From positions 2,480,001 to 2,544,000 of the forward strand of contig NZ_CP015378.1 in the NCBI RefSeq assembly GCF_001629705.1: DNA of 64,000 nucleotides. The letters are read 5' to 3'. Under the pieces are notes generated by a model that had not been told where the DNA came from, ran no database searches, and was given only the letters and a program-made list of their open reading frames with translations. The position numbers and the translations under genes are program-made. How positions within the stretch are numbered: the first letter of the stretch is position 1; each line of letters starts with the position of its first letter. Positions 1 to 64,000 of this stretch are shown piece by piece. This stretch comes from Fictibacillus phosphorivorans (lineage in GTDB: Bacteria; Bacillota; Bacilli; Bacillales; Fictibacillaceae).

Positions 1-1212
1 ATGGTTACCTAGACCTGGTGTTGCTAAATAAAGAGAAACCAAGAAAACAATTAAAGCTAGAATCATAGAGTTACGTAGTGAAGACGCTTCTGTTGCTCCT
101 ACAAAAATACCGTGAAGGACGACACCAAAGCTGGATACGATCGGGAAGATGATAATCCACGCTTCATACGTTCCTACTACATTCAACACTTCAGGTAAAG
201 AGGTGAACAATAGGTGTATCCGGTCTTTAAATATAAAATAAACACTCGAGATGCTTAGTGAGGAGATAATTGCCCATTGAAAACTACGTTTAATCGTTGA
301 TCGATAGAGTGCCTTATCGTTAGAACCTATTGCTCTTCCAGTTAATATACTCGAAGCATTGGCGAATCCATCATACATATAAGCCATGATGTAGTGGATC
401 TGAATCAAGATGGCGTTTGCCGCAAGAATCTCTGTACCGAAAGTGCCTCCTTTTGCCGTAAAAACATTAAACACAATTAATAAGCATAATGTTCGAATGA
501 ATAGATCTCTGTTCATCCTCATCATTTTTTTATAAGAAGACAGGTCGATTGATTTTATCTGGAAAATCTTCTTACGTTGGTTAGCGGGAATCGCTTTCCA
601 CACGATAAAAAGACCGATTACAAAAGTGGAAACCTCCGAAATCAATGTAGCCGCTGCAACCCCTGCTACACCCCATGAAAAGACTTTAACAAATAGAATA
701 TCAAGTACAATGTTCGTTACGTTCATATACATTTGAAGAAACAAAGTCTTCTTAATCATTGCAAGTCCCATCATCCAACCTATGATTACATAGTTGAGCA
801 GTCCAAATGGTACACCCCATATACGAATTGCAAAGTATTCTATGGCTAGAGACTTAACGGCTGGATCTGAAGTAAGAAGTGGCAAAAACTGCTCTTTGAT
901 CGGATATTGAAGCGCTACTAAACAAGCACTTATGCCGAGTGCTAAGAGCAATGGTCTACTTAGTGAACGTAAGAGATCGTCCTCATTTTTTGTTCCATGT
1001 GCTTGTGCAGCAAATCCAGATGTACTCACCCTCAAGAATCCAAACAGCCAATACATCGTATTAAAAATAATCGTGCCCACCGCTACACCAGCTATGTAAG
1101 AGGAATCATCTAACTGCCCCACAACAGCCGTATCTACTGCACCAAGAAGAGGAGTCGTTATGGTTGTAAGAATCAGCGGTAGTGCCAATCCAAGATATCT
1201 TGAATGATTCAA
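1..1212 (-). CDS. MATE family exporter (DinF-like), 3' part outside window
   Basis: Reading from a TTG start at 1212 gives 404 codons without a stop down to the window edge, so the C-terminus is missing (family length about 440-450). The N-terminal region has the MATE/DinF pattern: PLILTTITTPLLGAVDTAVV, then FGFLRVSTSGFAAQAHG, in a protein made of repeated hydrophobic segments. The TTG is chosen because GGAAGG lies 10 bases upstream. These proteins use Na+ or H+ gradients to export cationic drugs or metabolites across the membrane. It lies 62 bases after the ABC importer operon on the same strand with no terminator seen between, so co-transcription is likely. A metallophore-exporter role is speculation from context. 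Confidence 0.9.
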   Translation of the reverse strand, partial: MNHSRYLGLALPLILTTITTPLLGAVDTAVVGQLDDSSYIAGVAVGTIIFNTMYWLFGFLRVSTSGFAAQAHGTKNEDDLLRSLSRPLLLALGISACLVALQYPIKEQFLPLLTSDPAVKSLAIEYFAIRIWGVPFGLLNYVIIGWMMGLAMIKKTLFLQMYMNVTNIVLDILFVKVFSWGVAGVAAATLISEVSTFVIGLFIVWKAIPANQRKKIFQIKSIDLSSYKKMMRMNRDLFIRTLCLLIVFNVFTAKGGTFGTEILAANAILIQIHYIMAYMYDGFANASSILTGRAIGSNDKALYRSTIKRSFQWAIISSLSISSVYFIFKDRIHLLFTSLPEVLNVVGTYEAWIIIFPIVSSFGVVLHGIFVGATEASSLRNSMILALIVFLVSLYLATPGLGNH

Positions 1213-1274
1213 ATACGTTCATCCTTCCAAAATAAATAAACCAGCACTTCACGTGTAAAAGTGTTGGTTCTCTT

Positions 1275-2048
1275 CTAGTTATACTCTTGTTCCATACTCA
1301 TCTCTACCAATAGTTTAGTATAGGGATGACGAGACTCTGAAAAAAGATCCTCCGTTAAAAATGAATCAACTGCGAGTCCTTCTTTTAATACTACAATTCG
1401 TTCACACATGAATTGGACAGCGGCGATATCATGCGAGATGAATAGAAAAGAGAGATTCAAGTCTCGCTGTAACTTCTTTAACAGGTTGAGGACTTGTGCT
1501 TGTACAGAAACATCCAAACTTGAAGTAGGTTCATCGCAAACGAGCAGATCTGGTTCTAAGCTAATTCCCCTCGCTACGGCTATTCTTTGTTTTTGTCCAC
1601 CACTTAGTTGGTGTGGATATCTCTCCAGAAGTTCAGGTGACAAGCCCACTTTTTGAAACAAGACTTCGGCCATCTTCTTACGATTATGTCTTACTTCTTT
1701 TAAAAATGAAGGGATAACATCTGGATAATTTTCTAACGGTTCAACCACAGACTTCCACACAGGAAGTTTGGGGTTTAATGACCCGGCAGAATCTTGAAAC
1801 ACGATTTGAAGTTGACGCCTGAGTTTTTTCAAAGCTTTTCCGTTTAACGTGTGAAGGTTATTACCTCTAAAATGGACTTCTCCCTGATCAGGCTTATCAA
1901 GCCCTAAGATGATCTTGCCAAGAGTACTTTTACCGCTACCACTCTCTCCAATGATTCCTATACTTTCACCATGTTGAACGGTAAGTGAAATATTATTTAA
2001 AGCTGGTTTTGAGTGATACGTCTTCGAGATTGAATTAACGTGTAACAT
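1275..2048 (-). CDS. Opp/Nik-type ABC importer, ATP-binding subunit F
   Basis: A 257-residue ATPase of the oligopeptide/nickel importer class, energising uptake at the inner face of the membrane. Visible motifs are Walker A GESGSGKST (about residues 34-42), signature LSGGQKQR, Walker B LLVCDEP and the following SSLD D-loop. An upstream in-frame ATG at 2069 exists, but ATG at 2048 (MLHVNSISK) fits better because GGGAAG precedes it; this start overlaps the end of the preceding ATPase gene by 14 bases, suggesting translational coupling. It lacks the C-terminal cysteine cluster seen in its partner. Substrate cannot be read from the ATPase; the Zur sites ahead of the operon point to a metal or metallophore complex. 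Confidence 0.9.
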   Translation of the reverse strand: MLHVNSISKTYHSKPALNNISLTVQHGESIGIIGESGSGKSTLGKIILGLDKPDQGEVHFRGNNLHTLNGKALKKLRRQLQIVFQDSAGSLNPKLPVWKSVVEPLENYPDVIPSFLKEVRHNRKKMAEVLFQKVGLSPELLERYPHQLSGGQKQRIAVARGISLEPDLLVCDEPTSSLDVSVQAQVLNLLKKLQRDLNLSFLFISHDIAAVQFMCERIVVLKEGLAVDSFLTEDLFSESRHPYTKLLVEMSMEQEYN

Positions 2049-3042
2049 ATCGTTCTTCCCTTTCTGCATTCACCAGATGACAAGCGGCGGAATGGTGTGT
2101 TCCTAAGCTACTCATTGGGACTTTGTTGCTGCAGGATTCCCTAACACTCGGACACCTTTTAGAAAAAGGACACCCCTCCTCAGCTATTAATCCAGGTTCA
2201 CCTAGCATAGTCGGCAACTCATGTTGGATATGCTTGTTCAATCTTAGCCTCGACTGAAGTAATAGATCCGTATAAGGGTGGATAGGATTCGCCAATACAG
2301 CACTGGTTTTTCCTATTTCTACAATTCGACCGCCGTACATAACGCCTACTGTTCGTGTTCGATTAATAATATGTTTTAAGTCGTGCGAGATTAGAAGAAT
2401 AGAGCAATTCAACTCTTCTTTAAGCTCAGACAGGAGATCTAGAATTCTTTCTCCGGTTAACACGTCTAGAGCAGTCGTTGGTTCATCTGCAATGATCAGT
2501 TTCGGCCGAAACATAATGGCTGATGCGATTGCTGCTCTCTGCAATTGTCCGCCACTAAGTTCGTCGGGAAAACTGTTAAATACACGTTCCGCAGGTAAGT
2601 GAACTTTGTTCAGCCAATGAATAGCCACTTTCCTTGCTTCTTTTCTACTCATGTCCGTGTGACATCTTATAATCTCAATAAACTGCTTTCCAACTTTTAT
2701 AAATGGAGTGAAGAAGCTTTGATAGTTTTGTGAGAGGTAAGCAATCTCTTTACCTCGAATATTTCTTAACTCTCTTTCACTTAACGATGTGATCTCTGAT
2801 TGACCGAGTTTAACAGATCCGCTTGTAACTTCTAGAGACTTAGAAAGCATTCCCAAAATCACGGTGGCCGTCAAACTTTTTCCGCTGCCGCTCTCTCCGA
2901 CTAAGCCAAAAATTTCACCTTGAGGAATAGAAAAATGCAGATTACGAATTAACTTTTCCCGGCTGTTACGGACAGTCACTGAAAGGTTTTCCACTACAAG
3001 TAGATTATTTTCAGAAGTTGCTGTCGTTTTGTTCTCAATCAT
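2035..3042 (-). CDS. Opp/Nik-type ABC importer, ATP-binding subunit D
   Basis: A 335-residue ATPase paired with subunit F. Walker A GESGSGKS is at about 49-56, signature LSGGQLQR and Walker B LIIADEPTTALD follow, and the C-terminal extension has the cysteine pattern CPFSKRCPSVRESC typical of OppD/DppD/NikD-type subunits. GGAGG sits 6 bases before the ATG at 3042. It is 14 bases downstream of the permease C gene and overlaps the start of subunit F, so all five importer genes are one tightly packed unit. Specific substrate (peptide, nickel, or metal-opine complex as in the staphylococcal Cnt system) is not decidable from this subunit alone. Confidence 0.92.
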   Translation of the reverse strand: MIENKTTATSENNLLVVENLSVTVRNSREKLIRNLHFSIPQGEIFGLVGESGSGKSLTATVILGMLSKSLEVTSGSVKLGQSEITSLSERELRNIRGKEIAYLSQNYQSFFTPFIKVGKQFIEIIRCHTDMSRKEARKVAIHWLNKVHLPAERVFNSFPDELSGGQLQRAAIASAIMFRPKLIIADEPTTALDVLTGERILDLLSELKEELNCSILLISHDLKHIINRTRTVGVMYGGRIVEIGKTSAVLANPIHPYTDLLLQSRLRLNKHIQHELPTMLGEPGLIAEEGCPFSKRCPSVRESCSNKVPMSSLGTHHSAACHLVNAEREERYVTR

Positions 3043-3056
3043 TGCAAACCTCCTCT

Positions 3057-3914
3057 CTATCGACTTTTAACATCCCATTTGTCTCGCAATCCTTCACCCA
3101 TTAAGTTAAATGCTAATACCACAAAAAAGATAGCTAAACCCGGGTAGATCATTAATTCTGGCGCACTCTGAAAATAAGGTCTTCCATCATTCAACATCGC
3201 TCCCCATTCTGGAGCAGGTGGCTGTGCACCTAATCCAAGGTAAGATAAGGAAGAGATTGTAAGAATCACTTTTCCGATATCCAAGGTAGCTAGAACAAGG
3301 ACAGGAGAAACAATTTGCGGAAACATATGTCTTCTTATAATCTTCCAGTTGGAGCTTCCCCCAACTTTTGCAGCTTGGACATAATCTTTGTTTCGTTCAG
3401 TGATTACAATACTTCTTACGACCCTTGTATAAGCAATCCACTTAACAAAAACAATCGATATCATGAGATTCGTCAAACTTGGTCCTAAGAATCCAGCAAT
3501 CGCAATCGCTAGAATAAATTCGGGAAGAGCAAGAATACCATCTGCTACACGCATAAACACTGTATCCAATCGACCACCAATGTAACCGATCACGAGACCA
3601 AGCGGAATCCCGATGAGTGCAACAGTCGCAACAACGAGTGCCGTTATTCCAAGTGTTGACTGAGCACCGACTATGAGCCTTGAAAATATACATCTTCCCA
3701 TATGGTCAGTTCCTAGAGGATATGCTGAACTTGGTGGGGCAAGCCGTACAGCCATGTTCGCTGTGAGAGGATCATTCGGAACGATAAACGGTCCAATCAA
3801 TGTGACTAAAGTGATGATAATAAAAAATATAACCCCACACTGAATCATCAAATTTTGATTTTTAAAATATAATGGAAATTGATTTCTTCTAGGCATCTGA
3901 ACACTTATCTTCAT
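3057..3914 (-). CDS. Opp/Nik-type ABC importer permease C
   Basis: A 285-residue inner-membrane permease of the DppC/NikC type, with an N-terminal membrane segment around residues 27-48, the family LGTDHMGRCIFSRL motif near 92-105, and the cytoplasmic EAA-like loop (VGGSSNWKIIRRHMFPQI) that docks onto the ATPase. Its ATG overlaps the TGA of permease B by four bases (ATGA), so the two permeases are translationally coupled. With permease B it forms the transmembrane channel for the ligand delivered by the binding lipoprotein at 4854-6401. Confidence 0.92.
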   Translation of the reverse strand: MKISVQMPRRNQFPLYFKNQNLMIQCGVIFFIIITLVTLIGPFIVPNDPLTANMAVRLAPPSSAYPLGTDHMGRCIFSRLIVGAQSTLGITALVVATVALIGIPLGLVIGYIGGRLDTVFMRVADGILALPEFILAIAIAGFLGPSLTNLMISIVFVKWIAYTRVVRSIVITERNKDYVQAAKVGGSSNWKIIRRHMFPQIVSPVLVLATLDIGKVILTISSLSYLGLGAQPPAPEWGAMLNDGRPYFQSAPELMIYPGLAIFFVVLAFNLMGEGLRDKWDVKSR

Positions 3915-4852
3915 AATGCCTCCTCTTTTCGTTTCATTCTTGGATCGATCACATAATAAGATAAATCAACTAAGAGATTTGTTAATACAACAAATACCCC
4001 CGTTAATAAAACATATCCTTGGATAACCGGATAGTCACGGTTAAATATAGCGTCAACGGCAAGGCTTCCTAATCCTGGCCAAGAAAATAAAATTTCAACT
4101 ACTACTGCTCCACCTAAGAAGCTACCTAAACTTAAGCCGAAAATCGTGAGAACAGGAAGAACAGCAGCTCTAAACGCATGCAACCATAGAATTCTCCACT
4201 CTTTGACACCTCTTGCTCTTGCTGCATAAATATAGTCCTCAGACAAACTTTGCAACAGGCCTGCTCGAAGCAGCCTTGCGTAAACTACTGCAAACGTAAA
4301 ACCTAATGTAAAGGCAGGTAAGATGATCTGAGAATAGGACCCTATTCCTGACGAAGGTAGAACACCTAATTTAAACGCAAAGAGATAGATTAAGATGAGT
4401 CCGAGCCAAAAATTAGGTATCGATGCTCCTATTAATGCTAAAATCCGACTGAATTGGTCGGGCCATTTGTTTACATATTTTGCAGACCACACCCCAAGTG
4501 GAACGGTAATGCATAGCATGATAGTCATTGCAAAAAATGTAAGTTCCGCAGTAATGGGAATGCGTGTTAACAGTTCTTCAGTAACTGGTTTCCCAGACAT
4601 GTATGATTTTCCTAGATCAAGCTGCACGAGGTTGAACATCCATTTGCCATATTGTATATACAGAGGCTGATCAAAGCCAAGCTTCTTTCTAAGCTCGGCT
4701 TGATCTTCTTCTGTTACGACCATCTCATCGGCATTTAGAATGGTAAGAACCGGATCACCTGGTGCCATCTTCATTAATGTGAACGTAAATAGGGAAAGAA
4801 TGAATAAAACAACAACCAGCTGAGTAACCCTATTCTTTATAATCGTAAGCAC
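3911..4852 (-). CDS. Opp/Nik-type ABC importer permease B
   Basis: A 313-residue permease of the DppB/NikB type. The N-terminal segment (about 9-27), the conserved APGDP motif near 30-34, the LGFDQPLYIQYGKW block and the EAA-like loop ARGVKEWRILWLHAFRAAVL are all visible. The start is GTG at 4852, only one base after the stop of the binding-protein gene; no strong ribosome site stands in front, so coupling to upstream translation is likely. It overlaps permease C by four bases. Confidence 0.92.
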   Translation of the reverse strand: MLTIIKNRVTQLVVVLFILSLFTFTLMKMAPGDPVLTILNADEMVVTEEDQAELRKKLGFDQPLYIQYGKWMFNLVQLDLGKSYMSGKPVTEELLTRIPITAELTFFAMTIMLCITVPLGVWSAKYVNKWPDQFSRILALIGASIPNFWLGLILIYLFAFKLGVLPSSGIGSYSQIILPAFTLGFTFAVVYARLLRAGLLQSLSEDYIYAARARGVKEWRILWLHAFRAAVLPVLTIFGLSLGSFLGGAVVVEILFSWPGLGSLAVDAIFNRDYPVIQGYVLLTGVFVVLTNLLVDLSYYVIDPRMKRKEEAL

Positions 4853-4853
4853 A

Positions 4854-6401
4854 TTATTTCACATCCATATTGTGTGTTAGAATATAATACTCCTCTGCTG
4901 TAGGCTCCCAGTTCACAATGCGTTTGTTCATTCCAATAATGATATTTGGATAAACGGCATAGCTATGGGCAACTTCTTTGTTGATTACCTTAGACGCATC
5001 TTGTGTCAGCTTTGTACGCTCATCTAAATCTGTCGTTCTATTTAACTTTTCAATTAGAGTGTTAAGTTCAGGAATGTTGATCATCCCAACATTTAACGCT
5101 CCTGTTTCTGTGAAAGCAGTGTTAAAGAAGTAGCTTCCGTCTCCTCTTGGAGAGGTATTGTTACTATAAGTCGCTAGATCCCAATCCTTGTTCTCAACTA
5201 GATGCGTATCTGCATTTTCAACTGTTTTAATATCAATTTTGATTCCTGCTTTTCCTGCATCAGACTGTAACAGCTGTGCGATCAAAGGAAGTTCTGGACG
5301 AGCTTTATACGTAACGAGTTCAAGAGTTAACGGTTTACCGTCTTTCTCCATTAAACCTCCTGCATTCTCTTTGTAGCCCGCTTGAGTTAAAAGACTTTTA
5401 GCTTTTTCCACGTTCAATTCTGATACTTCTTCATCTAATCCAAACGGCAGTGTACTGTTAAATGGACCGTTAGCTTCAAGGCCGTGTCCGAGCATGATGT
5501 CATTTACAACACTCTTTCGATCGATCAAGAGGTCTAGAGCTTGTCTGACCTTTAAATCTTTAACATTTTTACTTTGACTGTTATATAGAATAAAATGCGC
5601 TCGAAGTCCAGGAATAGATTCAACTCTCAATTTATTATCCTTTTCTATCGTATCTAGACTTTCGGCAGGGAGATTGTACACAACATCAGCTTCTTTTGAC
5701 TGTAGGGCAAGTGCTCTTACGTTAGCGTCTTCATTAAACTTTATTTTTGCTGAGTCCAGTTTCGGTTCTCCAGCCCAATAGTCTTTGTTTTTTTCAACTT
5801 CAACAAATTGATTGGATTTAAATTCTTTTACTTTAAACGGACCTGTACCGATTGGGTTATTTTTAAACGCCTCTTCTCCATCCTTCTTAGCCGCTTCCAT
5901 GTTTACAATTGATGTATAAGGATTTACAAGTTCCGATGGAAGTGCAGGATAAGGCTCTGTCGTATGGATCGTAAGTAATTGTCCATCTGCTTCCATTGAT
6001 TTAATCTTGAGAGAATCACCTAACGATTCGTTCGCTTCAATACTTCTTTCTAATGATTGTTTGACAGATTCAGCATCAAGTTTTTTACCATCTTGGAATT
6101 TTACATCATCTCGGATTTCAAAGACCCACTTCTCGTTATCTGCTGTTTCCCATTTTTCAGCTAGCCAGCCTTCAATATTCGATTTATCATCCAGTTTTAA
6201 TAACGTTTCAGTAAGTCCAGCACGAATGGGAATAAAGCCAGTATGCGGGTCTAAGTTAGCTGCTTTAAAACTGAAGATCATGTTAACTTTCTTCTCTTTT
6301 TCTTCTTGTTTTTCTGAGCTGTTTTGCGTAGTTGAACAACCAGCGATGAATACAAGAACCAAACATAACATTCCTACTAAAATATTCTTATAATTTTTCA
6401 T
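4854..6401 (-). CDS. Substrate-binding lipoprotein of Opp/Nik-type importer (SBP_bac_5)
   Basis: A 515-residue extracellular solute-binding lipoprotein. A signal peptide ends in a lipobox VFIAGC, with the lipidated cysteine at residue 22, followed by a low-complexity Glu/Lys linker. The body has the family-5 layout: DPHTGFIPIRAGLTETL, an EIRDDVKFQDGKKLDAESV block, NNPIGTGPF, and a late VRQALDLLIDR segment. Length and the TGFIPIRAGL pattern resemble nickel or metal-opine binders (NikA/CntA group) more than peptide binders, an inference. GGAAGG lies 7 bases before the ATG. Two Zur-type palindromes upstream (6430-6450, 6552-6572) suggest induction in zinc starvation. Confidence 0.88.
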   Translation of the reverse strand: MKNYKNILVGMLCLVLVFIAGCSTTQNSSEKQEEKEKKVNMIFSFKAANLDPHTGFIPIRAGLTETLLKLDDKSNIEGWLAEKWETADNEKWVFEIRDDVKFQDGKKLDAESVKQSLERSIEANESLGDSLKIKSMEADGQLLTIHTTEPYPALPSELVNPYTSIVNMEAAKKDGEEAFKNNPIGTGPFKVKEFKSNQFVEVEKNKDYWAGEPKLDSAKIKFNEDANVRALALQSKEADVVYNLPAESLDTIEKDNKLRVESIPGLRAHFILYNSQSKNVKDLKVRQALDLLIDRKSVVNDIMLGHGLEANGPFNSTLPFGLDEEVSELNVEKAKSLLTQAGYKENAGGLMEKDGKPLTLELVTYKARPELPLIAQLLQSDAGKAGIKIDIKTVENADTHLVENKDWDLATYSNNTSPRGDGSYFFNTAFTETGALNVGMINIPELNTLIEKLNRTTDLDERTKLTQDASKVINKEVAHSYAVYPNIIIGMNKRIVNWEPTAEEYYILTHNMDVK

Positions 6402-6429
6402 TCATTTACCTTCCTTGCCTATTGGTTTA

Positions 6430-6450
6430 TAATCGTAATCATTACGGTTT
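6430..6450. promoter_or_regulatory. Zur-type operator, proximal
   Basis: Palindrome with core CGTAATCATTACG flanked by AAT and GTTT, matching the Bacillus Zur box (core CGTAATNATTACG) at nearly every position. It lies about 30 bases in front of the binding-lipoprotein start codon, where bound repressor would block transcription. Identification is by motif recall; no binding data. Confidence 0.8.
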
Positions 6451-6551
6451 ATTACGTAAAAAAAATGAAATCTGAAGAAAGTCATACCTATGTATCCATT
6501 AATCTCGGAACTTAAATTCCTCTTATAAAATGCTTCTTCTTCACCTTTTAA

Positions 6552-6572
6552 TAAACGTAATCATTACGATTT
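6552..6572. promoter_or_regulatory. Zur-type operator, distal
   Basis: A second palindrome, core CGTAATCATTACG followed by ATTT, about 122 bases upstream of the proximal copy. Two intact sites make chance occurrence unlikely and suggest tight or cooperative zinc-dependent repression of the importer-MATE operon. The small plus-strand gene at 6798 is over 220 bases away and is less likely the target. Confidence 0.8.
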
Positions 6573-6636
6573 ACATTTCGAATTCTATCACCTAATAAAT
6601 GTGTCGTCAATCACTGAAAAATAATAATCATGAAAT

Positions 6637-6660
6637 AAACCCATTCATGATGGGTTTTTG
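6637..6660. other. Stem-loop AACCCAT/ATGGGTT
   Basis: A 7-base-pair hairpin followed by a T-run on the plus strand, in the divergent region between the importer operon and the small membrane protein gene. There is no plus-strand gene immediately before it, so its role as a terminator is unclear; it may be a leftover or may insulate the divergent units. The rest of 6573-6780 shows only the possible promoter at 6714-6743. Confidence 0.35.
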
Positions 6661-6713
6661 TAGACATTTTTAGATTAGTAAATTAAAAACTTCAGTTTTT
6701 AACCCTGAATGTT

Positions 6714-6743
6714 TTTACTATAATTTCCAAAATATGTTATACT
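6714..6743 (+). promoter_or_regulatory. Possible SigA promoter for the 6798 gene
   Basis: TTTACT at 6714-6719 and TATACT at 6738-6743 with an 18-base spacer, about 55 bases in front of the TTG start of the small membrane protein. The -35 hexamer is weak; call is tentative. Confidence 0.4.
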
Positions 6744-6797
6744 CCTGAGCATATGATGGATGATATGTTAGACTTTTTCTGAAAAGAGGGGATTTGA

Positions 6798-7133
6798 TTG
6801 GATTTAATTTTTATCCTACTTATGCTTTTAGGCTTATTAATAGGTATTTTTGCGTGGTATCGAGATAGAAGTGAGAAGGATAAACGTTTTTCTTGGTTGA
6901 GCTATGCTTCTTTATTGATTTCACTATTTTTAATTCTGACCATGTATAGTACAAGAGGCAGTTTTTTGATCTATACAGTTGCTATTGGTTCTCCTCTGTC
7001 ATTAATGCTGTGTGGTTACACCTTATTTAAGAGAAGAGAGAAAAAGATTATGGCTGGTATTGGTCTAATCCTTTCACTGATCTCTACTGGCATTGTATTT
7101 ATCATAGGCACATTCGTAGTTACAAATAATTAG
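6798..7133 (+). CDS. Small membrane protein, unknown function
   Basis: A 111-residue hydrophobic protein starting at TTG with GAGGGG a few bases upstream. It has an N-terminal membrane segment (about 2-20), a charged loop YRDRSEKDKR, two to three further hydrophobic segments, and a short KRREKK loop near 75-80. I do not recognise a family. Length and topology suggest a four-helix integral membrane protein. It stands alone between the Zur-regulated operon (divergent) and the cupin gene. Confidence 0.7.
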   Translation: MDLIFILLMLLGLLIGIFAWYRDRSEKDKRFSWLSYASLLISLFLILTMYSTRGSFLIYTVAIGSPLSLMLCGYTLFKRREKKIMAGIGLILSLISTGIVFIIGTFVVTNN

Positions 7134-7245
7134 TCCTTCAATCGTTAGAAATACAAGGAAGCTTTTCGGTTAACACCCAATTATTTGTGTTTGCATACCA
7201 TACTTACAAAGTCGGGCAAACGCCTATGAAGAGGTGAAGCACCTT

Positions 7246-7890
7246 ATGGTATCATATATGGATTATACATCTCCCTCTACTCAATATACGTTTGATGTAA
7301 ATACGAGTCCACTGTTCAAGAAAGACAGCCAAAATTATATCAATGTATTGGGTATCAACCAGTTAAATACTTTAGAAAAGGTATCATTATTAGATATATT
7401 TATGAGTACGAGCAATGTAGTTGAACCTCATTATCATCAGAATGCTGCTGAACTTGTATACTGTATCTCAGGCTCTGTTCTTGTATCGATCCTGAATCCA
7501 TTTACTAAACAGTTATTGAACTTCAAGATCACACCAGGGCAAGTAGCCAATGTTCCTCAAGGATGGTGGCACTATGAAATCGCACTAGAAGATAACACTC
7601 ATATTCTAGCCATATTTAATGCACCGACTCCACAAGTTATTCTTGGTTCAGATATACTTAGATTCACCCCTGCCAATGTTATGGCGCATACCTATTGTCT
7701 TGACGAGAATCAATGGAAAGAAACCGTTGCACCTGTCCAACCTTCTACTTATATAGGACCATACTCGAATTGTCAGCGAAACGCTAAATATACCTATCCC
7801 CAAAGTTATCACCAAACTTATCAGCAGTTGCAGTATGATCAATATCCAGATACTCCGTACGTTCATCAATATCGGAATGTTAGGTGGTAA
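7246..7890 (+). CDS. Cupin-domain protein with Tyr/Gln-rich C-terminal tail
   Basis: A 214-residue protein. The cupin core shows motif 1 around EPHYHQNAAELVYCISGSV (metal-ligand His/His/Glu) and motif 2 around PGQVANVPQGWWHYE, as in oxalate-decarboxylase-like or germin-like single cupins. After the cupin (about residue 165 on) the tail is rich in Tyr, Gln and Pro (YPQSYHQTYQQLQYDQYP), unlike enzymes and reminiscent of spore-coat proteins. The ATG at 7246 is preferred over an in-frame GTG at 7234 because GAGGTG (7231-7236) sits 9 bases before it. Substrate unknown; a coat-associated role is inference. Confidence 0.8.
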   Translation: MVSYMDYTSPSTQYTFDVNTSPLFKKDSQNYINVLGINQLNTLEKVSLLDIFMSTSNVVEPHYHQNAAELVYCISGSVLVSILNPFTKQLLNFKITPGQVANVPQGWWHYEIALEDNTHILAIFNAPTPQVILGSDILRFTPANVMAHTYCLDENQWKETVAPVQPSTYIGPYSNCQRNAKYTYPQSYHQTYQQLQYDQYPDTPYVHQYRNVRW

Positions 7891-7917
7891 AGGTTAAAAG
7901 AATGCTCTAAATAAAAA

Positions 7918-7950
7918 AACCGACCCGTATGGAACAGGTCGGTTTGCTGT
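7918..7950 (+). terminator. Rho-independent terminator of the cupin gene
   Basis: Stem AACCGACC (7918-7925) with GGTCGGTT (7937-7944), 11-base loop, then a T-containing stretch. An A-run precedes it, so it may also work for the minus-strand small gene at 7975. Confidence 0.8.
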
Positions 7951-7974
7951 GTTTTCATAAAAAGTCTTTAAAAT

Positions 7975-8139
7975 TTATCTTGTTGTGCGACTGCTTTCTG
8001 GAGGTTCTTGCATACATAAATATTTAATGTCACTATGCTTTACTTTTGTTTTCAGACCCTTCTTTTTATTTTGTTTATCAACGAAAATAGCTAAAACAAT
8101 GATAATCGTTAAAGGGATTAAAAAGTATAACCAAAACAT
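7975..8139 (-). CDS. Single-span membrane peptide, 54 residues (MFWLYF type)
   Basis: Unlisted by simple length filters but supported by a good ribosome site (GGAAGTG 6 bases before ATG at 8139) and complete 55-codon frame. The protein begins MFWLYFLIPLTIIIVLAIFV, one membrane helix, followed by a basic hydrophilic tail (DKQNKKKGLKTKVKHSD) and a C-terminal QEPPESSRTTR. Function unknown. It resembles in plan, and in its first residues, the next gene upstream (8199-8369), so the two may be ancient duplicates. Confidence 0.65.
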   Translation of the reverse strand: MFWLYFLIPLTIIIVLAIFVDKQNKKKGLKTKVKHSDIKYLCMQEPPESSRTTR

Positions 8140-8198
8140 GAGTTCACTTCCTTTCTCTATAATCCACTCAGAATATAAGATTATACTTTGATGTAAGA

Positions 8199-8369
8199 TT
8201 AATTACCTTTTGCACGTATAACTATATTGCCGTACCTCACAAATCGCTTTAAAGAACTATCTTTGGAAGGTTTTGCTTGGTCTAAATAAAATTCACGTCG
8301 TCCATTTAGCACTACATACAATATGAATAAAAGTGTGATACCTGCAATACCCAATAAGATCCAAAACAT
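8199..8369 (-). CDS. Single-span membrane peptide, 56 residues (MFWILL type)
   Basis: A 57-codon frame with ribosome site AAGGTGG 6 bases before the ATG at 8369. The product starts MFWILLGIAGITLLFILYVV (one helix), then NGRREFYLDQAKPSKDSSLKR and ends IRAKGN. Same architecture as the neighbouring 54-residue peptide: MFW start, single helix, basic cytoplasmic tail. No family recognised. The two are 59 bases apart, same strand, probably one transcript. Confidence 0.65.
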   Translation of the reverse strand: MFWILLGIAGITLLFILYVVLNGRREFYLDQAKPSKDSSLKRFVRYGNIVIRAKGN

Positions 8370-8508
8370 AACATTCCACCTTTCTTAAATAAAAAATAGT
8401 TATTTTAGAAGATAATTTAATTATAGTTAAATTTACTGAATTTTACAATTATTTATGGTAAAATAAGGATAATATTATTAAAGGTTTATTGGGGGTTATG
8501 TTCAAAGT

Positions 8509-8730
8509 ATGGGTATAACGTACACAGTTCTCTTTTTAACTCTATTTATATATATTGGATTACCTATTCTTGCCGTAATATCTCTCATTAAAGTTGTGGA
8601 TTGGCAAATAGAGCAGAGTCGTCAGCGCAGATTAAGGTATGAGTATTATGAGAAGAAAAGTCAAAAAAAAAAGGAAATCTTGATTAGTTTCCCTTTTTCT
8701 ATCTTCTACACCAATTTTTTTTTCGTTTAA
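8509..8730 (+). CDS. Possible small membrane protein reading into a terminator
   Basis: A 73-codon frame from ATG 8509: one membrane helix (about 5-28) followed by a strongly basic segment (QSRQRRLRYEYYEKKSQKKK). GGGGG is 13 bases before the ATG, rather far. The frame runs through a stem-loop terminator (8665-8698) to a stop at 8730. A run of ten A bases at 8663-8672 precedes the stem; loss of one base would end the protein in the loop at 8683, giving a more normal layout. Either slippage/sequence error or an over-read frame. Function unknown. Confidence 0.4.
   Translation: MGITYTVLFLTLFIYIGLPILAVISLIKVVDWQIEQSRQRRLRYEYYEKKSQKKKEILISFPFSIFYTNFFFV
8665..8698. terminator. A/T-flanked terminator, probably bidirectional
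   Basis: GGAAA (8673-8677) pairs with TTTCC (8688-8692), extended by flanking A and T runs with a one-base irregularity. It lies between the plus-strand 8509 gene and the convergent minus-strand gene ending at 8727. Confidence 0.65.
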
Positions 8731-9032
8731 CTAGCTGTTTTGCCACGATAAACAACCAATGTCATTACATTTAAAATGATAGTAATGAGTAAAAGAGCTG
8801 CTGAAGCATACGCAGTGGTATACATCGTATCATTGAGTGCACTCCAATCTTCTATCGTCACTTTATGGTAAGTATAAAAAATTTGAAAACTTAATGAAAC
8901 CGCACAAGCACTGATACTAATAATCGAAAACATCATCCAGCTTTTATTTTTCTTCAAGAATATATTTACAACCGGTAAAACCAAAGCTATTAACCCTAAC
9001 ACGAGACTTCCAACATTCAACAAACCAAACAT
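8727..9032 (-). CDS. Four-helix small membrane protein, unknown function
   Basis: A 101-residue protein with ribosome site GGAGG 9 bases before ATG 9032. Hydrophobic segments are at about 5-26, 33-52, 70-92, separated by KKNKSW and a conserved-looking VTIEDWSALNDTMYTTAYA outer segment. It ends VVYRGKTAS. I do not recognise the family with confidence. It is a stand-alone gene convergent with the 8509 frame. Confidence 0.7.
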   Translation of the reverse strand: MFGLLNVGSLVLGLIALVLPVVNIFLKKNKSWMMFSIISISACAVSLSFQIFYTYHKVTIEDWSALNDTMYTTAYASAALLLITIILNVMTLVVYRGKTAS

Positions 9033-9150
9033 CTCAAACGCCTCCAGAAACTCTTCTTTAATGATACATGTATTCTCTGGTTAAAAAAGAAAACCCTCTT
9101 AAAATAAAAAACACTGCAACCAATCAATGGCTACAGTGCAAAGAACTTTG

Positions 9151-9447
9151 TTATTTCTTGATTAATGAAACGCGAAATGGATATAGTTGGCCAGTCATGA
9201 TCTTTCCCTTAACTGCTGGATCATTTCCCATGATTTCTTGTGCTTCTTTTTCATGTGTATTTTGAAGAATCACGACACCAAACGAAGCATCCAGACAAGG
9301 TCCTGCCAATACCAATTTGCCATTCTCTAATAGATTTTGAAGGTACTGAAAATGAGATTGGAGCGTTTCCTGTTCCTCTTGTGTTTGATTCTCCATGAAA
9401 TCTGATCTTACAGGTTTAATCTGATATAAATATTCAGTGACTTCCAT
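9151..9447 (-). CDS. YciI-like family protein
   Basis: A 98-residue protein of the YciI/YCII dimeric alpha-beta barrel type: an N-terminal strand (EYLYQIKPVR), a helix with HFQYLQNLLENGKLVLAGP, then FGVVILQNTHEKEAQEIMGNDPAVKGKIMTGQLYPFRV. The LAGP turn and the NDPAV/KG pattern are characteristic. Members include small enzymes or ligand-binding proteins; no reaction can be assigned. AAGGAG precedes the ATG at 9447. Monocistronic by position. Confidence 0.8.
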   Translation of the reverse strand: MEVTEYLYQIKPVRSDFMENQTQEEQETLQSHFQYLQNLLENGKLVLAGPCLDASFGVVILQNTHEKEAQEIMGNDPAVKGKIMTGQLYPFRVSLIKK

Positions 9448-9507
9448 ATGTCTCTCTCCTTTAGAGAAAGAATTCTATTGTTTTATGAAAAATCCTTTAC
9501 CCTGTAA

Positions 9508-10725
9508 TTATCTTCTCTTTTTAAATCCGTCAGACTTTCTCTGCGTATTCTTTTCGTTTGTTGGAGTAGTGCGTTTAGTAGAGGGTCCTCTACTAACACC
9601 CTCTTCTACGATAACTTGTCCTCTTTCAAGCAGCTGCTTTTGAAGAGGTACGTTCATCTTCGCTGTCCATTTTTTCACAGAAGTTAGTTCTGCTTTCGTT
9701 ACTAAAGAAACGACTGTCCCTTCTTTTCCCATACGCCCTGTTCTTCCAGATCGGTGGACGTACTGCTTTACGTCCTCTGGCATTTCAAAATGAACTACGT
9801 GTGTAACGTCAGGAATATCTAATCCACGTGTCGCAACATCTGTTGTTAAAAGTACAGGAATCTTTCCATTTTTAAAGTCGTTGATCACTCTTTGTCGATC
9901 TTGTTTAGTGGAATTCCCCGCTAATACACCAAGCTTTATTTTCTTGTACTCAAGTTTAGTTGCGAACTCATCCATCTTCATTGAGCTATTGATGAAGACC
10001 ATTGCTTTGATGCCAGGTGTGTGACGAATCAATTTACGCAAGTTTTCTACTTTGTCACGGTAATCAGAGACCATGAACGTATGCGAGACTTCACTTTTCA
10101 CTAAGTCTTTTTCTACTTTAACGATAACTGGTGCTACCGCTAATTTCTTTGACCAATCCTCTGTCTTATTGTTGATCGTAGCAGATACAAATACAAGCTG
10201 ACGGTCTTTTAACGTAGCTGCGATTACTTGTTCAACATCTCCGTTAAATCCAGCTTCAATAATATGATCAGCTTCATCGATTACGATGGTTTTCACTTCA
10301 TGCACTTTTAGTTTTTTGTTTTGTATCAACTCTTTTACTCGTCCTGGCGTACCTACGATAAATTGTGGCTTCTTTTTCAATTTATCTAATTGACGCTGCA
10401 TATTGGCTCCACCGATAAGGGATGCCCCGCTAAGTCCGCTATTTTCAGTGAACTTTTGACAAACATCGTAAATTTGCATCGCTAGTTCTCGCGTTGGCGC
10501 TAAAAAGAGAACTTGAGCATTCTTCACTTCTGGGTTTAACTTCGATAGTGCTGGTAATGCATAGGCTAGAGTTTTTCCTGTACCAGTTGGCGATTCGATG
10601 ATCAAATCTTTGTTTTCTAATTGTTCAGGTATTGCTCTTTCTTGAATGTCTGTAAATGCGGAAAAGCCGCTTTTGTTCCATGCATTTTGGATGAATTCTG
10701 GAAAACTTTGTAGCGATTGTGTCAT
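9508..10725 (-). CDS. yfmL: DEAD-box ATP-dependent RNA helicase (YfmL type)
   Basis: A 405-residue helicase. In order: FxxF-Q motif region (GFSAFTDIQERAIP), Walker A SPTGTGKT (about 45-52), PTRELA, TPGR, DEAD (IDEADHI), SAT, ARGLD (TRGLDIPD) and HRSGRTGRMG. The C-terminus is a short basic tail (KRTTPTNEKNTQRKSDGFKKRR), without an RNA-binding RRM such as in YxiN. Sequence layout matches Bacillus YfmL, implicated in ribosome maturation. Its ATG overlaps the TGA of the gene at 10722 by four bases, so the two are translationally coupled. Confidence 0.9.
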   Translation of the reverse strand: MTQSLQSFPEFIQNAWNKSGFSAFTDIQERAIPEQLENKDLIIESPTGTGKTLAYALPALSKLNPEVKNAQVLFLAPTRELAMQIYDVCQKFTENSGLSGASLIGGANMQRQLDKLKKKPQFIVGTPGRVKELIQNKKLKVHEVKTIVIDEADHIIEAGFNGDVEQVIAATLKDRQLVFVSATINNKTEDWSKKLAVAPVIVKVEKDLVKSEVSHTFMVSDYRDKVENLRKLIRHTPGIKAMVFINSSMKMDEFATKLEYKKIKLGVLAGNSTKQDRQRVINDFKNGKIPVLLTTDVATRGLDIPDVTHVVHFEMPEDVKQYVHRSGRTGRMGKEGTVVSLVTKAELTSVKKWTAKMNVPLQKQLLERGQVIVEEGVSRGPSTKRTTPTNEKNTQRKSDGFKKRR

Positions 10726-11261
10726 TTTTTATACCCCTTAAAATATTCATTCATTTCTTTCATTGACCCTATTAATTCTTCAAGCACCGATGAGATTCGC
10801 TCTGGTTCTTCTTCAGAAACAGGTTTTTGCAGTTGTATAGAGATTGTGTTAGTAAATACGTGTCGTGGTTGACCATATATATAAGTAAGTTTTTGCTGAA
10901 TGTCACCTTTTAAATCTCCGCTGCCCCATTTTTTCAGGATGGATTGAAGCTGTTTGCAATCTGTTTCTATCTCGTAAACCGGAGTCTCAATTACAACAGA
11001 TAGTTTACTGCCCGCTCCGTCGGGATTATCGTTCAACTTTTCCATAGCCAAATCTTCTAGATTTGAAGTTAACGAAATAGCCCCTCTCATCGCTTCCCCG
11101 ATTGAGGAAACCACAAAATCAATATGATAATTTCTTTCAATGATAGCTTGATCCATTATGTCTTTACGATTAATGATCTCAATTTCTCCTGAAAAATCAA
11201 GATCATACACAGCTCCTTCGAGCACAACCTTTAGATTATCATAAACAGATGGATGATACAT
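10722..11261 (-). CDS. Unknown protein coupled to the DEAD helicase
   Basis: A 179-residue soluble protein beginning MYHPSVYDNLKVVLEGAVYDLDF, with alternating strand-like segments and a C-terminal acidic helix (SEEEPERISSVLEELIGSMKEMNEYFKGYKK). No signal peptide or membrane segment. I do not recognise a family. GGAGAG precedes the ATG, and its stop codon overlaps the helicase start, so the two proteins are made from one message in linked amounts. A helicase partner role is inference from coupling only. Confidence 0.75.
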   Translation of the reverse strand: MYHPSVYDNLKVVLEGAVYDLDFSGEIEIINRKDIMDQAIIERNYHIDFVVSSIGEAMRGAISLTSNLEDLAMEKLNDNPDGAGSKLSVVIETPVYEIETDCKQLQSILKKWGSGDLKGDIQQKLTYIYGQPRHVFTNTISIQLQKPVSEEEPERISSVLEELIGSMKEMNEYFKGYKK

Positions 11262-11311
11262 CTTGTTCTCTCCCTATTTTTAAAAACAATATTTAAGTAC
11301 GGTATGTGAAA

Positions 11312-11680
11312 TTATTTGTTTTCGTCTTCCGCCATTTGATTCTTTAACTGATTCAATACATAGAGAACAGATTTCACCATTTCTGTGATACGTTTGTCTT
11401 TCATTTTCTTTTGAAAGACATAAACGCCAAGATAACCGATGTTTTCAGCAGCCGTTTTGATCTGAATCGGGTATAGATATTTGGGCTTGTTGGCGATCAC
11501 CCAATCTCTCGCGAGTGGCTCCCAGTCTTTTACACGAAAATGAATGCGATCGGCGAATGGTTTCACCTCTGTAAAAAAGTCCGCTTCCGTTTCTCTCGTT
11601 TTCGTTTCTGTTTTATAAATATGAAACGCTTCATCTATATCAGCGATTAGTTTTGTCGTTAATGTATATAAATGGTCCAT
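11312..11680 (-). CDS. yppE: YppE, DUF1798 family protein
   Basis: A 122-residue helical protein matching the DUF1798/YppE family in length and pattern: DHLYTLTTKLIADIDEAF helix, DFFTEVKPFAD, a central PKYLYPIQIKTAAENI motif and a final helix KRITEMVKSVLYVLNQLKNQM. Function unknown in the family. Position near racA, yppC, recU and ponA agrees with B. subtilis, where yppE belongs to the same neighbourhood. GGGGGG precedes the ATG. Confidence 0.85.
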   Translation of the reverse strand: MDHLYTLTTKLIADIDEAFHIYKTETKTRETEADFFTEVKPFADRIHFRVKDWEPLARDWVIANKPKYLYPIQIKTAAENIGYLGVYVFQKKMKDKRITEMVKSVLYVLNQLKNQMAEDENK

Positions 11681-11785
11681 TAAAAAAGTCCCCCCATTCT
11701 TTATATCCTACCAAAGAATGAAGAGACTTACACTTTTTGATTTTAATTAGCTTTATTTTGATACTCTCTGAAGCGTTTGAAAGTG

Positions 11786-11912
11786 GTTGATTTCCGTTCC
11801 AGATACTCGCTTTCCACGGGGCGACCGGTGAGCCACTTGCCGCTTTGCGCCTCTAAGTGTCTCACCTGACCGCACGTCCCGTAGGAGTCTCGCATCTTCC
11901 ACTTCAATCAAC
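11786..11912 (-). repeat. Dispersed hairpin repeat, copy R1
   Basis: About 127 bp bounded by GTTGAttt and its inverse ending AATCAAC. Read on the minus strand it matches copy R3 (34466-34593) at most positions, including GCGAGACTCCT, GCGGTCAGGTGAGAC, GCGGCAAG and GGCTCACCGGTCG blocks. Inner parts are self-complementary, so transcript or single strand can form a long hairpin. It fills the gap between yppE and racA; nothing else is visible in 11681-11983. Confidence 0.85.
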
Positions 11913-11983
11913 TAATCAGGAAGAAAGAATAACATCAATAGATAGTAGCCGCTTAGTTATGAAAGAGGATTTTATAAAAGCAT

Positions 11984-12496
11984 CTATAGAGTAAACAAAC
12001 TGACGAACCAGTTCTTCTTTGATTTCTCTTTTACGTACAGTCGCTCTTCTGGATAATCTTGCTTCAGAAGTGCGACTTCAATATCTTGCAGACGGGCTTC
12101 CATGTTCTCCATCTTTTTGATGAGTTCTTCAAGCTCTGTCGCATGCTGTAACATTTGATAGGAAACGACCCCATCTGCTTTTTCCTCCACTTTCTTTTCT
12201 AATGCCTCTATGGCAGCGTTCAAACGATTAAACTTATCTTCAAATTGGATTGGCAGCTCCATTGATTGCTCTGTTGACTGCATCGACTGAACTTGAATAT
12301 CACTCATCAAAAGTCCGTTATCGAGCTGTGCCTTAATCTCTCTTAACTGATCGATATCATCTTGTCTGAACAGATAATGACCGTGCTCATTCTTGTCACA
12401 TTGAATGTTAAAATGTCTGACCCAACGCTGAACTGTTGTTGGATTCACCCCAAGTTCCTCAGAGACCGTTTTGGTTTTCATCAACACCATTTCCAT
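11984..12496 (-). CDS. racA: RacA chromosome-anchoring protein
   Basis: About 170 residues. The N-terminus has a MerR-like winged helix (VSEELGVNPTTVQRWVRHFNIQCDKNEHGHYLFRQDDIDQL), the middle a coiled coil (about 80-145, NRLNAAIEALEKKVEEK and ELEELIKKMENMEARLQDIE), and the end an aromatic/basic tip KKNWFVSLFTL suited to polar membrane contact. RacA tethers the origin region to the cell pole at sporulation via DivIVA. Several ATGs are clustered at the start; the second (12496) sits best behind GGGGAGGG. A SigH-like promoter might lie at about 12540-12575, not firmly seen. Confidence 0.9.
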   Translation of the reverse strand: MEMVLMKTKTVSEELGVNPTTVQRWVRHFNIQCDKNEHGHYLFRQDDIDQLREIKAQLDNGLLMSDIQVQSMQSTEQSMELPIQFEDKFNRLNAAIEALEKKVEEKADGVVSYQMLQHATELEELIKKMENMEARLQDIEVALLKQDYPEERLYVKEKSKKNWFVSLFTL

Positions 12497-12712
12497 CATG
12501 AATCCCTCCCCGTTTTCTTGTGAGTACTATTTTCGAGCATCATCTTCCCATCCCCTTCACACCTGACAAAACTAGTTTTCATTCGCCAAAGAAAGTGGAA
12601 TACAACGGAATCACTACAATTTCGACACTCAATTTGTTGATTGTTTGTATATTCAGTCGCAACAACTCCAAAACTAAGAACAGTTCAGGTGATACAAAAA
12701 GGAGGTGCCTAC

Positions 12713-12853
12713 ATGAACCAAGACAGCAAACAGCAAAAACAGCAGGATCAGTATACGAGCCAAGAAGAAACGGGTACTCAAAAAAGAGAACAAAGTAACA
12801 GCACTGGCTATGGTGATAAGAAGCTGAACGGCCCAGATATCCCTAGCACATAA
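12713..12853 (+). CDS. 46-residue hydrophilic peptide, probably sporulation-related
   Basis: A 47-codon frame preceded by a perfect AAAGGAGGTG site 6 bases before ATG 12713. The product is very hydrophilic and Gln/Lys/Ser rich (MNQDSKQQKQQDQYTSQEE) and ends KKLNGPDIPST. Such Gln-rich, low-hydrophobicity peptides occur among small spore proteins of bacilli; the specific family is not recognised. It has its own terminator shared with convergent yppC. Confidence 0.7.
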   Translation: MNQDSKQQKQQDQYTSQEETGTQKREQSNSTGYGDKKLNGPDIPST

Positions 12854-12860
12854 TGAAGTA

Positions 12861-12890
12861 AAGACGGCTCAAAAAAAGCCGTCTTTTTTT
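12861..12890. terminator. Bidirectional terminator
   Basis: AAGACGGCT (12861-12869) pairs with AGCCGTCTT (12877-12885) around an A-rich loop, with a T-run after it on the plus strand. It separates the small peptide gene and the convergent yppC, whose stop is at 12889. Confidence 0.85.
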
Positions 12891-13845
12891 ATGCATGCAT
12901 CATCCATTCTTTTAAGAGGATCCCTATCTTCAACTGCCTTTGCTTTTGTTTATACCAATCGGTTAACACGATCCCGTGCAATGGTTTTACCGGTTCATAA
13001 AACTTTTCAGTGTTCATGCGTCTTTGATACCAATCCATTGTGTTTGCTTTATGATGCTCGATGACCGGAAACGATAGCCGTAGGAACGGGGTTTCTCTTT
13101 TTTTACCAGGATAAATATAGGTTTCAAAATCATGTCTGGATCCAGTATGAGTCACTTTATCAGCAAAAGCTATGATCTCTTCACTCCACTCTGACTCGAA
13201 CAAGATGGTATACAGCTTTTTACCTGTTTCGATCCTATTTTTTGTCTTCTTAAATCCATGAACGGATATTCCAATCACTTCTCCACTCTCGACAGGAAAA
13301 AGCACGGTACTAAAATGCATATAATCTTGTAAGAGAAATGGCACTTTTGAAAAAATTCTCTTTTTGTAAAATCCATCCTTTATAACTGGCTGTTCGATAA
13401 CGTGCTGTTCATTAATGATTAAAGATGTACAAATTCGCTTCAAATCTTTCTCATGCCAGAAACGTTCCCACTCATGAACCATAAATGTAGAAACGCCAAA
13501 GTATCTGAGCAGATCAAAATGAGGCTTCCCTTGTTTTTTGGAATACTCATAGATCAAAAGCTGTGGGTACGCATCTTGAAAGATCAGCCAGTTTGCGCGT
13601 TCATACGTTAAGAATAAATGCTTTCTAGTATCTTTAGACAACAGCCTCGGGAACCAGTCCCCTTTTAGGTCACACATGCTGTAACCTGCATTTCTCGAAA
13701 CAAGACTTGCGAGCATCGCCCACCTGATCTCAGGGTTATGTTTATAAAAGGTAGCATAGCTTACGGTACGTGAAATATTATCACGATTCTGTGAATTCGT
13801 GAGTTTCCCAATGTGTTGAATGATTTCCTCCATGTGCTGTGCCAC
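12889..13845 (-). CDS. yppC: YppC, DUF2515 family protein
   Basis: A 318-residue protein matching the DUF2515 family (YppC, about 320 residues). Characteristic stretches are NRDNISRTVSYATFYKHNPEIRWAMLASLVSRNAGYSMCDL and LIFQDAYPQLLIYEYSKK. No signal peptide or transmembrane helix. Function unknown; in B. subtilis it lies beside recU-ponA as here, transcribed divergently from them. Several ATG codons at the 5' end; the listed start includes the family N-terminus. Confidence 0.88.
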   Translation of the reverse strand: MAQHMEEIIQHIGKLTNSQNRDNISRTVSYATFYKHNPEIRWAMLASLVSRNAGYSMCDLKGDWFPRLLSKDTRKHLFLTYERANWLIFQDAYPQLLIYEYSKKQGKPHFDLLRYFGVSTFMVHEWERFWHEKDLKRICTSLIINEQHVIEQPVIKDGFYKKRIFSKVPFLLQDYMHFSTVLFPVESGEVIGISVHGFKKTKNRIETGKKLYTILFESEWSEEIIAFADKVTHTGSRHDFETYIYPGKKRETPFLRLSFPVIEHHKANTMDWYQRRMNTEKFYEPVKPLHGIVLTDWYKQKQRQLKIGILLKEWMMHA

Positions 13846-13976
13846 GCTCTTCCTCCATGCTTTTTGTCCTATTTTCTATCGTTCGCTTTCATGTTATAAA
13901 ATATTTGTGTCATATAAGAAAAAAGAGTAAACTAATGGTTATGAAAGATGTATTTGGAAAAAGGAGGCATAGACCT

Positions 13977-14222
13977 TTGGCGAAGACAGTGATCATATAC
14001 ACACAAGAAACGTGCCCTCCATGCTTTGCAGAAAAAGAGTGGCTAAAAGCAAACAAGATTCCTTTTGAAGAACGAGATATTCGTAAAAACGATGCTTATA
14101 TGAAAGAAGTGATCGACCTCGGCGCTTCTGCAACTCCTGTTACCGTTATTGAAACGGAGGACGCAAAAGAAGTTGTCATGGGTTTTGTAGAAGAAGAACT
14201 TTCTCGACTACTAAAAAAGTAA
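13977..14222 (+). CDS. Glutaredoxin-like thiol-disulfide protein
   Basis: An 81-residue thioredoxin-fold protein with the active site CPPC in the context YTQETCPPCFAEKEWL and the cis-proline block ATPVTV near residue 50. A longer frame upstream is open to 13839, but TTG at 13977 has AAGGAGG 9 bases before it and gives the normal glutaredoxin length. It probably reduces mixed disulfides; in a bacillithiol-producing cell (bshA, bshB1 in this window) a bacilliredoxin-like function is possible but these usually have CGC active sites. It precedes recU by 68 bases. Confidence 0.88.
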   Translation: MAKTVIIYTQETCPPCFAEKEWLKANKIPFEERDIRKNDAYMKEVIDLGASATPVTVIETEDAKEVVMGFVEEELSRLLKK

Positions 14223-14290
14223 ACATCCAACGGCTATGTGTATCGTTTTTTCATGCGCATAGCCATCTTTCGTTGTAAAGGAGATGAATC

Positions 14291-14896
14291 ATGGGTACCT
14301 TTCATTATCCGAACGGTAAGAAAGTGACTTCTATCGTGAAAAAACAATCTTCATCTTCTACCAAAAAAGATATCTCGTACAGCAACAGGGGAATGTCGTT
14401 AGAAGATGATATCAATCAGAGCAACGAATATTATCTTTTAACCAATCAAGCGATCATCCATAAGAAACCTACTCCGGTCCAGATCGTAAATGTAGAATAT
14501 CCAAAGCGATCTGCCGCTGTCATTCGAGAAGCATACTTCAAACTTGCTTCCACGACAGATTACAATGGGGTGTATAAAGGAAGATACATTGACTTTGAGG
14601 CAAAAGAAACAAAGAATAAGACGAGCTTCCCGTTAAAGAACTTTCATGAACATCAGTTACTTCATATGCGGCACATCTTAGATCATGGTGGGATCTCGTT
14701 CGTCATCCTTCGTTTCTCTCAAACAGATGAGAGCTATTTATTCGATAGTTCTCACTTGATCTCGTTTTGGAACGAACAGAAGGAAGGCAGAAAATCGATT
14801 CCTAAGGGTGAAATCGAGGAAAAAGGACATTCTATTACTATCGGGTATCAACCTCGGCTTAATTACTTACAGGTGGTAGATTCTGTCTATTTTTAG
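14291..14896 (+). CDS. recU: Holliday junction resolvase RecU
   Basis: A 201-residue RecU. It has an N-terminal flexible stalk-side region, the [22 protein letters not shown] segment, and the PD-(D/E)xK-type active site [21 protein letters not shown] (Asp, Glu and Lys visible). RecU cleaves four-way junctions and helps in chromosome segregation. GGAGATG precedes the ATG. It lies 77 bases upstream of ponA as in B. subtilis, forming the classical recU-ponA unit. Confidence 0.97.
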
Positions 14897-14973
14897 TCGT
14901 TCATAAATTGTCAAATGCCGTCGAATAATTGAACGAGTTCATTTTTTTATGAAGTTGAAAGGTTGGTAAAACA

Positions 14974-17607
14974 ATGTCAAAAGATTACCGAAGCCGTATG
15001 GAACGCAGACAGACTAGTGATGCTTCTAAACCGGCAAATAAATCAAAAACAAAAAAACCGAGACGAGGACGTAACTGGAAGAAGACTCTGTTGATCCTTG
15101 CTCTTATCTTAGGAGTTTTAGGACTATTAACAGTCGGTGTGATTGCCGCAACTTCTCCTAAATTAGATCCTAAGAAACTAGAAACACCGGTATCCTCTAA
15201 GATTATGGATATGAACGACGAAGAAGCAGCACTCGTCGCAGGTGATGAAAAACGGATTCGTGTTAAGATCAACGAAATTCCAGAGCATGTACAAAATGCT
15301 TTTATCGCAACAGAAGATGTTCGTTTCCGGGAACATAGCGGTATAGATGTACGACGAATTGCTGGTGCTGCTTTCGCTAACGTAAGAGAAGGATTTGGAG
15401 CTGAAGGTGCGAGTACGATCTCTCAACAAGTTATCAAGAATACGGTATTAACGAATGAAAAATCTCTTACGCGTAAGATTCGTGAAGCATACCTTTCTGT
15501 TCAACTAGAACAGAAGTATTCTAAAGATCAGATTCTAGAGATGTATCTGAACAAGATCTTTTTTGGTAATCGAGCATTCGGTATTGCTACAGCAGCAAAA
15601 GTTTATTTCAACAAAGATGTTTCTGAATTAGAAGTTCAAGAAGCTGCTCTTTTAGCTGGACTACCAAAAGCGCCTAGTTACTACAACCCGCTTGTAAATC
15701 CGAAAGAAGCTGAACATCGCCGTAACGTTGTTTTGAATCTGATGGCTCAGCATAAATTCATTACAAAAGAAGAAGCGGAAAAAGCAAAGAGTATTCCAGT
15801 AAAAGACATGATCGATGAAGGAAGCTTAAAAACCGAAACACGTCCTTATGATGCTTATATCAAACAAGTAATCGATGATTTAAAAGATATCGAAGGACTT
15901 GAAGAAGCAGATATCTACTCATCTGGACTTAAGATCTATACGAACTTAGATCCAAAAGCACAGCAAACGACTGAGGACGTATTAAGAGCTAAATTAGAGA
16001 ACGAAAACAAGGTTCTTCAATCAGGTGTTGCATTACTTGATACGAAGTCAGGTGCCATTCGTGCAGTAGGAAGTGGGCGCGGAGATGAATTGAGTAACTA
16101 TTTCTCATCTAAGATCAAGCGTCAGCCTGGTTCTACGATTAAACCGATCTTAGACTATGGTCCTGCCATTGAGAACAAAAAGTGGAACACAGGTTACATC
16201 TTGAAAGATGAACCAGTTGAACTGAAAGACATTACGATCAACAACTTTAACGACCGTAACGTTGGCGATATCTCAATGCGTCAAGCGCTCGTTGAATCCA
16301 AGAACACGACTGCTGTTCGTGCGTTCCAAGAAGTTGGTGCTGAAGAAGCAACTGATTTTGCTAACAAATTAGGTTTTGATCTAGATCCTGACACGACGTA
16401 TCCATCTTATGCGATTGGTGGTTTTGAGAAAGGAATCTCCCCTCTTACACTGGCTGGTGCTTATACATCGTTCGGTAACGGAGGAATCTATTCAAAACCG
16501 ACAACGATCCGTAAGGTCGAATTCCCTGATGGTCGTGTGATCGAAGTGGATTCAGAACCAAAAGCGGCTATGAAAGATTATACCGCTTATATGATCACAG
16601 ATATGCTGAAAGATGTTATGGATAGAGGTACTGGTCGTGAAGCGAACGTTAGCGGACTTAACTTAGCTGGTAAGACGGGTACGACAAACTATTCTAAAGA
16701 CGACCGAGATAAATACGGCATCCCTGATGGTGCGACGAAAGATGCTTGGATGGCCGGCTATACACCTAGCTATACAGCTGCTGTATGGACAGGATATGCT
16801 GATATGAAAGAAGGTCTCTACTTAAGCGACAATGAAGCGGATTATTCGAAACAGATCTTCCGTGACATCATGAGTGAGTTGGATCATAAGAACAACGACT
16901 TTAAGAAACCGAAATCCGTAACAGAAGTTGCGATGGAAAAAGGAACAGGTAAACGTGCAAGTGAGTTCACACCTGATTCTGAGAAGATCATCGAGCTTTT
17001 CGTTAAAGGAACGGACCTTCCTGGTATCAGTGATAGCTATGAAAAGCCTTCTTCGATCGAAGGGCTTGAAGCGAAGTACAAGGAAGATAAGAACGAGATC
17101 GAAGTTAAATGGAAATATGGTAAGAAAAAAGGTGTAACCTTTAGAGTTCTCGCAAGCTATAACGACGGACCGATGCAGGAACGTGCAACGATCAACGATA
17201 CGAAATTCGTTGTTCCATCACCTGCTCCTGGTAAATATTCGTTCCAAGTCATTGCGATCGACAGTGAGAACAACACAGAAAGTGAACCTGCAGGAACATC
17301 GATTACGATCGAAGGCCCTCAAGGTGAAGAACCGCCACCTACAGAAGGTGAAGGCGAACAACCAGGTACTCCTCCAGGTCAAGAACCTGGAACAGAGCCA
17401 CCTGCAGAAGGTGAACCGGGTACTCCTCCAGATCAAGGAGGCGGCGAAGGCGAACCAGGTACTCCTCCGGGTCAAGAGCCTGGAAGCGAGCCACCTACAG
17501 AAGGTGAGCCTGGTACTACGACACCTACACCTCCTGGGCAAAACGGAGGCAGACAACAAAATGGAAACGGTGGAGGTGGAGGCCTCGTCCCTCCTCTCAA
17601 CCCATAA
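14974..17607 (+). CDS. ponA: Class A penicillin-binding protein 1A/1B
   Basis: An 877-residue bifunctional peptidoglycan synthase. A basic cytoplasmic tail, one membrane helix (about 36-60), a GT51 glycosyltransferase (ATEDVRFREHSGIDVRRIAG, GASTISQQV), then a transpeptidase with STIK (Ser about 387), SKN (VESKN) and KTGT (about 567). After the catalytic part come a fibronectin-like module (about 690-775) and a 100-residue Gly/Glu/Pro-rich tail with repeated GEPGTPPGQEPG units. It polymerises and crosslinks wall glycan outside the membrane. Confidence 0.97.
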   Translation: MSKDYRSRMERRQTSDASKPANKSKTKKPRRGRNWKKTLLILALILGVLGLLTVGVIAATSPKLDPKKLETPVSSKIMDMNDEEAALVAGDEKRIRVKINEIPEHVQNAFIATEDVRFREHSGIDVRRIAGAAFANVREGFGAEGASTISQQVIKNTVLTNEKSLTRKIREAYLSVQLEQKYSKDQILEMYLNKIFFGNRAFGIATAAKVYFNKDVSELEVQEAALLAGLPKAPSYYNPLVNPKEAEHRRNVVLNLMAQHKFITKEEAEKAKSIPVKDMIDEGSLKTETRPYDAYIKQVIDDLKDIEGLEEADIYSSGLKIYTNLDPKAQQTTEDVLRAKLENENKVLQSGVALLDTKSGAIRAVGSGRGDELSNYFSSKIKRQPGSTIKPILDYGPAIENKKWNTGYILKDEPVELKDITINNFNDRNVGDISMRQALVESKNTTAVRAFQEVGAEEATDFANKLGFDLDPDTTYPSYAIGGFEKGISPLTLAGAYTSFGNGGIYSKPTTIRKVEFPDGRVIEVDSEPKAAMKDYTAYMITDMLKDVMDRGTGREANVSGLNLAGKTGTTNYSKDDRDKYGIPDGATKDAWMAGYTPSYTAAVWTGYADMKEGLYLSDNEADYSKQIFRDIMSELDHKNNDFKKPKSVTEVAMEKGTGKRASEFTPDSEKIIELFVKGTDLPGISDSYEKPSSIEGLEAKYKEDKNEIEVKWKYGKKKGVTFRVLASYNDGPMQERATINDTKFVVPSPAPGKYSFQVIAIDSENNTESEPAGTSITIEGPQGEEPPPTEGEGEQPGTPPGQEPGTEPPAEGEPGTPPDQGGGEGEPGTPPGQEPGSEPPTEGEPGTTTPTPPGQNGGRQQNGNGGGGGLVPPLNP

Positions 17608-17611
17608 AGAT

Positions 17612-17650
17612 AAAAAGATCCGTCAGCACATTTTGCTGACGGATCTTTTT
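17612..17650. terminator. Strong bidirectional terminator
   Basis: A 17-base-pair perfect stem (AAAAAGATCCGTCAGCA with its complement at 17634-17650) with a 5-base loop, A-run before and T-run after. It serves ponA on plus and the convergent LysM hydrolase gene (ends 17695) on minus. Confidence 0.95.
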
Positions 17651-17694
17651 TGTTCTTTTTATCAAGTGAAATTTACTGCTACTCAACTGAACAC

Positions 17695-18957
17695 CTATTG
17701 AATGTTGTAGCGATCAAGCAGATAGTTCCAAAATACAGGATAACCAAATGATAGATTCCAAAAGCTCACACCGGCAAAGCCGTACTGATCGACCACATCA
17801 AATTTTGCTCTCATACTTCGCAGATCTTCAAACCATACGACGTGCTCTTTCTTCTGTTTATCCCAATACCGGTAATACGGAGCTTCATCTTTTCTCGAGT
17901 ATTTAATAGCAGCTTGCCGCTTGCCTGCTAGCTGAGTGGCTTGAACCGGATTCAATGCTTTTGCAAACTCACCACCGGGTTTATAAGGTAACGTCCAATC
18001 ATAGCCATACAGATTGATGCCCATGAGGATTTTCTTCGGATCGATCACGCTCACTGCATAGTCGAGCACTTTTTTAACAGAAGGAAGTGGACTAACAGCC
18101 ATCGGCGGTCCTCCGCTATATCCCCACTCGTACGTCATCAGAATCACATAATCGACGATCTCACCGTGAGCTTTATAGTCATGAGATTCGTACCATTCAC
18201 CTTGTTGTGTGCCCGAAATCTTAGGTGCTACAGCAGTCATGACAACGTAATTCTCTTGATGCATCTTCTTTGTGAGCGTTCTTAAAAACTGATTGTATGC
18301 TTCTTTGTTTTGTTTACCTAAGTACTCAAAGTCCACCGAGATCCCTTCGTATCCTTTTTGCTTCATGATACGTAACGACTCGTTTATCACTTTATCAGTT
18401 ATCTCTTTATTCGTTAGAATCTCTGTTCCCACTTCTTCACTGAACTCGCCGTCTTTTATGTTCGTGATGGCCATGATTGGGCGCACGTTTCTATTTTTTG
18501 CATCTTTTAAGAACTCAGTGTCATTCAGTGGTTTGAATATGCCTTTCTCGTTCACTTCATAGCTAAAAAGCGTGATATACGTGAGCGCTCTAGCAGCCGC
18601 ATCAAAATTGGCTTGAGCTTTCGGATTTGGTTCTGCAAACGCGTTCGTCACGATTGTTTTCTTCGTACGCTCTGGAACGTTCAGTTGCGTTCCTGGCCGC
18701 AGGTTGCTGTCCGTTAAACCAGGATTCGCCTGTTGCAGCTCTGCGACAGATACACCGATCCGGTTTCCGATCTCTTCTAATGAATCACCAGGCTGAACGG
18801 TATACGTAAAAGGTGTTGGAATAAAGAGTGTCTGTCCTACTGTTAGTACGTCTTTTTCTGACAGTCGATTAACCGTAGCAAGCTCCTGCCACGGCAATTT
18901 ATAGTACTGCGACAGCCTCCAAAGAGAATCGCCTCGTTTCACCACATGAATCTGCAT
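17695..18957 (-). CDS. LysM + GH18 spore-cortex/peptidoglycan hydrolase (SleL/YaaH type)
   Basis: 420 residues: two N-terminal LysM repeats (MQIHVVKRGDSLWRLSQYYK and FTYTVQPGDSLEEIGNRIG), then a glycoside-hydrolase-18 barrel with GISVDFEYL (catalytic Glu after Asp), VILMTYEWGYSGGPP and a final FAGVSFWNL. SleL/YaaH proteins are N-acetylglucosaminidases active on cortex during germination. There is no signal peptide, typical of that group. The start at 18957 has AGGAGGGG 5 bases upstream; the longer in-frame start at 18984 contains that site. It is not found here in B. subtilis, so it has been relocated or added. Confidence 0.9.
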   Translation of the reverse strand: MQIHVVKRGDSLWRLSQYYKLPWQELATVNRLSEKDVLTVGQTLFIPTPFTYTVQPGDSLEEIGNRIGVSVAELQQANPGLTDSNLRPGTQLNVPERTKKTIVTNAFAEPNPKAQANFDAAARALTYITLFSYEVNEKGIFKPLNDTEFLKDAKNRNVRPIMAITNIKDGEFSEEVGTEILTNKEITDKVINESLRIMKQKGYEGISVDFEYLGKQNKEAYNQFLRTLTKKMHQENYVVMTAVAPKISGTQQGEWYESHDYKAHGEIVDYVILMTYEWGYSGGPPMAVSPLPSVKKVLDYAVSVIDPKKILMGINLYGYDWTLPYKPGGEFAKALNPVQATQLAGKRQAAIKYSRKDEAPYYRYWDKQKKEHVVWFEDLRSMRAKFDVVDQYGFAGVSFWNLSFGYPVFWNYLLDRYNIQ

Positions 18958-19014
18958 GATACCCCTCCTAAAAAAACGTCTCATGTCATCATCATATGTC
19001 CAAGTGTCTTGTCC

Positions 19015-19359
19015 TTATGTACCGTGCTTTTTTAGTATGACACTTTTCTTTTCCCATTCCGAAAATAACGCACTGAGCTGTATGTACGATTGATAGTGAT
19101 CTGGCTGATCTTCAATGAACGAAAGCCTCTCGATCACGTTCACAGGCAAGTGCTGAAATCCTTTTAGATCGCTTTTGTAATTCGAAAGATCATTAGGTTG
19201 TCCTCCATTTACGAGATAGATCGTTTTCAAGTACTGTTGAAAAAAATACACCATCGGTTTCTTCGCACTTTTTCTATCCCGATTTTTAAAGTGATGTGCG
19301 ATTTCCTCCGATTTTTCTTTCCACTCTGTAAAAATGTTCTCTGCTGTATTCTCACTCAT
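19015..19359 (-). CDS. ypoC: YpoC-like protein
   Basis: A 114-residue soluble, helix-rich protein with blocks KKPMVYFFQQYLKTIYLVNG and LPVNVIERLSFIEDQPDHYQSYIQLSALFSEWEKK, consistent with the YpoC family. It is shorter than the B. subtilis protein (about 165). Function unknown. In B. subtilis ypoC directly follows nth; here an amidase gene has been inserted between them. Confidence 0.75.
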   Translation of the reverse strand: MSENTAENIFTEWKEKSEEIAHHFKNRDRKSAKKPMVYFFQQYLKTIYLVNGGQPNDLSNYKSDLKGFQHLPVNVIERLSFIEDQPDHYQSYIQLSALFSEWEKKSVILKKHGT

Positions 19360-19385
19360 CTATTTTAGCCTCCATTTGTAGACAA

Positions 19386-19415
19386 CAAAAAAGAGCTTAT
19401 CAAAAGATAATCTCT
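19386..19415 (-). terminator. Terminator of the amidase gene
   Basis: On the minus strand AGAGATTATC pairs with GATAAGCTCT (one mismatch) and a T-run follows. It lies 22 bases past the amidase stop and upstream of ypoC. Confidence 0.7.
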
Positions 19416-19437
19416 TATCTAAAGTTATTGTACCTCT

Positions 19438-20469
19438 TTAAAACAGGGTATTCCAAGTGGCTTGTCCAACGATTCCGTCCACAGTGAGCCCTTTTCTTTT
19501 TTGATAAGCTTTTACGGCAGATTCTGTTTGTGGACCAAAGTTACCATCTGCTGCAATACTTAATGCACGCTGAATTCTGCTAACGTTTGCCCTGTCCGTT
19601 GAACCTCTCTTAATAACATAACCTGGGTAAGGAACGACAGCACTTCCGTTCGAGTTAGTTGGTATTGGTGCTACCGGTTTAGTTGGTTTTGTAGATGGTT
19701 TTAACACAACATCCAATTTTTTTATTGTGTTTGGTCCTGCAACACCATCAACCGCTAGTTTATATTTGTTTTGGAATGCTCTTACCGCTTTCTCTGTATT
19801 CGGACCGTAAATTCCATCCGCCAGAAGTGTGTATCCTGCACGTTTTAGTTTGTTCTGCAGATCGAGAACTCTTTGACCTGTACTTCCATTCTTTAATACG
19901 GTATTGCTTGTACCGGGTGTTGGTTGAGGTGTTGGTGTAGGAATTGCTTGATTGGAAATGGAACTCTCAACATCTTTTAAGAACCGATCGAATGTGATGC
20001 CATAACGATTCAAAGCGTTATCAGGGTCTGTTCTTCGGCCAGGATCTAATTGTTTATGACTCGCGATCTTCTCTTTTGGTCTCCAGTTGTATCTTTTACA
20101 AAGATAACCCCAGAACCAGACGTAACGTTTATACGCTTCTTGAAAATTGATTCCCCCACCCCAGCAGAGTTCCACACCGATTGCGGCATCATTTGACTCT
20201 CGACCAAAACGGACGTTGTCCAACCTTGTTCCATACTGAACATGATACGCTTTTTCATCGAGCGGAATGATCACTAGGATCTCTTTATCATCAATAAAAA
20301 CATGTGCGCTCGCACTCGGCTGTTGATTGTTAAAATAGTTTCGGTTGCTTCTGGCCGAAGTTCCTGGATTTCCTGTATCATGAGCTACTCCAAAGAATGG
20401 CCCGTCCAACTTCGTACCGGGTCTTGCATTACCTAACTTGATATAGTCATATGTGATTGAATATGACAC
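19438..20469 (-). CDS. N-acetylmuramoyl-L-alanine amidase with two PG-binding domains
   Basis: 343 residues. The N-terminal amidase_2/PGRP domain (about 1-165) has zinc-ligand histidines in FFGVAHDTGN and ASHKQLDPGRRTDPD and the SASAHVFID strand. A Pro/Thr linker follows, then two peptidoglycan-binding_1 repeats (GSTGQRVLDLQNKLKRAGY to GVAGPNTIKKL and ADGNFGPQTESAVKAYQKRKGLTVDGIVGQATW). It lacks a signal peptide, as do XlyA-type endolysins of prophages. No other phage genes are present, so it is either a captured lysin or a mother-cell/spore wall enzyme. Confidence 0.92.
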   Translation of the reverse strand: MSYSITYDYIKLGNARPGTKLDGPFFGVAHDTGNPGTSARSNRNYFNNQQPSASAHVFIDDKEILVIIPLDEKAYHVQYGTRLDNVRFGRESNDAAIGVELCWGGGINFQEAYKRYVWFWGYLCKRYNWRPKEKIASHKQLDPGRRTDPDNALNRYGITFDRFLKDVESSISNQAIPTPTPQPTPGTSNTVLKNGSTGQRVLDLQNKLKRAGYTLLADGIYGPNTEKAVRAFQNKYKLAVDGVAGPNTIKKLDVVLKPSTKPTKPVAPIPTNSNGSAVVPYPGYVIKRGSTDRANVSRIQRALSIAADGNFGPQTESAVKAYQKRKGLTVDGIVGQATWNTLF

Positions 20470-20700
20470 GAAAACATCACTCCCTTTCTATAACGTATGT
20501 AGAAAGAGAGAAAATGCTTGTACATATGGGGTCTTTGTGCAGATTTTGAAATGTTTTGTAGGTAATTCTGTGCAGAATTTTTGTTATTAAGTTTAGATGG
20601 AAGCATTAAACAGTTGATTGTAGGTTGGCACGTATACCTCCATCCGTATATATGAGAGCAATTCAAGAAATGAACTCAATAATCCTTGAAATATTGTTTA

Positions 20701-20763
20701 TAATACGGCGAGATTGGACGATAATACGACGAGTTTTCACTTTATATCAGCGAGTCGACAAAT
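20701..20763 (-). repeat. 21-bp-period array, locus B (three units)
   Basis: Three units start at 20701, 20722 and 20743, exactly 21 bases apart, with motif TAATACGRCGAG then TATATCAGCGAG. On the minus strand the array begins TGTCGACTCGCTGATATA and closely parallels the array at 56509-56600. It sits 230 bases upstream of the amidase start and downstream of the nth terminator. The remainder of 20470-20845 shows no gene. Confidence 0.85.
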
Positions 20764-20839
20764 CACGACATCCTCACCTCACTAAATACCCCCTATGAGT
20801 GCCGAATATTATACACCCTCTACCAAGAGTCTAAGGCAA

Positions 20840-20872
20840 AAGAAAAAACCGTAACTCCATCAGTTACGGTTT
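20840..20872 (-). terminator. Terminator of nth
   Basis: AAACCGTAACT (20846-20856) pairs with AGTTACGGTTT (20862-20872); on the minus strand a T-rich run follows. It is just past the nth stop at 20877. Confidence 0.9.
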
Positions 20873-20876
20873 CAAG

Positions 20877-21548
20877 CTATCTTTTCTGAGTCAGCTTTTT
20901 CTCTTTTTGGTTCATCCGCTTCTTACCTTCTCGGCAGATGGAGAGAAGTGGACACTCTGGGCAGTTTGGATTTTGTGCTTTGCAGTGATATCTGCCAAAG
21001 AAGATCAGACGGTGATGAGTTGCGCCCCATAATGATTTTGGAATCTTCTTCATCAGTGTTTCTTCTACCTGCAGAACAGAGTCTTTCCATTTACAGATAC
21101 CAAGCCTTTTCGAAACCCGTTCAACATGCGTATCGACCGCAATCGCAGGAACATCATAAGCGACAGATACGACAACGTTTGCCGTTTTTCGTCCTACGCC
21201 AGGCAGTTTCGTCAGTTCATCTCGATCTTTTGGTATCTCGCCACCGTACTCGTTGATCACGAGCTCACTCAGTTTTTGGATGTTCTTTGCCTTGTTTCGG
21301 TATAATCCGATCGACCGGATATCGTCCTGCAGCTCTTCTATCGTAACGTTCAGATAATCTTGCGGTGTTTTATATTTTTCAAAAAGCTTCGGTGTTACTT
21401 TGTTAACGAGCGCATCTGTACATTGCGCTGACAGAAGCACCGCGATTGTCAGCTCGAACGGGTTCGAGTGGTGAAGTTCGCAATGAGCGTCTGGAAACAT
21501 GTCCTCGATCTGCTCTAAACAAAATTGAATCTGTGCTTTGTTTAACAC
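20877..21548 (-). CDS. nth: Endonuclease III, base-excision DNA glycosylase/lyase
   Basis: 223 residues. The helix-hairpin-helix LPGVGRKTANVV is followed by the catalytic Asp in VDTHVERVSKRLG, and the lysine nucleophile lies in the LLSAQCTDALVNKVTP helix region. The C-terminal iron-sulfur ligands are CKAQNPNCPECPLLSIC. The enzyme removes oxidised pyrimidines and nicks the abasic site. It follows dnaD by 58 bases as in B. subtilis, where the pair is co-transcribed. Confidence 0.98.
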   Translation of the reverse strand: MLNKAQIQFCLEQIEDMFPDAHCELHHSNPFELTIAVLLSAQCTDALVNKVTPKLFEKYKTPQDYLNVTIEELQDDIRSIGLYRNKAKNIQKLSELVINEYGGEIPKDRDELTKLPGVGRKTANVVVSVAYDVPAIAVDTHVERVSKRLGICKWKDSVLQVEETLMKKIPKSLWGATHHRLIFFGRYHCKAQNPNCPECPLLSICREGKKRMNQKEKKLTQKR

Positions 21549-21606
21549 GTTTACGTGACCTCCTGTTATAAAAAAGAAAGACCCTAGTATAAGGCCATTT
21601 CATGTT

Positions 21607-22320
21607 TTATGATTCCAGCCAGTTGTATTGGGGACGCTTGATGCCTGAGTCGTTCCTTGGTTGCTCTTGTTTCCCCGTTCTTTGTAGCTGTCTGACTCTA
21701 AATTTTTCACCATACGTTTTAGCTGCTTCTGGACTTATAATGCCGTTTTTCTTCCACTCGAATAAAATACGATCAATATAACGGAAGTTCAGCTTCCCAG
21801 ATAAAACAGACTCTTTTAATGCTGTTAGAATCAACTCTGGAGACTGTTGATCCTCGTCCATCCAGATCTTAAGTGTTTCAAGTTCCATCGGAGATAAAGG
21901 ACGGCCGAACTCTTTTTCGAATCGGACGAATACGTTCTGTTCCTGGTGCTCCTTATGTACCTCTTTTTTAACCTGCTCTTCTTCTTTCAAACTTTGAAGA
22001 AGTCTGTTCCAAAGGGGCTGAAGCGTATAAGCTTCAAAATAGACGCCTTTTTCCTTATCTTCGAACTGATCCATACCGAGTACACCTCTGCCGATTAACG
22101 TCCTCAGCATAGCAGACACTTCATCACTCGAAGCGGACATTCGTTCAGATAGCTCGACAGGTGTCGGAAAGTAGTTTCCTGATTCTATAAAAACATGAAG
22201 CTGTATAAACAACATGCATTCGTTGTCTGATAGACCGATCTGTTTGTACGTTTTGATTAACATATTAGGGATGCTGACTGATCCTTCAGCCATCCATCGT
22301 TCAAATAAATTACCGTTCAT
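21607..22320 (-). CDS. dnaD: DNA replication initiation protein DnaD
   Basis: 237 residues. N-terminal DnaD_N winged-helix domain (IPNMLIKTYKQIGLSDNECMLFIQL, FPTPVELSERM), then the C-terminal DnaB_2/DnaD domain (FEKEFGRPLSPMELETLKIW, with IDRILFEWKKNGI, the YxxxIxxxW-type motif). DnaD acts with DnaB in PriA- and DnaA-dependent loading of the replicative helicase. ATG at 22320 has AGAGGTG 8 bases upstream; a GTG directly before it (22323) is a less likely start. Confidence 0.96.
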   Translation of the reverse strand: MNGNLFERWMAEGSVSIPNMLIKTYKQIGLSDNECMLFIQLHVFIESGNYFPTPVELSERMSASSDEVSAMLRTLIGRGVLGMDQFEDKEKGVYFEAYTLQPLWNRLLQSLKEEEQVKKEVHKEHQEQNVFVRFEKEFGRPLSPMELETLKIWMDEDQQSPELILTALKESVLSGKLNFRYIDRILFEWKKNGIISPEAAKTYGEKFRVRQLQRTGKQEQPRNDSGIKRPQYNWLES

Positions 22321-22476
22321 CACTAAAACACCTCTTGAAACATTATAGCATATAAAACTAGGTTTTTTATTTTCACTGTACTGGTGAATGTTGAGAAAAA
22401 AAGTAGTTTTTGAGCGTGATGAGCATATGCTAGTCGCTTGTCGAAATTTGCAGAACCGCCTTTATTTACTTTTTTT

Positions 22477-22581
22477 GACTTAATTGGTTCCGATTTTGAC
22501 TTAATTTTTTCATTTTAGACTCAATCGCATCCAAGTACGACTTAATTCTTCCTCAAAACGACTTAATTTCACGTTTTCCAC
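22477..22581. repeat. 21-bp-period array, locus A (five units)
   Basis: GACTTAATT-type cores start at 22477, 22498, 22518 (as GACTCAAT), 22539 and 22560: spacings 21, 20, 21, 21. Between cores the sequence is unrelated. It lies between the dnaD start (22320) and the asnS terminator. This gap of about 330 bases holds nothing else visible apart from that terminator. Confidence 0.85.
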
Positions 22582-22600
22582 ACTTTCTACACCCTCGAAA

Positions 22601-22635
22601 ACAAAAAAAAATCTCCCCGCATAACAGGGAGATTT
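22601..22635 (-). terminator. Terminator of asnS
   Basis: AAATCTCCC (22609-22617) pairs with GGGAGATTT (22627-22635), with a nine-T run on the minus strand after the stem. The asnS stop is 14 bases away. Confidence 0.92.
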
Positions 22636-22648
22636 TTAAATTTATTAA

Positions 22649-23941
22649 TTAAGGATACAAACGGTTCAATAGACGTGGGAATGGAATCGTTTCACGAACG
22701 TGCTCCGCTCCAGAGATCCAAGCTACTGTACGCTCTAATCCAAGACCGAATCCTGAATGTGGAACGCTTCCGTATTTTCTAAGTTCTAGATACCATTTGT
22801 AGGCATCGTCCGTTAACCCGTGCTCTTCATAACGCTGTTCCATTAATGCTAGGTCATCGATACGCTGACTTCCACCGATGATCTCTCCGTATCCTTCTGG
22901 AGCGATCAGGTCTGCACATAGTACAACATCTTCACGGTTAGGGTCTGGCTTCATGTAGAACGCTTTGATGTCTTTCGGATAGTTCGTTATGAAAACAGGC
23001 TTGTCGAAGCTTTCCGCGATCGCTGTTTCGTGCGGCGCACCGAAGTCGTCTCCCCACTCAATATCGTCAAACCCTTTTTCTTTTAGCATCTTGATCGCAT
23101 CGTCATAAGAAACACGAGGGAAAGGCGCTTTTACGTTCTCTAACTTAGAGATATCGCGTCCAAGTGTCTTTAGCTCGTTCTCACAGCGTGTGATCACAGA
23201 TTGAACGATGTGTGAGATGAACTGTTCTTGAATTTCAAGTGATTCTTCGTGTTCCACGAATGCCATCTCAGGTTCGATCATCCAGAACTCGATCAAGTGA
23301 CGACGAGTCTTTGATTTCTCTGCACGGAACGTCGGCCCGAACGAGTATACTTTTCCAAGTGCCATCGCTGCCGCTTCCATGTAGAGTTGTCCACTTTGTG
23401 AAAGATACGCATCTTCTTCAAAGTACTTCGTGTGGAACAATGAAGTCGTTCCTTCAGCAGAACTTCCTGTAAGGATCGGAGGATCTACTTTTGCAAAGTC
23501 GTTGTTGTAGAAGAACTCGTTCACTGCATGAATAATCTCGTTACGAATCTTTAAGATCGCGTGCTGACGCTTAGAACGGATCCAAAGGTGACGGTGATCC
23601 ATCAAGAACTCTGTTCCGTGTTCTTTCGGTGTGATCGGGTAGTCTACCGCTTGATGAAGCACTTCAACATCTGTTACTTCAAGTTCTACACCTAGAGCTG
23701 AACGCTCGTCCTCTTTAACCATACCCGTTACATAAAGACTGGACTCTTGCGTAAGTCCTTTTGCTTTTGCAAAGATCTCATCGCCTACTTCACTCTTAAC
23801 AACAACTCCTTGTACGAATCCAGATCCATCACGAAGCTGTAAGAAAGCGATCTTACCTGAAGAACGCTTATTAGAGAGCCAAGCACCGATCTTTACGGTC
23901 TTGCCTACGTGTTCACTAAGCTTATTAATCGTTGTTTTCAC
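22649..23941 (-). CDS. asnS: Asparaginyl-tRNA synthetase
   Basis: 430 residues, class IIb synthetase. N-terminal OB-fold anticodon-binding domain ([31 protein letters not shown]), then class II motif 2 ([25 protein letters not shown]) and motif 3 ([13 protein letters not shown]). It charges tRNA-Asn. The start is GTG at 23941 with GGAGG 8 bases upstream, giving the usual 430 residues; an in-frame ATG five codons earlier overlaps that ribosome site. It follows aspB in the same transcription direction. Confidence 0.97.
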
Positions 23942-24016
23942 TACATGTACCTCCACTGTACGTTATCAATATCTACCAAAAAAAATTATGAAGGAGAACT
24001 TTCTAAAAATCAATCA

Positions 24017-25201
24017 TTACTTCTGTTTTGAGTTGATAAAACGTTCGATGCGATCTAAAGCTTCCATGATCGTATCAAGGCTCGTTGCATAAGAAAGTCT
24101 CACGTTATTAGGCGCACCGAATCCTGAACCTGGTACTAATGCTACTTTTTCTTCTTCTAAAAGAGCTTCTACCCACTCATCAACAGAGTTAAATCCTGTC
24201 ATGCTAACCGCTTCTGTTGCGTTCGGGAACAGATAGAACGCTCCGTTCGGTTTCACACAAGTGATGCCAGGAATCGTGATCAGACGGTCGTACACTTTGT
24301 TCATACGTTCTTCAAACGCTTTGCGCATCTCTTCAACAGGCTCTTGTGTGCCGTTATAGGCTGCAAGTGCACCGTGCTGAGATGTTGTTGTTGGGTTCGA
24401 TGTACTATGGCTGTCTAAGTTCGTCATTGCTTTAATGATCTTAGCGTCACCTGCTGCAAAACCGATTCTCCAGCCTGTCATCGCATGTGATTTAGACAAA
24501 CCATTGATGATGATTGTTTGCTTTTTCAGCTCTGGTGAAAGCTCTGCAATTGATGTATGTTTCACTCCGCCGTAAACGAGTTTTTCATAGATTTCATCAG
24601 AAACGATTAAGATATCATTCTCAAGACACACTTCACCAATCGCGCGCAGCTCTTCTGCTGAATAAAGCGATCCTGTCGGGTTGCTTGGAGAGTTCAATAC
24701 AAGTGCTTTCGTTTGTTCAGTGATTGCTTTTTTAAGATCTTCTGCTGTGATCTTGAATCCATTCTCTTCTTTTCCTTCCAAGTAAACTGGCGTACCGTCA
24801 GCGAGTTTCACTTGTTCAGGATAGCTCACCCAATATGGTATCGGGATGATCACTTCGTCTCCTTCATCAAGGATCGCTTGAAACAGAGAGTACAACGAAT
24901 GTTTTGCTCCTGTACTTACAATGATCTCAGACGGTTCGTACGTTAACCCTTGATCTTGCTTCAGCTTGTTCACGATCGCTTTTTTTAGTGACAAAAGACC
25001 GCCAGAAGCTGTATATTTCGTGTGTCCTTCTTTCATAGACTCATAAGCCGCTTCAATAATATGTATCGGTGTATTAAAGTCAGGTTCACCTGCACCAAGT
25101 GCGATTACATCGTGCCCGTCTGCCTTTAATTGGTTTGCCTTTGCTGTGATTGCGAGAGTTGTTGAAGGAGTTAATGCCTCCACACGTTTTGCAAGCTTCA
25201 T
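24017..25201 (-). CDS. aspB: Aspartate aminotransferase, class I/II
   Basis: 394 residues, PLP-dependent fold type I. Visible: LGAGEPDFNTP, the NSPSNPTGSLYS block, the internal-aldimine lysine in INGLSKSHAMTGWRIGF (SKSH), and the C-terminal NVRLSYATS. It interconverts aspartate/2-oxoglutarate and oxaloacetate/glutamate. ATG at 25201 (MKLAKRVEAL) with GGAGGG upstream matches the family; the longer frame adds ten unsupported residues. ypmB ends 37 bases upstream, as in B. subtilis. Confidence 0.96.
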   Translation of the reverse strand: MKLAKRVEALTPSTTLAITAKANQLKADGHDVIALGAGEPDFNTPIHIIEAAYESMKEGHTKYTASGGLLSLKKAIVNKLKQDQGLTYEPSEIIVSTGAKHSLYSLFQAILDEGDEVIIPIPYWVSYPEQVKLADGTPVYLEGKEENGFKITAEDLKKAITEQTKALVLNSPSNPTGSLYSAEELRAIGEVCLENDILIVSDEIYEKLVYGGVKHTSIAELSPELKKQTIIINGLSKSHAMTGWRIGFAAGDAKIIKAMTNLDSHSTSNPTTTSQHGALAAYNGTQEPVEEMRKAFEERMNKVYDRLITIPGITCVKPNGAFYLFPNATEAVSMTGFNSVDEWVEALLEEEKVALVPGSGFGAPNNVRLSYATSLDTIMEALDRIERFINSKQK

Positions 25202-25238
25202 ACTACTAAATCCCTCCACGTTTTTATTCATCTGATTT

Positions 25239-25724
25239 CTATTGATCTGATTCTTTCAGACGATAGATTTCGTATCGCTCACCACTTTCAAAATAGCCGT
25301 AAAAGTAGGTGTAACGGTCCTTCGTGTCATAATAGACTACTTCCCATAATGGAATGTCGTCTTCCATACCGAGACGGCTGTCGACGATCGTCTTTGCATC
25401 ATGGTTCTGTTTCACATAATTCAGGATCTGTTTCTCTGAAAGTCCATCTTTCGCGTTCAAAGAGGTGACCTTTTTGTCTTTATCGACCCAAACGATCTTG
25501 TTTGTGCCTTTTTTGTTCTTACCTTCTACTACATAATACGTCTCATTCTTATAAAAGTGATCCACATTTGTAATAGAAACGAGGTCCTCTTCTTTCTTTG
25601 CGATCTCAACCGCTTCTGCTTCTTTCTTAGCGGGCTTTGCTTGAACACCATTAAACAGATAATAAGCTTGCCAGCTTGCTAAGATTAGAATGCCAATAAC
25701 AACAAGTATCCACTTTTTTCCCAT
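25239..25724 (-). CDS. ypmB: YpmB, PepSY-like secreted/membrane-anchored protein
   Basis: 161 residues with an uncleaved N-terminal membrane anchor (KWILVVIGILILASWQAYYLF) and an extracytoplasmic part with PepSY/DUF5590-like features (YVVEGKNKKGTNKIVWVDKDKK, VVYYDTKDRYTYFYGYFESGE). The homologue is located between ypmA and aspB. Function not established; PepSY domains are often inhibitory or sensing modules at the cell surface. Confidence 0.85.
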   Translation of the reverse strand: MGKKWILVVIGILILASWQAYYLFNGVQAKPAKKEAEAVEIAKKEEDLVSITNVDHFYKNETYYVVEGKNKKGTNKIVWVDKDKKVTSLNAKDGLSEKQILNYVKQNHDAKTIVDSRLGMEDDIPLWEVVYYDTKDRYTYFYGYFESGERYEIYRLKESDQ

Positions 25725-25736
25725 ATTTAAGCCTTC

Positions 25737-25907
25737 CTATGTGCGATAGATCGTAAAAATCATCTTATTTTTATTATCGTCATCTAACGCGAGCCCAAAC
25801 ATTAAATCTTGATGCTTTAATGTTTTGTTCAGTTCAGATACTACTTTATACAAGTCACTCGACTTGTCCACCTTTAGCGTCGAAAGAACTTCAATTTTGC
25901 TTTCCAC
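25737..25907 (-). CDS. ypmA: YpmA, DUF4264 family small protein
   Basis: A 56-residue protein too short for many gene callers. GTG at 25907 is preceded by AGGAGG. Product: MESKIEVLSTLKVDKSSDLY, then KVVSELNKTLKHQDLMFGLAL and ends KMIFTIYRT, matching the length and pattern of YpmA. It lies 13 bases ahead of ypmB, same order as B. subtilis (dinG-ypmA-ypmB-aspB). Function unknown. Confidence 0.88.
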   Translation of the reverse strand: MESKIEVLSTLKVDKSSDLYKVVSELNKTLKHQDLMFGLALDDDNKNKMIFTIYRT

Positions 25908-26054
25908 GGTTCTTCCTCCTCTTACATCAATCTTTTCCTTGTTTACTATAGCAGAAAATCGGTGAAAAAGGTACTTTAGAATCCTTTAATAAGAAGGAAA
26001 AATGACTTTGTTTATGCTTACTTTGTAAACTAGCTTCCTAAATCAAGAGGTAAA

Positions 26055-26090
26055 CAAAAATAAACCGACCAGATATAAAATATGGTCGGT
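26055..26090 (-). terminator. Terminator of the cyanophycinase-family gene
   Basis: ACCGACCA (26064-26071) pairs with TGGTCGGT (26083-26090); a T-rich run follows on the minus strand. It is 15 bases past the stop at 26105. Confidence 0.85.
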
Positions 26091-26104
26091 CACAAATGGA
26101 AATA

Positions 26105-28642
26105 TCATTTTTTTGAATTGATTTTTACATTTACCGGAGTTATATCAAGAATAACATTCACGAACGAATAATCATCTTTCTGCCCGTCCGTATATCCCCA
26201 ATAACCTTCTGTTTCTTCGATCTTACGAAAGTTCAACTCAAATCCCCTTCCGTTATTAAAGCTGTAGCTTTTTACACTCTCCGCTCCAGCATTATCAACT
26301 AAATTATAAGAGATGAATTTGTTTAACACGCTGTGACCACTCAATACACCTGAATGAGGCGGGACAATATGTTCGTAATACTCGTAGCCTTTCGTGCTTT
26401 CTTTCTTCTCATTAATGATTATGTTCTTCGTTCTTAGATCGAGGATGTCTCCTTGATTGATCCAAGATAGTTTAATATTCTTAAATTGACTTTGACCAAA
26501 ATCTGGACTTCTTAGCTGTTGAGACAGATCGACTAACGTTACGCCTCCTCTTCCAACAACTTCAGCTTTTTTATCTTCGTTATATATGACAAGAGCCGTG
26601 TCCTCATCTATACCATATGATAAATTCTTAGGTTCACCTTTTTCATCTGCTACCGCGATCAAGCGTCCAAGACGTGCTTTCTTATCAAAGTGCTGATCAA
26701 TGATGCCGTGTTCAAAAAAACCGAGCCCTCGTTCTAGATAACCTGGTCCTCCCTCTTGCTGCAGCATTCCGTCATACGTATTCGTAAATCCGGATGCTAG
26801 TGTATCATGACTGCCTCCACCGGCAATCATTACATCACTCATTATTGCTGCCCCAGCACTCGTTCCACCAAGCACTGCCCCGTTTCTATACGATTTCCAA
26901 ATCGCGTTCAATACTTTTGAATTTGTTCCGTTCTTGTTCAATAACGAATCTGTAATCTTTGTCTGATCTCCGCCTACAAACCAAACCGCATCTAGTCTCT
27001 CAACATTCTTTGCAAGTTCTTGATCGTTCTTATTTAAATCAGCCCATTTTGATTCATCTTCCGGTGTTTTTTTGTCGTCAGTTACAGCGAGAGGAAGTAT
27101 CTCAATATTCTCTGGTGACATCCCGTATCGGACGAGGTCTTCTTTAAATGCCTTAGATGAAACTAAACTAGAGCTTGCAGCAGGTATGATTCCGACTCTG
27201 GAATCTTCTTTTTGTTTAGCAAGATCAATGAACTTTTTATACACGTCCTGATTACTGCTTCCTAAAGCACCTCCAGCAATCAACAGGTTTCCTTTAACCG
27301 GTTCTGAGCGATCGATGACTGGAGGGATAAATGAAGACTTTTTGTACTCAGTGAATGCATTTGCATTCTTTTTGAAACTTACCTTTTTAGGAGCTACATC
27401 AAAAGCAACGTTTGTAAAAGAATAGTCGTCTTTTTGTCCGTCTTTATAACCCCAATAGCCTTTTGTGTTTTCCGTTTTTCTAAAAGTAAGCTGAAATCCT
27501 TCCCCTTTAGAATCGTACAAATAACTTTTCACAGCATTCGTTGTCGTATTATCAATCAGGGAATACGAGAGATATTCTTTCAACCTTCCATAAGAAGTAA
27601 AAACTCCTGTTGCATCAAGCGGTTTGAATTCGTAATACTCATATTCGTTCGTCTCATCTTTATGATCGCTTATGAAAAATTCTTTAGTAGAAACATTCAA
27701 AGTATCACCTGAAACGAGATGGCTGATATAAACATCTTGAAAATGAGCACTATCAGAATCAATCACCTTCGTTTTGCTAACATCAACAACAGATACGCCG
27801 CTTCTTCCGACTATCTTTACTGTTTGTTGTTTGTTGTTCACGATAAGAGCTGTATCTTCATCTACACCATAAGCAAATTGATTCCTCGTTTTCTCTTTTA
27901 GTGCCGTCATTACCAGTCTCCCAAGACGTGCACGTTCATCAAAATGCTGATCTACAATGCCATACTTAAAGAATCCGAGCCCTTTTTCAATATGCAATGG
28001 TTCGTATTCTTCACCTGATTTTAGGTTATTCTTCATAACAAACTCTTTGTTTAGTGCGCCTAAGCTGTCACCACCGGTAATCATCACATCGCTCATGATG
28101 GCTGCACCAGCACTCGTTCCTCCAAGGACACCACCTTCCTTATACATCTTCCAAATCGCGTCTAATGCTTTCGTCCGATGGCCGTTCGGTTTTACTAATG
28201 TATCTGTAATTCGCAGCTGATCTCCACCAACAAACCAGATCGCGCTATAATTCTCAATCTTGTTTGCTATTCGTTTCCTGTTTGCGTTTTTTCTCCATTT
28301 GGATTCATCTTCTGATGTACCGCTGAAATCTTGATTTGCTAGAGGAACGATCTCGATCTGATGCTCATGTAACCCATATGTAATGAGATCTTTTTTAAAG
28401 CTTTGGGAAGATTTTAAGGAACTACTTGCTGCAGGTATGATTCCAATTTTGGCCTCTTTCTTACCACCTGCTAAACTGATAAATTCGTTATATACTTCCT
28501 TATTGCTACTCCCTAGAGCTCCTCCGGCAATCACAAGGTTTCCTTTCCAATCATCCTTTTTCTTAGCAAAACTTATTGATGAGGTAGTTAGTGATAAGCC
28601 AAGCGTCATAGCCAACGTTACAGACATCCATTTTTTGTTCAA
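26105..28642 (-). CDS. Secreted tandem cyanophycinase-family (peptidase S51) protein
   Basis: 845 residues: a signal peptide (NKKWMSVTLAMTLGLSLTTSSISFA), then two homologous units of about 400 residues. Each has GNL(L/V)IAGGALGSSN, WFVGGDQ, the nucleophile motif LGGTSAGAAIMSD, and GI(V/I)DQHFD, followed by a private C-terminal module ending GYWGY-DGQKDDYSF-NV. Both nucleophile serines are intact. Cyanophycinases cut beta-Asp-Arg dipeptides from cyanophycin. TTG at 28642 is chosen because GGAGGAG lies 9 bases before; an ATG at 28660 lies across that site. It is an insertion between ypmA and dinG. Confidence 0.88.
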   Translation of the reverse strand: MNKKWMSVTLAMTLGLSLTTSSISFAKKKDDWKGNLVIAGGALGSSNKEVYNEFISLAGGKKEAKIGIIPAASSSLKSSQSFKKDLITYGLHEHQIEIVPLANQDFSGTSEDESKWRKNANRKRIANKIENYSAIWFVGGDQLRITDTLVKPNGHRTKALDAIWKMYKEGGVLGGTSAGAAIMSDVMITGGDSLGALNKEFVMKNNLKSGEEYEPLHIEKGLGFFKYGIVDQHFDERARLGRLVMTALKEKTRNQFAYGVDEDTALIVNNKQQTVKIVGRSGVSVVDVSKTKVIDSDSAHFQDVYISHLVSGDTLNVSTKEFFISDHKDETNEYEYYEFKPLDATGVFTSYGRLKEYLSYSLIDNTTTNAVKSYLYDSKGEGFQLTFRKTENTKGYWGYKDGQKDDYSFTNVAFDVAPKKVSFKKNANAFTEYKKSSFIPPVIDRSEPVKGNLLIAGGALGSSNQDVYKKFIDLAKQKEDSRVGIIPAASSSLVSSKAFKEDLVRYGMSPENIEILPLAVTDDKKTPEDESKWADLNKNDQELAKNVERLDAVWFVGGDQTKITDSLLNKNGTNSKVLNAIWKSYRNGAVLGGTSAGAAIMSDVMIAGGGSHDTLASGFTNTYDGMLQQEGGPGYLERGLGFFEHGIIDQHFDKKARLGRLIAVADEKGEPKNLSYGIDEDTALVIYNEDKKAEVVGRGGVTLVDLSQQLRSPDFGQSQFKNIKLSWINQGDILDLRTKNIIINEKKESTKGYEYYEHIVPPHSGVLSGHSVLNKFISYNLVDNAGAESVKSYSFNNGRGFELNFRKIEETEGYWGYTDGQKDDYSFVNVILDITPVNVKINSKK

Positions 28643-28871
28643 GGATTCTTTCTCCTCCATTCATAGAACTCTCTTCAAAAAAGCTACTTCTACAAGAGAA
28701 TCTATAATATTTTTTGAAAATTCATTTTATTTTATGCAAGATACATGCCAAAGAGGGAAAGCTTGTCTATCAATAAAAAGCAGTGAGCCAAGTTTGTTTG
28801 GTTATTATTAGGAACATATAAAGAACCAAAAAACGCCCTAAAAAATCAGAAACGTAACTATTTGGTTTCAA

Positions 28872-28904
28872 AAAGAAAATCATCTCTAGTAGAAAGAGAT
28901 GATT
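28872..28904 (-). terminator. Stem-loop after the GNAT fragment
   Basis: AATCATCTCT (28878-28887) pairs with AGAGATGATT (28895-28904), with a T-rich run on the minus strand. It lies 18 bases past the GNAT-fragment stop and was presumably its terminator. The stretch 28643-28871 shows no gene. Confidence 0.65.
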
Positions 28905-28921
28905 GCTTTTAAAGTTAATGC

Positions 28922-29071
28922 CTACAAATATTTTTTAAAGCCTCTACTAACAGAACCATCAAAGCCTTCTCGTTCAAAGAACTGATGAGCTCTGTCTCGC
29001 TTTAAACTACTCAAAAGCATGATTCTGTGACAGTCGATCGAACGGCAATAAGATTGTTTGTTATGAAAGCT
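28922..29071 (-). pseudogene. C-terminal fragment of a GNAT N-acetyltransferase
   Basis: The open frame encodes CHRIMLLSSLKRDRAHQFFE and REGFDGSVSRGFKKYL, the typical end of a GNAT acetyltransferase (acetyl-CoA fold strand, helix with AHxFYE, GF loop). The residues before this come directly from dispersed repeat R2, whose edge is at 29072, and no N-terminal GNAT half is visible on the far side. So only about 50 codons remain. A start codon inside the repeat (29104) exists but a functional product is unlikely. Confidence 0.75.
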
Positions 29072-29325
29072 GTTGACTTCCGCTTCAGGTTGCTCGCTTT
29101 CCATGGGGCGAACGGTGAGCTTCTTGTCTAGTTGCAGTGACTAGCCCCTCGAGGTCAAAAGTTAAACGGTCAAGAAGGCAAAGTGCGCCGTCCTCGCCCA
29201 TTTCCCTTTTGCTTGTCGGGGCTGAACGAGTCACTACCTCTTTTCGGACTGCCGCTTTGCGCCATTAGGAGTCTCCACCTGACCGCTCGTCCCATAGGAG
29301 TCGGCAACCTTACGCTACATTCAAC
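29072..29325 (-). repeat. Dispersed hairpin repeat, long copy R2
   Basis: Same ends as R1 and R3 (GTTGACTTCCGCTTCAGG and, inverted, CATTCAAC) and the same inner blocks (CTCGCTTTCCATGGGGCGA, CCGCTTTGCGCCATTAGGAG, TGACCGCTCGTCCCATAGGAG), but with about 127 extra bases in the loop. That loop contains a further inverted pair (GTCACTGC/…AGTGAC-like). It abuts the GNAT gene fragment, consistent with insertion and deletion there. Confidence 0.8.
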
Positions 29326-29361
29326 TTTTCAATGAAGAAACAAGTAAGAATCTCAATCAAC

Positions 29362-29399
29362 AATAAAAAAAGAAGAAGCAAAAAATCTGCTTCTTCTTT
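29362..29399 (-). terminator. Terminator of dinG
   Basis: AAAGAAGAAGCA (29369-29380) pairs with TGCTTCTTCTTT (29388-29399); on the minus strand a T-run follows. The dinG stop is at 29404. Confidence 0.9.
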
Positions 29400-29403
29400 C
29401 ATC

Positions 29404-32211
29404 TTATTCCATCCAATCATCCAGTTCTGACACGAGTTCATCGATCGGTTTGATCGATACCGGAAGCTTTGGCAGAGATTGAATGAAGGATTTTCCGTAT
29501 CTTGTTTCGATCATTCTTCGGTCGAACACGAACACGGCTCCTTTATCTCGACTGCTTCTTACTAATCGTCCGAACCCTTGCTTAAAGCGGATGATCGCTT
29601 GCGGAAGGGAAAGGTCATAGAACGGATTTCCGCCTTCTGCTTTTAATTTCTCGCTTTTCGCGGCCATCACAGGCTGATCAGGTGGTGTGAAGGGCAGTCG
29701 GATGATCACGAGGCAAGAAAGATCGTCACCCGGGATATCGATTCCCTCCCAAAAACTGTTCGTCCCAAACAGGATGCTGTTATCAAAACGCTGGAAGTTC
29801 TTTGTAAGACGCGCCCGGCTTCCTGAATCTACACCTTGGGCGATCAACACGAACTCTTCAGCATCCATCAAGCTTTTGAACGCTCCATGTGTCTCTCTCA
29901 ACATCTCGTACGAAGTGAACAGAACGAGCATGCGTCCTTTCGTTACTTTTGCGATCTCGTACAGAGAAGACGAGATTTTTTTAACGAACGTTTTCTGATC
30001 CACCTCGTTAATGAGCGGAATATCAGTTGGTACCATCAGCTTCGCTTGTTGTTCATATTGAAATGGTGAAGGCAGCTGTGCACTGATCGGACCAAAGTCT
30101 AATAGTCCAAGTCTCTCACTCAAATAACGGAAACTGTTCTTTACACTCATCGTCGCAGAAGTGAGCACGACCGAGCTCTTCTTACCAAAGAACTTATCAG
30201 CTAGAATCTGATCGATCTCAACCGGCTTCGCGTAGAGTGTAACCGCGTGCCTCGGACCTTTTGATTCTGCTTCCATCCAGTACACTTCTTCCGATAACGG
30301 GCAAGACAATAAATGATGAAGATCTGTCATCTCGTCTTGCAGATCGTTTAAGATGCCTTCTAGATCGACTAAGAATCCTTTTTGCTGAACCGTTAAATGT
30401 TCTTCGTACTGATCAAAGCTCTTTAACACACGTTTAGCAGGTTTCACAAGATCACCCATAAACTGACGCGCGCGTGCTTCCATCTCTAGAACCGGTTCCC
30501 AAGCGGCAGCTTCAATATCCTGTTTTGTATAACGAAGCGTTAATTTCGTTAACTCTGTAGATCGAGATGATTTGGCTTTTTTTAGACAGATGTTCTTAAT
30601 TTGCTTGAAAATCTCATCAAGCTCATTCTTCACATCAGAGAAGAGTGTATCCCAATTGGCAAGATGATGTTCGTATTTTGGAACTTCAAGAAGATCACAA
30701 ATCTCCCTAAACGTATTCATCATGCCGTCTCCATCCGTCTGCGATAAACGGTCTAGAAGCTTAACAAATGAAAAATAATCGGTCTCTTTTCCAAAATGGT
30801 CACTTACGACTTCTTCTACGTGATGAGCCTCGTCTAAGACGACTTCTTTATAAGCGGGCAGCAGTTGATTTTCAGACTTTAAGTCCGTGAACAACAACGC
30901 ATGGTTCGTGATCACAAGATCAGATTCATGTGCTGCTCTTCGCTGCTTATGATAATAACATCTGGAGAACCAAGGACATCTATGATTCAAGCAAGAATTG
31001 GCATCACTTTTGACCGTGTTCCAAAACAGCTTTCCGCCTGACGCCATCGAAAGTTCTTCTACATCCCCCGTCTCCGTTTCTGTGAGCCAGACGATGAGTT
31101 GCGCTTTTGTAAAGTTCATATCATAGTTGTCATCGTGATGATCCATCAGCGTATGTTCAAATTTTCTTAAACATAGATAATGATTTCTTCCTTTAAGAAG
31201 AGTCGCTGTAAAATCAAACGGCATGATCCTCTTTAAGAGAGGAACATCGCGTTCTAACAGCTGTTGCTGCAGCTGGACTGTGTGTGTGGAAACGACAAGT
31301 GGACGGTCTTTTTCCTTCGCATGTCGTATACCCGGTATGAGATAACCGAGTGATTTTCCTACACCGGTTCCCGCCTCAATCACAAGGTGCTGATTCGTAT
31401 GAAGCGCCTCGTCCACGAGTTCGACCATTCTCTGCTGACTTTTTCGCACTTCATAATGCTGCATATGCTGCTGAAGCTGATCATGAACTTCTTCGTCTTT
31501 AAACTCTGTAAAATCATCATCTGAAGATTGTACAAAATCCGGTCTCTTTTTAAGAGCGAGTTTACGATAAAAATCATATGTCTCTTCATCTGCTAAAAAA
31601 GCTGACTTCTCCGCGATCATATCCCCTACGATGCTTTCTAATGAACTCTGAAGTTTCTTTAGAAAAGGTGTGAGCCTCTCAAGTGTTGCGAGTGGAAGAT
31701 TTTCTAGCTTTTCTAGTAGATGAATCAAAAGTCTCGCCGTTACTTCTGCATCACTATCAGCTTGATGGGGGTTAAGGTGTTCTAACCCTAAATAATCGGC
31801 AAGCATCCCTAGCTGGTAGCCGTCTGCTCCTAAAAGAAGCATTCTTGACATCTCAACCGTATCGATCAGCGGCATGGATAGTCTGGAATAGCCAGCATGG
31901 TCGAGTTCACCTTGCAGAAACGAATAATCAAACATCACATTATGGGCAACAAAATAAGCCCCTTCTAACATCTGAAGGAGCTTTGGTGCCACTTCTTCAA
32001 ACAACGGGGCATCTTTCACCATTTCATCGTTGATGCCCGTCAATTGCTCAATAAATGGGGGGATGGGAACGCCTGGCTGGATGAACGTCGAGAATCTTTC
32101 CGTTATCTGTCCTGCCTCTACGGCGACCGCACCGATCTGGATAATTCGGTCTCCTTTTGCTGCTGAATTTCCTGTTGTTTCAAAATCGATAACGACAAAT
32201 CGCCGTGTCAT
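29404..32211 (-). CDS. dinG: DnaQ-DinG fusion: 3'-5' exonuclease and XPD-like helicase
   Basis: 935 residues. The N-terminus is a DEDD exonuclease (VVIDFETTG, AHNVMFDYSFL, HQADSDAEVTARLL); the rest is an XPD/DinG helicase with Walker A IEAGTGVGKSLGYL, DEAH (VVLDEAHHV), SATM, and QGFGRLVRS motif VI. Between Walker A and DEAH there are four cysteines: one in NHYLCLRKF and three as C-x4-C-x5-C (SCLNHRCPWFSRC), the layout of an iron-sulfur cluster. ATG 32211 with GAGGTG upstream is preferred over the GTG at 32220. It follows panD as in B. subtilis. Confidence 0.95.
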   Translation of the reverse strand: MTRRFVVIDFETTGNSAAKGDRIIQIGAVAVEAGQITERFSTFIQPGVPIPPFIEQLTGINDEMVKDAPLFEEVAPKLLQMLEGAYFVAHNVMFDYSFLQGELDHAGYSRLSMPLIDTVEMSRMLLLGADGYQLGMLADYLGLEHLNPHQADSDAEVTARLLIHLLEKLENLPLATLERLTPFLKKLQSSLESIVGDMIAEKSAFLADEETYDFYRKLALKKRPDFVQSSDDDFTEFKDEEVHDQLQQHMQHYEVRKSQQRMVELVDEALHTNQHLVIEAGTGVGKSLGYLIPGIRHAKEKDRPLVVSTHTVQLQQQLLERDVPLLKRIMPFDFTATLLKGRNHYLCLRKFEHTLMDHHDDNYDMNFTKAQLIVWLTETETGDVEELSMASGGKLFWNTVKSDANSCLNHRCPWFSRCYYHKQRRAAHESDLVITNHALLFTDLKSENQLLPAYKEVVLDEAHHVEEVVSDHFGKETDYFSFVKLLDRLSQTDGDGMMNTFREICDLLEVPKYEHHLANWDTLFSDVKNELDEIFKQIKNICLKKAKSSRSTELTKLTLRYTKQDIEAAAWEPVLEMEARARQFMGDLVKPAKRVLKSFDQYEEHLTVQQKGFLVDLEGILNDLQDEMTDLHHLLSCPLSEEVYWMEAESKGPRHAVTLYAKPVEIDQILADKFFGKKSSVVLTSATMSVKNSFRYLSERLGLLDFGPISAQLPSPFQYEQQAKLMVPTDIPLINEVDQKTFVKKISSSLYEIAKVTKGRMLVLFTSYEMLRETHGAFKSLMDAEEFVLIAQGVDSGSRARLTKNFQRFDNSILFGTNSFWEGIDIPGDDLSCLVIIRLPFTPPDQPVMAAKSEKLKAEGGNPFYDLSLPQAIIRFKQGFGRLVRSSRDKGAVFVFDRRMIETRYGKSFIQSLPKLPVSIKPIDELVSELDDWME

Positions 32212-32252
32212 AGCCTTCACCTCATTCCCCTGTGGCTGGTTTATATATGGAA

Positions 32253-32636
32253 TTAATAAATAGTAGCCTCAGGTTCAACTCCGAGCATCTCTTGTACACG
32301 ATTGTTCTTATCCATGATCGCAACTTTCGGTACATGATGTCTTGCTTCGGTCTCATCATACATTCCGTAGGAAATAACAATAACAACATCCCCTTCTTGC
32401 ACGAGACGTGCTGCAGCGCCATTTAAGCACATAACACCAGATCCTCGTTTACCAGGGATAATATACGTTTCAAAACGCGCACCATTATTATTATTTACAA
32501 TCTGAACTTTTTCGTTTGGAATCATATCAACAGCATCTAAAATATCTTCATCGATCGTGATGCTGCCAACATAGTTTAAATTGGATTCAGTCACCGTAGC
32601 ACGGTGGATCTTGCCTTTCATTAACGTACGGAACAT
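32253..32636 (-). CDS. panD: Aspartate 1-decarboxylase precursor
   Basis: 127 residues. Self-cleavage at Gly24-Ser25 is seen in [11 protein letters not shown], generating the pyruvoyl group; other hallmarks are [29 protein letters not shown] and VIVISYG. It converts aspartate into beta-alanine for pantothenate. The start overlaps panC's end by 16 bases, consistent with the panB-panC-panD operon. Confidence 0.98.
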
Positions 32637-33505
32637 GTTTCTTCCTCGCTTTCTGGTCTACATAAAATGTTGTCTAAGATGACATTATCAATCAAACGGG
32701 CATTGCTAAATTTTACAGCTACAGCAATGATCAATCTTTTCGATTGGGGTGTAGGAGGAAGAAGTTCAGGATACGAAAGAATCTTGCAATAATCAACAAC
32801 ACCGCTCGTATGTTCCTCCAAGTATTTTATCATCTTTTGTTCGGTCTCACCACTATCACCCTCTAAAAGCCATTTTTCCGCTTTTATAAGAGATGCATTC
32901 AGATGCACCGCCTCTTGTCTTTCCCTATCATTCAAATAAACGTTTCTAGAACTCATCGCAAGACCGTCAACCTCACGCTTTGTCTCACACCCGATCACGT
33001 TTATCGGGAAGTTAAAGTCTTCAACAAGCCCTTCGATCACAGCCACTTGTTGCGCATCTTTCAATCCAAAATAAGCGTAGTCGGGAGAAACGATATGAAA
33101 AAGCTTCGTTAATACTGTCGCCACTCCGTCAAAGTGCCCTACTCGACTTTCTCCGCATAGCGCATCCACTCGTTTGTTTACAGAAACCGTAACGACGGAT
33201 TCTTTTGGGTACATCTCTTTCGTATCTGGGAAAAACAACACATCTGCTCCCGCTTTTAATGCCAACTTTTCGTCACGCTCTAGGTCACGAGGGTATCTGT
33301 CAAAATCTTCGTTCGGACCGAATTGCAGCGGATTAACAAAGATGCTGACAACGATCACATCAGATTCTTTTTTCGCGCGTTCGATCAGAGATAGATGACC
33401 GTCATGCAGATAACCCATCGTAGGTACAAATCCTATCACTTTTCCCGCTCTTTTTTCTTCAGCGATCAGTTTTTGCATGTCTTTTATAGAATTGATCTGT
33501 TTCAC
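32621..33505 (-). CDS. panC: Pantothenate synthetase
   Basis: 294 residues, nucleotidyltransferase of the HIGH class: [19 protein letters not shown] (HxGH), [31 protein letters not shown], and the KMSKS-like MSSRNVYL. It joins pantoate and beta-alanine with ATP. Start overlaps panB stop by four bases; end overlaps panD. C-terminal extension [10 protein letters not shown] makes it slightly longer than the B. subtilis enzyme (286). Confidence 0.98.
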
Positions 33506-34341
33506 GATTGAACTCCTCCGTACAGAGAATGAAGCGTTTCAGCCTTCATATTAAAGCTGTGACTTTCTTCTGGAAACTGCTGTGTTCTTACGTCTTCTTT
33601 ATATTTTAAAAGTCCCTCGACCATGACATCCTTCACGTTTCCATATGTTTTCACAAACTTTGGTACATGGTGAAAACCGTAGCCGATCATATCATGGTAG
33701 ACGAGGACCTGCCCGTCTGTATGTTTACCTGCACCGATTCCGATAACAGGAATTCTTAATTTTTTTGTTACGATCTCAGCCAGCTGTTGCGGAACGCATT
33801 CTAAAACGATAGCGAACGCTCCAGCTTTTTCAAGCAACAAACTCTCTTCGATCAGTCGTTCTGCATCTCTTTCTTCTTTTCCTTGAACACCATAACCACC
33901 CATCACACCTACCATCTGAGGTGTAAGACCAAGGTGTCCCATGACAGGAACGCCTGCATCCGTCAATCTTTCAACGGTCTGAACGATCTTCTTTCCGCCT
34001 TCTACTTTGACTGCTGATGCACCGCTTTCTTGAAGAATTCTTCGTGCGTTATTGAGCGTCTCATCGATCGAACCGTGATACGTCATAAACGGCATATCCG
34101 TCACGATAAACGTGTTCGGAGCGCCGCGCTTTACCGCTTTTGTATGATGGATCATATCTTCCATCGTCACGGGAATCGTTGAATCATACCCAAGTACGAC
34201 CATGCCAAGAGAATCTCCGACTAACAAAAGATCCATCTCCGCTTTTTCACAGATCACGGCAGTAGGGTAATCATAAGCCGTTACCATCGTGATCTTTTCG
34301 CCATCACTCTTCATCTTAAGAAAACTTTTCGTCGTTTTCAT
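33502..34341 (-). CDS. panB: 3-methyl-2-oxobutanoate hydroxymethyltransferase
   Basis: 279 residues, (beta-alpha)8 barrel. Visible: [26 protein letters not shown] (metal Asp), [15 protein letters not shown] and [19 protein letters not shown]. It makes ketopantoate from 2-oxoisovalerate and methylene-tetrahydrofolate, the first step of pantothenate synthesis. ATG at 34341 with GGGAGG 7 bases upstream is preferred; a longer frame to 34383 adds unsupported residues. Confidence 0.97.
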
Positions 34342-34465
34342 TATAAAGCCTCCCTGTTTTTGGTTTGACTTTTTCCATAGCATACAATGTTGTTTTCGAT
34401 GTCTTTTGATAGGTTCTTTCTCAATGGTTATTGCTTTATGAACCTAACCTAAGTCATCACAGCAA

Positions 34466-34593
34466 GTTGATTGAAGCGCAAGGTGCGAGACTCCTGCGGG
34501 ACGAGCGGTCAGGTGAGACCCTTAATGGCGCGAAGCGGCAAGGGGCTCACCGGTCGTCCCGCGGAAAGCGAGCAACCTGGAGCGAAAATCAAC
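34466..34593 (+). repeat. Dispersed hairpin repeat, copy R3
   Basis: 128 bp with ends GTTGATTGAAGCG and CGAAAATCAAC (inverted). The inner arms GCGGGACGAGCGGT and ACCGGTCGTCCCGC are nearly complementary, and GGTGAGACC/GGGCTCACC extend the stem, with GGCGCGAAGCGGC in the loop. Same sequence family as R1 and R2 but inverted with respect to the chromosome. It fills part of the 495-base gap between panB and birA; no gene is visible there. Confidence 0.88.
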
Positions 34594-34650
34594 ATCTCTC
34601 AAAAGCAACATTGCATAACAGAAAAATGCCTCTAACAGGGCCAGAAGTGC

Positions 34651-34681
34651 AAAAAACCTTCTTTCCAATAGAGGAAGAAGG
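34651..34681 (-). terminator. Possible terminator downstream of birA
   Basis: On the minus strand CCTTCTT (34681-34675) pairs with AAGAAGG (34663-34657), followed by TTTTTT. It is 156 bases past birA's stop, between birA and R3, so its link to birA is likely but not certain. Confidence 0.5.
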
Positions 34682-34836
34682 CATAGGAAAAAATCCTAGA
34701 CTTTTATTGTTTGCTCCCTCTGTCCCGGTCCTAAATTTGGATCTAGGCAGATATAAGGTTTGTGGTTAAAACTAGACAAGATTAGTGCAGTTCCACTCGG
34801 ATACCGCCTACAACATTATTTTATCACGGACTTTCC

Positions 34837-35814
34837 TTAAGTAGAAGGAAATTCGATATCAGCTGAATAGATGGAGTGTACAACGCCATGATCGTCTTCT
34901 AAGAGCAGTACACCTTCTTCAGTGATTCCTTTTGCATAACCTGTGATCGCTCCTGTTATCGATCTCGCTGTGATTCGTTTTCCTAAACTGAACGCACGAG
35001 ATTCCCATAGCAGCTTGATCATGCCAAAACCGTTCTCCAAATATTGTTGGTATAGGGTTTCGATCTCTTGAAGAAGCACGCCCACCACTTCAGCTCGCTT
35101 GTATGTTTGTCCGCCTTCAATGGCTAGACTTGTAGCGATCTCCGCGATTTCATCAGAAAAGTGGTTTCTTTCTTGGTTCACATTAATCCCAATGCCGACA
35201 ATGACCGAATGGATAGAGTCAGCTTCAGCTTGAAGTTCTGTTAAGATCCCAGCTGATTTTTTACCGCTGATCAAAATATCGTTCGGCCATTTGATCGCTG
35301 CTTCGATGCCTGATACTTTTTCGATCGCTTTTGACACAGCTACCGCTATTAGCAATGTTAGCTGAGGAGCTTTTTGAAGAGGAATGTTAGGTTTTAAGAT
35401 CAAGCTCATCCAAACTCCTGTTCCTTTAGGAGATTGCCACGCTCTTCCTAACCTTCCTCTCCCACCGGTCTGTTCGTCAGCAAGTACGATGCTTCCTTCA
35501 ACCTCACCATCTCTAGCAAGAGCATGTGCGATCTCTTGTGTACTATTTACTGATTCTCTGTATGTGATCTTCTTACCGAATGTGCCGTTACCTGTATATA
35601 ACGAAACTTCTTCTGCGGTTACCGCATCTGGTGACGTGATCAGTCGGTATCCTCTCTTTTGAACCGCTTCAATCGTATAGCCGCTCTTACGAAGTTCAGA
35701 AATGTGTTTCCAGATCGCTGTTCTTGAACAATCTAGTCTGTTTGAGATCTCTTGACCTGAAACAAACTCTCCTTCTTGCTCTGTAAGCATGTGCAACAAT
35801 GCTTCTTTCATCAT
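34837..35814 (-). CDS. birA: Biotin operon repressor / biotin-protein ligase
   Basis: 325 residues: N-terminal winged helix (SGQEISNRLDCSRTAIWKHISELRKSGYTIEA), ligase core with GRGRLGRAWQSPKGTGVWMSLIL, KWPNDILISGKKSAGILTE, and VGIGINVNQ. It attaches biotin to carboxylases and represses biotin genes. The ATG at 35814 overlaps the TGA of the cca gene by four bases and has GGTGGGAG before it; a longer TTG start (35835) lies inside the upstream gene. Confidence 0.96.
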   Translation of the reverse strand: MMKEALLHMLTEQEGEFVSGQEISNRLDCSRTAIWKHISELRKSGYTIEAVQKRGYRLITSPDAVTAEEVSLYTGNGTFGKKITYRESVNSTQEIAHALARDGEVEGSIVLADEQTGGRGRLGRAWQSPKGTGVWMSLILKPNIPLQKAPQLTLLIAVAVSKAIEKVSGIEAAIKWPNDILISGKKSAGILTELQAEADSIHSVIVGIGINVNQERNHFSDEIAEIATSLAIEGGQTYKRAEVVGVLLQEIETLYQQYLENGFGMIKLLWESRAFSLGKRITARSITGAITGYAKGITEEGVLLLEDDHGVVHSIYSADIEFPST

Positions 35815-36992
35815 GGCTCCCACCTTTTTACCCAATCCTTTAGTGCAGCTGTGTCGAGTGATAGTTCTCCCTCAACGATTTCTTTTTCCATCTCTTCTAG
35901 GAGCTTACCTAACCATACACCTGGCTCACGTTGCGTAATCTTTAACAAATCCTGGCCATCTAGCGGAATATCTTTTCTTGAGATGATCGGAATCTCGCTA
36001 TGTAGCTCATGAAGTCGTTCCTTCACGTGAGCATAATCTTTCTTTTCTATCGCACTTTTTAACGTGATGCTTGATAATGCGACCTCTAAGCCATAGCAAT
36101 ACAAATCCATCTTGCTCCAAGATTCAATTTCAAAAGCAATTTTTAATATCTCAACTTTTTTAATCATGTGATTAGGAAGTTTCCAACTTTTCAAGAATGA
36201 TCTAACATCACTCACAACAGATAATAACAGGATCGCTGTCCATCTCTGGTCATCGGAAATTAACTTGTTCCACTCAAACTTTTGATAGCTATCGTTTGTC
36301 TTTTCTTGCAACGTAGTAGGCAAATACTCCAGTACAGATGTTTTCTTCATAAATTGTAGAACTTTACCCGGTTGTTCACCTTGCAGCAACTTGATAAATT
36401 CGATCGCAATTCGTTCTGTAGAGATACGCTTCAGTAAATGTGCTTTATCTTTGATCGCATTGATGGTCTTACTTTCGATCGTCATGTCAAATACACTCAT
36501 AAACCGCCACGCTCTCATGATCCGTAGTGGATCTTCTGAAAAGCGCAGATTCGGATCTCCAACCGTTCGAATCTGTTTATGCTCTAGGTCATCTCGGCCT
36601 CCAAAATGATCGATCAACTGAAAAGAAGTATCCATCGCCATCGCATTGAAGGTGAAATCTCTTCTAGAGAGATCTTCTTTCAGGTCATCGACAAACCACA
36701 CGTTTGACGGTCTTCTATAATCCTTATACTCATCTTCTTTTCTAAACGTTGTAACTTCATAAGACACAGAGTCGTGTCTCACGATAACCGTTCCATGTTC
36801 AATACCGACCGGAATGGTCTTTGGAAAAATCCTCTGGACATCTTCGGGTCTAGCAGAACTCGCAATATCGATATCTTTAATGTGACGGTGAAGCAAAAGG
36901 TCTCGTACACAACCTCCAACAAAATAAGCGCTGTATCCTTTTTCTTCTAACCTCTTTAATACCGGTAGAGCGTTTTCGAACATCTCGTTCAT
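35811..36992 (-). CDS. cca: CCA-adding tRNA nucleotidyltransferase
   Basis: 393 residues, class II nucleotidyltransferase. The head has [22 protein letters not shown] (GG and DxD catalytic motifs), then [12 protein letters not shown], and [12 protein letters not shown]. It adds or repairs the 3' CCA end of tRNAs. Four-base overlaps on both sides (bshA and birA) indicate strict translational coupling in the dapB-to-birA operon. The gene is named papS in older B. subtilis maps. Confidence 0.97.
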
Positions 36993-38128
36993 ACCGAATG
37001 ATCCTCTAATAATGAATAATAGATATCTTCATAGATCGAGACGATTTTGTCGGATAAGAAGTTCTCTTTTACATGTCTAACAGAATTTTCCCGGAACGTC
37101 ATTAATTTTTCTTCATCCTGTAACAGAGCTATCGCTTTTTCTGCTACTGTTTCTGGACACCCCAGCTCGACCATATAACCAGTCTCGCCATCAACGATCA
37201 CCTCTGGAATTCCACCGATATTGGTTCCGATAACAGGTACGCCGCATGCCATCGCTTCTAGCAGCACGAGTCCAAAACTTTCTTTTTCAGACAAAAGGAG
37301 CTTCAGGTCACAGATCGAGAACAATTCGCCCACATTCTCTTGTTTACCTAAGAACAACACATCATCTTCAATATCCAGCTCACGCACGAGTTCACACGCA
37401 GTCGTTAGTTCTGGACCGTTTCCGATCAATAACAGCTTTGAAGTAAGTTCTTTTCGGATTAAGGCGAACGACTTGATCACATCTTCTAACCTTTTTACTT
37501 TTCTAAAATTAGAGATATGAACGATGACTTTTTCGTTTTCATGAATTCCGTATGTTTCTCTTAGCTCAGCATTGTTGCTTCTTCTGTAATACACTCTTTC
37601 GTCTACAAAGTTATGTACAGGAATGATCTCTTTGTTGATATTCAACAGCTCTAACGTATCTGCTTTCAGTTGATGAGAAACCGAAGTTACTACATCTGAT
37701 TTCTCGATGCCGAACTTGATCATTTCACTTAGTGAAGGATCGTAGCCAAGTACCGTAATATCCGTTCCATGTAAAGTAGTGACGATCTTCATCTCATCGT
37801 TTAGCATCTGTTTCGCTAATACCGCACATACCGCATGAGGCACCGCGTAATGAACGTGAAGAAGATCAAGCTTTTCTCGTTTTGCCACTTCTGCCATCTT
37901 GCTCGCTAAAGCTAGATCATAAGGCGGATATTTAAACACAGAATAATGGTTCACTTCTACTTCATGAAAGAAGATGTTCGGATAAAATTTTCCTAGACGA
38001 AAAGGAACACTTGATGTAATAAAATGAATCTCGTGTCCTTTTTCTGCTAATAGTTTTCCTAGTTCTGTCGCAACCACCCCTGATCCGCCTACAGTTGGAT
38101 AACAGGTGATGCCGATTTTTAACGTCAT
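36989..38128 (-). CDS. bshA: N-acetyl-alpha-D-glucosaminyl L-malate synthase
   Basis: 379 residues, GT-B glycosyltransferase (GT4). N-terminal [21 protein letters not shown]-terminal [18 protein letters not shown], and the donor-site [27 protein letters not shown]. It is the first step of bacillithiol synthesis, linking GlcNAc to L-malate. Overlaps cca by four bases, and follows bshB1, so bacillithiol genes are embedded in the lysine/RNA-maturation operon as in B. subtilis. Confidence 0.97.
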
Positions 38129-38139
38129 AGACTTTCTCC

Positions 38140-38832
38140 TTATAGATGGTTAGTTATATACGTTTGTTCTGGAATGAATCCTTCTGCATAACTGACACCT
38201 GCTTCAAGACCAAACAGTTTGTCACGAGATTCGACTCTTTCGATATAACCATTCGTAAGCGGTGTATCGATACTATCCACTGTTTTCACAAACTGAGATG
38301 GATACGCGCTCAACGCCTCAATCTTTGCTTTGTAAGATCCTGTTACATCGACAAAGAGCTGTGGTCTCTCTGCACTGTTGATCATGTAATAAAAAATATT
38401 TTTTACTTTGTGTGCAGGCAGATGATTCGGGTCTTGAATATTTATAATACCCGCAGAAAAGACCGCTTCTTTTACAAGACGTGCGCAGTTTCCGTGATCT
38501 GGATGACGATCGACCCAATAGGGCGCGAACACATATTGAGGTTTGTGTTCACGAATAACGGAAACGAGCTCTAGGATATATTCTTCTTTCATATAAAGTC
38601 CTCGATCAGGCAACTGTAGGTTATTTCTTGTGTTAACTCCTAAAATCCCAGCTGCTCTTTCTGCCTCTTTTTTTCTGATGTCTACGGTACCGTTCGATGA
38701 TAATTCTGCTTCTGTTAAGTCGCAGATGATCACGTCACGGCCCCTATCTGTTTCTGCTTTAATCGTAGCTCCCATGCCGATCTCAACATCATCGGAATGA
38801 GCGCCAAAGGCCAACCAGCTTTCAACGGTCAT
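38140..38832 (-). CDS. bshB1: Bacillithiol biosynthesis deacetylase BshB1
   Basis: 230 residues, LmbE-like zinc deacetylase: [12 protein letters not shown] (zinc ligands His-Asp-Asp), then a second histidine motif [17 protein letters not shown]. It removes the acetyl group from GlcNAc-malate, the second step of bacillithiol production. Its start overlaps the mgsA stop by four bases; bshA follows 11 bases downstream. Confidence 0.96.
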
Positions 38833-39245
38833 TTTTTGTCTGACTCTCTTTCATCTATTATTTTTCTCCAATCCAGATCTCCTCGTTCGAGTGAACGAAT
38901 AAAAAGTTCTGCTGAAGCCACGTTTGTTGCGAGCGGAATCTGATACACATCACATAGACGCATCAAAGCTGAAACATCAGGCTCATGAGGCTGTGCAGTC
39001 AACGGATCTCTGAAAAACAAGACAAGATCAAGATCGTTCTCTGCGATCAATGCTCCGATCTGCTGATCTCCACCTAATGGTCCCGATTGAAAACGTTTGA
39101 TATCAAGCCCGGTGGCTTCATTTATTTTAAATCCTGTTGTTCCTGTTGCAAACAACGTGTGATGCTTTAGAATCGGTGCGTATGCAACGGTAAAGTTGAT
39201 CATATCGTTCTTTTTCTTATCGTGCGCAATAAGAGCTATTTTCAT
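38829..39245 (-). CDS. mgsA: Methylglyoxal synthase
   Basis: 138 residues with the MGS fold signature: [40 protein letters not shown] and LVLFFRDPL(T)AQPHEPD (catalytic Asp and His). It converts dihydroxyacetone phosphate to methylglyoxal, a bypass when phosphate is low. Encoded 11 bases downstream of dapB, with a four-base overlap with bshB1, linking methylglyoxal production and bacillithiol, which helps to detoxify it. Confidence 0.97.
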
Positions 39246-39256
39246 AGTATCCCCTC

Positions 39257-40060
39257 TTATTCCATAATATTTTCAAGGCCGTATACAAGACCTTCAATGT
39301 TCATTACACTTTCTACTGCAAGGCGAACGCCTGGCATGAATGACGTTCTGTTCATCGAATCGTGACGGATCGTTAATACTTGACCCTCTCCTCCGAAAAT
39401 AACTTCTTGGTGAGCGACCAGTCCAGGTAATCTTACACTATGAATACGAATCCCTTCTAGTTCAGCGCCTCGTGCTCCTTTAAGATCTTCCTTTTCATCC
39501 GGATGACCTTGTTTCTTTTCCTCTCTCACTTCTGTGATCAATTGTGCGGTTTTTAATGCCGTACCTGACGGCGCATCTAGCTTTTGATCATGATGCTTTT
39601 CAATGATCTCGATATCCGGTAGATATTTCGCTGCCATTTGGGAAAATTTCATCATTAAAATTGCACCGATCGCAAAGTTTGGCGCGATGATAGCACCTGT
39701 TTGTTTTTCTTCAGCAAGAGCTTTAAGACGCTCTAAGTCTTCATTTGAAAAACCGGTTGTTCCAATTACCGTGCGCAGACCTTTGTTAAGTGCTAACTCA
39801 AGGTGTTTTTTGCCGATATCTGGACGCGTAAGATCGACAACCACATCTGCTTCAATAGAAGCAAGACAGTTTTCCATATCATCATATACAGGTGCTTCTA
39901 AAGACTGAGGTGCACCTAAAAGATCTTTTACTTGAAGTCCATCATTTTTTGAATCTACAGCTGCCACAAGTTCAAAATGAGAAGTATCCTCGATCATCTT
40001 CAACGCTTCTTGCCCCATTTTTCCTCGTGGTCCTGCAAGTATGATACGAATATTATTCAT
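39257..40060 (-). CDS. dapB: 4-hydroxy-tetrahydrodipicolinate reductase
   Basis: 267 residues: N-terminal nucleotide-binding [35 protein letters not shown], and the catalytic [16 protein letters not shown]. It reduces the product of DapA in lysine/diaminopimelate synthesis. ATG 40060 (MNNIRI) gives the usual length and is preceded by GGGAG; the longer open frame to 40111 overlaps ypjD coding. Confidence 0.97.
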
Positions 40061-40397
40061 GTGTCGTCTCTCCCTCTTTTTTTGTCCATCTATCTTTGTC
40101 GCGAGTTTCAAACTTATTCATAACGGTCTTTAACGCATCATCCAGATCTATATTTAATGAATTTGCAAGACAGATCAAAACGAAGAACATATCTCCAAGT
40201 TCTTCTTCCACCGTCTTCTTATCCTCTGTTGATTTTTTCGGTTTCTCACCATAGTGATGGTTCACTTCACGAGCAAGTTCACCTAGTTCTTCTGTTAATC
40301 GTGCAAGCATAGCTAAAGGACTGAAATAGCCTTCTTTAAACTGTGATATGTATTGATCTACAACGTCCTGACTCTCTTTTAATGTACGATTGGCCAT
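40053..40397 (-). CDS. ypjD: MazG-like nucleotide pyrophosphohydrolase YpjD
   Basis: 114 residues, all-alpha MazG-type: [17 protein letters not shown] (E..E metal helix), [22 protein letters not shown] (EExxD). It should hydrolyse (d)NTPs to monophosphates; substrate unknown. ATG 40397 has GAGGAG about 10 bases upstream. It overlaps dapB's start by eight bases and is the first gene of the operon reading to birA. Confidence 0.92.
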
Positions 40398-40455
40398 GAT
40401 GTTGACACTCCTCATTCAATATTAGTCTTCTATATGTTATCGGTATTTTTTCTGT

Positions 40456-40486
40456 TTGACAAATTTCATGAAATTTCGCTTATAAT
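40456..40486 (+). promoter_or_regulatory. SigA-type promoter of ypjC
   Basis: TTGACA (40456-40461) and TATAAT (40481-40486), both perfect consensus, 19-base spacer, about 55 bases before the ypjC start. The spacer contains an inverted pair AAATTTC/GAAATTT that could bind a repressor. Confidence 0.75.
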
Positions 40487-40540
40487 AGGAAGGCGTGACT
40501 AAAAACAACCTTAGTATTTTTGTAGAAAGTAGGACTCCTT

Positions 40541-41413
40541 ATGACTTATCCAATCAAACTAAAAAATATTTTATTCATCTTACTAGGCGCAGCCATCTTT
40601 TCTTTTGGAATCGTTCATTTTAACATGACGAACAATTTAGCAGAAGGTGGTTTTACAGGGATCACCCTTATTCTCTATTTTCTTTTCTCGATCGATCCTT
40701 CTTATTCTAACCTTGCACTCAACATTCCATTGTTCTTTGTCGGATGGAAGCTGCTAGGAAGAAACGCCTTTATCTATACGATCATCGGAACAGTTGCCGT
40801 CTCTGTGTTTTTGTTTATCTTTCAGCGCTTCTCATTCGTTACGATCAATCTGAGGGAAGATATGACACTTGCCGCTTTATTTGCTGGTGTATTTATAGGA
40901 GTCGGACTAGGCATCATCTTCCGATTCGGAGGTACGACTGGCGGAGTAGATATTATCGCAAGACTCGGACATAAATTTTTAGGTTGGAGCATGGGTAAGA
41001 CGATGTTCATCTTTGATTTCGTTGTTATCGCGATCTCTCTCGTATACTTAGACTATAAAGAAGCGATGTACACACTCGTTGCTGTATTCATCGGCGCACG
41101 CGTGATTGATTTTATGCAAGAAGGTGCTTATGCTGGTAAAGCAGTCATGATCTTTTCAGATAAAAACACCGAGATCGCAGCGGATATCATTAAAGAACTA
41201 GACCGAGGTGCTACAATCCTAAACGGTAAGGGCTCGTTCACAGGAAATATCCGTGAAGTATTGTACTGCGTAATTGCTAAGAACGAGATCGTTCGTATTA
41301 AACAGGTGATCGAACGTATCGATCCACATGCCTTTGTAACGGTTAACGATGTTCATGAAGTGATCGGTGAAGGTTTCACACTAGATGCTGATAAAAATCC
41401 GATAGGTAGATAG
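40541..41413 (+). CDS. ypjC: YitT/DUF161 membrane protein YpjC
   Basis: 290 residues: five or six membrane helices in the N-terminal YitT_membrane part (starting ILFILLGAAIFSFGIVHFNM; GVGLGIIFRFGGTTGGVDIIARL), then a C-terminal cytoplasmic DUF2179 domain (GKGSFTGNIREVLYCVIAKNEI, IDPHAFVTVNDVHEVIGEGF). The family is broadly present in Firmicutes, function unresolved. It is the only plus-strand gene in this stretch, divergent from ypjD. Confidence 0.92.
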   Translation: MTYPIKLKNILFILLGAAIFSFGIVHFNMTNNLAEGGFTGITLILYFLFSIDPSYSNLALNIPLFFVGWKLLGRNAFIYTIIGTVAVSVFLFIFQRFSFVTINLREDMTLAALFAGVFIGVGLGIIFRFGGTTGGVDIIARLGHKFLGWSMGKTMFIFDFVVIAISLVYLDYKEAMYTLVAVFIGARVIDFMQEGAYAGKAVMIFSDKNTEIAADIIKELDRGATILNGKGSFTGNIREVLYCVIAKNEIVRIKQVIERIDPHAFVTVNDVHEVIGEGFTLDADKNPIGR

Positions 41414-41414
41414 A

Positions 41415-41445
41415 AAAAAGCTCCCGATCCATTATCGGGAGCTTT
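41415..41445. terminator. Bidirectional terminator ypjC / yugP
   Basis: AAAGCTCCCGAT with ATCGGGAGCTTT, five-base loop, A/T runs on both sides. It lies between the ypjC stop (41413) and the convergent yugP stop (41461). Confidence 0.93.
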
Positions 41446-41460
41446 GCTGTTAAATTAGGA

Positions 41461-42141
41461 TTAGTCGTCTTGATTCATCCCTATGAACATGAAGATGAAT
41501 CGTGCTAGTTCAAGTAAGGCTACAAGAGCACCAGCTACATAAGTTAATGCAGCAGCGTTTAGTACTTTACGTGCTCCTCGCTCTTCGTTGTTGCGGATCA
41601 GACCCGTTGATACGATCTGGTCCATCGCACGAGAGCTTGCATTGAACTCAACCGGAAGTGTAACGAACTGGAACAATACAGCTACTGACATGAAGATGAT
41701 TCCAAGAAGGAACATGTTCATCGAGCTTAAAAGCATACCACCAAGAATCAATAGAAACGAGAAGTTAGATCCGATGTTAGCTACAGGAACTAGCGCATGT
41801 CTGAAGCGTAAGAACGCATAACCTTCAGCATCTTGAATCGCATGCCCTACTTCGTGGGCAGCAACCGCTGCACCTGCAATCGAACTTCCGTAATAGTTAT
41901 CTTCAGATAAACGAACAACTTTACTGCGAGGGTCATAATGATCGGATAGCATCCCTCTAACTGGCTCTACTTGAACATTGTAGAGTCCATTTTGGTCTAA
42001 AATCTCTCTTGCTACTTCTGCACCAGTCTTCCCTGTGCTGTTACTCACTTTTGAATACTTTTTGTACGTGCTCTTCACTCGCATCTGTGCCCAGATTGGA
42101 ACGATAAGCAAAATTGCGAAGTAGATTAAAAATCCACCCAT
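41461..42141 (-). CDS. yugP: Membrane zinc metallopeptidase YugP
   Basis: 226 residues. N-terminal membrane helix (GGFLIYFAILLIVPIWAQMRVK), SSIAGAAVAAHEVGHAIQD with HExxH-type zinc site, and two more hydrophobic stretches near the C-terminus (PVANIGSNFSFLLILGGMLL and LVALLELARFIFMFIG). Neutral membrane zinc peptidase of unknown target. ATG 42141 lies 10 bases after GGAGG and matches family length; the longer GTG frame to 42180 lacks a ribosome site. Confidence 0.88.
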   Translation of the reverse strand: MGGFLIYFAILLIVPIWAQMRVKSTYKKYSKVSNSTGKTGAEVAREILDQNGLYNVQVEPVRGMLSDHYDPRSKVVRLSEDNYYGSSIAGAAVAAHEVGHAIQDAEGYAFLRFRHALVPVANIGSNFSFLLILGGMLLSSMNMFLLGIIFMSVAVLFQFVTLPVEFNASSRAMDQIVSTGLIRNNEERGARKVLNAAALTYVAGALVALLELARFIFMFIGMNQDD

Positions 42142-42234
42142 CGTTGGCATTCCTCCATATAAAAAGCTTTTGATACTCACATTTTACGTTTTCAGCTCAC
42201 AGTTTGTCAAAGAATACGCATGACTCCTGACCCA

Positions 42235-43029
42235 TTATCGTTCATCCGGCACTCGTAATCCATCTTGCTGATCACCTTTGTATTTTCTCCATCCAACGTA
42301 AGCTAGTGTTGATGATATGATGCCACCGATTGAAAATATTAGCCAGAACAGTGATGGCTCCGAGTTGTCTTTTTTGGCAAAGAATAGTGCTTCAAAGTCA
42401 GCTGCAGCGGTTTCAAGCTGTTTTTGGTGATCGGCATTTGATAAAATCTGACTGCGGTTCGTATCAACGTAAGAAACGTGTTCATCCAGCTTTTGAAGAT
42501 CTTCATCTTTCAGGTCGACCATGAGTGCCGGTCTGACCGTTTCATACCGTTCAAGTAAAAGATTTGCCGCCTGATGAAACGCCACAGAATCGTCCTCACT
42601 GATTCCTTTTTCCATCGTGATAAACGGCTCTAGCATCATAAGGCCTGTTTTCTTCCATAACGGTTCATAGTCGGTCTGAAGGGCATCCACTAATAAACGA
42701 ACCTCTGTAAGCTTGTTTAACTTTTTTTCTTTTGACCATTCGGGATTCTGAAGAGAAGACACAGCATCTCTAAACGTATATTCAACGAGACGTTTCTGTT
42801 CTGGCCTCAAAGACAAGACATCTTCGATATGAATGATGTTGTCAGAAGTAAACTGCAACACTCCCGCAGCTTCTTCATACCGTTCTATCTTACCAAGCTC
42901 CCAGATCTCACTCGTTAGCTCATTGATCTCAGACCATTCTTTTGTTTTTGTATGATTTGATGCAAATGCTGGCATAGCAAGTCCAAAAACCATACAAAGA
43001 ACCATCAATGCCCATCCAAACCTTCTCAT
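42235..43029 (-). CDS. ypjB: Sporulation-linked protein YpjB
   Basis: 264 residues with a signal peptide (MRRFGWALMVLCMVFGLAMPAFA), a helical extracytoplasmic domain, and a C-terminal membrane anchor (SLFWLIFSIGGIISSTLAYVGW) followed by RKYKGDQQDG. Matches the YpjB family, reported as sporulation-associated in B. subtilis. It follows ypjA in the same order as in B. subtilis. GGAGGG precedes the ATG. Confidence 0.88.
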   Translation of the reverse strand: MRRFGWALMVLCMVFGLAMPAFASNHTKTKEWSEINELTSEIWELGKIERYEEAAGVLQFTSDNIIHIEDVLSLRPEQKRLVEYTFRDAVSSLQNPEWSKEKKLNKLTEVRLLVDALQTDYEPLWKKTGLMMLEPFITMEKGISEDDSVAFHQAANLLLERYETVRPALMVDLKDEDLQKLDEHVSYVDTNRSQILSNADHQKQLETAAADFEALFFAKKDNSEPSLFWLIFSIGGIISSTLAYVGWRKYKGDQQDGLRVPDER

Positions 43030-43113
43030 CCGTTGTCCCTCCTGTACCCTTATACTTAAAACGTATGAGAGTTAGGACAAGGATAGACCTAGAATTAAGG
43101 ATTTAGAGCGTAC

Positions 43114-43680
43114 TCACGCTTTTCTCATCTTCCATACAATGAAGATCGACAGAGCCGATAACCAGAAGGTCAAGTATCCGATCATATCTTGATACGGATC
43201 TAAAATGTCATACCTAGGCATCATATCAAACACATAATCGATGATCTCGTTATGAAAAAGGACGAGTGCTGCGATGGTTACATGCCAACCCTTGATCTTA
43301 TAAAACGGCGCATATAGTAGCCCTTGGACCGCCATACCGAGGTGTGAAAAGATAAGCATATAGTTGATAAGATCGAGAGGTGTCCCAACAAGAGCACCAC
43401 CAAGATTCATCCCTACCGCCCATATGCCATACTTAAAAAGTGACGCCACAGCTAATGCTTCGATTAACCCGTGCTGTTTATCTCTCAAAAAGCCGATGAT
43501 AACAAAAACAAAAAACAAAGATGCTGTTGGACTGTCTGGCACGAAAGGTAAAAAGTACCAAGGCGTATCTTGAAGCTGATAAAGATACCAATAATAACCG
43601 TAGATCGTGCCTAGTATGTTGATTAGGAGTAATATTAATAAAAACATTCGATCCATGATGATCTTTCGAATCCAGGACAT
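43114..43680 (-). CDS. ypjA: YpjA, DUF1405 membrane protein
   Basis: 188 residues with about five membrane helices (FLLILLLINILGTIYGYYWYLYQ first), FVPDSPTASLFFVFVIIGF, NEIIDYVFDMMPRYD. DUF1405 proteins are of unknown function. ATG 43680 has AAGGAG nine bases upstream. It is separated from qcrC by the terminator 43711-43743, so it needs some read-through or its own promoter. Confidence 0.9.
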   Translation of the reverse strand: MSWIRKIIMDRMFLLILLLINILGTIYGYYWYLYQLQDTPWYFLPFVPDSPTASLFFVFVIIGFLRDKQHGLIEALAVASLFKYGIWAVGMNLGGALVGTPLDLINYMLIFSHLGMAVQGLLYAPFYKIKGWHVTIAALVLFHNEIIDYVFDMMPRYDILDPYQDMIGYLTFWLSALSIFIVWKMRKA

Positions 43681-43710
43681 AATCACATGCTCCTTTTATT
43701 ACGATGTTCA

Positions 43711-43743
43711 GAAAAGAAGCCGACCCATACTGAGCCGGCTTCT
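43711..43743 (-). terminator. Terminator of the qcrABC operon
   Basis: AGAAGCCG (43715-43722) pairs with CGGCTTCT (43736-43743); T-rich on the minus strand after the stem. Five bases past the qcrC stop. Confidence 0.88.
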
Positions 43744-43748
43744 ATCTA

Positions 43749-44516
43749 TTATTTCTTTTCAAGTTTTGAGATAAACTCAGCTAATTGTTTTAGCTCTTTA
43801 TCTGACCCTTTAAACGCATTCGGAGGCATAGCTGGTGGCTTACCTTCTTTTGCGATCTTCATGATCTCTTCAGGTTTTAACCCTGTACCGACCAATGATG
43901 GTCCTGACGCTCCACCTGATAACGTGTTACCATGACAGCCTACACAGCTCTGTTTTTGGTAGATCTTATATCCAGGATCGTTTTCATCAAAACTAACATC
44001 GACGATCTTACCTTGAGTCTTCGCTTTTTCCCAATCGTGAGTCACAACAGATTCCCATGTTAAATATGTAACAGAGATCAAACCTAATAACATTAATCCA
44101 GTTGCGATCGGACGTTTAGAAGGACGTCGCTCCAACCCTTTGTCTAAGAATGGTGCAAGCATTAAAGCACCAAACGCTAGACCCGGTATAATAACAGTAC
44201 CGATAAGAACATAATCCCCTGCCGCATACTTGTACTTCAGAAGCTGGTATAAAAATAGGAAGTACCAGTCTGGTAGAGGAATATATCCAGCATCGGTAGG
44301 ATCTGCTTTTTTCTCCAAAGGAGATTCATGGACGATTGTTAGGATAAGGTATCCGATTAAGAATACCGCTCCTACCATCCATTCTTTTAAAAGAAAGTTT
44401 GGCCAGAACGCTTCCGTTTTTCCTGGAAACTCCGAATAGTCTTTTGGGATATTCGGCTTGCGCTCAGCAGGGACACGAGAGTCACCGACAAACTTCATTC
44501 CTTTACCGCGATGCAT
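43749..44516 (-). CDS. qcrC: Menaquinol:cytochrome c reductase, cytochrome b/c subunit
   Basis: 255 residues, the fused subunit IV-cytochrome c type of bacilli. N-terminal half has three membrane helices and the PLPDWYFLFLYQLLKYKY (PEWY-type) quinone-site motif; the C-terminal half is a class I cytochrome c domain with CVGCH haem site and methionine ligand region PPAMPPNAF. It passes electrons from menaquinol to soluble cytochrome c. Last gene of the operon. Confidence 0.97.
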   Translation of the reverse strand: MHRGKGMKFVGDSRVPAERKPNIPKDYSEFPGKTEAFWPNFLLKEWMVGAVFLIGYLILTIVHESPLEKKADPTDAGYIPLPDWYFLFLYQLLKYKYAAGDYVLIGTVIIPGLAFGALMLAPFLDKGLERRPSKRPIATGLMLLGLISVTYLTWESVVTHDWEKAKTQGKIVDVSFDENDPGYKIYQKQSCVGCHGNTLSGGASGPSLVGTGLKPEEIMKIAKEGKPPAMPPNAFKGSDKELKQLAEFISKLEKK

Positions 44517-44564
44517 ATATTTCCCTCCTTTGCTCTTATGAAACTTTTAATCTTATGTTTGTTC

Positions 44565-45236
44565 TTACAACGGTCCGGAAATACCTTGTTTACGGATCAT
44601 TAAGAAATGGGCACCCATCAAGCCTAACAATGCTGCAGGAAGGAAGAATACGTGAATCGCAAAGAAACGCGTGAGCGTCTGTGCTCCGATAATCTCTCCG
44701 CCGGCAAGGAATGTTTTCGCAATCGGACCAATAACAGGAATCGTCATAGCGATCTCAATTCCTACCTTCGTCGCAAATAGCGCTTTCATATCCCAAGGCA
44801 ATAGATAACCTGTAAAACCTAAACCTAACATAACAAAGAAAATAAGTACTCCAACAACCCAGTTTAATTCTCTAGGTTTCTTATAAGCTCCCTGGAAAAA
44901 TACGCGCAATGTATGTAAAAACATCATTACGATAACAAGGCTCGCGCCCCAGTGGTGCATTCCGCGTACGATTACTCCAAATGCCACTTCATTTTGCAGG
45001 TAATATACGGATTCCCAAGCATTCACGATATCAGGCACATAGTACATCGTTAAGAACATACCTGAAAGAATTTGGATAACCGTGATGAAGAAAGTTAATC
45101 CACCGAAACAGTAAACGAACGCAGAAAAATGATGTGCGGGGTTTACGTGTTCAGGTACTTCATGGTCTGCAACATCTCTCCAAAGCGGCGTAATATCCAG
45201 GCGCTCATCTACCCAGTCATAAATCTTTTGTAGCAT
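44565..45236 (-). CDS. qcrB: Menaquinol:cytochrome c reductase, cytochrome b subunit
   Basis: 223 residues, b6-type cytochrome with four helices; haem-ligand histidines in MHHWGASLVIVMMFLHTLRVF and FFAIHVFFLPAAL, a conserved GFTGYLLPWDM loop. It carries the quinol-oxidation core with QcrC. It lies 3 bases after qcrA and 48 ahead of qcrC. Confidence 0.97.
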   Translation of the reverse strand: MLQKIYDWVDERLDITPLWRDVADHEVPEHVNPAHHFSAFVYCFGGLTFFITVIQILSGMFLTMYYVPDIVNAWESVYYLQNEVAFGVIVRGMHHWGASLVIVMMFLHTLRVFFQGAYKKPRELNWVVGVLIFFVMLGLGFTGYLLPWDMKALFATKVGIEIAMTIPVIGPIAKTFLAGGEIIGAQTLTRFFAIHVFFLPAALLGLMGAHFLMIRKQGISGPL

Positions 45237-45239
45237 TCA

Positions 45240-45743
45240 TTACGCCCCCTTTCTTGGTTTTGCCTTTCCTAAATAAAGCTTTCCATCTTTCACCTGGCTG
45301 TCATATACATCAAGCGGTGCAAGAGGTGCAGTTCCCTTAACATTAGTTCCATCCTTCGTATAACGGCCTAAGTGGCAAGGACAGAAGAACTGGTTAGGGT
45401 GCGATGGATCTGTATTCCAGTCTACCGTACAACCTAGATGTTTACAGATTGGAGAAAGTGCGATAATATCACCATTCTTCGCTTTATAAACCCAGGCAGA
45501 TTGAGTGACATCAGACTCGTACCAGCCATCTTTTTGTTTGATTTTAAAATCGAAACGCTTTGGTTCGTTAGCGATCTCTTCCATGCTCGTAACCGCTACC
45601 AATTCTTGATCTGTTCCCTCTTTCAAAATCGGATCAAGGGCGAAACGGACCATTGGCATAAGCATGCCGGCAGCCATAAATCCGCCTACGCCAGTTAATG
45701 TGTAGTTTAAGAACTGACGTCTTGAAATATCTTCCTTTGACAT
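45240..45743 (-). CDS. qcrA: Rieske iron-sulfur subunit of the bc complex
   Basis: 167 residues: twin-arginine-like start (SRRQFLNYTLTGVGGFMAAG), then Rieske domain with cluster ligands CKHLGC and CPCHLGRY. It transfers electrons to cytochrome c. The long open frame reaches 45887, but ATG 45743 preceded by GGGGGG gives the standard 167 residues. Confidence 0.97.
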   Translation of the reverse strand: MSKEDISRRQFLNYTLTGVGGFMAAGMLMPMVRFALDPILKEGTDQELVAVTSMEEIANEPKRFDFKIKQKDGWYESDVTQSAWVYKAKNGDIIALSPICKHLGCTVDWNTDPSHPNQFFCPCHLGRYTKDGTNVKGTAPLAPLDVYDSQVKDGKLYLGKAKPRKGA

Positions 45744-45862
45744 TGTTTTCCCCCCCTTATGCTGTAAATGACGGTCCATCCGGACTTTTACACACATATT
45801 ACTAGGACATAAACATGATAGCTTATGTTGTCTTTTAATGTCAATATGACATGTGGTAAATA

Positions 45863-46327
45863 TTACGAATTTATACTCCTCTGCCAATCGTTGAAAATTA
45901 GCTGAAACAAGGGTTTTACCTGCTCTTTTATCACTTCTAGTTTATACTTCTCGTCCATTGTTTCAAGCGGCAGAGCGGGTACCCAAAATAATTGACCTGA
46001 GAGTTGCTGCTCGAACTCCTTCCAATACACATCACTCGTCATCAGAAAAATATGTTTGAAATGTCCCGAGTTTTTTACGTGTTCTAAGAAACTAATTAAT
46101 AGTTCAAGAGCTCCTTCATTCTTAACATATGTAAAATTAGGTGATAAAAACAATCTGCCATGAAGCTGACGCTCGATCTCTGACGTTAAGAGCTCCGTAT
46201 ACTCAGACATTGTCACGCTCGATTTGAACTCGTGAGAGAAACTCACTGGTGTCAACGGAATTAGAATCGAGTCCACATACTCACCAGATTTCAAGAATAC
46301 ATCTGCGTCTTTTGTTTTCCATTTCAT
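45863..46327 (-). CDS. ypiF: YpiF, DUF2487 protein
   Basis: 154 residues of the DUF2487 family: KTKDADVFLKSGEYVDSILIPLTPVSF, and SGHFKHIFLMTSDVYWKEFEQQLSG. Function unknown; gene linkage to qcrABC is conserved. The 3' end overlaps the leader of qcrA, which suggests the qcr promoter lies inside or before ypiF. Confidence 0.85.
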   Translation of the reverse strand: MKWKTKDADVFLKSGEYVDSILIPLTPVSFSHEFKSSVTMSEYTELLTSEIERQLHGRLFLSPNFTYVKNEGALELLISFLEHVKNSGHFKHIFLMTSDVYWKEFEQQLSGQLFWVPALPLETMDEKYKLEVIKEQVKPLFQLIFNDWQRSINS

Positions 46328-46424
46328 AAAAAAATCTCCTTACTTGGTATGTACTGCTTCTTATCGTACCATATTTCGCTAGCTGGCAAGGTGTTTCGTC
46401 TGCAAAATAGGTAGATTTATAGAT

Positions 46425-46552
46425 GTCGAAATAAGTCTACAAGTGTCGACTTGCGGATAAAAGTAAAAAATTCGTGGATAAAGTGACCAAACTTTTGGAT
46501 TGATAGTTAAAATTTGTGGATTCAAAGCAGAAATTTATGGATTGGGTGCAAA
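46425..46552 (+). repeat. 21-bp-period array, locus C (five clear units)
   Basis: GGAT cores at 46455, 46476, 46497, 46518 and 46539: all spacings exactly 21. A degenerate unit with GTCGA at 46425 and 46445 precedes them. The head is TGTCGACTTGCGGATA. Between the cores the bases vary but are A/T-rich. The gap 46328-46654 between ypiF and ypiB also contains the ypiB terminator and nothing else recognisable. Confidence 0.9.
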
Positions 46553-46613
46553 TCATTCAATAAAGAACAACCATATTGTTTATGCACACGTTAGCCCCCT
46601 AGCAACATAAGGC

Positions 46614-46647
46614 ACAAAAAAGACGACCCTATCAAAAGAGTCGCCTT
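46614..46647 (-). terminator. Terminator of ypiA-ypiB
   Basis: On the minus strand AAGGCGACTC pairs with GGGTCGTCTT (two G-T pairs) and T6 follows. It is eight bases past the ypiB stop. Confidence 0.85.
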
Positions 46648-46654
46648 CACACAA

Positions 46655-47206
46655 CTAGGATGGCTGTTTTTCTAAGTTTTTTAGTTCATTGGTCCATTTT
46701 GTAAAGCTGTCATAATCCTTTTGATCTAGTGCAGCATCGATCTTCGCCATGATATCATTCTTGCGATAGGTTTCGATCGACTTTTCTAATACCATTTCCG
46801 CCCATATGCCGTACTTTTTGTCCATCGACATATTCTGAGGTAAGTGCGGGTTTTCTTCTAATACAGAAGCGTACTCGGGCGTCAGACGTGATGCGTTAAA
46901 ATTAAGTTCAAGATAGATCTCTTCTTCTTGGTTTAAGCGGATGTCATGAAATGATTTTTCGGCATCAGTCGTTAGAACATTTTGTTTGTAAAAACGGAAT
47001 GGAACTCCGTCTGTGCATTGAGTTGACATGATTATGGCCTTTGGACAATATTCAGCTTTCTCTACAAAATGTACCTTCTCCATCAGTTGGTCATCACTAA
47101 CTAAATAGTTTAATAACCAAACACATTCGCGCTTCTTTAACTGATAATGATTAAGGAACCATTTGATAAAATCCTTTTTTTCAAGGACCGAAACGGTGCT
47201 GCTCAT
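46655..47206 (-). CDS. ypiB: YpiB, UPF0302 family protein
   Basis: 183 residues. N-terminal UPF0302 region ([39 protein letters not shown]) and a C-terminal IDEAL-like helix region ([25 protein letters not shown]). Function not firmly known; in Bacillus it affects stability or membrane attachment of partners such as the bc complex. ATG 47206 has GGGGGG 6 bases upstream. Confidence 0.88.
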
Positions 47207-47296
47207 TGCAATCCCCCCATCATTCAAAAACACGTCATCTTGATACTAAATATATTCTCTAACTGCTCGTAAAATCCTTCTTCACTTCAGAAAGTT

Positions 47297-48550
47297 TTAA
47301 AAATCTTCCAGTCGGTTTAAAACATCCTCAATATCATCTCGTTCAGGGTTTTCTGATAAAAGATTCTGCAGAATGATCTTCGCTTTCTTCTGCTCACCTT
47401 CCTCGATGAGGAAATAGGCATACTCTTCTAAGAACACCGGGTCCTCAGTAAACAATAGAGATGCTTTTTCATACCATTTTGCAGCCTCACTATAATCTTC
47501 GGTTTCTTTATTTGCTGTAGCTAGATGCCAGTACATGAGCGGAATCTCTTCTTTCGTTTCTGCAAGTGACTTGTAGAGACTGAGTATATCTTCAAATCTT
47601 TCTTCACGAATGTACTGATCTCCTAAACGTAGTAGTGGTTCGATAAGAGTTGGATTGAGTTCTAGTGCTTGTTTCACCCACTGTTCACCTTGATCAGGAT
47701 TGTGCAGTTTATAAGCTAACCTTGCAGCCTGAAGATAGATGTTTTCGTTATGTTCATCTCTTTTTAATCCTTCAGTGATTACGTCATATGCCTCTGTTAA
47801 AGCTCCTTCTTCTTCATAGGATTCAGATAGCACGCTATAGAGGGTCGTATAATCAGGATCCATGTCTTTTAGTTCTTCAAGGCTTGCGATCGCTTCTTTA
47901 AACTCACCTGCTTTAAAAGCAGTTACCCCGTGACCAAATAAACTGTATAGATCTTTATGGTGATCCAGACCTTTTCTGTAGTATGGAAGTGATTCTTCAA
48001 ACTTACCGGCTCTGCTTAATGCTTCGGCATATCTTAATGTAACATCTTCGATTTCAGCTTTTTCGTCGATCGCTACTTTTAATAGTGGCAAACTTGAATC
48101 AAATTTCCCTTGTCTTAAATAAAAATCACCTAAAGCATAAGCGAGTACAGGATGCTTCTGGTCCTTTTGGTGCGCTTCTGTAAGCTTACGTTCTGCCACC
48201 TCTGTTAGTCCAAGACTTTCATACAGGTCTGCTTGAAGAATAAGTGCTCTTAAATATTCATCATCTTCTTCACTTACTTGATCTAAATACTCAATCGCTT
48301 TTTCATCCATTCCTTCATCTAAACAGCACTCTGCCATGGATACGAGTAGTTCTCCGTCTCCAGGATACTTTTCAAGCAACTCATTAAAAAGTTTCATTGC
48401 TTCTGATGTGTGGCCCCAGTTCAAGTAGATTTCTGCGATCTCAAACTTTTCTGGGTCTTGAGCTGTTTGTTTTATTTTATCTAATAGTGACATTCCTTTT
48501 TCAACATCACCATGTTCAACAAGCCTGATTGCATCTTGGATTTCGTTCAC
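47297..48550 (-). CDS. ypiA: YpiA, TPR-repeat protein
   Basis: 417 residues of tetratricopeptide-like helical pairs through the whole length (for example EIYLNWGHTSEAMKLFNELL, YPGDGELLVSMAECCLDEG, HPVLAYALGDFYLRQGKFD). TPR arrays mediate protein contacts. GTG 48550 with AAGGGAG 8 bases upstream is chosen over an in-frame start 66 bases earlier. It precedes ypiB with a 90-base gap. Confidence 0.88.
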   Translation of the reverse strand: MNEIQDAIRLVEHGDVEKGMSLLDKIKQTAQDPEKFEIAEIYLNWGHTSEAMKLFNELLEKYPGDGELLVSMAECCLDEGMDEKAIEYLDQVSEEDDEYLRALILQADLYESLGLTEVAERKLTEAHQKDQKHPVLAYALGDFYLRQGKFDSSLPLLKVAIDEKAEIEDVTLRYAEALSRAGKFEESLPYYRKGLDHHKDLYSLFGHGVTAFKAGEFKEAIASLEELKDMDPDYTTLYSVLSESYEEEGALTEAYDVITEGLKRDEHNENIYLQAARLAYKLHNPDQGEQWVKQALELNPTLIEPLLRLGDQYIREERFEDILSLYKSLAETKEEIPLMYWHLATANKETEDYSEAAKWYEKASLLFTEDPVFLEEYAYFLIEEGEQKKAKIILQNLLSENPERDDIEDVLNRLEDF

Positions 48551-48587
48551 TGATAAAACTCCCTTATCCCTTGTATTCTTGTGCCTA

Positions 48588-49460
48588 TTATACACGAGAT
48601 ACGAGAGATTCTCCAAAACGACGGGGCTTTACTACGATAATTTCTTTGCCGTACCCTTGATGTTGTTCTCTGTCATGATTAGTAAAAACGATTCTGCCTC
48701 TAACGATTACAGTTTGTAACGCATCACGCAGTCCATCAGTACGGTAGATACAATAATCCGCATCGCTTCCTGTAAAAAGACCGCCTTTTACAGGATATAG
48801 ACCGAGCATTTTTAAACTAGGTAACGAGATGGGCTCAGATTCACACAGATCATGAAAAAGTGTTGGGATCTGGCGTTTGATCGATAGCTCGTTCCATTTT
48901 TTGTGCCACGTATTTTTCAACTTTTGATCTATGCTCGATGGAAAGGTTGGAAAGATCACGGTACCATAACTGAAATTAGCTTCACTTATCCTCTCCCAGA
49001 TCACATGTGTTAACTGAGCAAAATCTTTACAGTTCAACTGGATGAACGGAATTTTCTGTTTACGGCAAAAACTCATCATCTGTGGCGTAATCTTTTCTGG
49101 AGACATGCTTAAGCCGATGCAATAGTCTATTGAACTTGATATTAAGAGATGCCTCGTTCGCTTCAACTCTGTTTCGGCTTCATGTAAATAGTTGATCTCA
49201 GCAGATGTTAACAGTGTAGTGGTACCACTTCTAACTCTCTCACTTAGATTCTGTCTTACCATTTCGATAGGCAATCTATTCAATGACATAAGAGGACTGA
49301 TATGCCCAGGAATCATCTTTACACCTTGCATAGACATCTTCATCACATTCATTCTAAGAGGGCCCTGTGAGACATAGGAGATTTTTTGAGAGTCTACTAG
49401 ATAAGAAAGAACAGTGTCTGTACCGAGCGATTGCAGCGGGCGCTCAATTATATATCGCAT
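48588..49460 (-). CDS. Amidohydrolase-like protein without visible metal site
   Basis: 290 residues. The ends resemble amidohydrolases: an early MIPGHISPLMS segment in place of PGFxDxHxH, and a late DADYCIYRTDGLRDALQTVIVRGRIVFTN, the composite-domain ending. The barrel histidines needed for metals (HxH, later H) are not seen, so it is probably non-catalytic or very diverged. ATG 49460 follows GGAGG by 6 bases. It occupies the place of tyrA-aroA in the B. subtilis supraoperon. Function unknown. Confidence 0.65.
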   Translation of the reverse strand: MRYIIERPLQSLGTDTVLSYLVDSQKISYVSQGPLRMNVMKMSMQGVKMIPGHISPLMSLNRLPIEMVRQNLSERVRSGTTTLLTSAEINYLHEAETELKRTRHLLISSSIDYCIGLSMSPEKITPQMMSFCRKQKIPFIQLNCKDFAQLTHVIWERISEANFSYGTVIFPTFPSSIDQKLKNTWHKKWNELSIKRQIPTLFHDLCESEPISLPSLKMLGLYPVKGGLFTGSDADYCIYRTDGLRDALQTVIVRGRIVFTNHDREQHQGYGKEIIVVKPRRFGESLVSRV

Positions 49461-49552
49461 AGCTCGCCTCCTTTTTTCTCTATAAGACAAGTTATGATAG
49501 AGATGAGCCTTTTATGATAGAAAAATTTAAGAGAAATTAAAAATGAGGACAA

Positions 49553-49583
49553 AAAAAGTCCTGACATGTAAGCGCTGTCAGGA
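49553..49583 (-). terminator. Terminator-like stem ahead of the 48588 gene
   Basis: TCCTGACA (49559-49566) pairs with TGTCAGGA (49576-49583), 9-base loop; T7 follows on the minus strand. With the hisC terminator it makes a tandem stop between hisC and the next gene. Confidence 0.75.
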
Positions 49584-49673
49584 AAGTATAATATGGATAG
49601 GAGTGGAGAGAAACCATATTACATTCATTATAAATAGAGCTTATTTAAAATGCAACACTTTTTTGAAAATTAT

Positions 49674-49708
49674 GAAAATAGCCCGATATTCATAAAGATT
49701 ATCGGGCT
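49674..49708 (-). terminator. Terminator of trp-hisC operon
   Basis: AGCCCGATA (49680-49688) pairs with TATCGGGCT (49700-49708), 11-base loop, T-rich run on the minus strand, 16 bases past the hisC stop. Confidence 0.88.
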
Positions 49709-49723
49709 TTTGTTGGTATTTTA

Positions 49724-50827
49724 TTAATTAACTTTCTCTACAATAGAGTCAATGTACGCCCCTAAGTGTTCGATGATCTCTTTGTTCTGTTCTTCTTCAC
49801 CGATCGTCACACGGATCATAGTAGGAAAACCTAACGCACTTCCTGAACGCACAATATATCCCTTACGCAGAAGATAATCAAACGCTTGATCAGCATCAGA
49901 TTTAACGTCTATCAAAATAAAGTTTGCTTCAGAAGGATAGTACAACAATCCCTTTTCATCACAAAATGCATAAAACGTTTCAAGACCTTTTCTGTTCTTC
50001 TCTTTGCATTCTCTAATAAACGTATCATCTTCCAATGCTCCGATCGCTGCAGCTTGAGCGATTCGGGATGTGTTGAAAGGCTCTCTAGCAGGCTCGATAG
50101 ACTGGATGATAGAAGACTTAGCGACTCCATAACCAATCCGAAGCGCAGCTAGTCCATGAGCTTTTGAGAACGTTCTTAAGATCACTAGATTCGGATACTT
50201 ATCCAAGTAATCTAGTGTGTTTGGATAATCAGCAGCTGATACATATTCATAATAAGCTTCGTCACTCACTACGACTACATCAGACGGAACTTTTTCCATA
50301 AAACTTACAAACTCTGACTCTGGGATATAGTTTCCAGTCGGGTTGTTCGGGTTGCAAAGCCAGACGATTCTCGTATCTTGATCAATTGCTTGAAGCATAG
50401 CATCTAGATCATGGTTGCCTTCGACCAGCTGAACCTCTTTCACCTCAGCTCCTTCAATAACAGCATTATGTCTGTATTGCGGGAAAGTAGGCGCTGCCAT
50501 CACGGTATTCGTTTCAGGTGAAAGATATGCACGACAAAGAATTTGTACGACTTCATCTGATCCGTTTCCAAAAATGATCTGTTCTTGCTTCACTTGAAGT
50601 TGATTCGAGAGTTTTTCTCTAAGTTCAGCTGAATAACCGTCTGGATAAACGTGAAGTTGTGATAACTCTTCATTTATTTTCTCTTTTGCAAGGTCAGAGC
50701 AACCATAAGGGTTCTCATTTGAAGCGAGTTTCACGATTTTCTCTAGACCTAGTTCACGTTTCACTTCTTCTACTGGTTTACCTGGTTTGTAAGGTTTTAA
50801 CGATAACAACTGCTGTTTCGGCTGCAT
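49724..50827 (-). CDS. hisC: Histidinol-phosphate / aromatic aminotransferase
   Basis: 367 residues, PLP fold [44 protein letters not shown], and Schiff-base lysine in [17 protein letters not shown]. In bacilli this enzyme serves histidine and also tyrosine/phenylalanine synthesis, explaining its place after trpA. Here tyrA does not follow it. RBS GGAGTGG precedes the ATG. Confidence 0.96.
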
Positions 50828-50841
50828 TTTCCCACTCCTTT

Positions 50842-51648
50842 TTAACGACTATAGACAGGCAGCAATGACTCAATATACGATTTGAACGTTTTGATCGCTT
50901 CCTCTCTGTTCGTTAGCAGGTCACTCTCTAGCTCCTCTATCTTTTTCACGATCGCACTGCCAACGATAAAACCATCACTGCTGCCATCAAACTGCTGGAT
51001 CTGTTCTCGTGTAGACAGTCCGAACCCTACTAAGACTGGAACGCGGCTGTTTTGTTTCGCGGCTTTTAGAAAATCGTCCAAACCTGCTCGAAACTCATTT
51101 CTGATGCCTGTTACACCTAATGACGAGATGCAATATAAAAAGCCTTCTGCCTCACTACCGAGTCTTACAAGCTTCTCTTCACGTGTTGTAGGTGAAACAA
51201 GCGAGATGAGAGCAAGGTTATGATCTGAACACATCTTTTGTAAATATCCGCTTTCTTCATACGGCAGATCAGGGACTAAAACCCCGTCAACTCCGCTATC
51301 CTCTGCTAACTTCAGGAAACGATTTTCTCCTAATTGTAACAAAAGATTATAATAAGTAAAGATAATTACCGGAATCTTCAATCCTCTTTCACGAAGCTTT
51401 GAAACGAGCTTTACCGTTTTCTCAAGATTCATGTTTTGTGCCAAACCTCGCATGCCTGCCCTCTGAATCACAGGTCCATCAGCTAAAGGGTCTGAGTATG
51501 GAACACCTAGCTCGAGAGCATGAGCTCCGCACTGTTCAAGAGCGAGTGACAGTTCGATCGTTGCTTCTTCACATGGATCACCGGCCATGATATACGGAGT
51601 GAAACGATAATCTGAAGAATCGTGAAAGGCTTCCCATCTCTTATTCAT
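50842..51648 (-). CDS. trpA: Tryptophan synthase alpha subunit
   Basis: 268 residues, TIM barrel: [37 protein letters not shown] (catalytic Glu), [14 protein letters not shown] (catalytic Asp), [23 protein letters not shown]. It cleaves indole-glycerol phosphate to indole. ATG 51648 with GGGGG 8 bases upstream overlaps the trpB stop by eight bases, giving equal output of the two subunits. Confidence 0.97.
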
Positions 51649-52849
51649 CTTTATTTCCCCCTTCTTCAAAATCCATCAATGTATGAACATCTTTGTCGCC
51701 TCTTCCTGATAAACAGACTACTACCTGTTGATCTTTACGCATGTTTTTTGCTAGCTTCAGACTATAAGCTACGGCGTGGGCACTCTCTAACGCACATAGA
51801 ATCCCTTCGTTCTCACATAAAAGTTTCAAAGCGTGTAACGCTTCTTCATCTGTGACTGCTTCATACGTTACTCTTTTTGTTTCATGAAGGTATGCATGTT
51901 CCGGTCCTATTCCTGGATAATCGAGTCCTGCTGAGATCGAGTATGGTTCTGTAATCTGTCCTTCGCTCGTCTGAAGAAGCTTCGTTAACGAACCGTGTAT
52001 CACACCATTCGACCCTTTAGATAACGTTGCCGCATGCTGAGCAGTCTCTACACCCATCCCTGCAGCCTCTACTCCGTACAGAGGTACATCTTTCTCAATA
52101 AAAGGGGCGAACATGCCGATCGCATTACTGCCGCCGCCTACACAAGCTACAACAGCATCTGGAAGCTTTCCTTGTTGAACCTCTTTAAACTGACTTTCTG
52201 TTTCATAACCGATCACCTGCTGAAATTGTTTGACCATCTTCGGGTATGGATATGGTCCTACAGCAGAACCGATCAGATAGAACGTATCTTCAACCGCAGC
52301 AACCCATTCTCGGATCGCCTCGTTCGTAGCATCTTTTAACGTTTGACTTCCGCTCGTGACCTCGATCACTTCAGCTCCTAACAGTTTCATGCGAAACACA
52401 TTTAAAGATTGTCTTCTTATATCTTCTTTTCCCATATAAACCTTACAAGACAGTCCATACTTCGCTGCTACAGTTGCTGCAGCTACACCATGCTGCCCTG
52501 CTCCGGTCTCTGCGATGATCTTCTTCTTTCCCATCCTCACGGCTAAAAGTGCTTGACCGATGGCATTGTTGATCTTATGTGCCCCTGTGTGGTTTAAATC
52601 TTCTCTTTTTAAATAGATGGATGCTCCACCGTTCGACTCACTCAATCGGTCTGCTTTCGTTAAGGGAGTAGGACGACCAGAATAAATGGCAAGTTCACGT
52701 TGAAAAAGCTCATTGAATTCTCGATCTTGAATCGCTTCATCAAAAGCAGCCTCAAGCTCTTCGAGTGCGAACATGATCGTTTCTGGAACGTATTTTCCGC
52801 CGAACACTCCATATCTTCCTCTAGTATCAGGTACTGTAGCTGTAGTCAT
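51641..52849 (-). CDS. trpB: Tryptophan synthase beta subunit
   Basis: 402 residues, PLP enzyme: [27 protein letters not shown], the PLP lysine in [24 protein letters not shown], and [10 protein letters not shown]. It condenses indole and serine to tryptophan. Its ATG overlaps the trpF end by four bases. Confidence 0.98.
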
Positions 52850-53478
52850 GACATGATCATCCTTTCAAGCGTTTCTATTTTTTGTACATTTTTTTTGCCG
52901 TTTTCTTCGATACCACCACTTAAGTCGATTCCATGTGGATGCTGTCTCAGTAGCTCCGAAACATTTTCTGGTTTGATTCCTCCAGCAATGAAACACAAGA
53001 TTCCTAATCTCTCTGCTGTTTTCATCATGTTAGGCACTTCTTTCCAAGAAAATGGAATCCCCGTCCCTCCGAATCTTCCTTGAGATACAGAGTCTATGAT
53101 AATGGCATCTGATACTTTGCCGTATGCCGTTATATCTTCGATGATATTTTCTCCAAAAGGAAGTGCTTTATAGATTTCTTTGTTGCAGTGATTTCTTATT
53201 TCCTTGAGCTGATGAATCGATTCAGTTCCGTGACACTGGATGATATCAATGGGTACTGTGTTCATAACATCCTTGATCTTTTGTAGAGTTGCATTTTGAA
53301 ATACACCTACCAACTTTTTTGGTTTTCCGTATTTCTCGATCCAGCTGTTCACATTCTTTGGATCAACTTCTCTTCTACTTTCCGCAAAGATAAAACCGAT
53401 CAGGTCTGCTTTTGTTTCGATGAGCAGTTTGTAGTCTTCTTCGGACTGACAACCACAATATTTAATTTGAACAGTCAT
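52846..53478 (-). CDS. trpF: Phosphoribosylanthranilate isomerase
   Basis: 210 residues, TIM barrel: [15 protein letters not shown] (catalytic Cys), [30 protein letters not shown], and [11 protein letters not shown] and [12 protein letters not shown] phosphate-binding loops. Catalyses the Amadori rearrangement before TrpC. Overlaps trpC's end by 17 bases. Confidence 0.97.
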
Positions 53479-54238
53479 GATAGATCTCTCTGATTTTCTT
53501 TTCGATAGAGTCCGCTCGCATCAATGTTTCTCCGATCAACATGCCGTTCACATGATGATCGAACAGACTCTTAACATCTGATGCTGTTTTGATACCACTC
53601 TCACTGATTACGAGTGTTTCGTTTTTAATAGATGGAAGAAGAGAAAACGTATGCTCGATATCGGTTGTGAACGATTTAAGGTCACGGTTGTTTATCCCGA
53701 TCATAGATGGATCGCAAACGTCGTAAACTTGCTTAATCTCTTGTTCTGAATGAACTTCGACCAAGCACTCTAACCCGCATTCCGTTGCCAGTGCGTGAAG
53801 CGTTCCTAATCGATCTGCAGGTAAGCAAGCGGCAATCAGCAGGATCGCATCTGCTCCGTTCTCTACACTTTCAATGATCTGCTTTTCATCGATGATGAAA
53901 TCCTTTCTTAATAAAGGTAGCGAGACATGATTTCGAATATCTTTTAAATATTGAAGGTCTCCTTGAAAGAACTCTGTGTCCGTTAAGACGGATAAACAAG
54001 TTGCTCCTGCTTTTTCATAATCCATTGCGATCTCTATAGGATTGAAATTTTCTTTTATGACTCCTTTAGAGGGTGAAGCTTTTTTCACTTCTGCGATCAA
54101 TGCAGGTCTTTTCTGAGAGTTAGCGATTCTTTTCGCAAATGGGCGATGATCTTTATCTGTAAAATCCAGCTCCCCTTTTTTGAATGAAGGAAGTACCGCT
54201 ATTTCTCTTTCTTTTTGTTTCAATATTTTAGTTAACAT
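53462..54238 (-). CDS. trpC: Indole-3-glycerol-phosphate synthase
   Basis: 258 residues, TIM barrel: LIAEVKKASPSKGVI (catalytic Lys), LSVLTDTEFFQGDLQYL, LLRKDFIIDE, LVEVHSEQEI, IGINNRDLKSF and ISESGIKTASDV. Ring closure and decarboxylation in tryptophan synthesis. ATG 54238 has GAGG 9 bases upstream and overlaps the trpD stop by 11 bases; an ATG two codons before is too near that site. Confidence 0.97.
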   Translation of the reverse strand: MLTKILKQKEREIAVLPSFKKGELDFTDKDHRPFAKRIANSQKRPALIAEVKKASPSKGVIKENFNPIEIAMDYEKAGATCLSVLTDTEFFQGDLQYLKDIRNHVSLPLLRKDFIIDEKQIIESVENGADAILLIAACLPADRLGTLHALATECGLECLVEVHSEQEIKQVYDVCDPSMIGINNRDLKSFTTDIEHTFSLLPSIKNETLVISESGIKTASDVKSLFDHHVNGMLIGETLMRADSIEKKIREIYHDCSN

Positions 54239-55256
54239 GTGCATTCGCCTCTTCTTTCGTCATTTCTTCAAGATGATAGTACGCAGATTTTGATTGTAGA
54301 CATTGTTTGATGATTTCCACGCCGTCTCTGATACTTGAAACTCTTTTAGACGCAAAAAGTGCGGCAGCAGCGTTTAGGATAACGATGTTACGTGCTGATT
54401 CATTTCCTTTTCCTTGTAAGATGGAACGGATGAGTTCTGCACTTTCTTGTTTGTTCGAAACGGTAAGATCCTGTAGATCTCCTCGATTCAACCCCGCTTC
54501 TTCAGGTGTAAAGTTGAAGGATTTTATCGTGTTGTTCTCCACTAAAAACATCCGGGTCTCACCAGTAATCGAGCATTCATCCAGTCCATCTTTACCTGTA
54601 ACGATCAATGCTCGATTTATTCCAAGCTTCTGAATCACTTTAGCGAGCTTGTGAGCAACTTCTTCATTACTCGCTCCAATCAGTTGATATGCAGGTGCCA
54701 TCGGGTTTAACAACGGTCCGATAGAATTAAAGATCGTTCGAAATGGAAGCTCCCCTCTCAATGAGGCGACCTTTTTTAGTGCCGGATGAAAGTATGGAGC
54801 GTGCAAAAACGCGATGTCGTGCTTGTTCAATTGGTAGTTCGCTTCAAAGTGGTTGCTAGCAGCTTGTATGCCTAAAGCCTCTAACACATCAGAGCTTCCA
54901 CTTTTTGAAGTGACCGCTTTGTTACCGTGTTTGGCTACTTTTATCCCTAATGAAGCGAGTATGATGCTAACGGCTGTAGAGATGTTGAATGTCGATGCTC
55001 CATCACCGCCAGTGCCACAGGTATCCATCAGTTCACCGTGCTGGGTGGAATCTGTTGCTCTTGAGAGCTTTCTGATCGCTTTAACAAAACCAACGATCTC
55101 ATCGATCGTCTCACCTCGAAAACTCATGATGGTTAAAACAGAACTTCCTTGCGCATCTGTTACATCACCATTCGCTAATTTCTCCATGAAATAAAAAGCT
55201 TCACCTTCTGTTAATGTTTCGTGTTTCATAATTTTTTGAATGATATTTGAAATCAT
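54228..55256 (-). CDS. trpD: Anthranilate phosphoribosyltransferase
   Basis: 342 residues: DTCGTGGDGASTFNISTAVS glycine-rich PRPP site, KHGNKAVTSKSGSSDVLEALG, FRTIFNSIGPLLNP, GLDECSITGETR. Joins anthranilate and PRPP. ATG 55256 follows AGGGGTG by 5 bases. It is the first complete enzyme gene after the TRAP leader; trpE, normally between leader and trpD, is absent. Confidence 0.97.
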   Translation of the reverse strand: MISNIIQKIMKHETLTEGEAFYFMEKLANGDVTDAQGSSVLTIMSFRGETIDEIVGFVKAIRKLSRATDSTQHGELMDTCGTGGDGASTFNISTAVSIILASLGIKVAKHGNKAVTSKSGSSDVLEALGIQAASNHFEANYQLNKHDIAFLHAPYFHPALKKVASLRGELPFRTIFNSIGPLLNPMAPAYQLIGASNEEVAHKLAKVIQKLGINRALIVTGKDGLDECSITGETRMFLVENNTIKSFNFTPEEAGLNRGDLQDLTVSNKQESAELIRSILQGKGNESARNIVILNAAAALFASKRVSSIRDGVEIIKQCLQSKSAYYHLEEMTKEEANAHVN

Positions 55257-55305
55257 ATGAACACCCCTTAATCGTTTTGGTTGTTTTGGGTACAAACAAA
55301 AACGT

Positions 55306-55335
55306 TCAAGGAGGTATCGGATGGGTTATTGTCAT
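55306..55335 (-). CDS. Nine-codon ORF in the trp leader (MTITHPIPP)
   Basis: ATG at 55335 preceded by a strong GGAGGTG site; nine codons then TGA. The ribosome site can pair upstream (CTCCG 55356-55360 with CGGAG 55344-55348) or with CCTCC inside the ORF itself. No Trp codon is present, so it is not a classical attenuation peptide. It occupies the place where trpE should begin and may be a relict start, or a coupling ORF for trpD 50 bases on. Confidence 0.45.
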   Translation of the reverse strand: MTITHPIPP

Positions 55336-55343
55336 ATCTGCAC

Positions 55344-55360
55344 CTCCGCTTTATACGGAG
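55344..55360 (-). promoter_or_regulatory. Shine-Dalgarno-sequestering hairpin
   Basis: CTCCG TATAAAG CGGAG on the minus strand; the 3' arm is the ribosome site of the nine-codon ORF. In B. subtilis TRAP binding exposes an analogous structure that blocks trpE translation. A parallel role here is inference. Confidence 0.55.
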
Positions 55361-55424
55361 AATGAGGAGGATATAAGAGGTCGATCTATAAGGGAACATG
55401 TACATACTTCTTTAAGAAGCATAT

Positions 55425-55455
55425 AAAAAAGCCATGCAGAAATAACCCGCATGGC
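55425..55455 (-). terminator. trp operon attenuator (terminator)
   Basis: Stem GCCATGC (55455-55449) with GCATGGC (55437-55431) on the minus strand and T6 immediately after. It lies just downstream of the TRAP site; the overlapping antiterminator is formed by ATGG/CCAT around the palindrome TATGTACATA (about 55451-55470). Same layout as the B. subtilis trp leader. Confidence 0.85.
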
Positions 55456-55472
55456 ATATGTACATATCCATT

Positions 55473-55534
55473 CTCGGCTCTGCTCCACTCAAACTCTCTC
55501 AACTTGTCTCAACTAGGCTCTAAACTCTAAACTA
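55473..55534 (-). promoter_or_regulatory. TRAP (MtrB) binding site: about 11 NAG triplets
   Basis: On the minus strand, UAG, UAG, GAG, UAG, GAG, AAG, GAG, GAG, GAG, GAG, GAG, GAG occur nearly all at 5-base steps (2-base spacers), for example TTGAG-AC-AAG-TT-GAG and GAG-CA-GAG-CC-GAG. This matches the RNA ring-binding site of tryptophan-activated TRAP, whose gene mtrB is at 62209. When bound, the antiterminator cannot form and transcription stops at the attenuator. Confidence 0.88.
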
Positions 55535-55570
55535 TTGTGCACCATTTCATGTGCTCTAAACTTATCAGTT

Positions 55571-55599
55571 ACATTAAACTATTGATGTAATTCTGTCAA
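55571..55599 (-). promoter_or_regulatory. SigA promoter of the trp operon
   Basis: TTGACA (55599-55594) and TAATGT (55576-55571) on the minus strand with a 17-base spacer, 28 bases past the cheR stop. Transcription would start near 55564, giving a leader of about 300 bases to trpD. Confidence 0.85.
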
Positions 55600-55626
55600 C
55601 TGATTTCAATGGATCAATTTTTATTA

Positions 55627-56406
55627 TTAACAGAGTTTTCGATAAAAGAACGGTTCTACCGATTCTAAGTCGTATAACGCGGGATTGAATATCTGCTCGG
55701 TACTTCCGACGAATAGAACACCGCCTTTTCGAAGGGCTTTGCTAAACTTTTGATACAGAACGGTCTTTGCTTCTTCCGTAAAATAGATCATCACATTTCG
55801 GCAGACGATCAGATCAAAATCAGAATCAAAACGATCTGAAAGCAAGTTCTGCTTCTTAAACGTTACATGCTTTTTAATCGAGTCTGAAACACCTATACCA
55901 AGGTCCTGTTTTGTTGTATGTCGTGTTCTTTTATCGCTCGGCACATCTTTAATCGCTTTTTCAAAATAAAATCCTTTTTTTGCTTGATCTAACACTTGTT
56001 GATCTAAGTCGGTTGCAAGTATTGAAAACTTTGATAAACCCTTTTTGTAATCGGATAACAACATCGATAAGCTGTAAGGCTCTTCTCCTGTAGAGCAGGC
56101 TGCGCTCCATACTTTTAACGATGACCTGTCACCCATTAACAGAGGAATGATTTTTTTCTCCAGTACATCCCAACGAGCAGGATTTCGGTAGAATTCAGAC
56201 ACGTTAATGGTCATACGATCTAAAAACTCAAGAAGCAATTCTGGATTTATTTTGAGTGCCCGAAAGTATTCTGAGAACGTTGTAAATGATCGTTTGTCCC
56301 TCAGTGCAATGAGTCTTCGTTTCATTTGTGCTTCTTTGTATAGAGAAAGGTCAATTCCTGTTTGTTCATAAATGCTCTGTTTAAAGCTTTCGTAGTCCGG
56401 GTCCAT
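55627..56406 (-). CDS. cheR: Chemotaxis methyltransferase CheR
   Basis: 259 residues: N-terminal helical receptor-binding domain (YESFKQSIYEQTGIDLSLYKEAQMKRRL) and SAM-dependent domain with VSEFYRNPARWDVL, WSAACSTGEEPYSL (SAM loop) and FDLIVCRNVMIYF. Methylates glutamates of chemoreceptors. In B. subtilis it precedes aroF; here it leads straight to the trp promoter. No clear terminator of its own is visible. Confidence 0.96.
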   Translation of the reverse strand: MDPDYESFKQSIYEQTGIDLSLYKEAQMKRRLIALRDKRSFTTFSEYFRALKINPELLLEFLDRMTINVSEFYRNPARWDVLEKKIIPLLMGDRSSLKVWSAACSTGEEPYSLSMLLSDYKKGLSKFSILATDLDQQVLDQAKKGFYFEKAIKDVPSDKRTRHTTKQDLGIGVSDSIKKHVTFKKQNLLSDRFDSDFDLIVCRNVMIYFTEEAKTVLYQKFSKALRKGGVLFVGSTEQIFNPALYDLESVEPFFYRKLC

Positions 56407-56508
56407 ATGTCTCTCTCCAATTCAATTCCATTAAAAATTTTCGTCTATGTATGTGTAATATCGGATCGAAAACTAAATTGTTGCGTTATCGGTTGGACAT
56501 CGTTCAAA

Positions 56509-56600
56509 TGTCGACTCGCCGATATAATGCGAAAACTCGCTGGATTATCCTTAAAACTCGCCGGATTAACTTGTAAACTTGCGGGATTACTTCAAAAACT
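56509..56600 (+). repeat. 21-bp-period array, locus D (four units)
   Basis: CTCGC/CTTGC cores start at 56515, 56536, 56557 and 56578, exactly 21 apart; each is followed by (G)GAT and ATTA-like sequence. Head: TGTCGACTCGCCGATATA. As 21 is seven codons, a spurious frame here repeats a KLAGL heptad. It lies in the 412-base gap between cheR and ndk; no gene is visible there. Confidence 0.9.
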
Positions 56601-56769
56601 TTCATGTAGGAGGTTAGGAAATACATAATAGACACTAGATTTTGGTGTTAAAACGAATTTTTTTAACTGACAACCTCAAAACCTGCTTCTCTGCTTCAAT
56701 ATAGTAACGAATAGAGCAATCTCACTCACTTTTCTTCACAATGCGGTAAATTTCACCGCTATAAATAAT

Positions 56770-56793
56770 AAAAAACCGGCACACAGGCCGGTT
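56770..56793 (-). terminator. Terminator of ndk
   Basis: AACCGGC (56774-56780) pairs with GCCGGTT (56787-56793), six-base loop, T-run on the minus strand; 26 bases past the ndk stop. Confidence 0.88.
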
Positions 56794-56818
56794 AAAACGC
56801 TTTCATTTCCATGTAAAA

Positions 56819-57262
56819 TTAAATCCAAACCGCTACTGCTTTATCATAAGAAACAAGTTCTTCTTCTTTAAAGAAAAGACCGATCTCACGGACAGCGCTT
56901 TCAGCAGAGTCAGAACCATGGATGATATTGTTACTTACTTGTACAGCATAGTCTCCGCGGATTGAACCAGGAGCAGCTTCAGAAGGATTTGTTTTGCCCA
57001 TCATGTTACGAGCTGTAAGAATAACGTCCTTACCTTCCCAAACCATAGCAAATACTGGACCAGATGTAATGAAATCAACAAGTTCGCCGAAGAACGGACG
57101 CTCTTTGTGCTCACCATAATGTTCTTTTGCAAGATCTTCAGAAATGTTCATTAGTTTAGCACCAACAAGTTGAAAACCTTTCTTTTCAAAACGGGATACG
57201 ATTTCTCCGATTAACGCACGTTGGACACCATCAGGTTTTACCATTAAAAACGTTTTTTCCAT
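56819..57262 (-). CDS. ndk: Nucleoside diphosphate kinase
   Basis: 147 residues: [20 protein letters not shown], and the phosphohistidine loop [17 protein letters not shown] (His in HGSD). It equilibrates NTP pools. Located between hepT and cheR exactly as in B. subtilis. GGAGAGG precedes the ATG. Confidence 0.98.
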
Positions 57263-57346
57263 GCATTCCCTCTCCTATCATCTATGTATATGTGGGACAA
57301 GTTCCCCAGAGAAATCGTACCAAAAATTTTAAAAATTAGCAATCAC

Positions 57347-58312
57347 TCAAAATTTTCGACCAGCGATATAGTCTGCAACCTTTAACAAACTATCTCTGGC
57401 ATCCGTTTCTGGCAAAGACTCGGCAGCTAATTTAGCGCGCTTTAAATATTTATCAGATATCTTTGTTGCGTAATCAATTCCGCCTAACTCTTTGATATCT
57501 TTCAACAGTTCTGCAAGTTGAGCAGGATTTTTTGACTCATAATAAGCATCCAGTTTCTCTTTCATCTCTGGATACTGATAGATCGTGTACAGCACAGGCA
57601 ATGTTAAGTTTCCTTGCTTCAGGTCACTTCCTGCTGGTTTACCGAGCTGTTTTTCAGAAGCCGTAAAGTCTAAGATATCGTCTGTGATCTGAAAAGCCAT
57701 TCCAACAGAGAAACCAAAATCATACAACTTCTTTTGAAGAGAAACATCTGCTTTTGACGTAATCGCTCCAAGTTGACAGCTCAGTGCGATTAGAAGTGCG
57801 GTTTTTCGTTTGATTCGTTTGAAGTATTTTCGAATGTTTTGATCTGTGTCGTACTGTTCGTTGATCTGCTCGATCTCCCCAAGACACATCTCTTTCATGC
57901 CTTGTGCCAAAATCTGGTGCGCACGCGGAATTTCGATCTCAGACATCAGCTTTAAGGCGGATGCGAAAATAAAATCGCCTGTATACATGGCAATCTTGTT
58001 ATCGTATTTTGCTTTTACGGTCTTTCTGCCGCGTCTCATATCCGCGTCATCCACAACATCATCATGAACGAGCGAAGCCATGTGGATCAGTTCAAGAGCT
58101 GCAGCCGGCTTTTTTACTTGTTGAATATTATATGTGCCGAACTGAGCGGAAAGCAGAACAAACACAGGGCGGATTCTCTTTCCCCCTGCTTTTAAAAGTT
58201 CAGCTCCTGCCGTATGAATCTGTTTCTGATCGGAACGAACGGATTCTACGAGCTGATCTTCAATCTGCTGCAAATCTTTTTTTAGAAATGAGTATAAGTC
58301 CTTTAACTTCAC
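57347..58312 (-). CDS. hepT: Heptaprenyl diphosphate synthase component II
   Basis: 321 residues, trans-prenyltransferase with both Asp-rich motifs: LVHDDVVDDADMRRG (first DDxxD) and QITDDILDF (second), plus GGKRIRPVFVLLSA. With HepS (61345) it makes the C35 side chain of menaquinone-7. Downstream of mqnA by 22 bases; last gene of the menaquinone operon. Confidence 0.96.
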   Translation of the reverse strand: MKLKDLYSFLKKDLQQIEDQLVESVRSDQKQIHTAGAELLKAGGKRIRPVFVLLSAQFGTYNIQQVKKPAAALELIHMASLVHDDVVDDADMRRGRKTVKAKYDNKIAMYTGDFIFASALKLMSEIEIPRAHQILAQGMKEMCLGEIEQINEQYDTDQNIRKYFKRIKRKTALLIALSCQLGAITSKADVSLQKKLYDFGFSVGMAFQITDDILDFTASEKQLGKPAGSDLKQGNLTLPVLYTIYQYPEMKEKLDAYYESKNPAQLAELLKDIKELGGIDYATKISDKYLKRAKLAAESLPETDARDSLLKVADYIAGRKF

Positions 58313-58334
58313 TTTTGTTTCACCCTATCGCCCG

Positions 58335-59162
58335 TTACTTATACGAATATTTAATGATAGAGGGCATTGTTTTTAACAATCCGCACTCTACAGCTAGCTG
58401 AAAATAAAGGTTGAGTCCCTTTTCATGTTCGCCACTAAATTGATAATTTAATCCATTAAAATAAGAATTCCAGAACTGAAAAGTGCCTCCATGTTCTGTT
58501 ATCGCTCGCTCGATGACTGGAACAAAATTTTCTCTTTGACATCTCTCTTTGCTCTCTATCATACTTCTTCCTACGTAAGACAACAACGCACCCTGTTCGG
58601 TCTCCATTTCATTTCGATACGCCATCACGGCAAAGATCATAGGTAATCCTGTCTGTTGATACCAGATCTCGCCTAGGTCATATACGTTATAAGAGCCTCG
58701 TTTTCGGTATGCGCTTATTGCATCGTCTCCTATCAAAAGGCATGCGTCATATGTGTTCAACATAGCTTCAAAATTTGGTGTTTCTGTCTTGTAAGCAACC
58801 TCTACACCATAAAAACGATCTAAGATGATTTTCAATAGAGCGACTGATGTTTCTGAACTAGATGTTAATGCGATTCTTTTACCGTCCAACTCTTCGATCT
58901 TAAACTTTGAAAAAAGAAAGATAGAGTTTACTTTTCCGAACGAAGAAACAGAAAGATCTGGAACCAAACTATAGTTATGAGCGTTCTTTCCGTATGAAAA
59001 CGAAGAGATGCCTCCAATATCGACCAACTGTTTCTCCATTAAAGCGTTTACCCGTGATGGAACCGCTTGTGTAATGGTCGCACCTTGATCCATCAGGCGT
59101 TCTCTATCTAAATAAAAATAAAGGGGTATGATGTTCGTGTAGCTGATTTCCCCGATGTTCAT
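58335..59162 (-). CDS. mqnA: Chorismate dehydratase MqnA (futalosine pathway)
   Basis: 275 residues, periplasmic-binding-like fold of the MqnA/DUF178 family: IGEISYTNIIPLYFYL, VPSRVNALMEKQLVDIGGISSFSYG, IALTSSSETSVALLKIIL, ACLLIGDDAI and YDLGEIWYQQTGLPMIFAVMAYR. MqnA dehydrates chorismate to 3-enolpyruvyl-benzoate, the first step of the futalosine menaquinone route. Six bases after ubiX. B. subtilis uses the MenFDHCEB route instead, so this is a real difference. Confidence 0.9.
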   Translation of the reverse strand: MNIGEISYTNIIPLYFYLDRERLMDQGATITQAVPSRVNALMEKQLVDIGGISSFSYGKNAHNYSLVPDLSVSSFGKVNSIFLFSKFKIEELDGKRIALTSSSETSVALLKIILDRFYGVEVAYKTETPNFEAMLNTYDACLLIGDDAISAYRKRGSYNVYDLGEIWYQQTGLPMIFAVMAYRNEMETEQGALLSYVGRSMIESKERCQRENFVPVIERAITEHGGTFQFWNSYFNGLNYQFSGEHEKGLNLYFQLAVECGLLKTMPSIIKYSYK

Positions 59163-59168
59163 AATCTA

Positions 59169-59759
59169 TCAGTCTCCCCAGCGTGTAAACAATTCGTGAT
59201 GTACACCTAAGTTATCTAGTACTTTACCTACCAAAAAGTTCACTATGTCATCCATCGACTTTGGCAGGTGATAAAAACCAGGCATCGCAGGAACAATCTT
59301 TCCTCCTGCTTCTGTTACTTTTAACATGTTTTCAAGATGAATCTTATGAAGTGGTGTTTCTCTTGGCACTAAGATTAGTTTTCTGCTCTCTTTCAGCATA
59401 ACGTCTGCTGTACGTTCTAACAGGTTTCCTGAAGCACCATGAGCGATCCCAGAGAGAGTTCCCATCGAACAAGGAATGATGACCATGCCGTCGTTCTGAT
59501 ACGAGCCACTCGCGATCGGTGCATTAAAGTCACGAAGTGTGTGATAATGAAGACGATCTTTGCCATATGAAGCAAAATTCTCTTCTATACAGCGTTCGCG
59601 GTCTTCTGTATTCCACAATAATTCTTCTCTGAACACTTGCCAACCTGCTTCCGTTACAACAAGATGTAACTTGTGTCCGCTTTTTAAGATCTCTTGAGCA
59701 AGTCTTACTCCGTATACAGCTCCACTCGCTCCTGTTATTCCGATTGTAAAAGTTTTCAT
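59169..59759 (-). CDS. ubiX: Flavin prenyltransferase UbiX
   Basis: 196 residues, flavoprotein: FTIGITGASGAVYGVRLAQ, SYQNDGMVIIPCSMGTLSGIAHGAS, and RKLILVPRETPLHKIHLENM. Makes prenylated FMN for a UbiD-type decarboxylase. In a futalosine context it would support the late decarboxylation (MqnL/M pair); the UbiD-like partner is not in the window. It overlaps ubiA by four bases. Confidence 0.94.
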   Translation of the reverse strand: MKTFTIGITGASGAVYGVRLAQEILKSGHKLHLVVTEAGWQVFREELLWNTEDRERCIEENFASYGKDRLHYHTLRDFNAPIASGSYQNDGMVIIPCSMGTLSGIAHGASGNLLERTADVMLKESRKLILVPRETPLHKIHLENMLKVTEAGGKIVPAMPGFYHLPKSMDDIVNFLVGKVLDNLGVHHELFTRWGD

Positions 59760-60619
59760 ATCAACAAATCTCCCACTGAAAAGATAAACATGACAACACT
59801 CAATACTCCGTTCATCGTAAAGAAGGCCACATCTAGTTTAGAAAGATCATGAGGCTTAACGAGTGAATGCTCATACACCATGATCGCACCAGATATGAAC
59901 ACACCTAGGTAGTAGATCCAGCCCATTCCTGATACAATGCCAAGTGAGACGAAAGCTATGAAACTAGCAACATGCAGCCATCTAGCAGTCATCAGACCAT
60001 TTGCGATACCAAATGAAGATGGAATAGAGTACAGACCATGTGTTTTATCATATTCAGCATCTTGTGTCGCATAGATCACGTCAAAACCAGCTGTCCAAAA
60101 CAATACACCTATAAATAGTAAAAAGGCTTCGGGACTTAATGTTCCGGTCGCACCTACCCAACCGCCTAGTGGTGCGATGGCGATCGTGACACCTAACACG
60201 ATATGACACAAATACGTAAAACGCTTCGTATACGAATAGATAACAAGAAAAAAGACCGCAAGCGGCAAAAGCTTTACGGAAAGTGCATTTAGTTGGTAAG
60301 CACTAACGAACAACAAAGCTAATGAGATCAGTATGAAAAGATAGACTTCCCCTCTTTTCAAAAGCTTAGCTGGTATCGCTCTTGTTTTCGTTCTAGGATT
60401 TCTTCCATCAATCTCTGAATCTATCGCACGGTTTAAGGCCATAGCAGAGCTTCGTGCACCTACCATGGCTAGTGTGATCCAAATCCATTCCATTAAGGAT
60501 GGAACTGTCCCCTCTTCCACAAGGTTTCCCATGATCGCTCCAAGAAACGCAAAGGGTAGAGCAAAGATGGTATGTTCAAACTTTATCATTTCTAAAATTA
60601 TTTTAATTTTATTCCACAC
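59756..60619 (-). CDS. UbiA-family prenyltransferase (MqnP-like)
   Basis: 287 residues, about eight membrane helices: KFEHTIFALPFAFLGAI, ARSSAMALNRAIDSEIDGRNPRTKTR (NxxxDxxxD Mg site), second Asp motif DVIYATQDAEYDKTHGLYSIP. It transfers the heptaprenyl chain onto the aromatic ring, MqnP in the futalosine route, rather than MenA. GTG 60619 with GAGAG upstream gives family length; the frame remains open to 60673, inside menG. Confidence 0.92.
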   Translation of the reverse strand: MWNKIKIILEMIKFEHTIFALPFAFLGAIMGNLVEEGTVPSLMEWIWITLAMVGARSSAMALNRAIDSEIDGRNPRTKTRAIPAKLLKRGEVYLFILISLALLFVSAYQLNALSVKLLPLAVFFLVIYSYTKRFTYLCHIVLGVTIAIAPLGGWVGATGTLSPEAFLLFIGVLFWTAGFDVIYATQDAEYDKTHGLYSIPSSFGIANGLMTARWLHVASFIAFVSLGIVSGMGWIYYLGVFISGAIMVYEHSLVKPHDLSKLDVAFFTMNGVLSVVMFIFSVGDLLI

Positions 60620-60635
60620 ACTGCAACGCTCTCTT

Positions 60636-61340
60636 CTATTGCTGTTTTTTCCCTGTATGCATGGCCGCAGCACCTAAAGCATACGATTTAACTTCAACGT
60701 TAGACAAACCCGCTTGTTTGAAAAGTTCTTTTAGTTCTTCTTTTGTTAAAAAAGCTTCTGTTGATTCTTGAAGCCATGCGTATTCTTGGTAACTTTTTGC
60801 GAACAGCTTACCGAATACTGGCATGATATAGGTAAAATAAAACTTAAAGAGCTGCTTGAACACCGGAACCGTCGGATGCGAAGTCTCTAGACACACCACT
60901 CTGCCACCCGGCTTCACAACTCGTGCCATCTCTTTCAGTGTCTGAAGATAATCAGGAACGTTTCTAAGACCAAACCCGATCGTGACGAAATCAAAGCTGT
61001 TATCATCGAACGGAAGTTCCATCGCGTTGCCATGGATGAAGCTGACTCCAGGAGATCGGCGTTTTTTTAACTTTTCGATCCCAACATTCAGCATGTTCTG
61101 GCTAAAATCTAGGCCGACTACTTTTCCTTCAGTACCAACTTCTTCAGCTAGAGCGAACGTCCATTCACCTGTCCCACAACAAACATCTAAACATTGGTTA
61201 CCAGGCTGTACTTTCATTCTTTTCATCGTATCTTTACGCCATTTACTATGCTGTTTAAAAGAGATCAGATCGTTCATGTAATCATACTGATCTGAAATCT
61301 TTTCAAATACAGAGTGAACCCGTTCTTCTTTACTCAACAT
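60636..61340 (-). CDS. menG: Demethylmenaquinone methyltransferase
   Basis: 234 residues, SAM methyltransferase of the UbiE/MenG family: [38 protein letters not shown] (SAM loop), [34 protein letters not shown]. It methylates demethylmenaquinone, the last step. Four bases behind hepS, as in the hepS-menG-hepT unit of bacilli (menH in old maps). Confidence 0.97.
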
Positions 61341-61344
61341 CGGA

Positions 61345-62058
61345 TTAACCCTCTCCTAACATTAAGTCATTTTTGTTAGCATCCACCATATTGTATCCTT
61401 CTCTATGAAACAACAATGGCATCTCAACTTCTTTATTCTTAAGTTCCTTCTCGCATGTCTTAAGGTAGTTCAACTGATCGTCACTCAATCGTCTTCTCGA
61501 ATCAAGACTATGGTACCGTGACACAAGTAGGTACCTCTCAATAAAAGGTATATATGTATAAAGACCAAACGATTCAGCAGCTTTAGTTAATAAAAGACTA
61601 TCTATCTTTTGCGCGGCTTTTAAATATTCAACGTTCGTGGTTGAAAACTTGTCCTTATTCTGACTATGCAGATCTGCCTTCAGTTCGTTAATTTCCTGAA
61701 CCGCACTCGATAGCTTTGAGATCAGATCTAGATTTTCACAGTGAGATAAAAGTAAGTAGTAGAGACTGCTAAAATAATCGCCTGACAACACGACAAGCTG
61801 ACGGTTCTTTTTGTTCTCGTTGATTTCCTCTTTTAAGATGTCATCATGACGGTCCAATGCAGACTGAATGAGCGTAATCGAACTAAAATACTCGGCTTCT
61901 ACAGCTTCATCCAATTCGAGTTCACGCAGCAGACAGTACGTGATGAATACTTTGGATTCATTAAAGACTGGAGGTTGGATATATCGTTCTACATAACTGT
62001 GCTGCATCAATAAAAGTGTATGTTGTTTTAAACGTTGAATTTGTTCCATGGTGTTCAT
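61345..62058 (-). CDS. hepS: Heptaprenyl diphosphate synthase component I
   Basis: 237 residues, all-helical: [47 protein letters not shown]-like [21 protein letters not shown]. This small subunit has no catalytic Asp motif and works with HepT. ATG 62058 has GGAGGG 5 bases upstream. First gene of the menaquinone operon, after mtrB. Confidence 0.92.
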
Positions 62059-62148
62059 CAAATCCCTCCAATGACACAGCAAAATTGTGCTTTCTTATTA
62101 TAACATAGTCGCCAAAATTATTAGGATTCAACCTCTTTAAAAGACATA

Positions 62149-62176
62149 AAGAAAACTAGGCTTATCTTTAGCCCAG
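62149..62176 (-). terminator. Terminator after mtrB
   Basis: On the minus strand CTGGGCT pairs with AGCCTAG (one G-T pair) and TTTTC follows. It lies 33 bases past the mtrB stop and ahead of hepS. Confidence 0.7.
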
Positions 62177-62208
62177 CTTTTTGGCACGTGTTCCGCCGAA
62201 AGTTATCT

Positions 62209-62427
62209 TTAAGATTCTGTATCTACTTCTCCGTGTTTCGTGTAGATCACTGCTTTTCCTCTAACCTTTACAGCTGAAGTATGTTCAGTGAACTGAGCGA
62301 TCATCACTTCGCCTTTATCAAGCTTTTCAGAATGGTGAAATCTTGTTTCTGTACCACGCGTTAAGCCGATCACGTTTACGCCGTTCTCTTTCGCTTTGAT
62401 CACGAAAAAATCAAATTCTGATTTCAT
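62209..62427 (-). CDS. mtrB: TRAP, trp RNA-binding attenuation protein
   Basis: 72 residues: [56 protein letters not shown]. Eleven subunits form a ring that binds tryptophan and NAG-repeat RNA; the KLDKGE and RGKA residues for RNA contact are present. Its likely target, the trp leader at 55473-55534, is in this window. Thirteen bases after folE, same pair as mtrA-mtrB in B. subtilis. Confidence 0.98.
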
Positions 62428-62439
62428 GAAGTTACCTCC

Positions 62440-63006
62440 TTAGTTTTTGATTAAACTTAGTACTTCTGCACGTGCCGCAGGATCTTTTTCAAATACTCCA
62501 CGCACTGCTGAAGTAACCGTCATAGAGCCCGGTTTTTTTACACCACGCATCGTCATGCACATATGCTCTGCTTCGATCACAACGATCACACCATGAGGTT
62601 CTAAAGTTTCCAACAAGCTGTTCGCAATCGTTGAAGTGATTCTTTCTTGAAGTTGAGGTCGTTTTGTAACAGCTTCCACAGCTCTCGCAAGCTTGCTTAA
62701 TCCTGTTACTTTTCCACCTTTAGGTATGTATCCGATATGCGCTTTGCCAAAGAAAGGTACGAGATGATGCTCACACATGGAGTAGAAAGGAATGTCTTTT
62801 ACAAGCACTAATTCTTCATGATCTTCTCCAAAAATAGTAGCAAAGTGCTCTTTAGGATCTTGATTCAATCCTTGAAAGACTTCTTCATACATTTTCGCAA
62901 CTCGTTTTGGTGTATCTATTAAACCCTCTCGCTCAGGATCTTCACCTATCGCTTCTAATATCATTTTTACAGCTAACTCAATTTTTTCTTTTTGAACTTC
63001 TGCCAC
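62440..63006 (-). CDS. folE: GTP cyclohydrolase I
   Basis: 188 residues: [43 protein letters not shown] (zinc Cys and His), [23 protein letters not shown], and [18 protein letters not shown] (second Cys). First step of folate synthesis. GTG 63006 with GGAGG 9 bases upstream; the frame stays open to 63186 but that extension is made of array E and is not protein-like. Confidence 0.97.
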
Positions 63007-63110
63007 GCCGGTTGTCCTCCAATTCCATTCACACAATAGAAAAATTTTAGCATAATGAAGAAAGAATAGCAAAAAGAGAAAACCCTTACGCCGTGTGAGG
63101 AGTGGATCTT

Positions 63111-63232
63111 GGCGAATCATAACCTGAGTTGCCGATAAAATCGGATTTTTGCCGATATATTTTAATTGTTGCCGATATAATCCCAATTCTTGCTGATATA
63201 TTTTAATTCTTGCCGATATATCGTCTCACTCT
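63111..63232 (+). repeat. 20/21-bp-period array, locus E (five to six units)
   Basis: GCCGAT (once GCTGAT) cores at 63131, 63151, 63171, 63192 and 63212: spacings 20, 20, 21, 20. GGCGAATCA at 63111 fits as a degenerate first unit. Units read TTGCCGATATATTTTAATT with variations. It occupies the gap between the folE start and the hbs terminator; nothing else is seen in this gap. Confidence 0.9.
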
Positions 63233-63246
63233 TTTAAATCCATAAT

Positions 63247-63277
63247 AAAAAGACCGTGAAAGATTCACGGTCTTTTT
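63247..63277 (-). terminator. Terminator of hbs
   Basis: AAAAAGACCGTGAA pairs perfectly with TTCACGGTCTTTTT around a three-base loop; 20 bases past the hbs stop. Confidence 0.95.
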
Positions 63278-63296
63278 AAGTTGCCCTATGTATGAT

Positions 63297-63569
63297 TTAT
63301 TTAACAGCGTCCTTAAGGGCTTTCCCTGGTTTGAAAGCAGGAACTTTGCTAGCAGAGATCTCGATCTCTTGACCAGTTTGTGGGTTGCGGCCTTTACGAG
63401 CTGCACGCTCACGAACTTCAAAGTTACCAAATCCGATAAGTTGAACCTTATCACCGCTTTGTAGTGTACCAGTGATTGCTTCGAAAACAGCGTCAACTGC
63501 TTTAGATGCATCTTTCTTAGAAAGCTCAGCTTGCTCAGATACTGCATTGATTAGATCAGTCTTGTTCAT
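63297..63569 (-). CDS. hbs: HU-family nucleoid protein HBsu
   Basis: 90 residues: [48 protein letters not shown] (DNA-binding arm), [15 protein letters not shown]. Abundant histone-like DNA-bending protein. The ATG at 63569 has AGGAGGTG 6 bases upstream; another ATG three codons before is almost on top of that site. Located between spoIVA and folE as in B. subtilis. Confidence 0.98.
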
Positions 63570-63837
63570 TCCATTCACCTCCTCTCAAGGTTCTATTCAC
63601 CATCATTCAACTTTTGAATCATGATTCCTTCATTTATGTAATATACAAGATTTTACTAATTATATCTGTGACAAGCCTTATATTATACGATTACATTGAG
63701 AAATTCAATCTTTTTTAGGCGTTTTTCGCTATTCAACCCTTAAAATTCCTTATTTTTTGACCTTTTTTTACAAAAAATACGCCCGTTCGAGGTAATAAAG
63801 TCACTCTCGTAACACAGGTCATTTGTTCTAGAAAAAC
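63570..63837. other. Intergenic region between spoIVA and hbs
   Basis: AT-rich, no open frame of note. A TATAAT-like hexamer on the minus strand (63687-63682) may belong to an hbs promoter, but no convincing -35 partner at standard distance is seen. Confidence 0.4.
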
Positions 63838-63865
63838 AAAAAAAAGACTCCTGGTTATAGGAGTC
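63838..63865 (-). terminator. Terminator of spoIVA
   Basis: GACTCCT (63846-63852) pairs with AGGAGTC (63859-63865), six-base loop, T8 on the minus strand; seven bases past the spoIVA stop. Confidence 0.9.
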
Positions 63866-63871
63866 CATAAG

Positions 63872-64000
63872 TTATAAAATAATGGCAATCAAACCGCCTG
63901 AACCTTCATTTATAATACGTTCTAATGTCTCTTTTAATTTATATCTTGCATTCTCTGGCATCAGTGATATCTTTCCTTGGATACCTTCTCGTACGATCGA
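63872..64000 (-). CDS. spoIVA: Stage IV sporulation protein A, 3' end only
   Basis: Only the last 43 codons lie in the window. They read SIVREGIQGKISLMPENARY then KLKETLERIINEGSGGLIAIIL, the highly conserved C-terminus of SpoIVA, including the tip needed for membrane anchoring through SpoVM. SpoIVA is an ATPase that polymerises as the base of the spore coat. Gene order spoIVA-hbs-folE-mtrB equals B. subtilis. Confidence 0.95.
   Translation of the reverse strand, partial: SIVREGIQGKISLMPENARYKLKETLERIINEGSGGLIAIIL

Follow-up and report, generated by a model that had tools for sequence, protein, structure and literature searches.

What are the arrays of degenerate direct repeats that lie between transcription units in this part of the Fictibacillus phosphorivorans genome? 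The window (the whole 64,000-nucleotide stretch that was analysed) was originally predicted to contain five such arrays, with units 20 or 21 bp apart (about two helical turns), and all five spaces do carry degenerate direct repeats with this period (Table 1). Tandem Repeats Finder reported a period of 20-21 bp for three of the five (46489-46544, 56531-56601, and 63128-63220). A lag scan recovers A1 to A4; A5 was missed because chance ORF calls masked it. We also compared the lag-20-22 score of each array to 2,000 first-order Markov resamplings of its own space, which reached the real score 54 times for A1, twice for A2, once for A3, and never for A4 or A5. A1 is therefore weak if taken alone. 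It is backed by the full anatomy of its sequence type (T1, described below) and by its presence in four sister strains, in one of which it is shortened.

The original prediction proposed looking for a genome-wide excess of this period and for conservation in sister strains, and we found both. A 400-kb sample of the 4.23-Mb genome shows the strongest intergenic self-similarity at multiples of 21, with 22 segments at lag 21 itself and 0-4 at other lags. Besides the counterparts of A1, there is a similar array at the A3 site in three divergent Fictibacillus genomes. We found no published description of such arrays in the literature searched, and for that literature the statement that no named feature fits still holds.

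Table 1. The five arrays in the window, with their sequence types.
Array	Coordinates	Strand	Composition
A1, complete T1 element	20634..20793	-	left modules, five units, right dyad
A2, T2 array	22439..22572	+	TGTCGA, CCTTTATTT, then GACTTAATT units
A3, T3 array	46424..46550	+	TGTCGA x2 20 bp apart, then GTGGATAA/TGGATT units
A4, T1 array	56509..56600	+	TGTCGACTCGCCGATATAA plus three units
A5, T4 array	63123..63221	+	TTGCCGATATAAT units, period 20-21

The boundaries of A1 are approximate, but it is wider than the 20701-20763 first reported. On the minus strand, it reads GGGGTAT, TGTCGT, TTGTCGA, five units, and the dyad ATAC(N8)GTAT (20634-20649). A2 has the asnS terminator on one side and the dnaD gene on the other. 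A4 is flanked by the ndk terminator and the next gene (CheR-like, but under the curated cut-off) and has no clear outer modules. A5 lies between the terminator of the HU gene and folE. Every array in the window is upstream of some gene start. The number of units at A4 and A5 differs among strains (for A5, 4-7 units by eye across seven close strains). At the A3 site, one relative (G016) has 12.2 copies of a 20-bp unit with 99% matches.

The arrays group into recurring sequence types. T1 elements are about 160 bp long and consist of GGGGTAT, TTGTCGA, five 21-bp units, and then the dyad ATACC..GTAT. The distance from unit 0 to the right dyad is 105 bp (5 x 21) in 18 of 20 measured copies (seven T1 copies left out here failed a fixed text match but may still be the element). 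GGGGTAT on the left is matched by ATACCCC on the right, a candidate pair of MITE terminal inverted repeats, but conservation runs past the right copy. T1 is present in 16 of 18 genomes from the genus, with at least 25 copies in the source genome and at least 53 in G016. (The copy numbers for T1 and T2 are lower bounds, from scoring 82 or 87 candidates in each genome.) Flanking modules around a dispersed intergenic tandem array were identified by alignment for T1, and by inspection for the rRNA-linked T2 and for one copy of T3. TGTCRA stands at one edge of many arrays. The units had been described as homogenised within an array, which is only partly true because each unit position in T1 has its own consensus. 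They had also been described as different between arrays. Cores do vary from type to type, but A1 and A4 belong to a single type, and the types recur elsewhere in the genome. Five 21-bp units preserve the reading frame. We rejected steady coding: 16 of 23 T1 copies have no uninterrupted forward frame, and the other 7 have an open one.

We then examined where the arrays lie. For T1, we considered 29 top-ranked copies: 15 of the at least 25 in the source genome (including two from the window) and 14 of the at least 53 in G016. Most of these (25/29) lie past the 3' end of a gene that points at T1, in the same orientation; within tandem gene pairs, the split is 15 to 2 (p = 0.002). Convergent and divergent spaces with T1 number 10 and 2, versus 38 and 48 among sampled spaces (p = 0.014, with T1 from two genomes and the background from one). 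The convergent bias in an unselected sample (5:1) falls short of significance (p = 0.08). As 10 of the 29 copies are between convergent genes, a downstream promoter is not needed. T2 has no clear orientation: the left gene points at it in 8 of 14 cases (by gene calls, in which rRNA genes are miscalled as ORFs).

Arrays also often follow rRNA operons. Among the 81 matches to 5S rRNA that were listed, we read 30 loci. An array follows all 19 of the loci that lack a following tRNA gene, across 12 genomes and with five different cores. Where a tRNA gene does follow, 0 of 11 loci have an array within 520 bp. (The background of the array detector is 31 of 1,200 random stretches, size-matched to the 5S downstream regions.) In other Bacillales, no such array was seen at 11 5S loci that have no tRNA gene after them, which means that the role is not universal.

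The cores are constrained. In 74 pairs, divergence is 6.2% at core positions, 32.7% at low-information positions, and 24.0% in the flanks, so that the cores diverge about five-fold less than low-information positions of the same loci. (A caveat is that these pairs are non-independent, include paralogous rRNA ends, and leave out elements scoring under 40 and pairs that are more than 40% different.) A comparison that does not depend on the profile gave divergences of 0.115 for A3, 0.143 for A2, and 0.168 for A1, versus 0.206-0.351 for adjoining spacer; A5 shows no constraint (0.213, versus 0.216-0.264 for its flanks). At three of the four window sites compared, the array is thus less diverged than the spacer next to it (among close genomes, leaving out the strain with the shortened A1). 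Changes that preserve the weak/strong class make up 67 of 215 changes in the core and 555 of 1,922 in the flanks. As class is kept hardly more often in the core, we saw no selection on the AT/GC pattern alone.

AT/GC alternation near 10.5 bp is common across arrays. Across 28 arrays, weak/strong power at this period is 5.8, versus 0.94 when shuffled, and it is at least 4 in 21 of them taken singly (scanned stretches of 46-107 bp). Four arrays of the TTTATAAGTC type have little of this signal (1.4-3.0). Curvature predicted from wedge values is 8.4 for T1 and 4.25 for T2, against 5.0 in control spaces. No curvature is predicted for T2, and we rejected curvature as a property common to the types. 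An RNA element is also unsupported: single folds of six copies gave z-scores of +0.5 to -1.3, with no stable structure supported; RNAalifold on 18 T1 copies gave a consensus of -3.4 kcal/mol, with changes on both sides in 2 of 15 pairs; and the only Rfam match in the window is a pan motif. Finally, we considered whether the upstream genes are highly expressed, and codon adaptation gave no support for this. It is not higher for array-facing genes (17 versus 124 genes, p = 0.28; for the T1/T2 set of 19, p = 0.34), using a reference of 12 ORFs chosen by position near rpoB-sized genes and not by annotation.

Our leading interpretation, to which we assign a probability of roughly 45%, is that the arrays are phased protein-binding boundary elements that act at the DNA level between transcription units. 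A DNA-binding protein, or several related ones, would touch every 20-21 bp unit from the same side of the DNA. The DNA, with AT and GC tracts tending to alternate about once per turn, would bend or wrap to form a compact complex that covers about 100-165 bp. This complex would sit immediately beyond the intrinsic terminator that ends the upstream unit, and it might limit read-through transcription, the passage of supercoiling into the unit that follows, or both. Because the arrays recur across the genus, are often placed past the ends of genes and rRNA operons, and mostly change more slowly than the DNA around them, they probably seat the candidate protein at gene borders. Because the cores differ between types, a single sequence-specific protein cannot account for all of them. 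Both phased protein-binding arrays and insulators were among the roles suggested originally. Helical phasing, constraint, and placement favor the former, from which we infer the binding itself; an insulator or boundary function would be the leading role.

A known protein might be responsible. The arrays could be strong gyrase sites, or sites for wrapping proteins such as LrpC or RemA, that absorb positive supercoiling ahead of transcription. This would be a special case of boundary elements, and we consider it unlikely, if plausible. In E. coli, gyrase has a motif of about 130 bp with a GC periodicity of 10.75 bp, which the ~10.5 bp alternation in the arrays resembles, and gyrase accumulates downstream of rRNA operons (PMC6379681). 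RemA binds AT-rich, poorly conserved repeats, and DNA wrapping is proposed (PMC8481266). Arrays at the 19 rRNA ends that lack tRNA genes would fit. But the gyrase motif is symmetric about the cleavage site, while the arrays are head-to-tail repeats with sequence-specific cores. Also, codon adaptation shows no link, curvature is predicted for T1 and not for T2, and core changes are not biased to keep the weak/strong class. As far as is known, gyrase is universal, while the arrays look restricted. It is also unlikely that the arrays are small non-autonomous mobile elements (MITE-like, or single Tn7-like ends) that land or survive past terminators and whose units are transposase-binding sites. 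Dispersed copies have outer modules in common, the TGTCRA edge is frequent, and the genome's own Tn7-like element starts with TGTTGA and then a four-unit 20-bp array. At some orthologous sites, whole segments are missing, and one space (L083) has two arrays between facing TGTCGA edges, a layout expected of transposon ends, although the cores of the two differ. BOX repeats are likewise over-represented between convergent genes, which was read as tolerance (PMC3049150). However, 16 of the 17 array spaces that we read by eye have no facing TGTCGA pair. The PF09299 transposase is found in 4 of the 18 genus genomes, versus 16 for T1, and one genome (G013) has the transposase but no T1 match. Tn7-like ends were our strongest early lead, and we dropped them as the main reading because the edges are mostly unpaired and the transposase does not follow the arrays. 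No target-site duplication or clean empty site was noticed by eye (the array-less sites are too diverged), and spacer positions that vary freely next to constrained cores do not fit simple copying.

Gain and loss of units that resembles slippage does happen. Neutral minisatellites, produced by slippage that favors a period of two turns, could explain why close strains vary in unit number, the 12.2 near-identical copies in G016, and the lack of constraint at A5. They would not explain the five-unit T1 with its outer modules, the constraint on cores and arrays, the arrays at the 19 rRNA ends, or the same types repeated across the genome. We consider this explanation improbable, and the suggestion of replication-slippage relics is disfavored by the five-fold lower divergence of the cores and the lower divergence of arrays than spacer at three of four sites. 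We give very little credence to regulatory sites of the downstream gene, or to a transcribed RNA element. The window arrays are each upstream of a gene start, and TGTCGA may resemble the Spo0A box. But 10 of the 29 T1 copies lie between convergent genes, the orientation of T1 tracks the upstream gene, and RNA structure is unsupported.

If the arrays are boundary elements, then this genus would keep one transcription unit apart from the next by means of a dedicated nucleoprotein that lies beyond the ends of genes, also at the examined ends of rRNA operons that do not run into tRNA genes. They would offer a testable handle on read-through, supercoiling, and the management of replication forks at rRNA ends. 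A more specific and rather doubtful version is a boundary system in which the 20-21 bp period and the post-terminator position are kept while the recognised sequence is repeatedly replaced. This would be a prokaryotic counterpart of the Sal-box rDNA barrier, and its candidate readers would co-evolve with the core or ignore it. Replacement of the core while the period and site are kept would suggest that helix spacing outweighs any one sequence.

In overall layout, the elements resemble BOX and BIME, and the array part resembles the ends of Tn7-like transposons. The BOX elements of Streptococcus, boxA-boxB(n)-boxC, are likewise small, interspersed, and intergenic, with modules that flank a tandem array (PMC3049150). 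Comparing by layout, the Fictibacillus elements differ in having 21-bp phased units, no support for an RNA fold, arrays after rRNA operons, and cores that vary between copies with similar outer modules. The BIME/REP elements of enterobacteria are also intergenic, and gyrase cleavage sites are enriched in BIME-2 (PMC6379681), but BIMEs contain palindromes, while the Fictibacillus arrays have head-to-tail units. Tn7-like ends are arrays of TnsB sites, and the Tn7-like element of this genome shows the same TGT edge and in-phase 20-bp units. Arrays of such sites at both ends are the general pattern for the Tn7-like group (PMC8649781), whereas the arrays here as a rule have no paired end, and the presence of a TnsB-family transposase does not follow them. 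The extended gyrase motif resembles the arrays, taken as a group, in the ~10.5-bp AT/GC alternation (a preferred gyrase site would have this periodicity over 100 bp or more) and in the location downstream of rRNA operons (PMC6379681), but the arrays are direct repeats with specific cores, and we identified no central cleavage dyad in them. The arrays also recall a eukaryotic system. In mammals, the Sal-box/TTF-I terminator and fork barrier of the rDNA has repeated short sites just past the rRNA genes. Although the Fictibacillus arrays also follow many protein genes, and the protein that would read them is putative, they too lie just past rRNA units (19/19 5S loci without a tRNA gene, among the 30 read).

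The original prediction placed degenerate direct repeats in five intergenic spaces of the window (A1–A5), and we found such repeats in all five, on a Fictibacillus chromosome of 4.23 Mb. Of eleven Fictibacillus hits, four have a DnaD that is 97% identical. The neighboring genes that exceed the curated NCBIfam cut-off are nth, asnS, ndk, folE, a gene for a DnaD-domain protein, and a ReoY-family gene. HU is the best NCBIfam match of another neighbor, though below the cut-off, and the other three have weak or no matches. The cores of these arrays recur across the genome: AAAACTCGCCGGATTA (type T1, at A1 and A4), GACTTAATT (T2, at A2), TGGATT (T3, at A3), and further ones. Other features that we noticed are listed in the table.

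Within the predicted range of 20–21 bp, a period of 21 bp is in excess in the host's intergenic DNA. In a sample of 59.6 kb from 20 stretches, we found 22 self-similar segments at lag 21, 11 at lag 42, and 7 at lag 63, versus 0–4 at other lags from 8 to 70. (Coding DNA gave 10 segments at lag 21 versus 0–7 at other lags.) Around dnaD, the excess held within the genus (23 segments at lag 21 across 11 Fictibacillus loci) but not outside it (just 1 segment across 69 other loci). Two of the non-Fictibacillus dnaD loci, titled Alkalihalobacillus and Pseudalkalibacillus, each have an isolated 20-bp array. An array is also present at one Bacillus locus among them. Similar arrays, such as the GCGCGCAAA-type array at L040 from Bacillus, thus exist beyond Fictibacillus.

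Many of the arrays have an alternation of weak and strong bases in common. Across 28 arrays of many types, its mean power was 5.8 at 10.5 bp, 3.9 at 21 bp, and 1.0 at 7 bp (0.9–1.0 in shuffled arrays), and purine/pyrimidine power at 10.5 bp was 3.4. The four TTTATAAGTC-type arrays reached 1.4–3.0 at 10.5 bp, so the alternation is not universal. T1 is predicted to be curved and T2 is not.

We searched 60 genomes, 18 of them Fictibacillus, with T1 and T2 profiles; the copy numbers are lower bounds. T1 was found in 16 of the 18 Fictibacillus genomes, with at least 2 to at least 53 copies each (at least 25 in the host), in one genome from another genus of the family (at least 10), and weakly in one from another family (at least 2). 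T2 was found in 15 of the 18, with a single weak match elsewhere. In an alignment of 27 T1 copies, the left text anchor was missed in 4 and the right in 3; among the 20 measured copies, the distance from unit 0 to the dyad ATACC..GTAT was 105 bp in 18, 104 bp in one, and 102 bp in one. To the left of the units lies TTGTCGA and, beyond it, GGGGTAT. Similar outer modules were seen by inspection in the T2 copies linked to rRNA and in a single T3 copy. The left-half pattern (GGGTAT, 14–34 bp, TTGTCGA) matched 16 times in the host versus 5 times for a reversed control, and was not in excess in several divergent genomes. Units of 21 bp preserve the reading frame, and a frame is open across the 105 bp in 7 of 23 T1 copies; automated gene calling may therefore turn such arrays into hypothetical proteins with heptad repeats.

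T1 lies past the end of a gene that points at it in 25 of 29 top-ranked copies from the host and G016, a relative, and its orientation between tandem genes is biased 15 to 2. For T2, the left gene points at the array in 8 of 14 cases by the same gene calls, which is not a clear bias; ORFs called wrongly within rRNA genes account for part of this. We also inspected the 520 bp after 5S rRNA at 30 loci out of 81 matches listed. All 19 loci without a tRNA gene there, from 12 genomes, have an array (two are weak, with scores of 10.5 and 11.5), and none of the 11 leading into tRNA genes does. The detector fires in 31 of 1200 random stretches of matched size. Of 141 sampled spaces with a gene end pointing into them, 17 have an array. 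The post-5S cores vary (GACTTAATT, TTTATAAGTCTTCA, TGAGCGTAA, AATTACGGCCTATAAA, and CCGCGGATAA). In other Bacillales, a like detector found arrays at 0 of 28 5S loci (11 without a tRNA gene within 520 bp). Two other Bacillales genomes (L355 and L362) have, by eye, repeats of ~60 bp downstream of 5S rRNA and no 21-bp arrays.

Features noted in the window and in other loci
Feature	Location	Strand	Remarks
Rfam pan motif RF01749	window 34716-34810	minus	
GCGCGCAAA-type array	L040:12080-12240		Bacillus; period ~21 bp
Unrelated 20-bp unit at A3 site	L174:1129-1372		G016; 12.2 copies, 99% matches
Tn7-like element	G000 (host) C1:161550-181000 (L111/L112)		PF09299 transposase at 168.9 kb; downstream of putative glmS (by size); left end TGTTGA, then four-unit array, period 20
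Paired arrays, different cores	L083:18776-19220		downstream of rRNA operon; inside facing TGTCGA/TCGACA edges, ~445 bp apart
Back-to-back TGGACAGATTA/TACTGTCCA-type arrays	L099:16826-17090		divergent gene space; TGTC edges facing

Across 74 orthologous or rRNA-paralogous pairs of T1 or T2, divergence was 6.2% at conserved positions, 32.7% at low-information positions, and 24.0% in flanks. Because the conserved positions had been picked from the profiles, we retested at sites located via flanking genes only. Array divergence was 0.115 at A3 (7 genomes), 0.143 at A2 (6), and 0.168 at A1 (4), with 0.206–0.351 in the adjoining spacers and, for A2 and A3, 0.120–0.122 in the promoter regions. At A5 the array gave 0.213 versus 0.216–0.264, and constraint like that at A1–A3 was not seen. 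Changes that keep the weak/strong class were not enriched in cores (67/215, versus 555/1922 in flanks), so base identity itself seems important within a type.

Single sites do turn over. At A4, six close strains have 2 to 6 T1 units (by eye), three strains have a different core, and two divergent genomes have a third; in the remaining seven genomes the array is absent or nothing is clear. At A3, the T3 array is present in seven close genomes and recognizable in three divergent ones, and the repeat in G016 is perhaps a new array being born. These core changes imply that site and period can persist through sequence replacement.

That the arrays are mobile elements has real weight, given their dispersed copies, their outer modules, and their absence from some orthologous sites. 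Taken together, the anatomy, placement, and constraint are best fit by a nucleoprotein element that acts at the DNA level, is helically phased, and sits where transcription units end. Such an element would have a binding protein, might wrap DNA, and might block something. In a literature search covering few subscription journals and judged mostly by titles and abstract openings, we found no description of these arrays; its topics were intergenic repeats with a 21-bp unit in Bacillus or Firmicutes, those of Fictibacillus, and BOX- or MITE-like repeats in Bacillaceae. Parallels between the arrays and the DNA sites of gyrase and RemA are drawn from PMC6379681 and PMC8481266, respectively.
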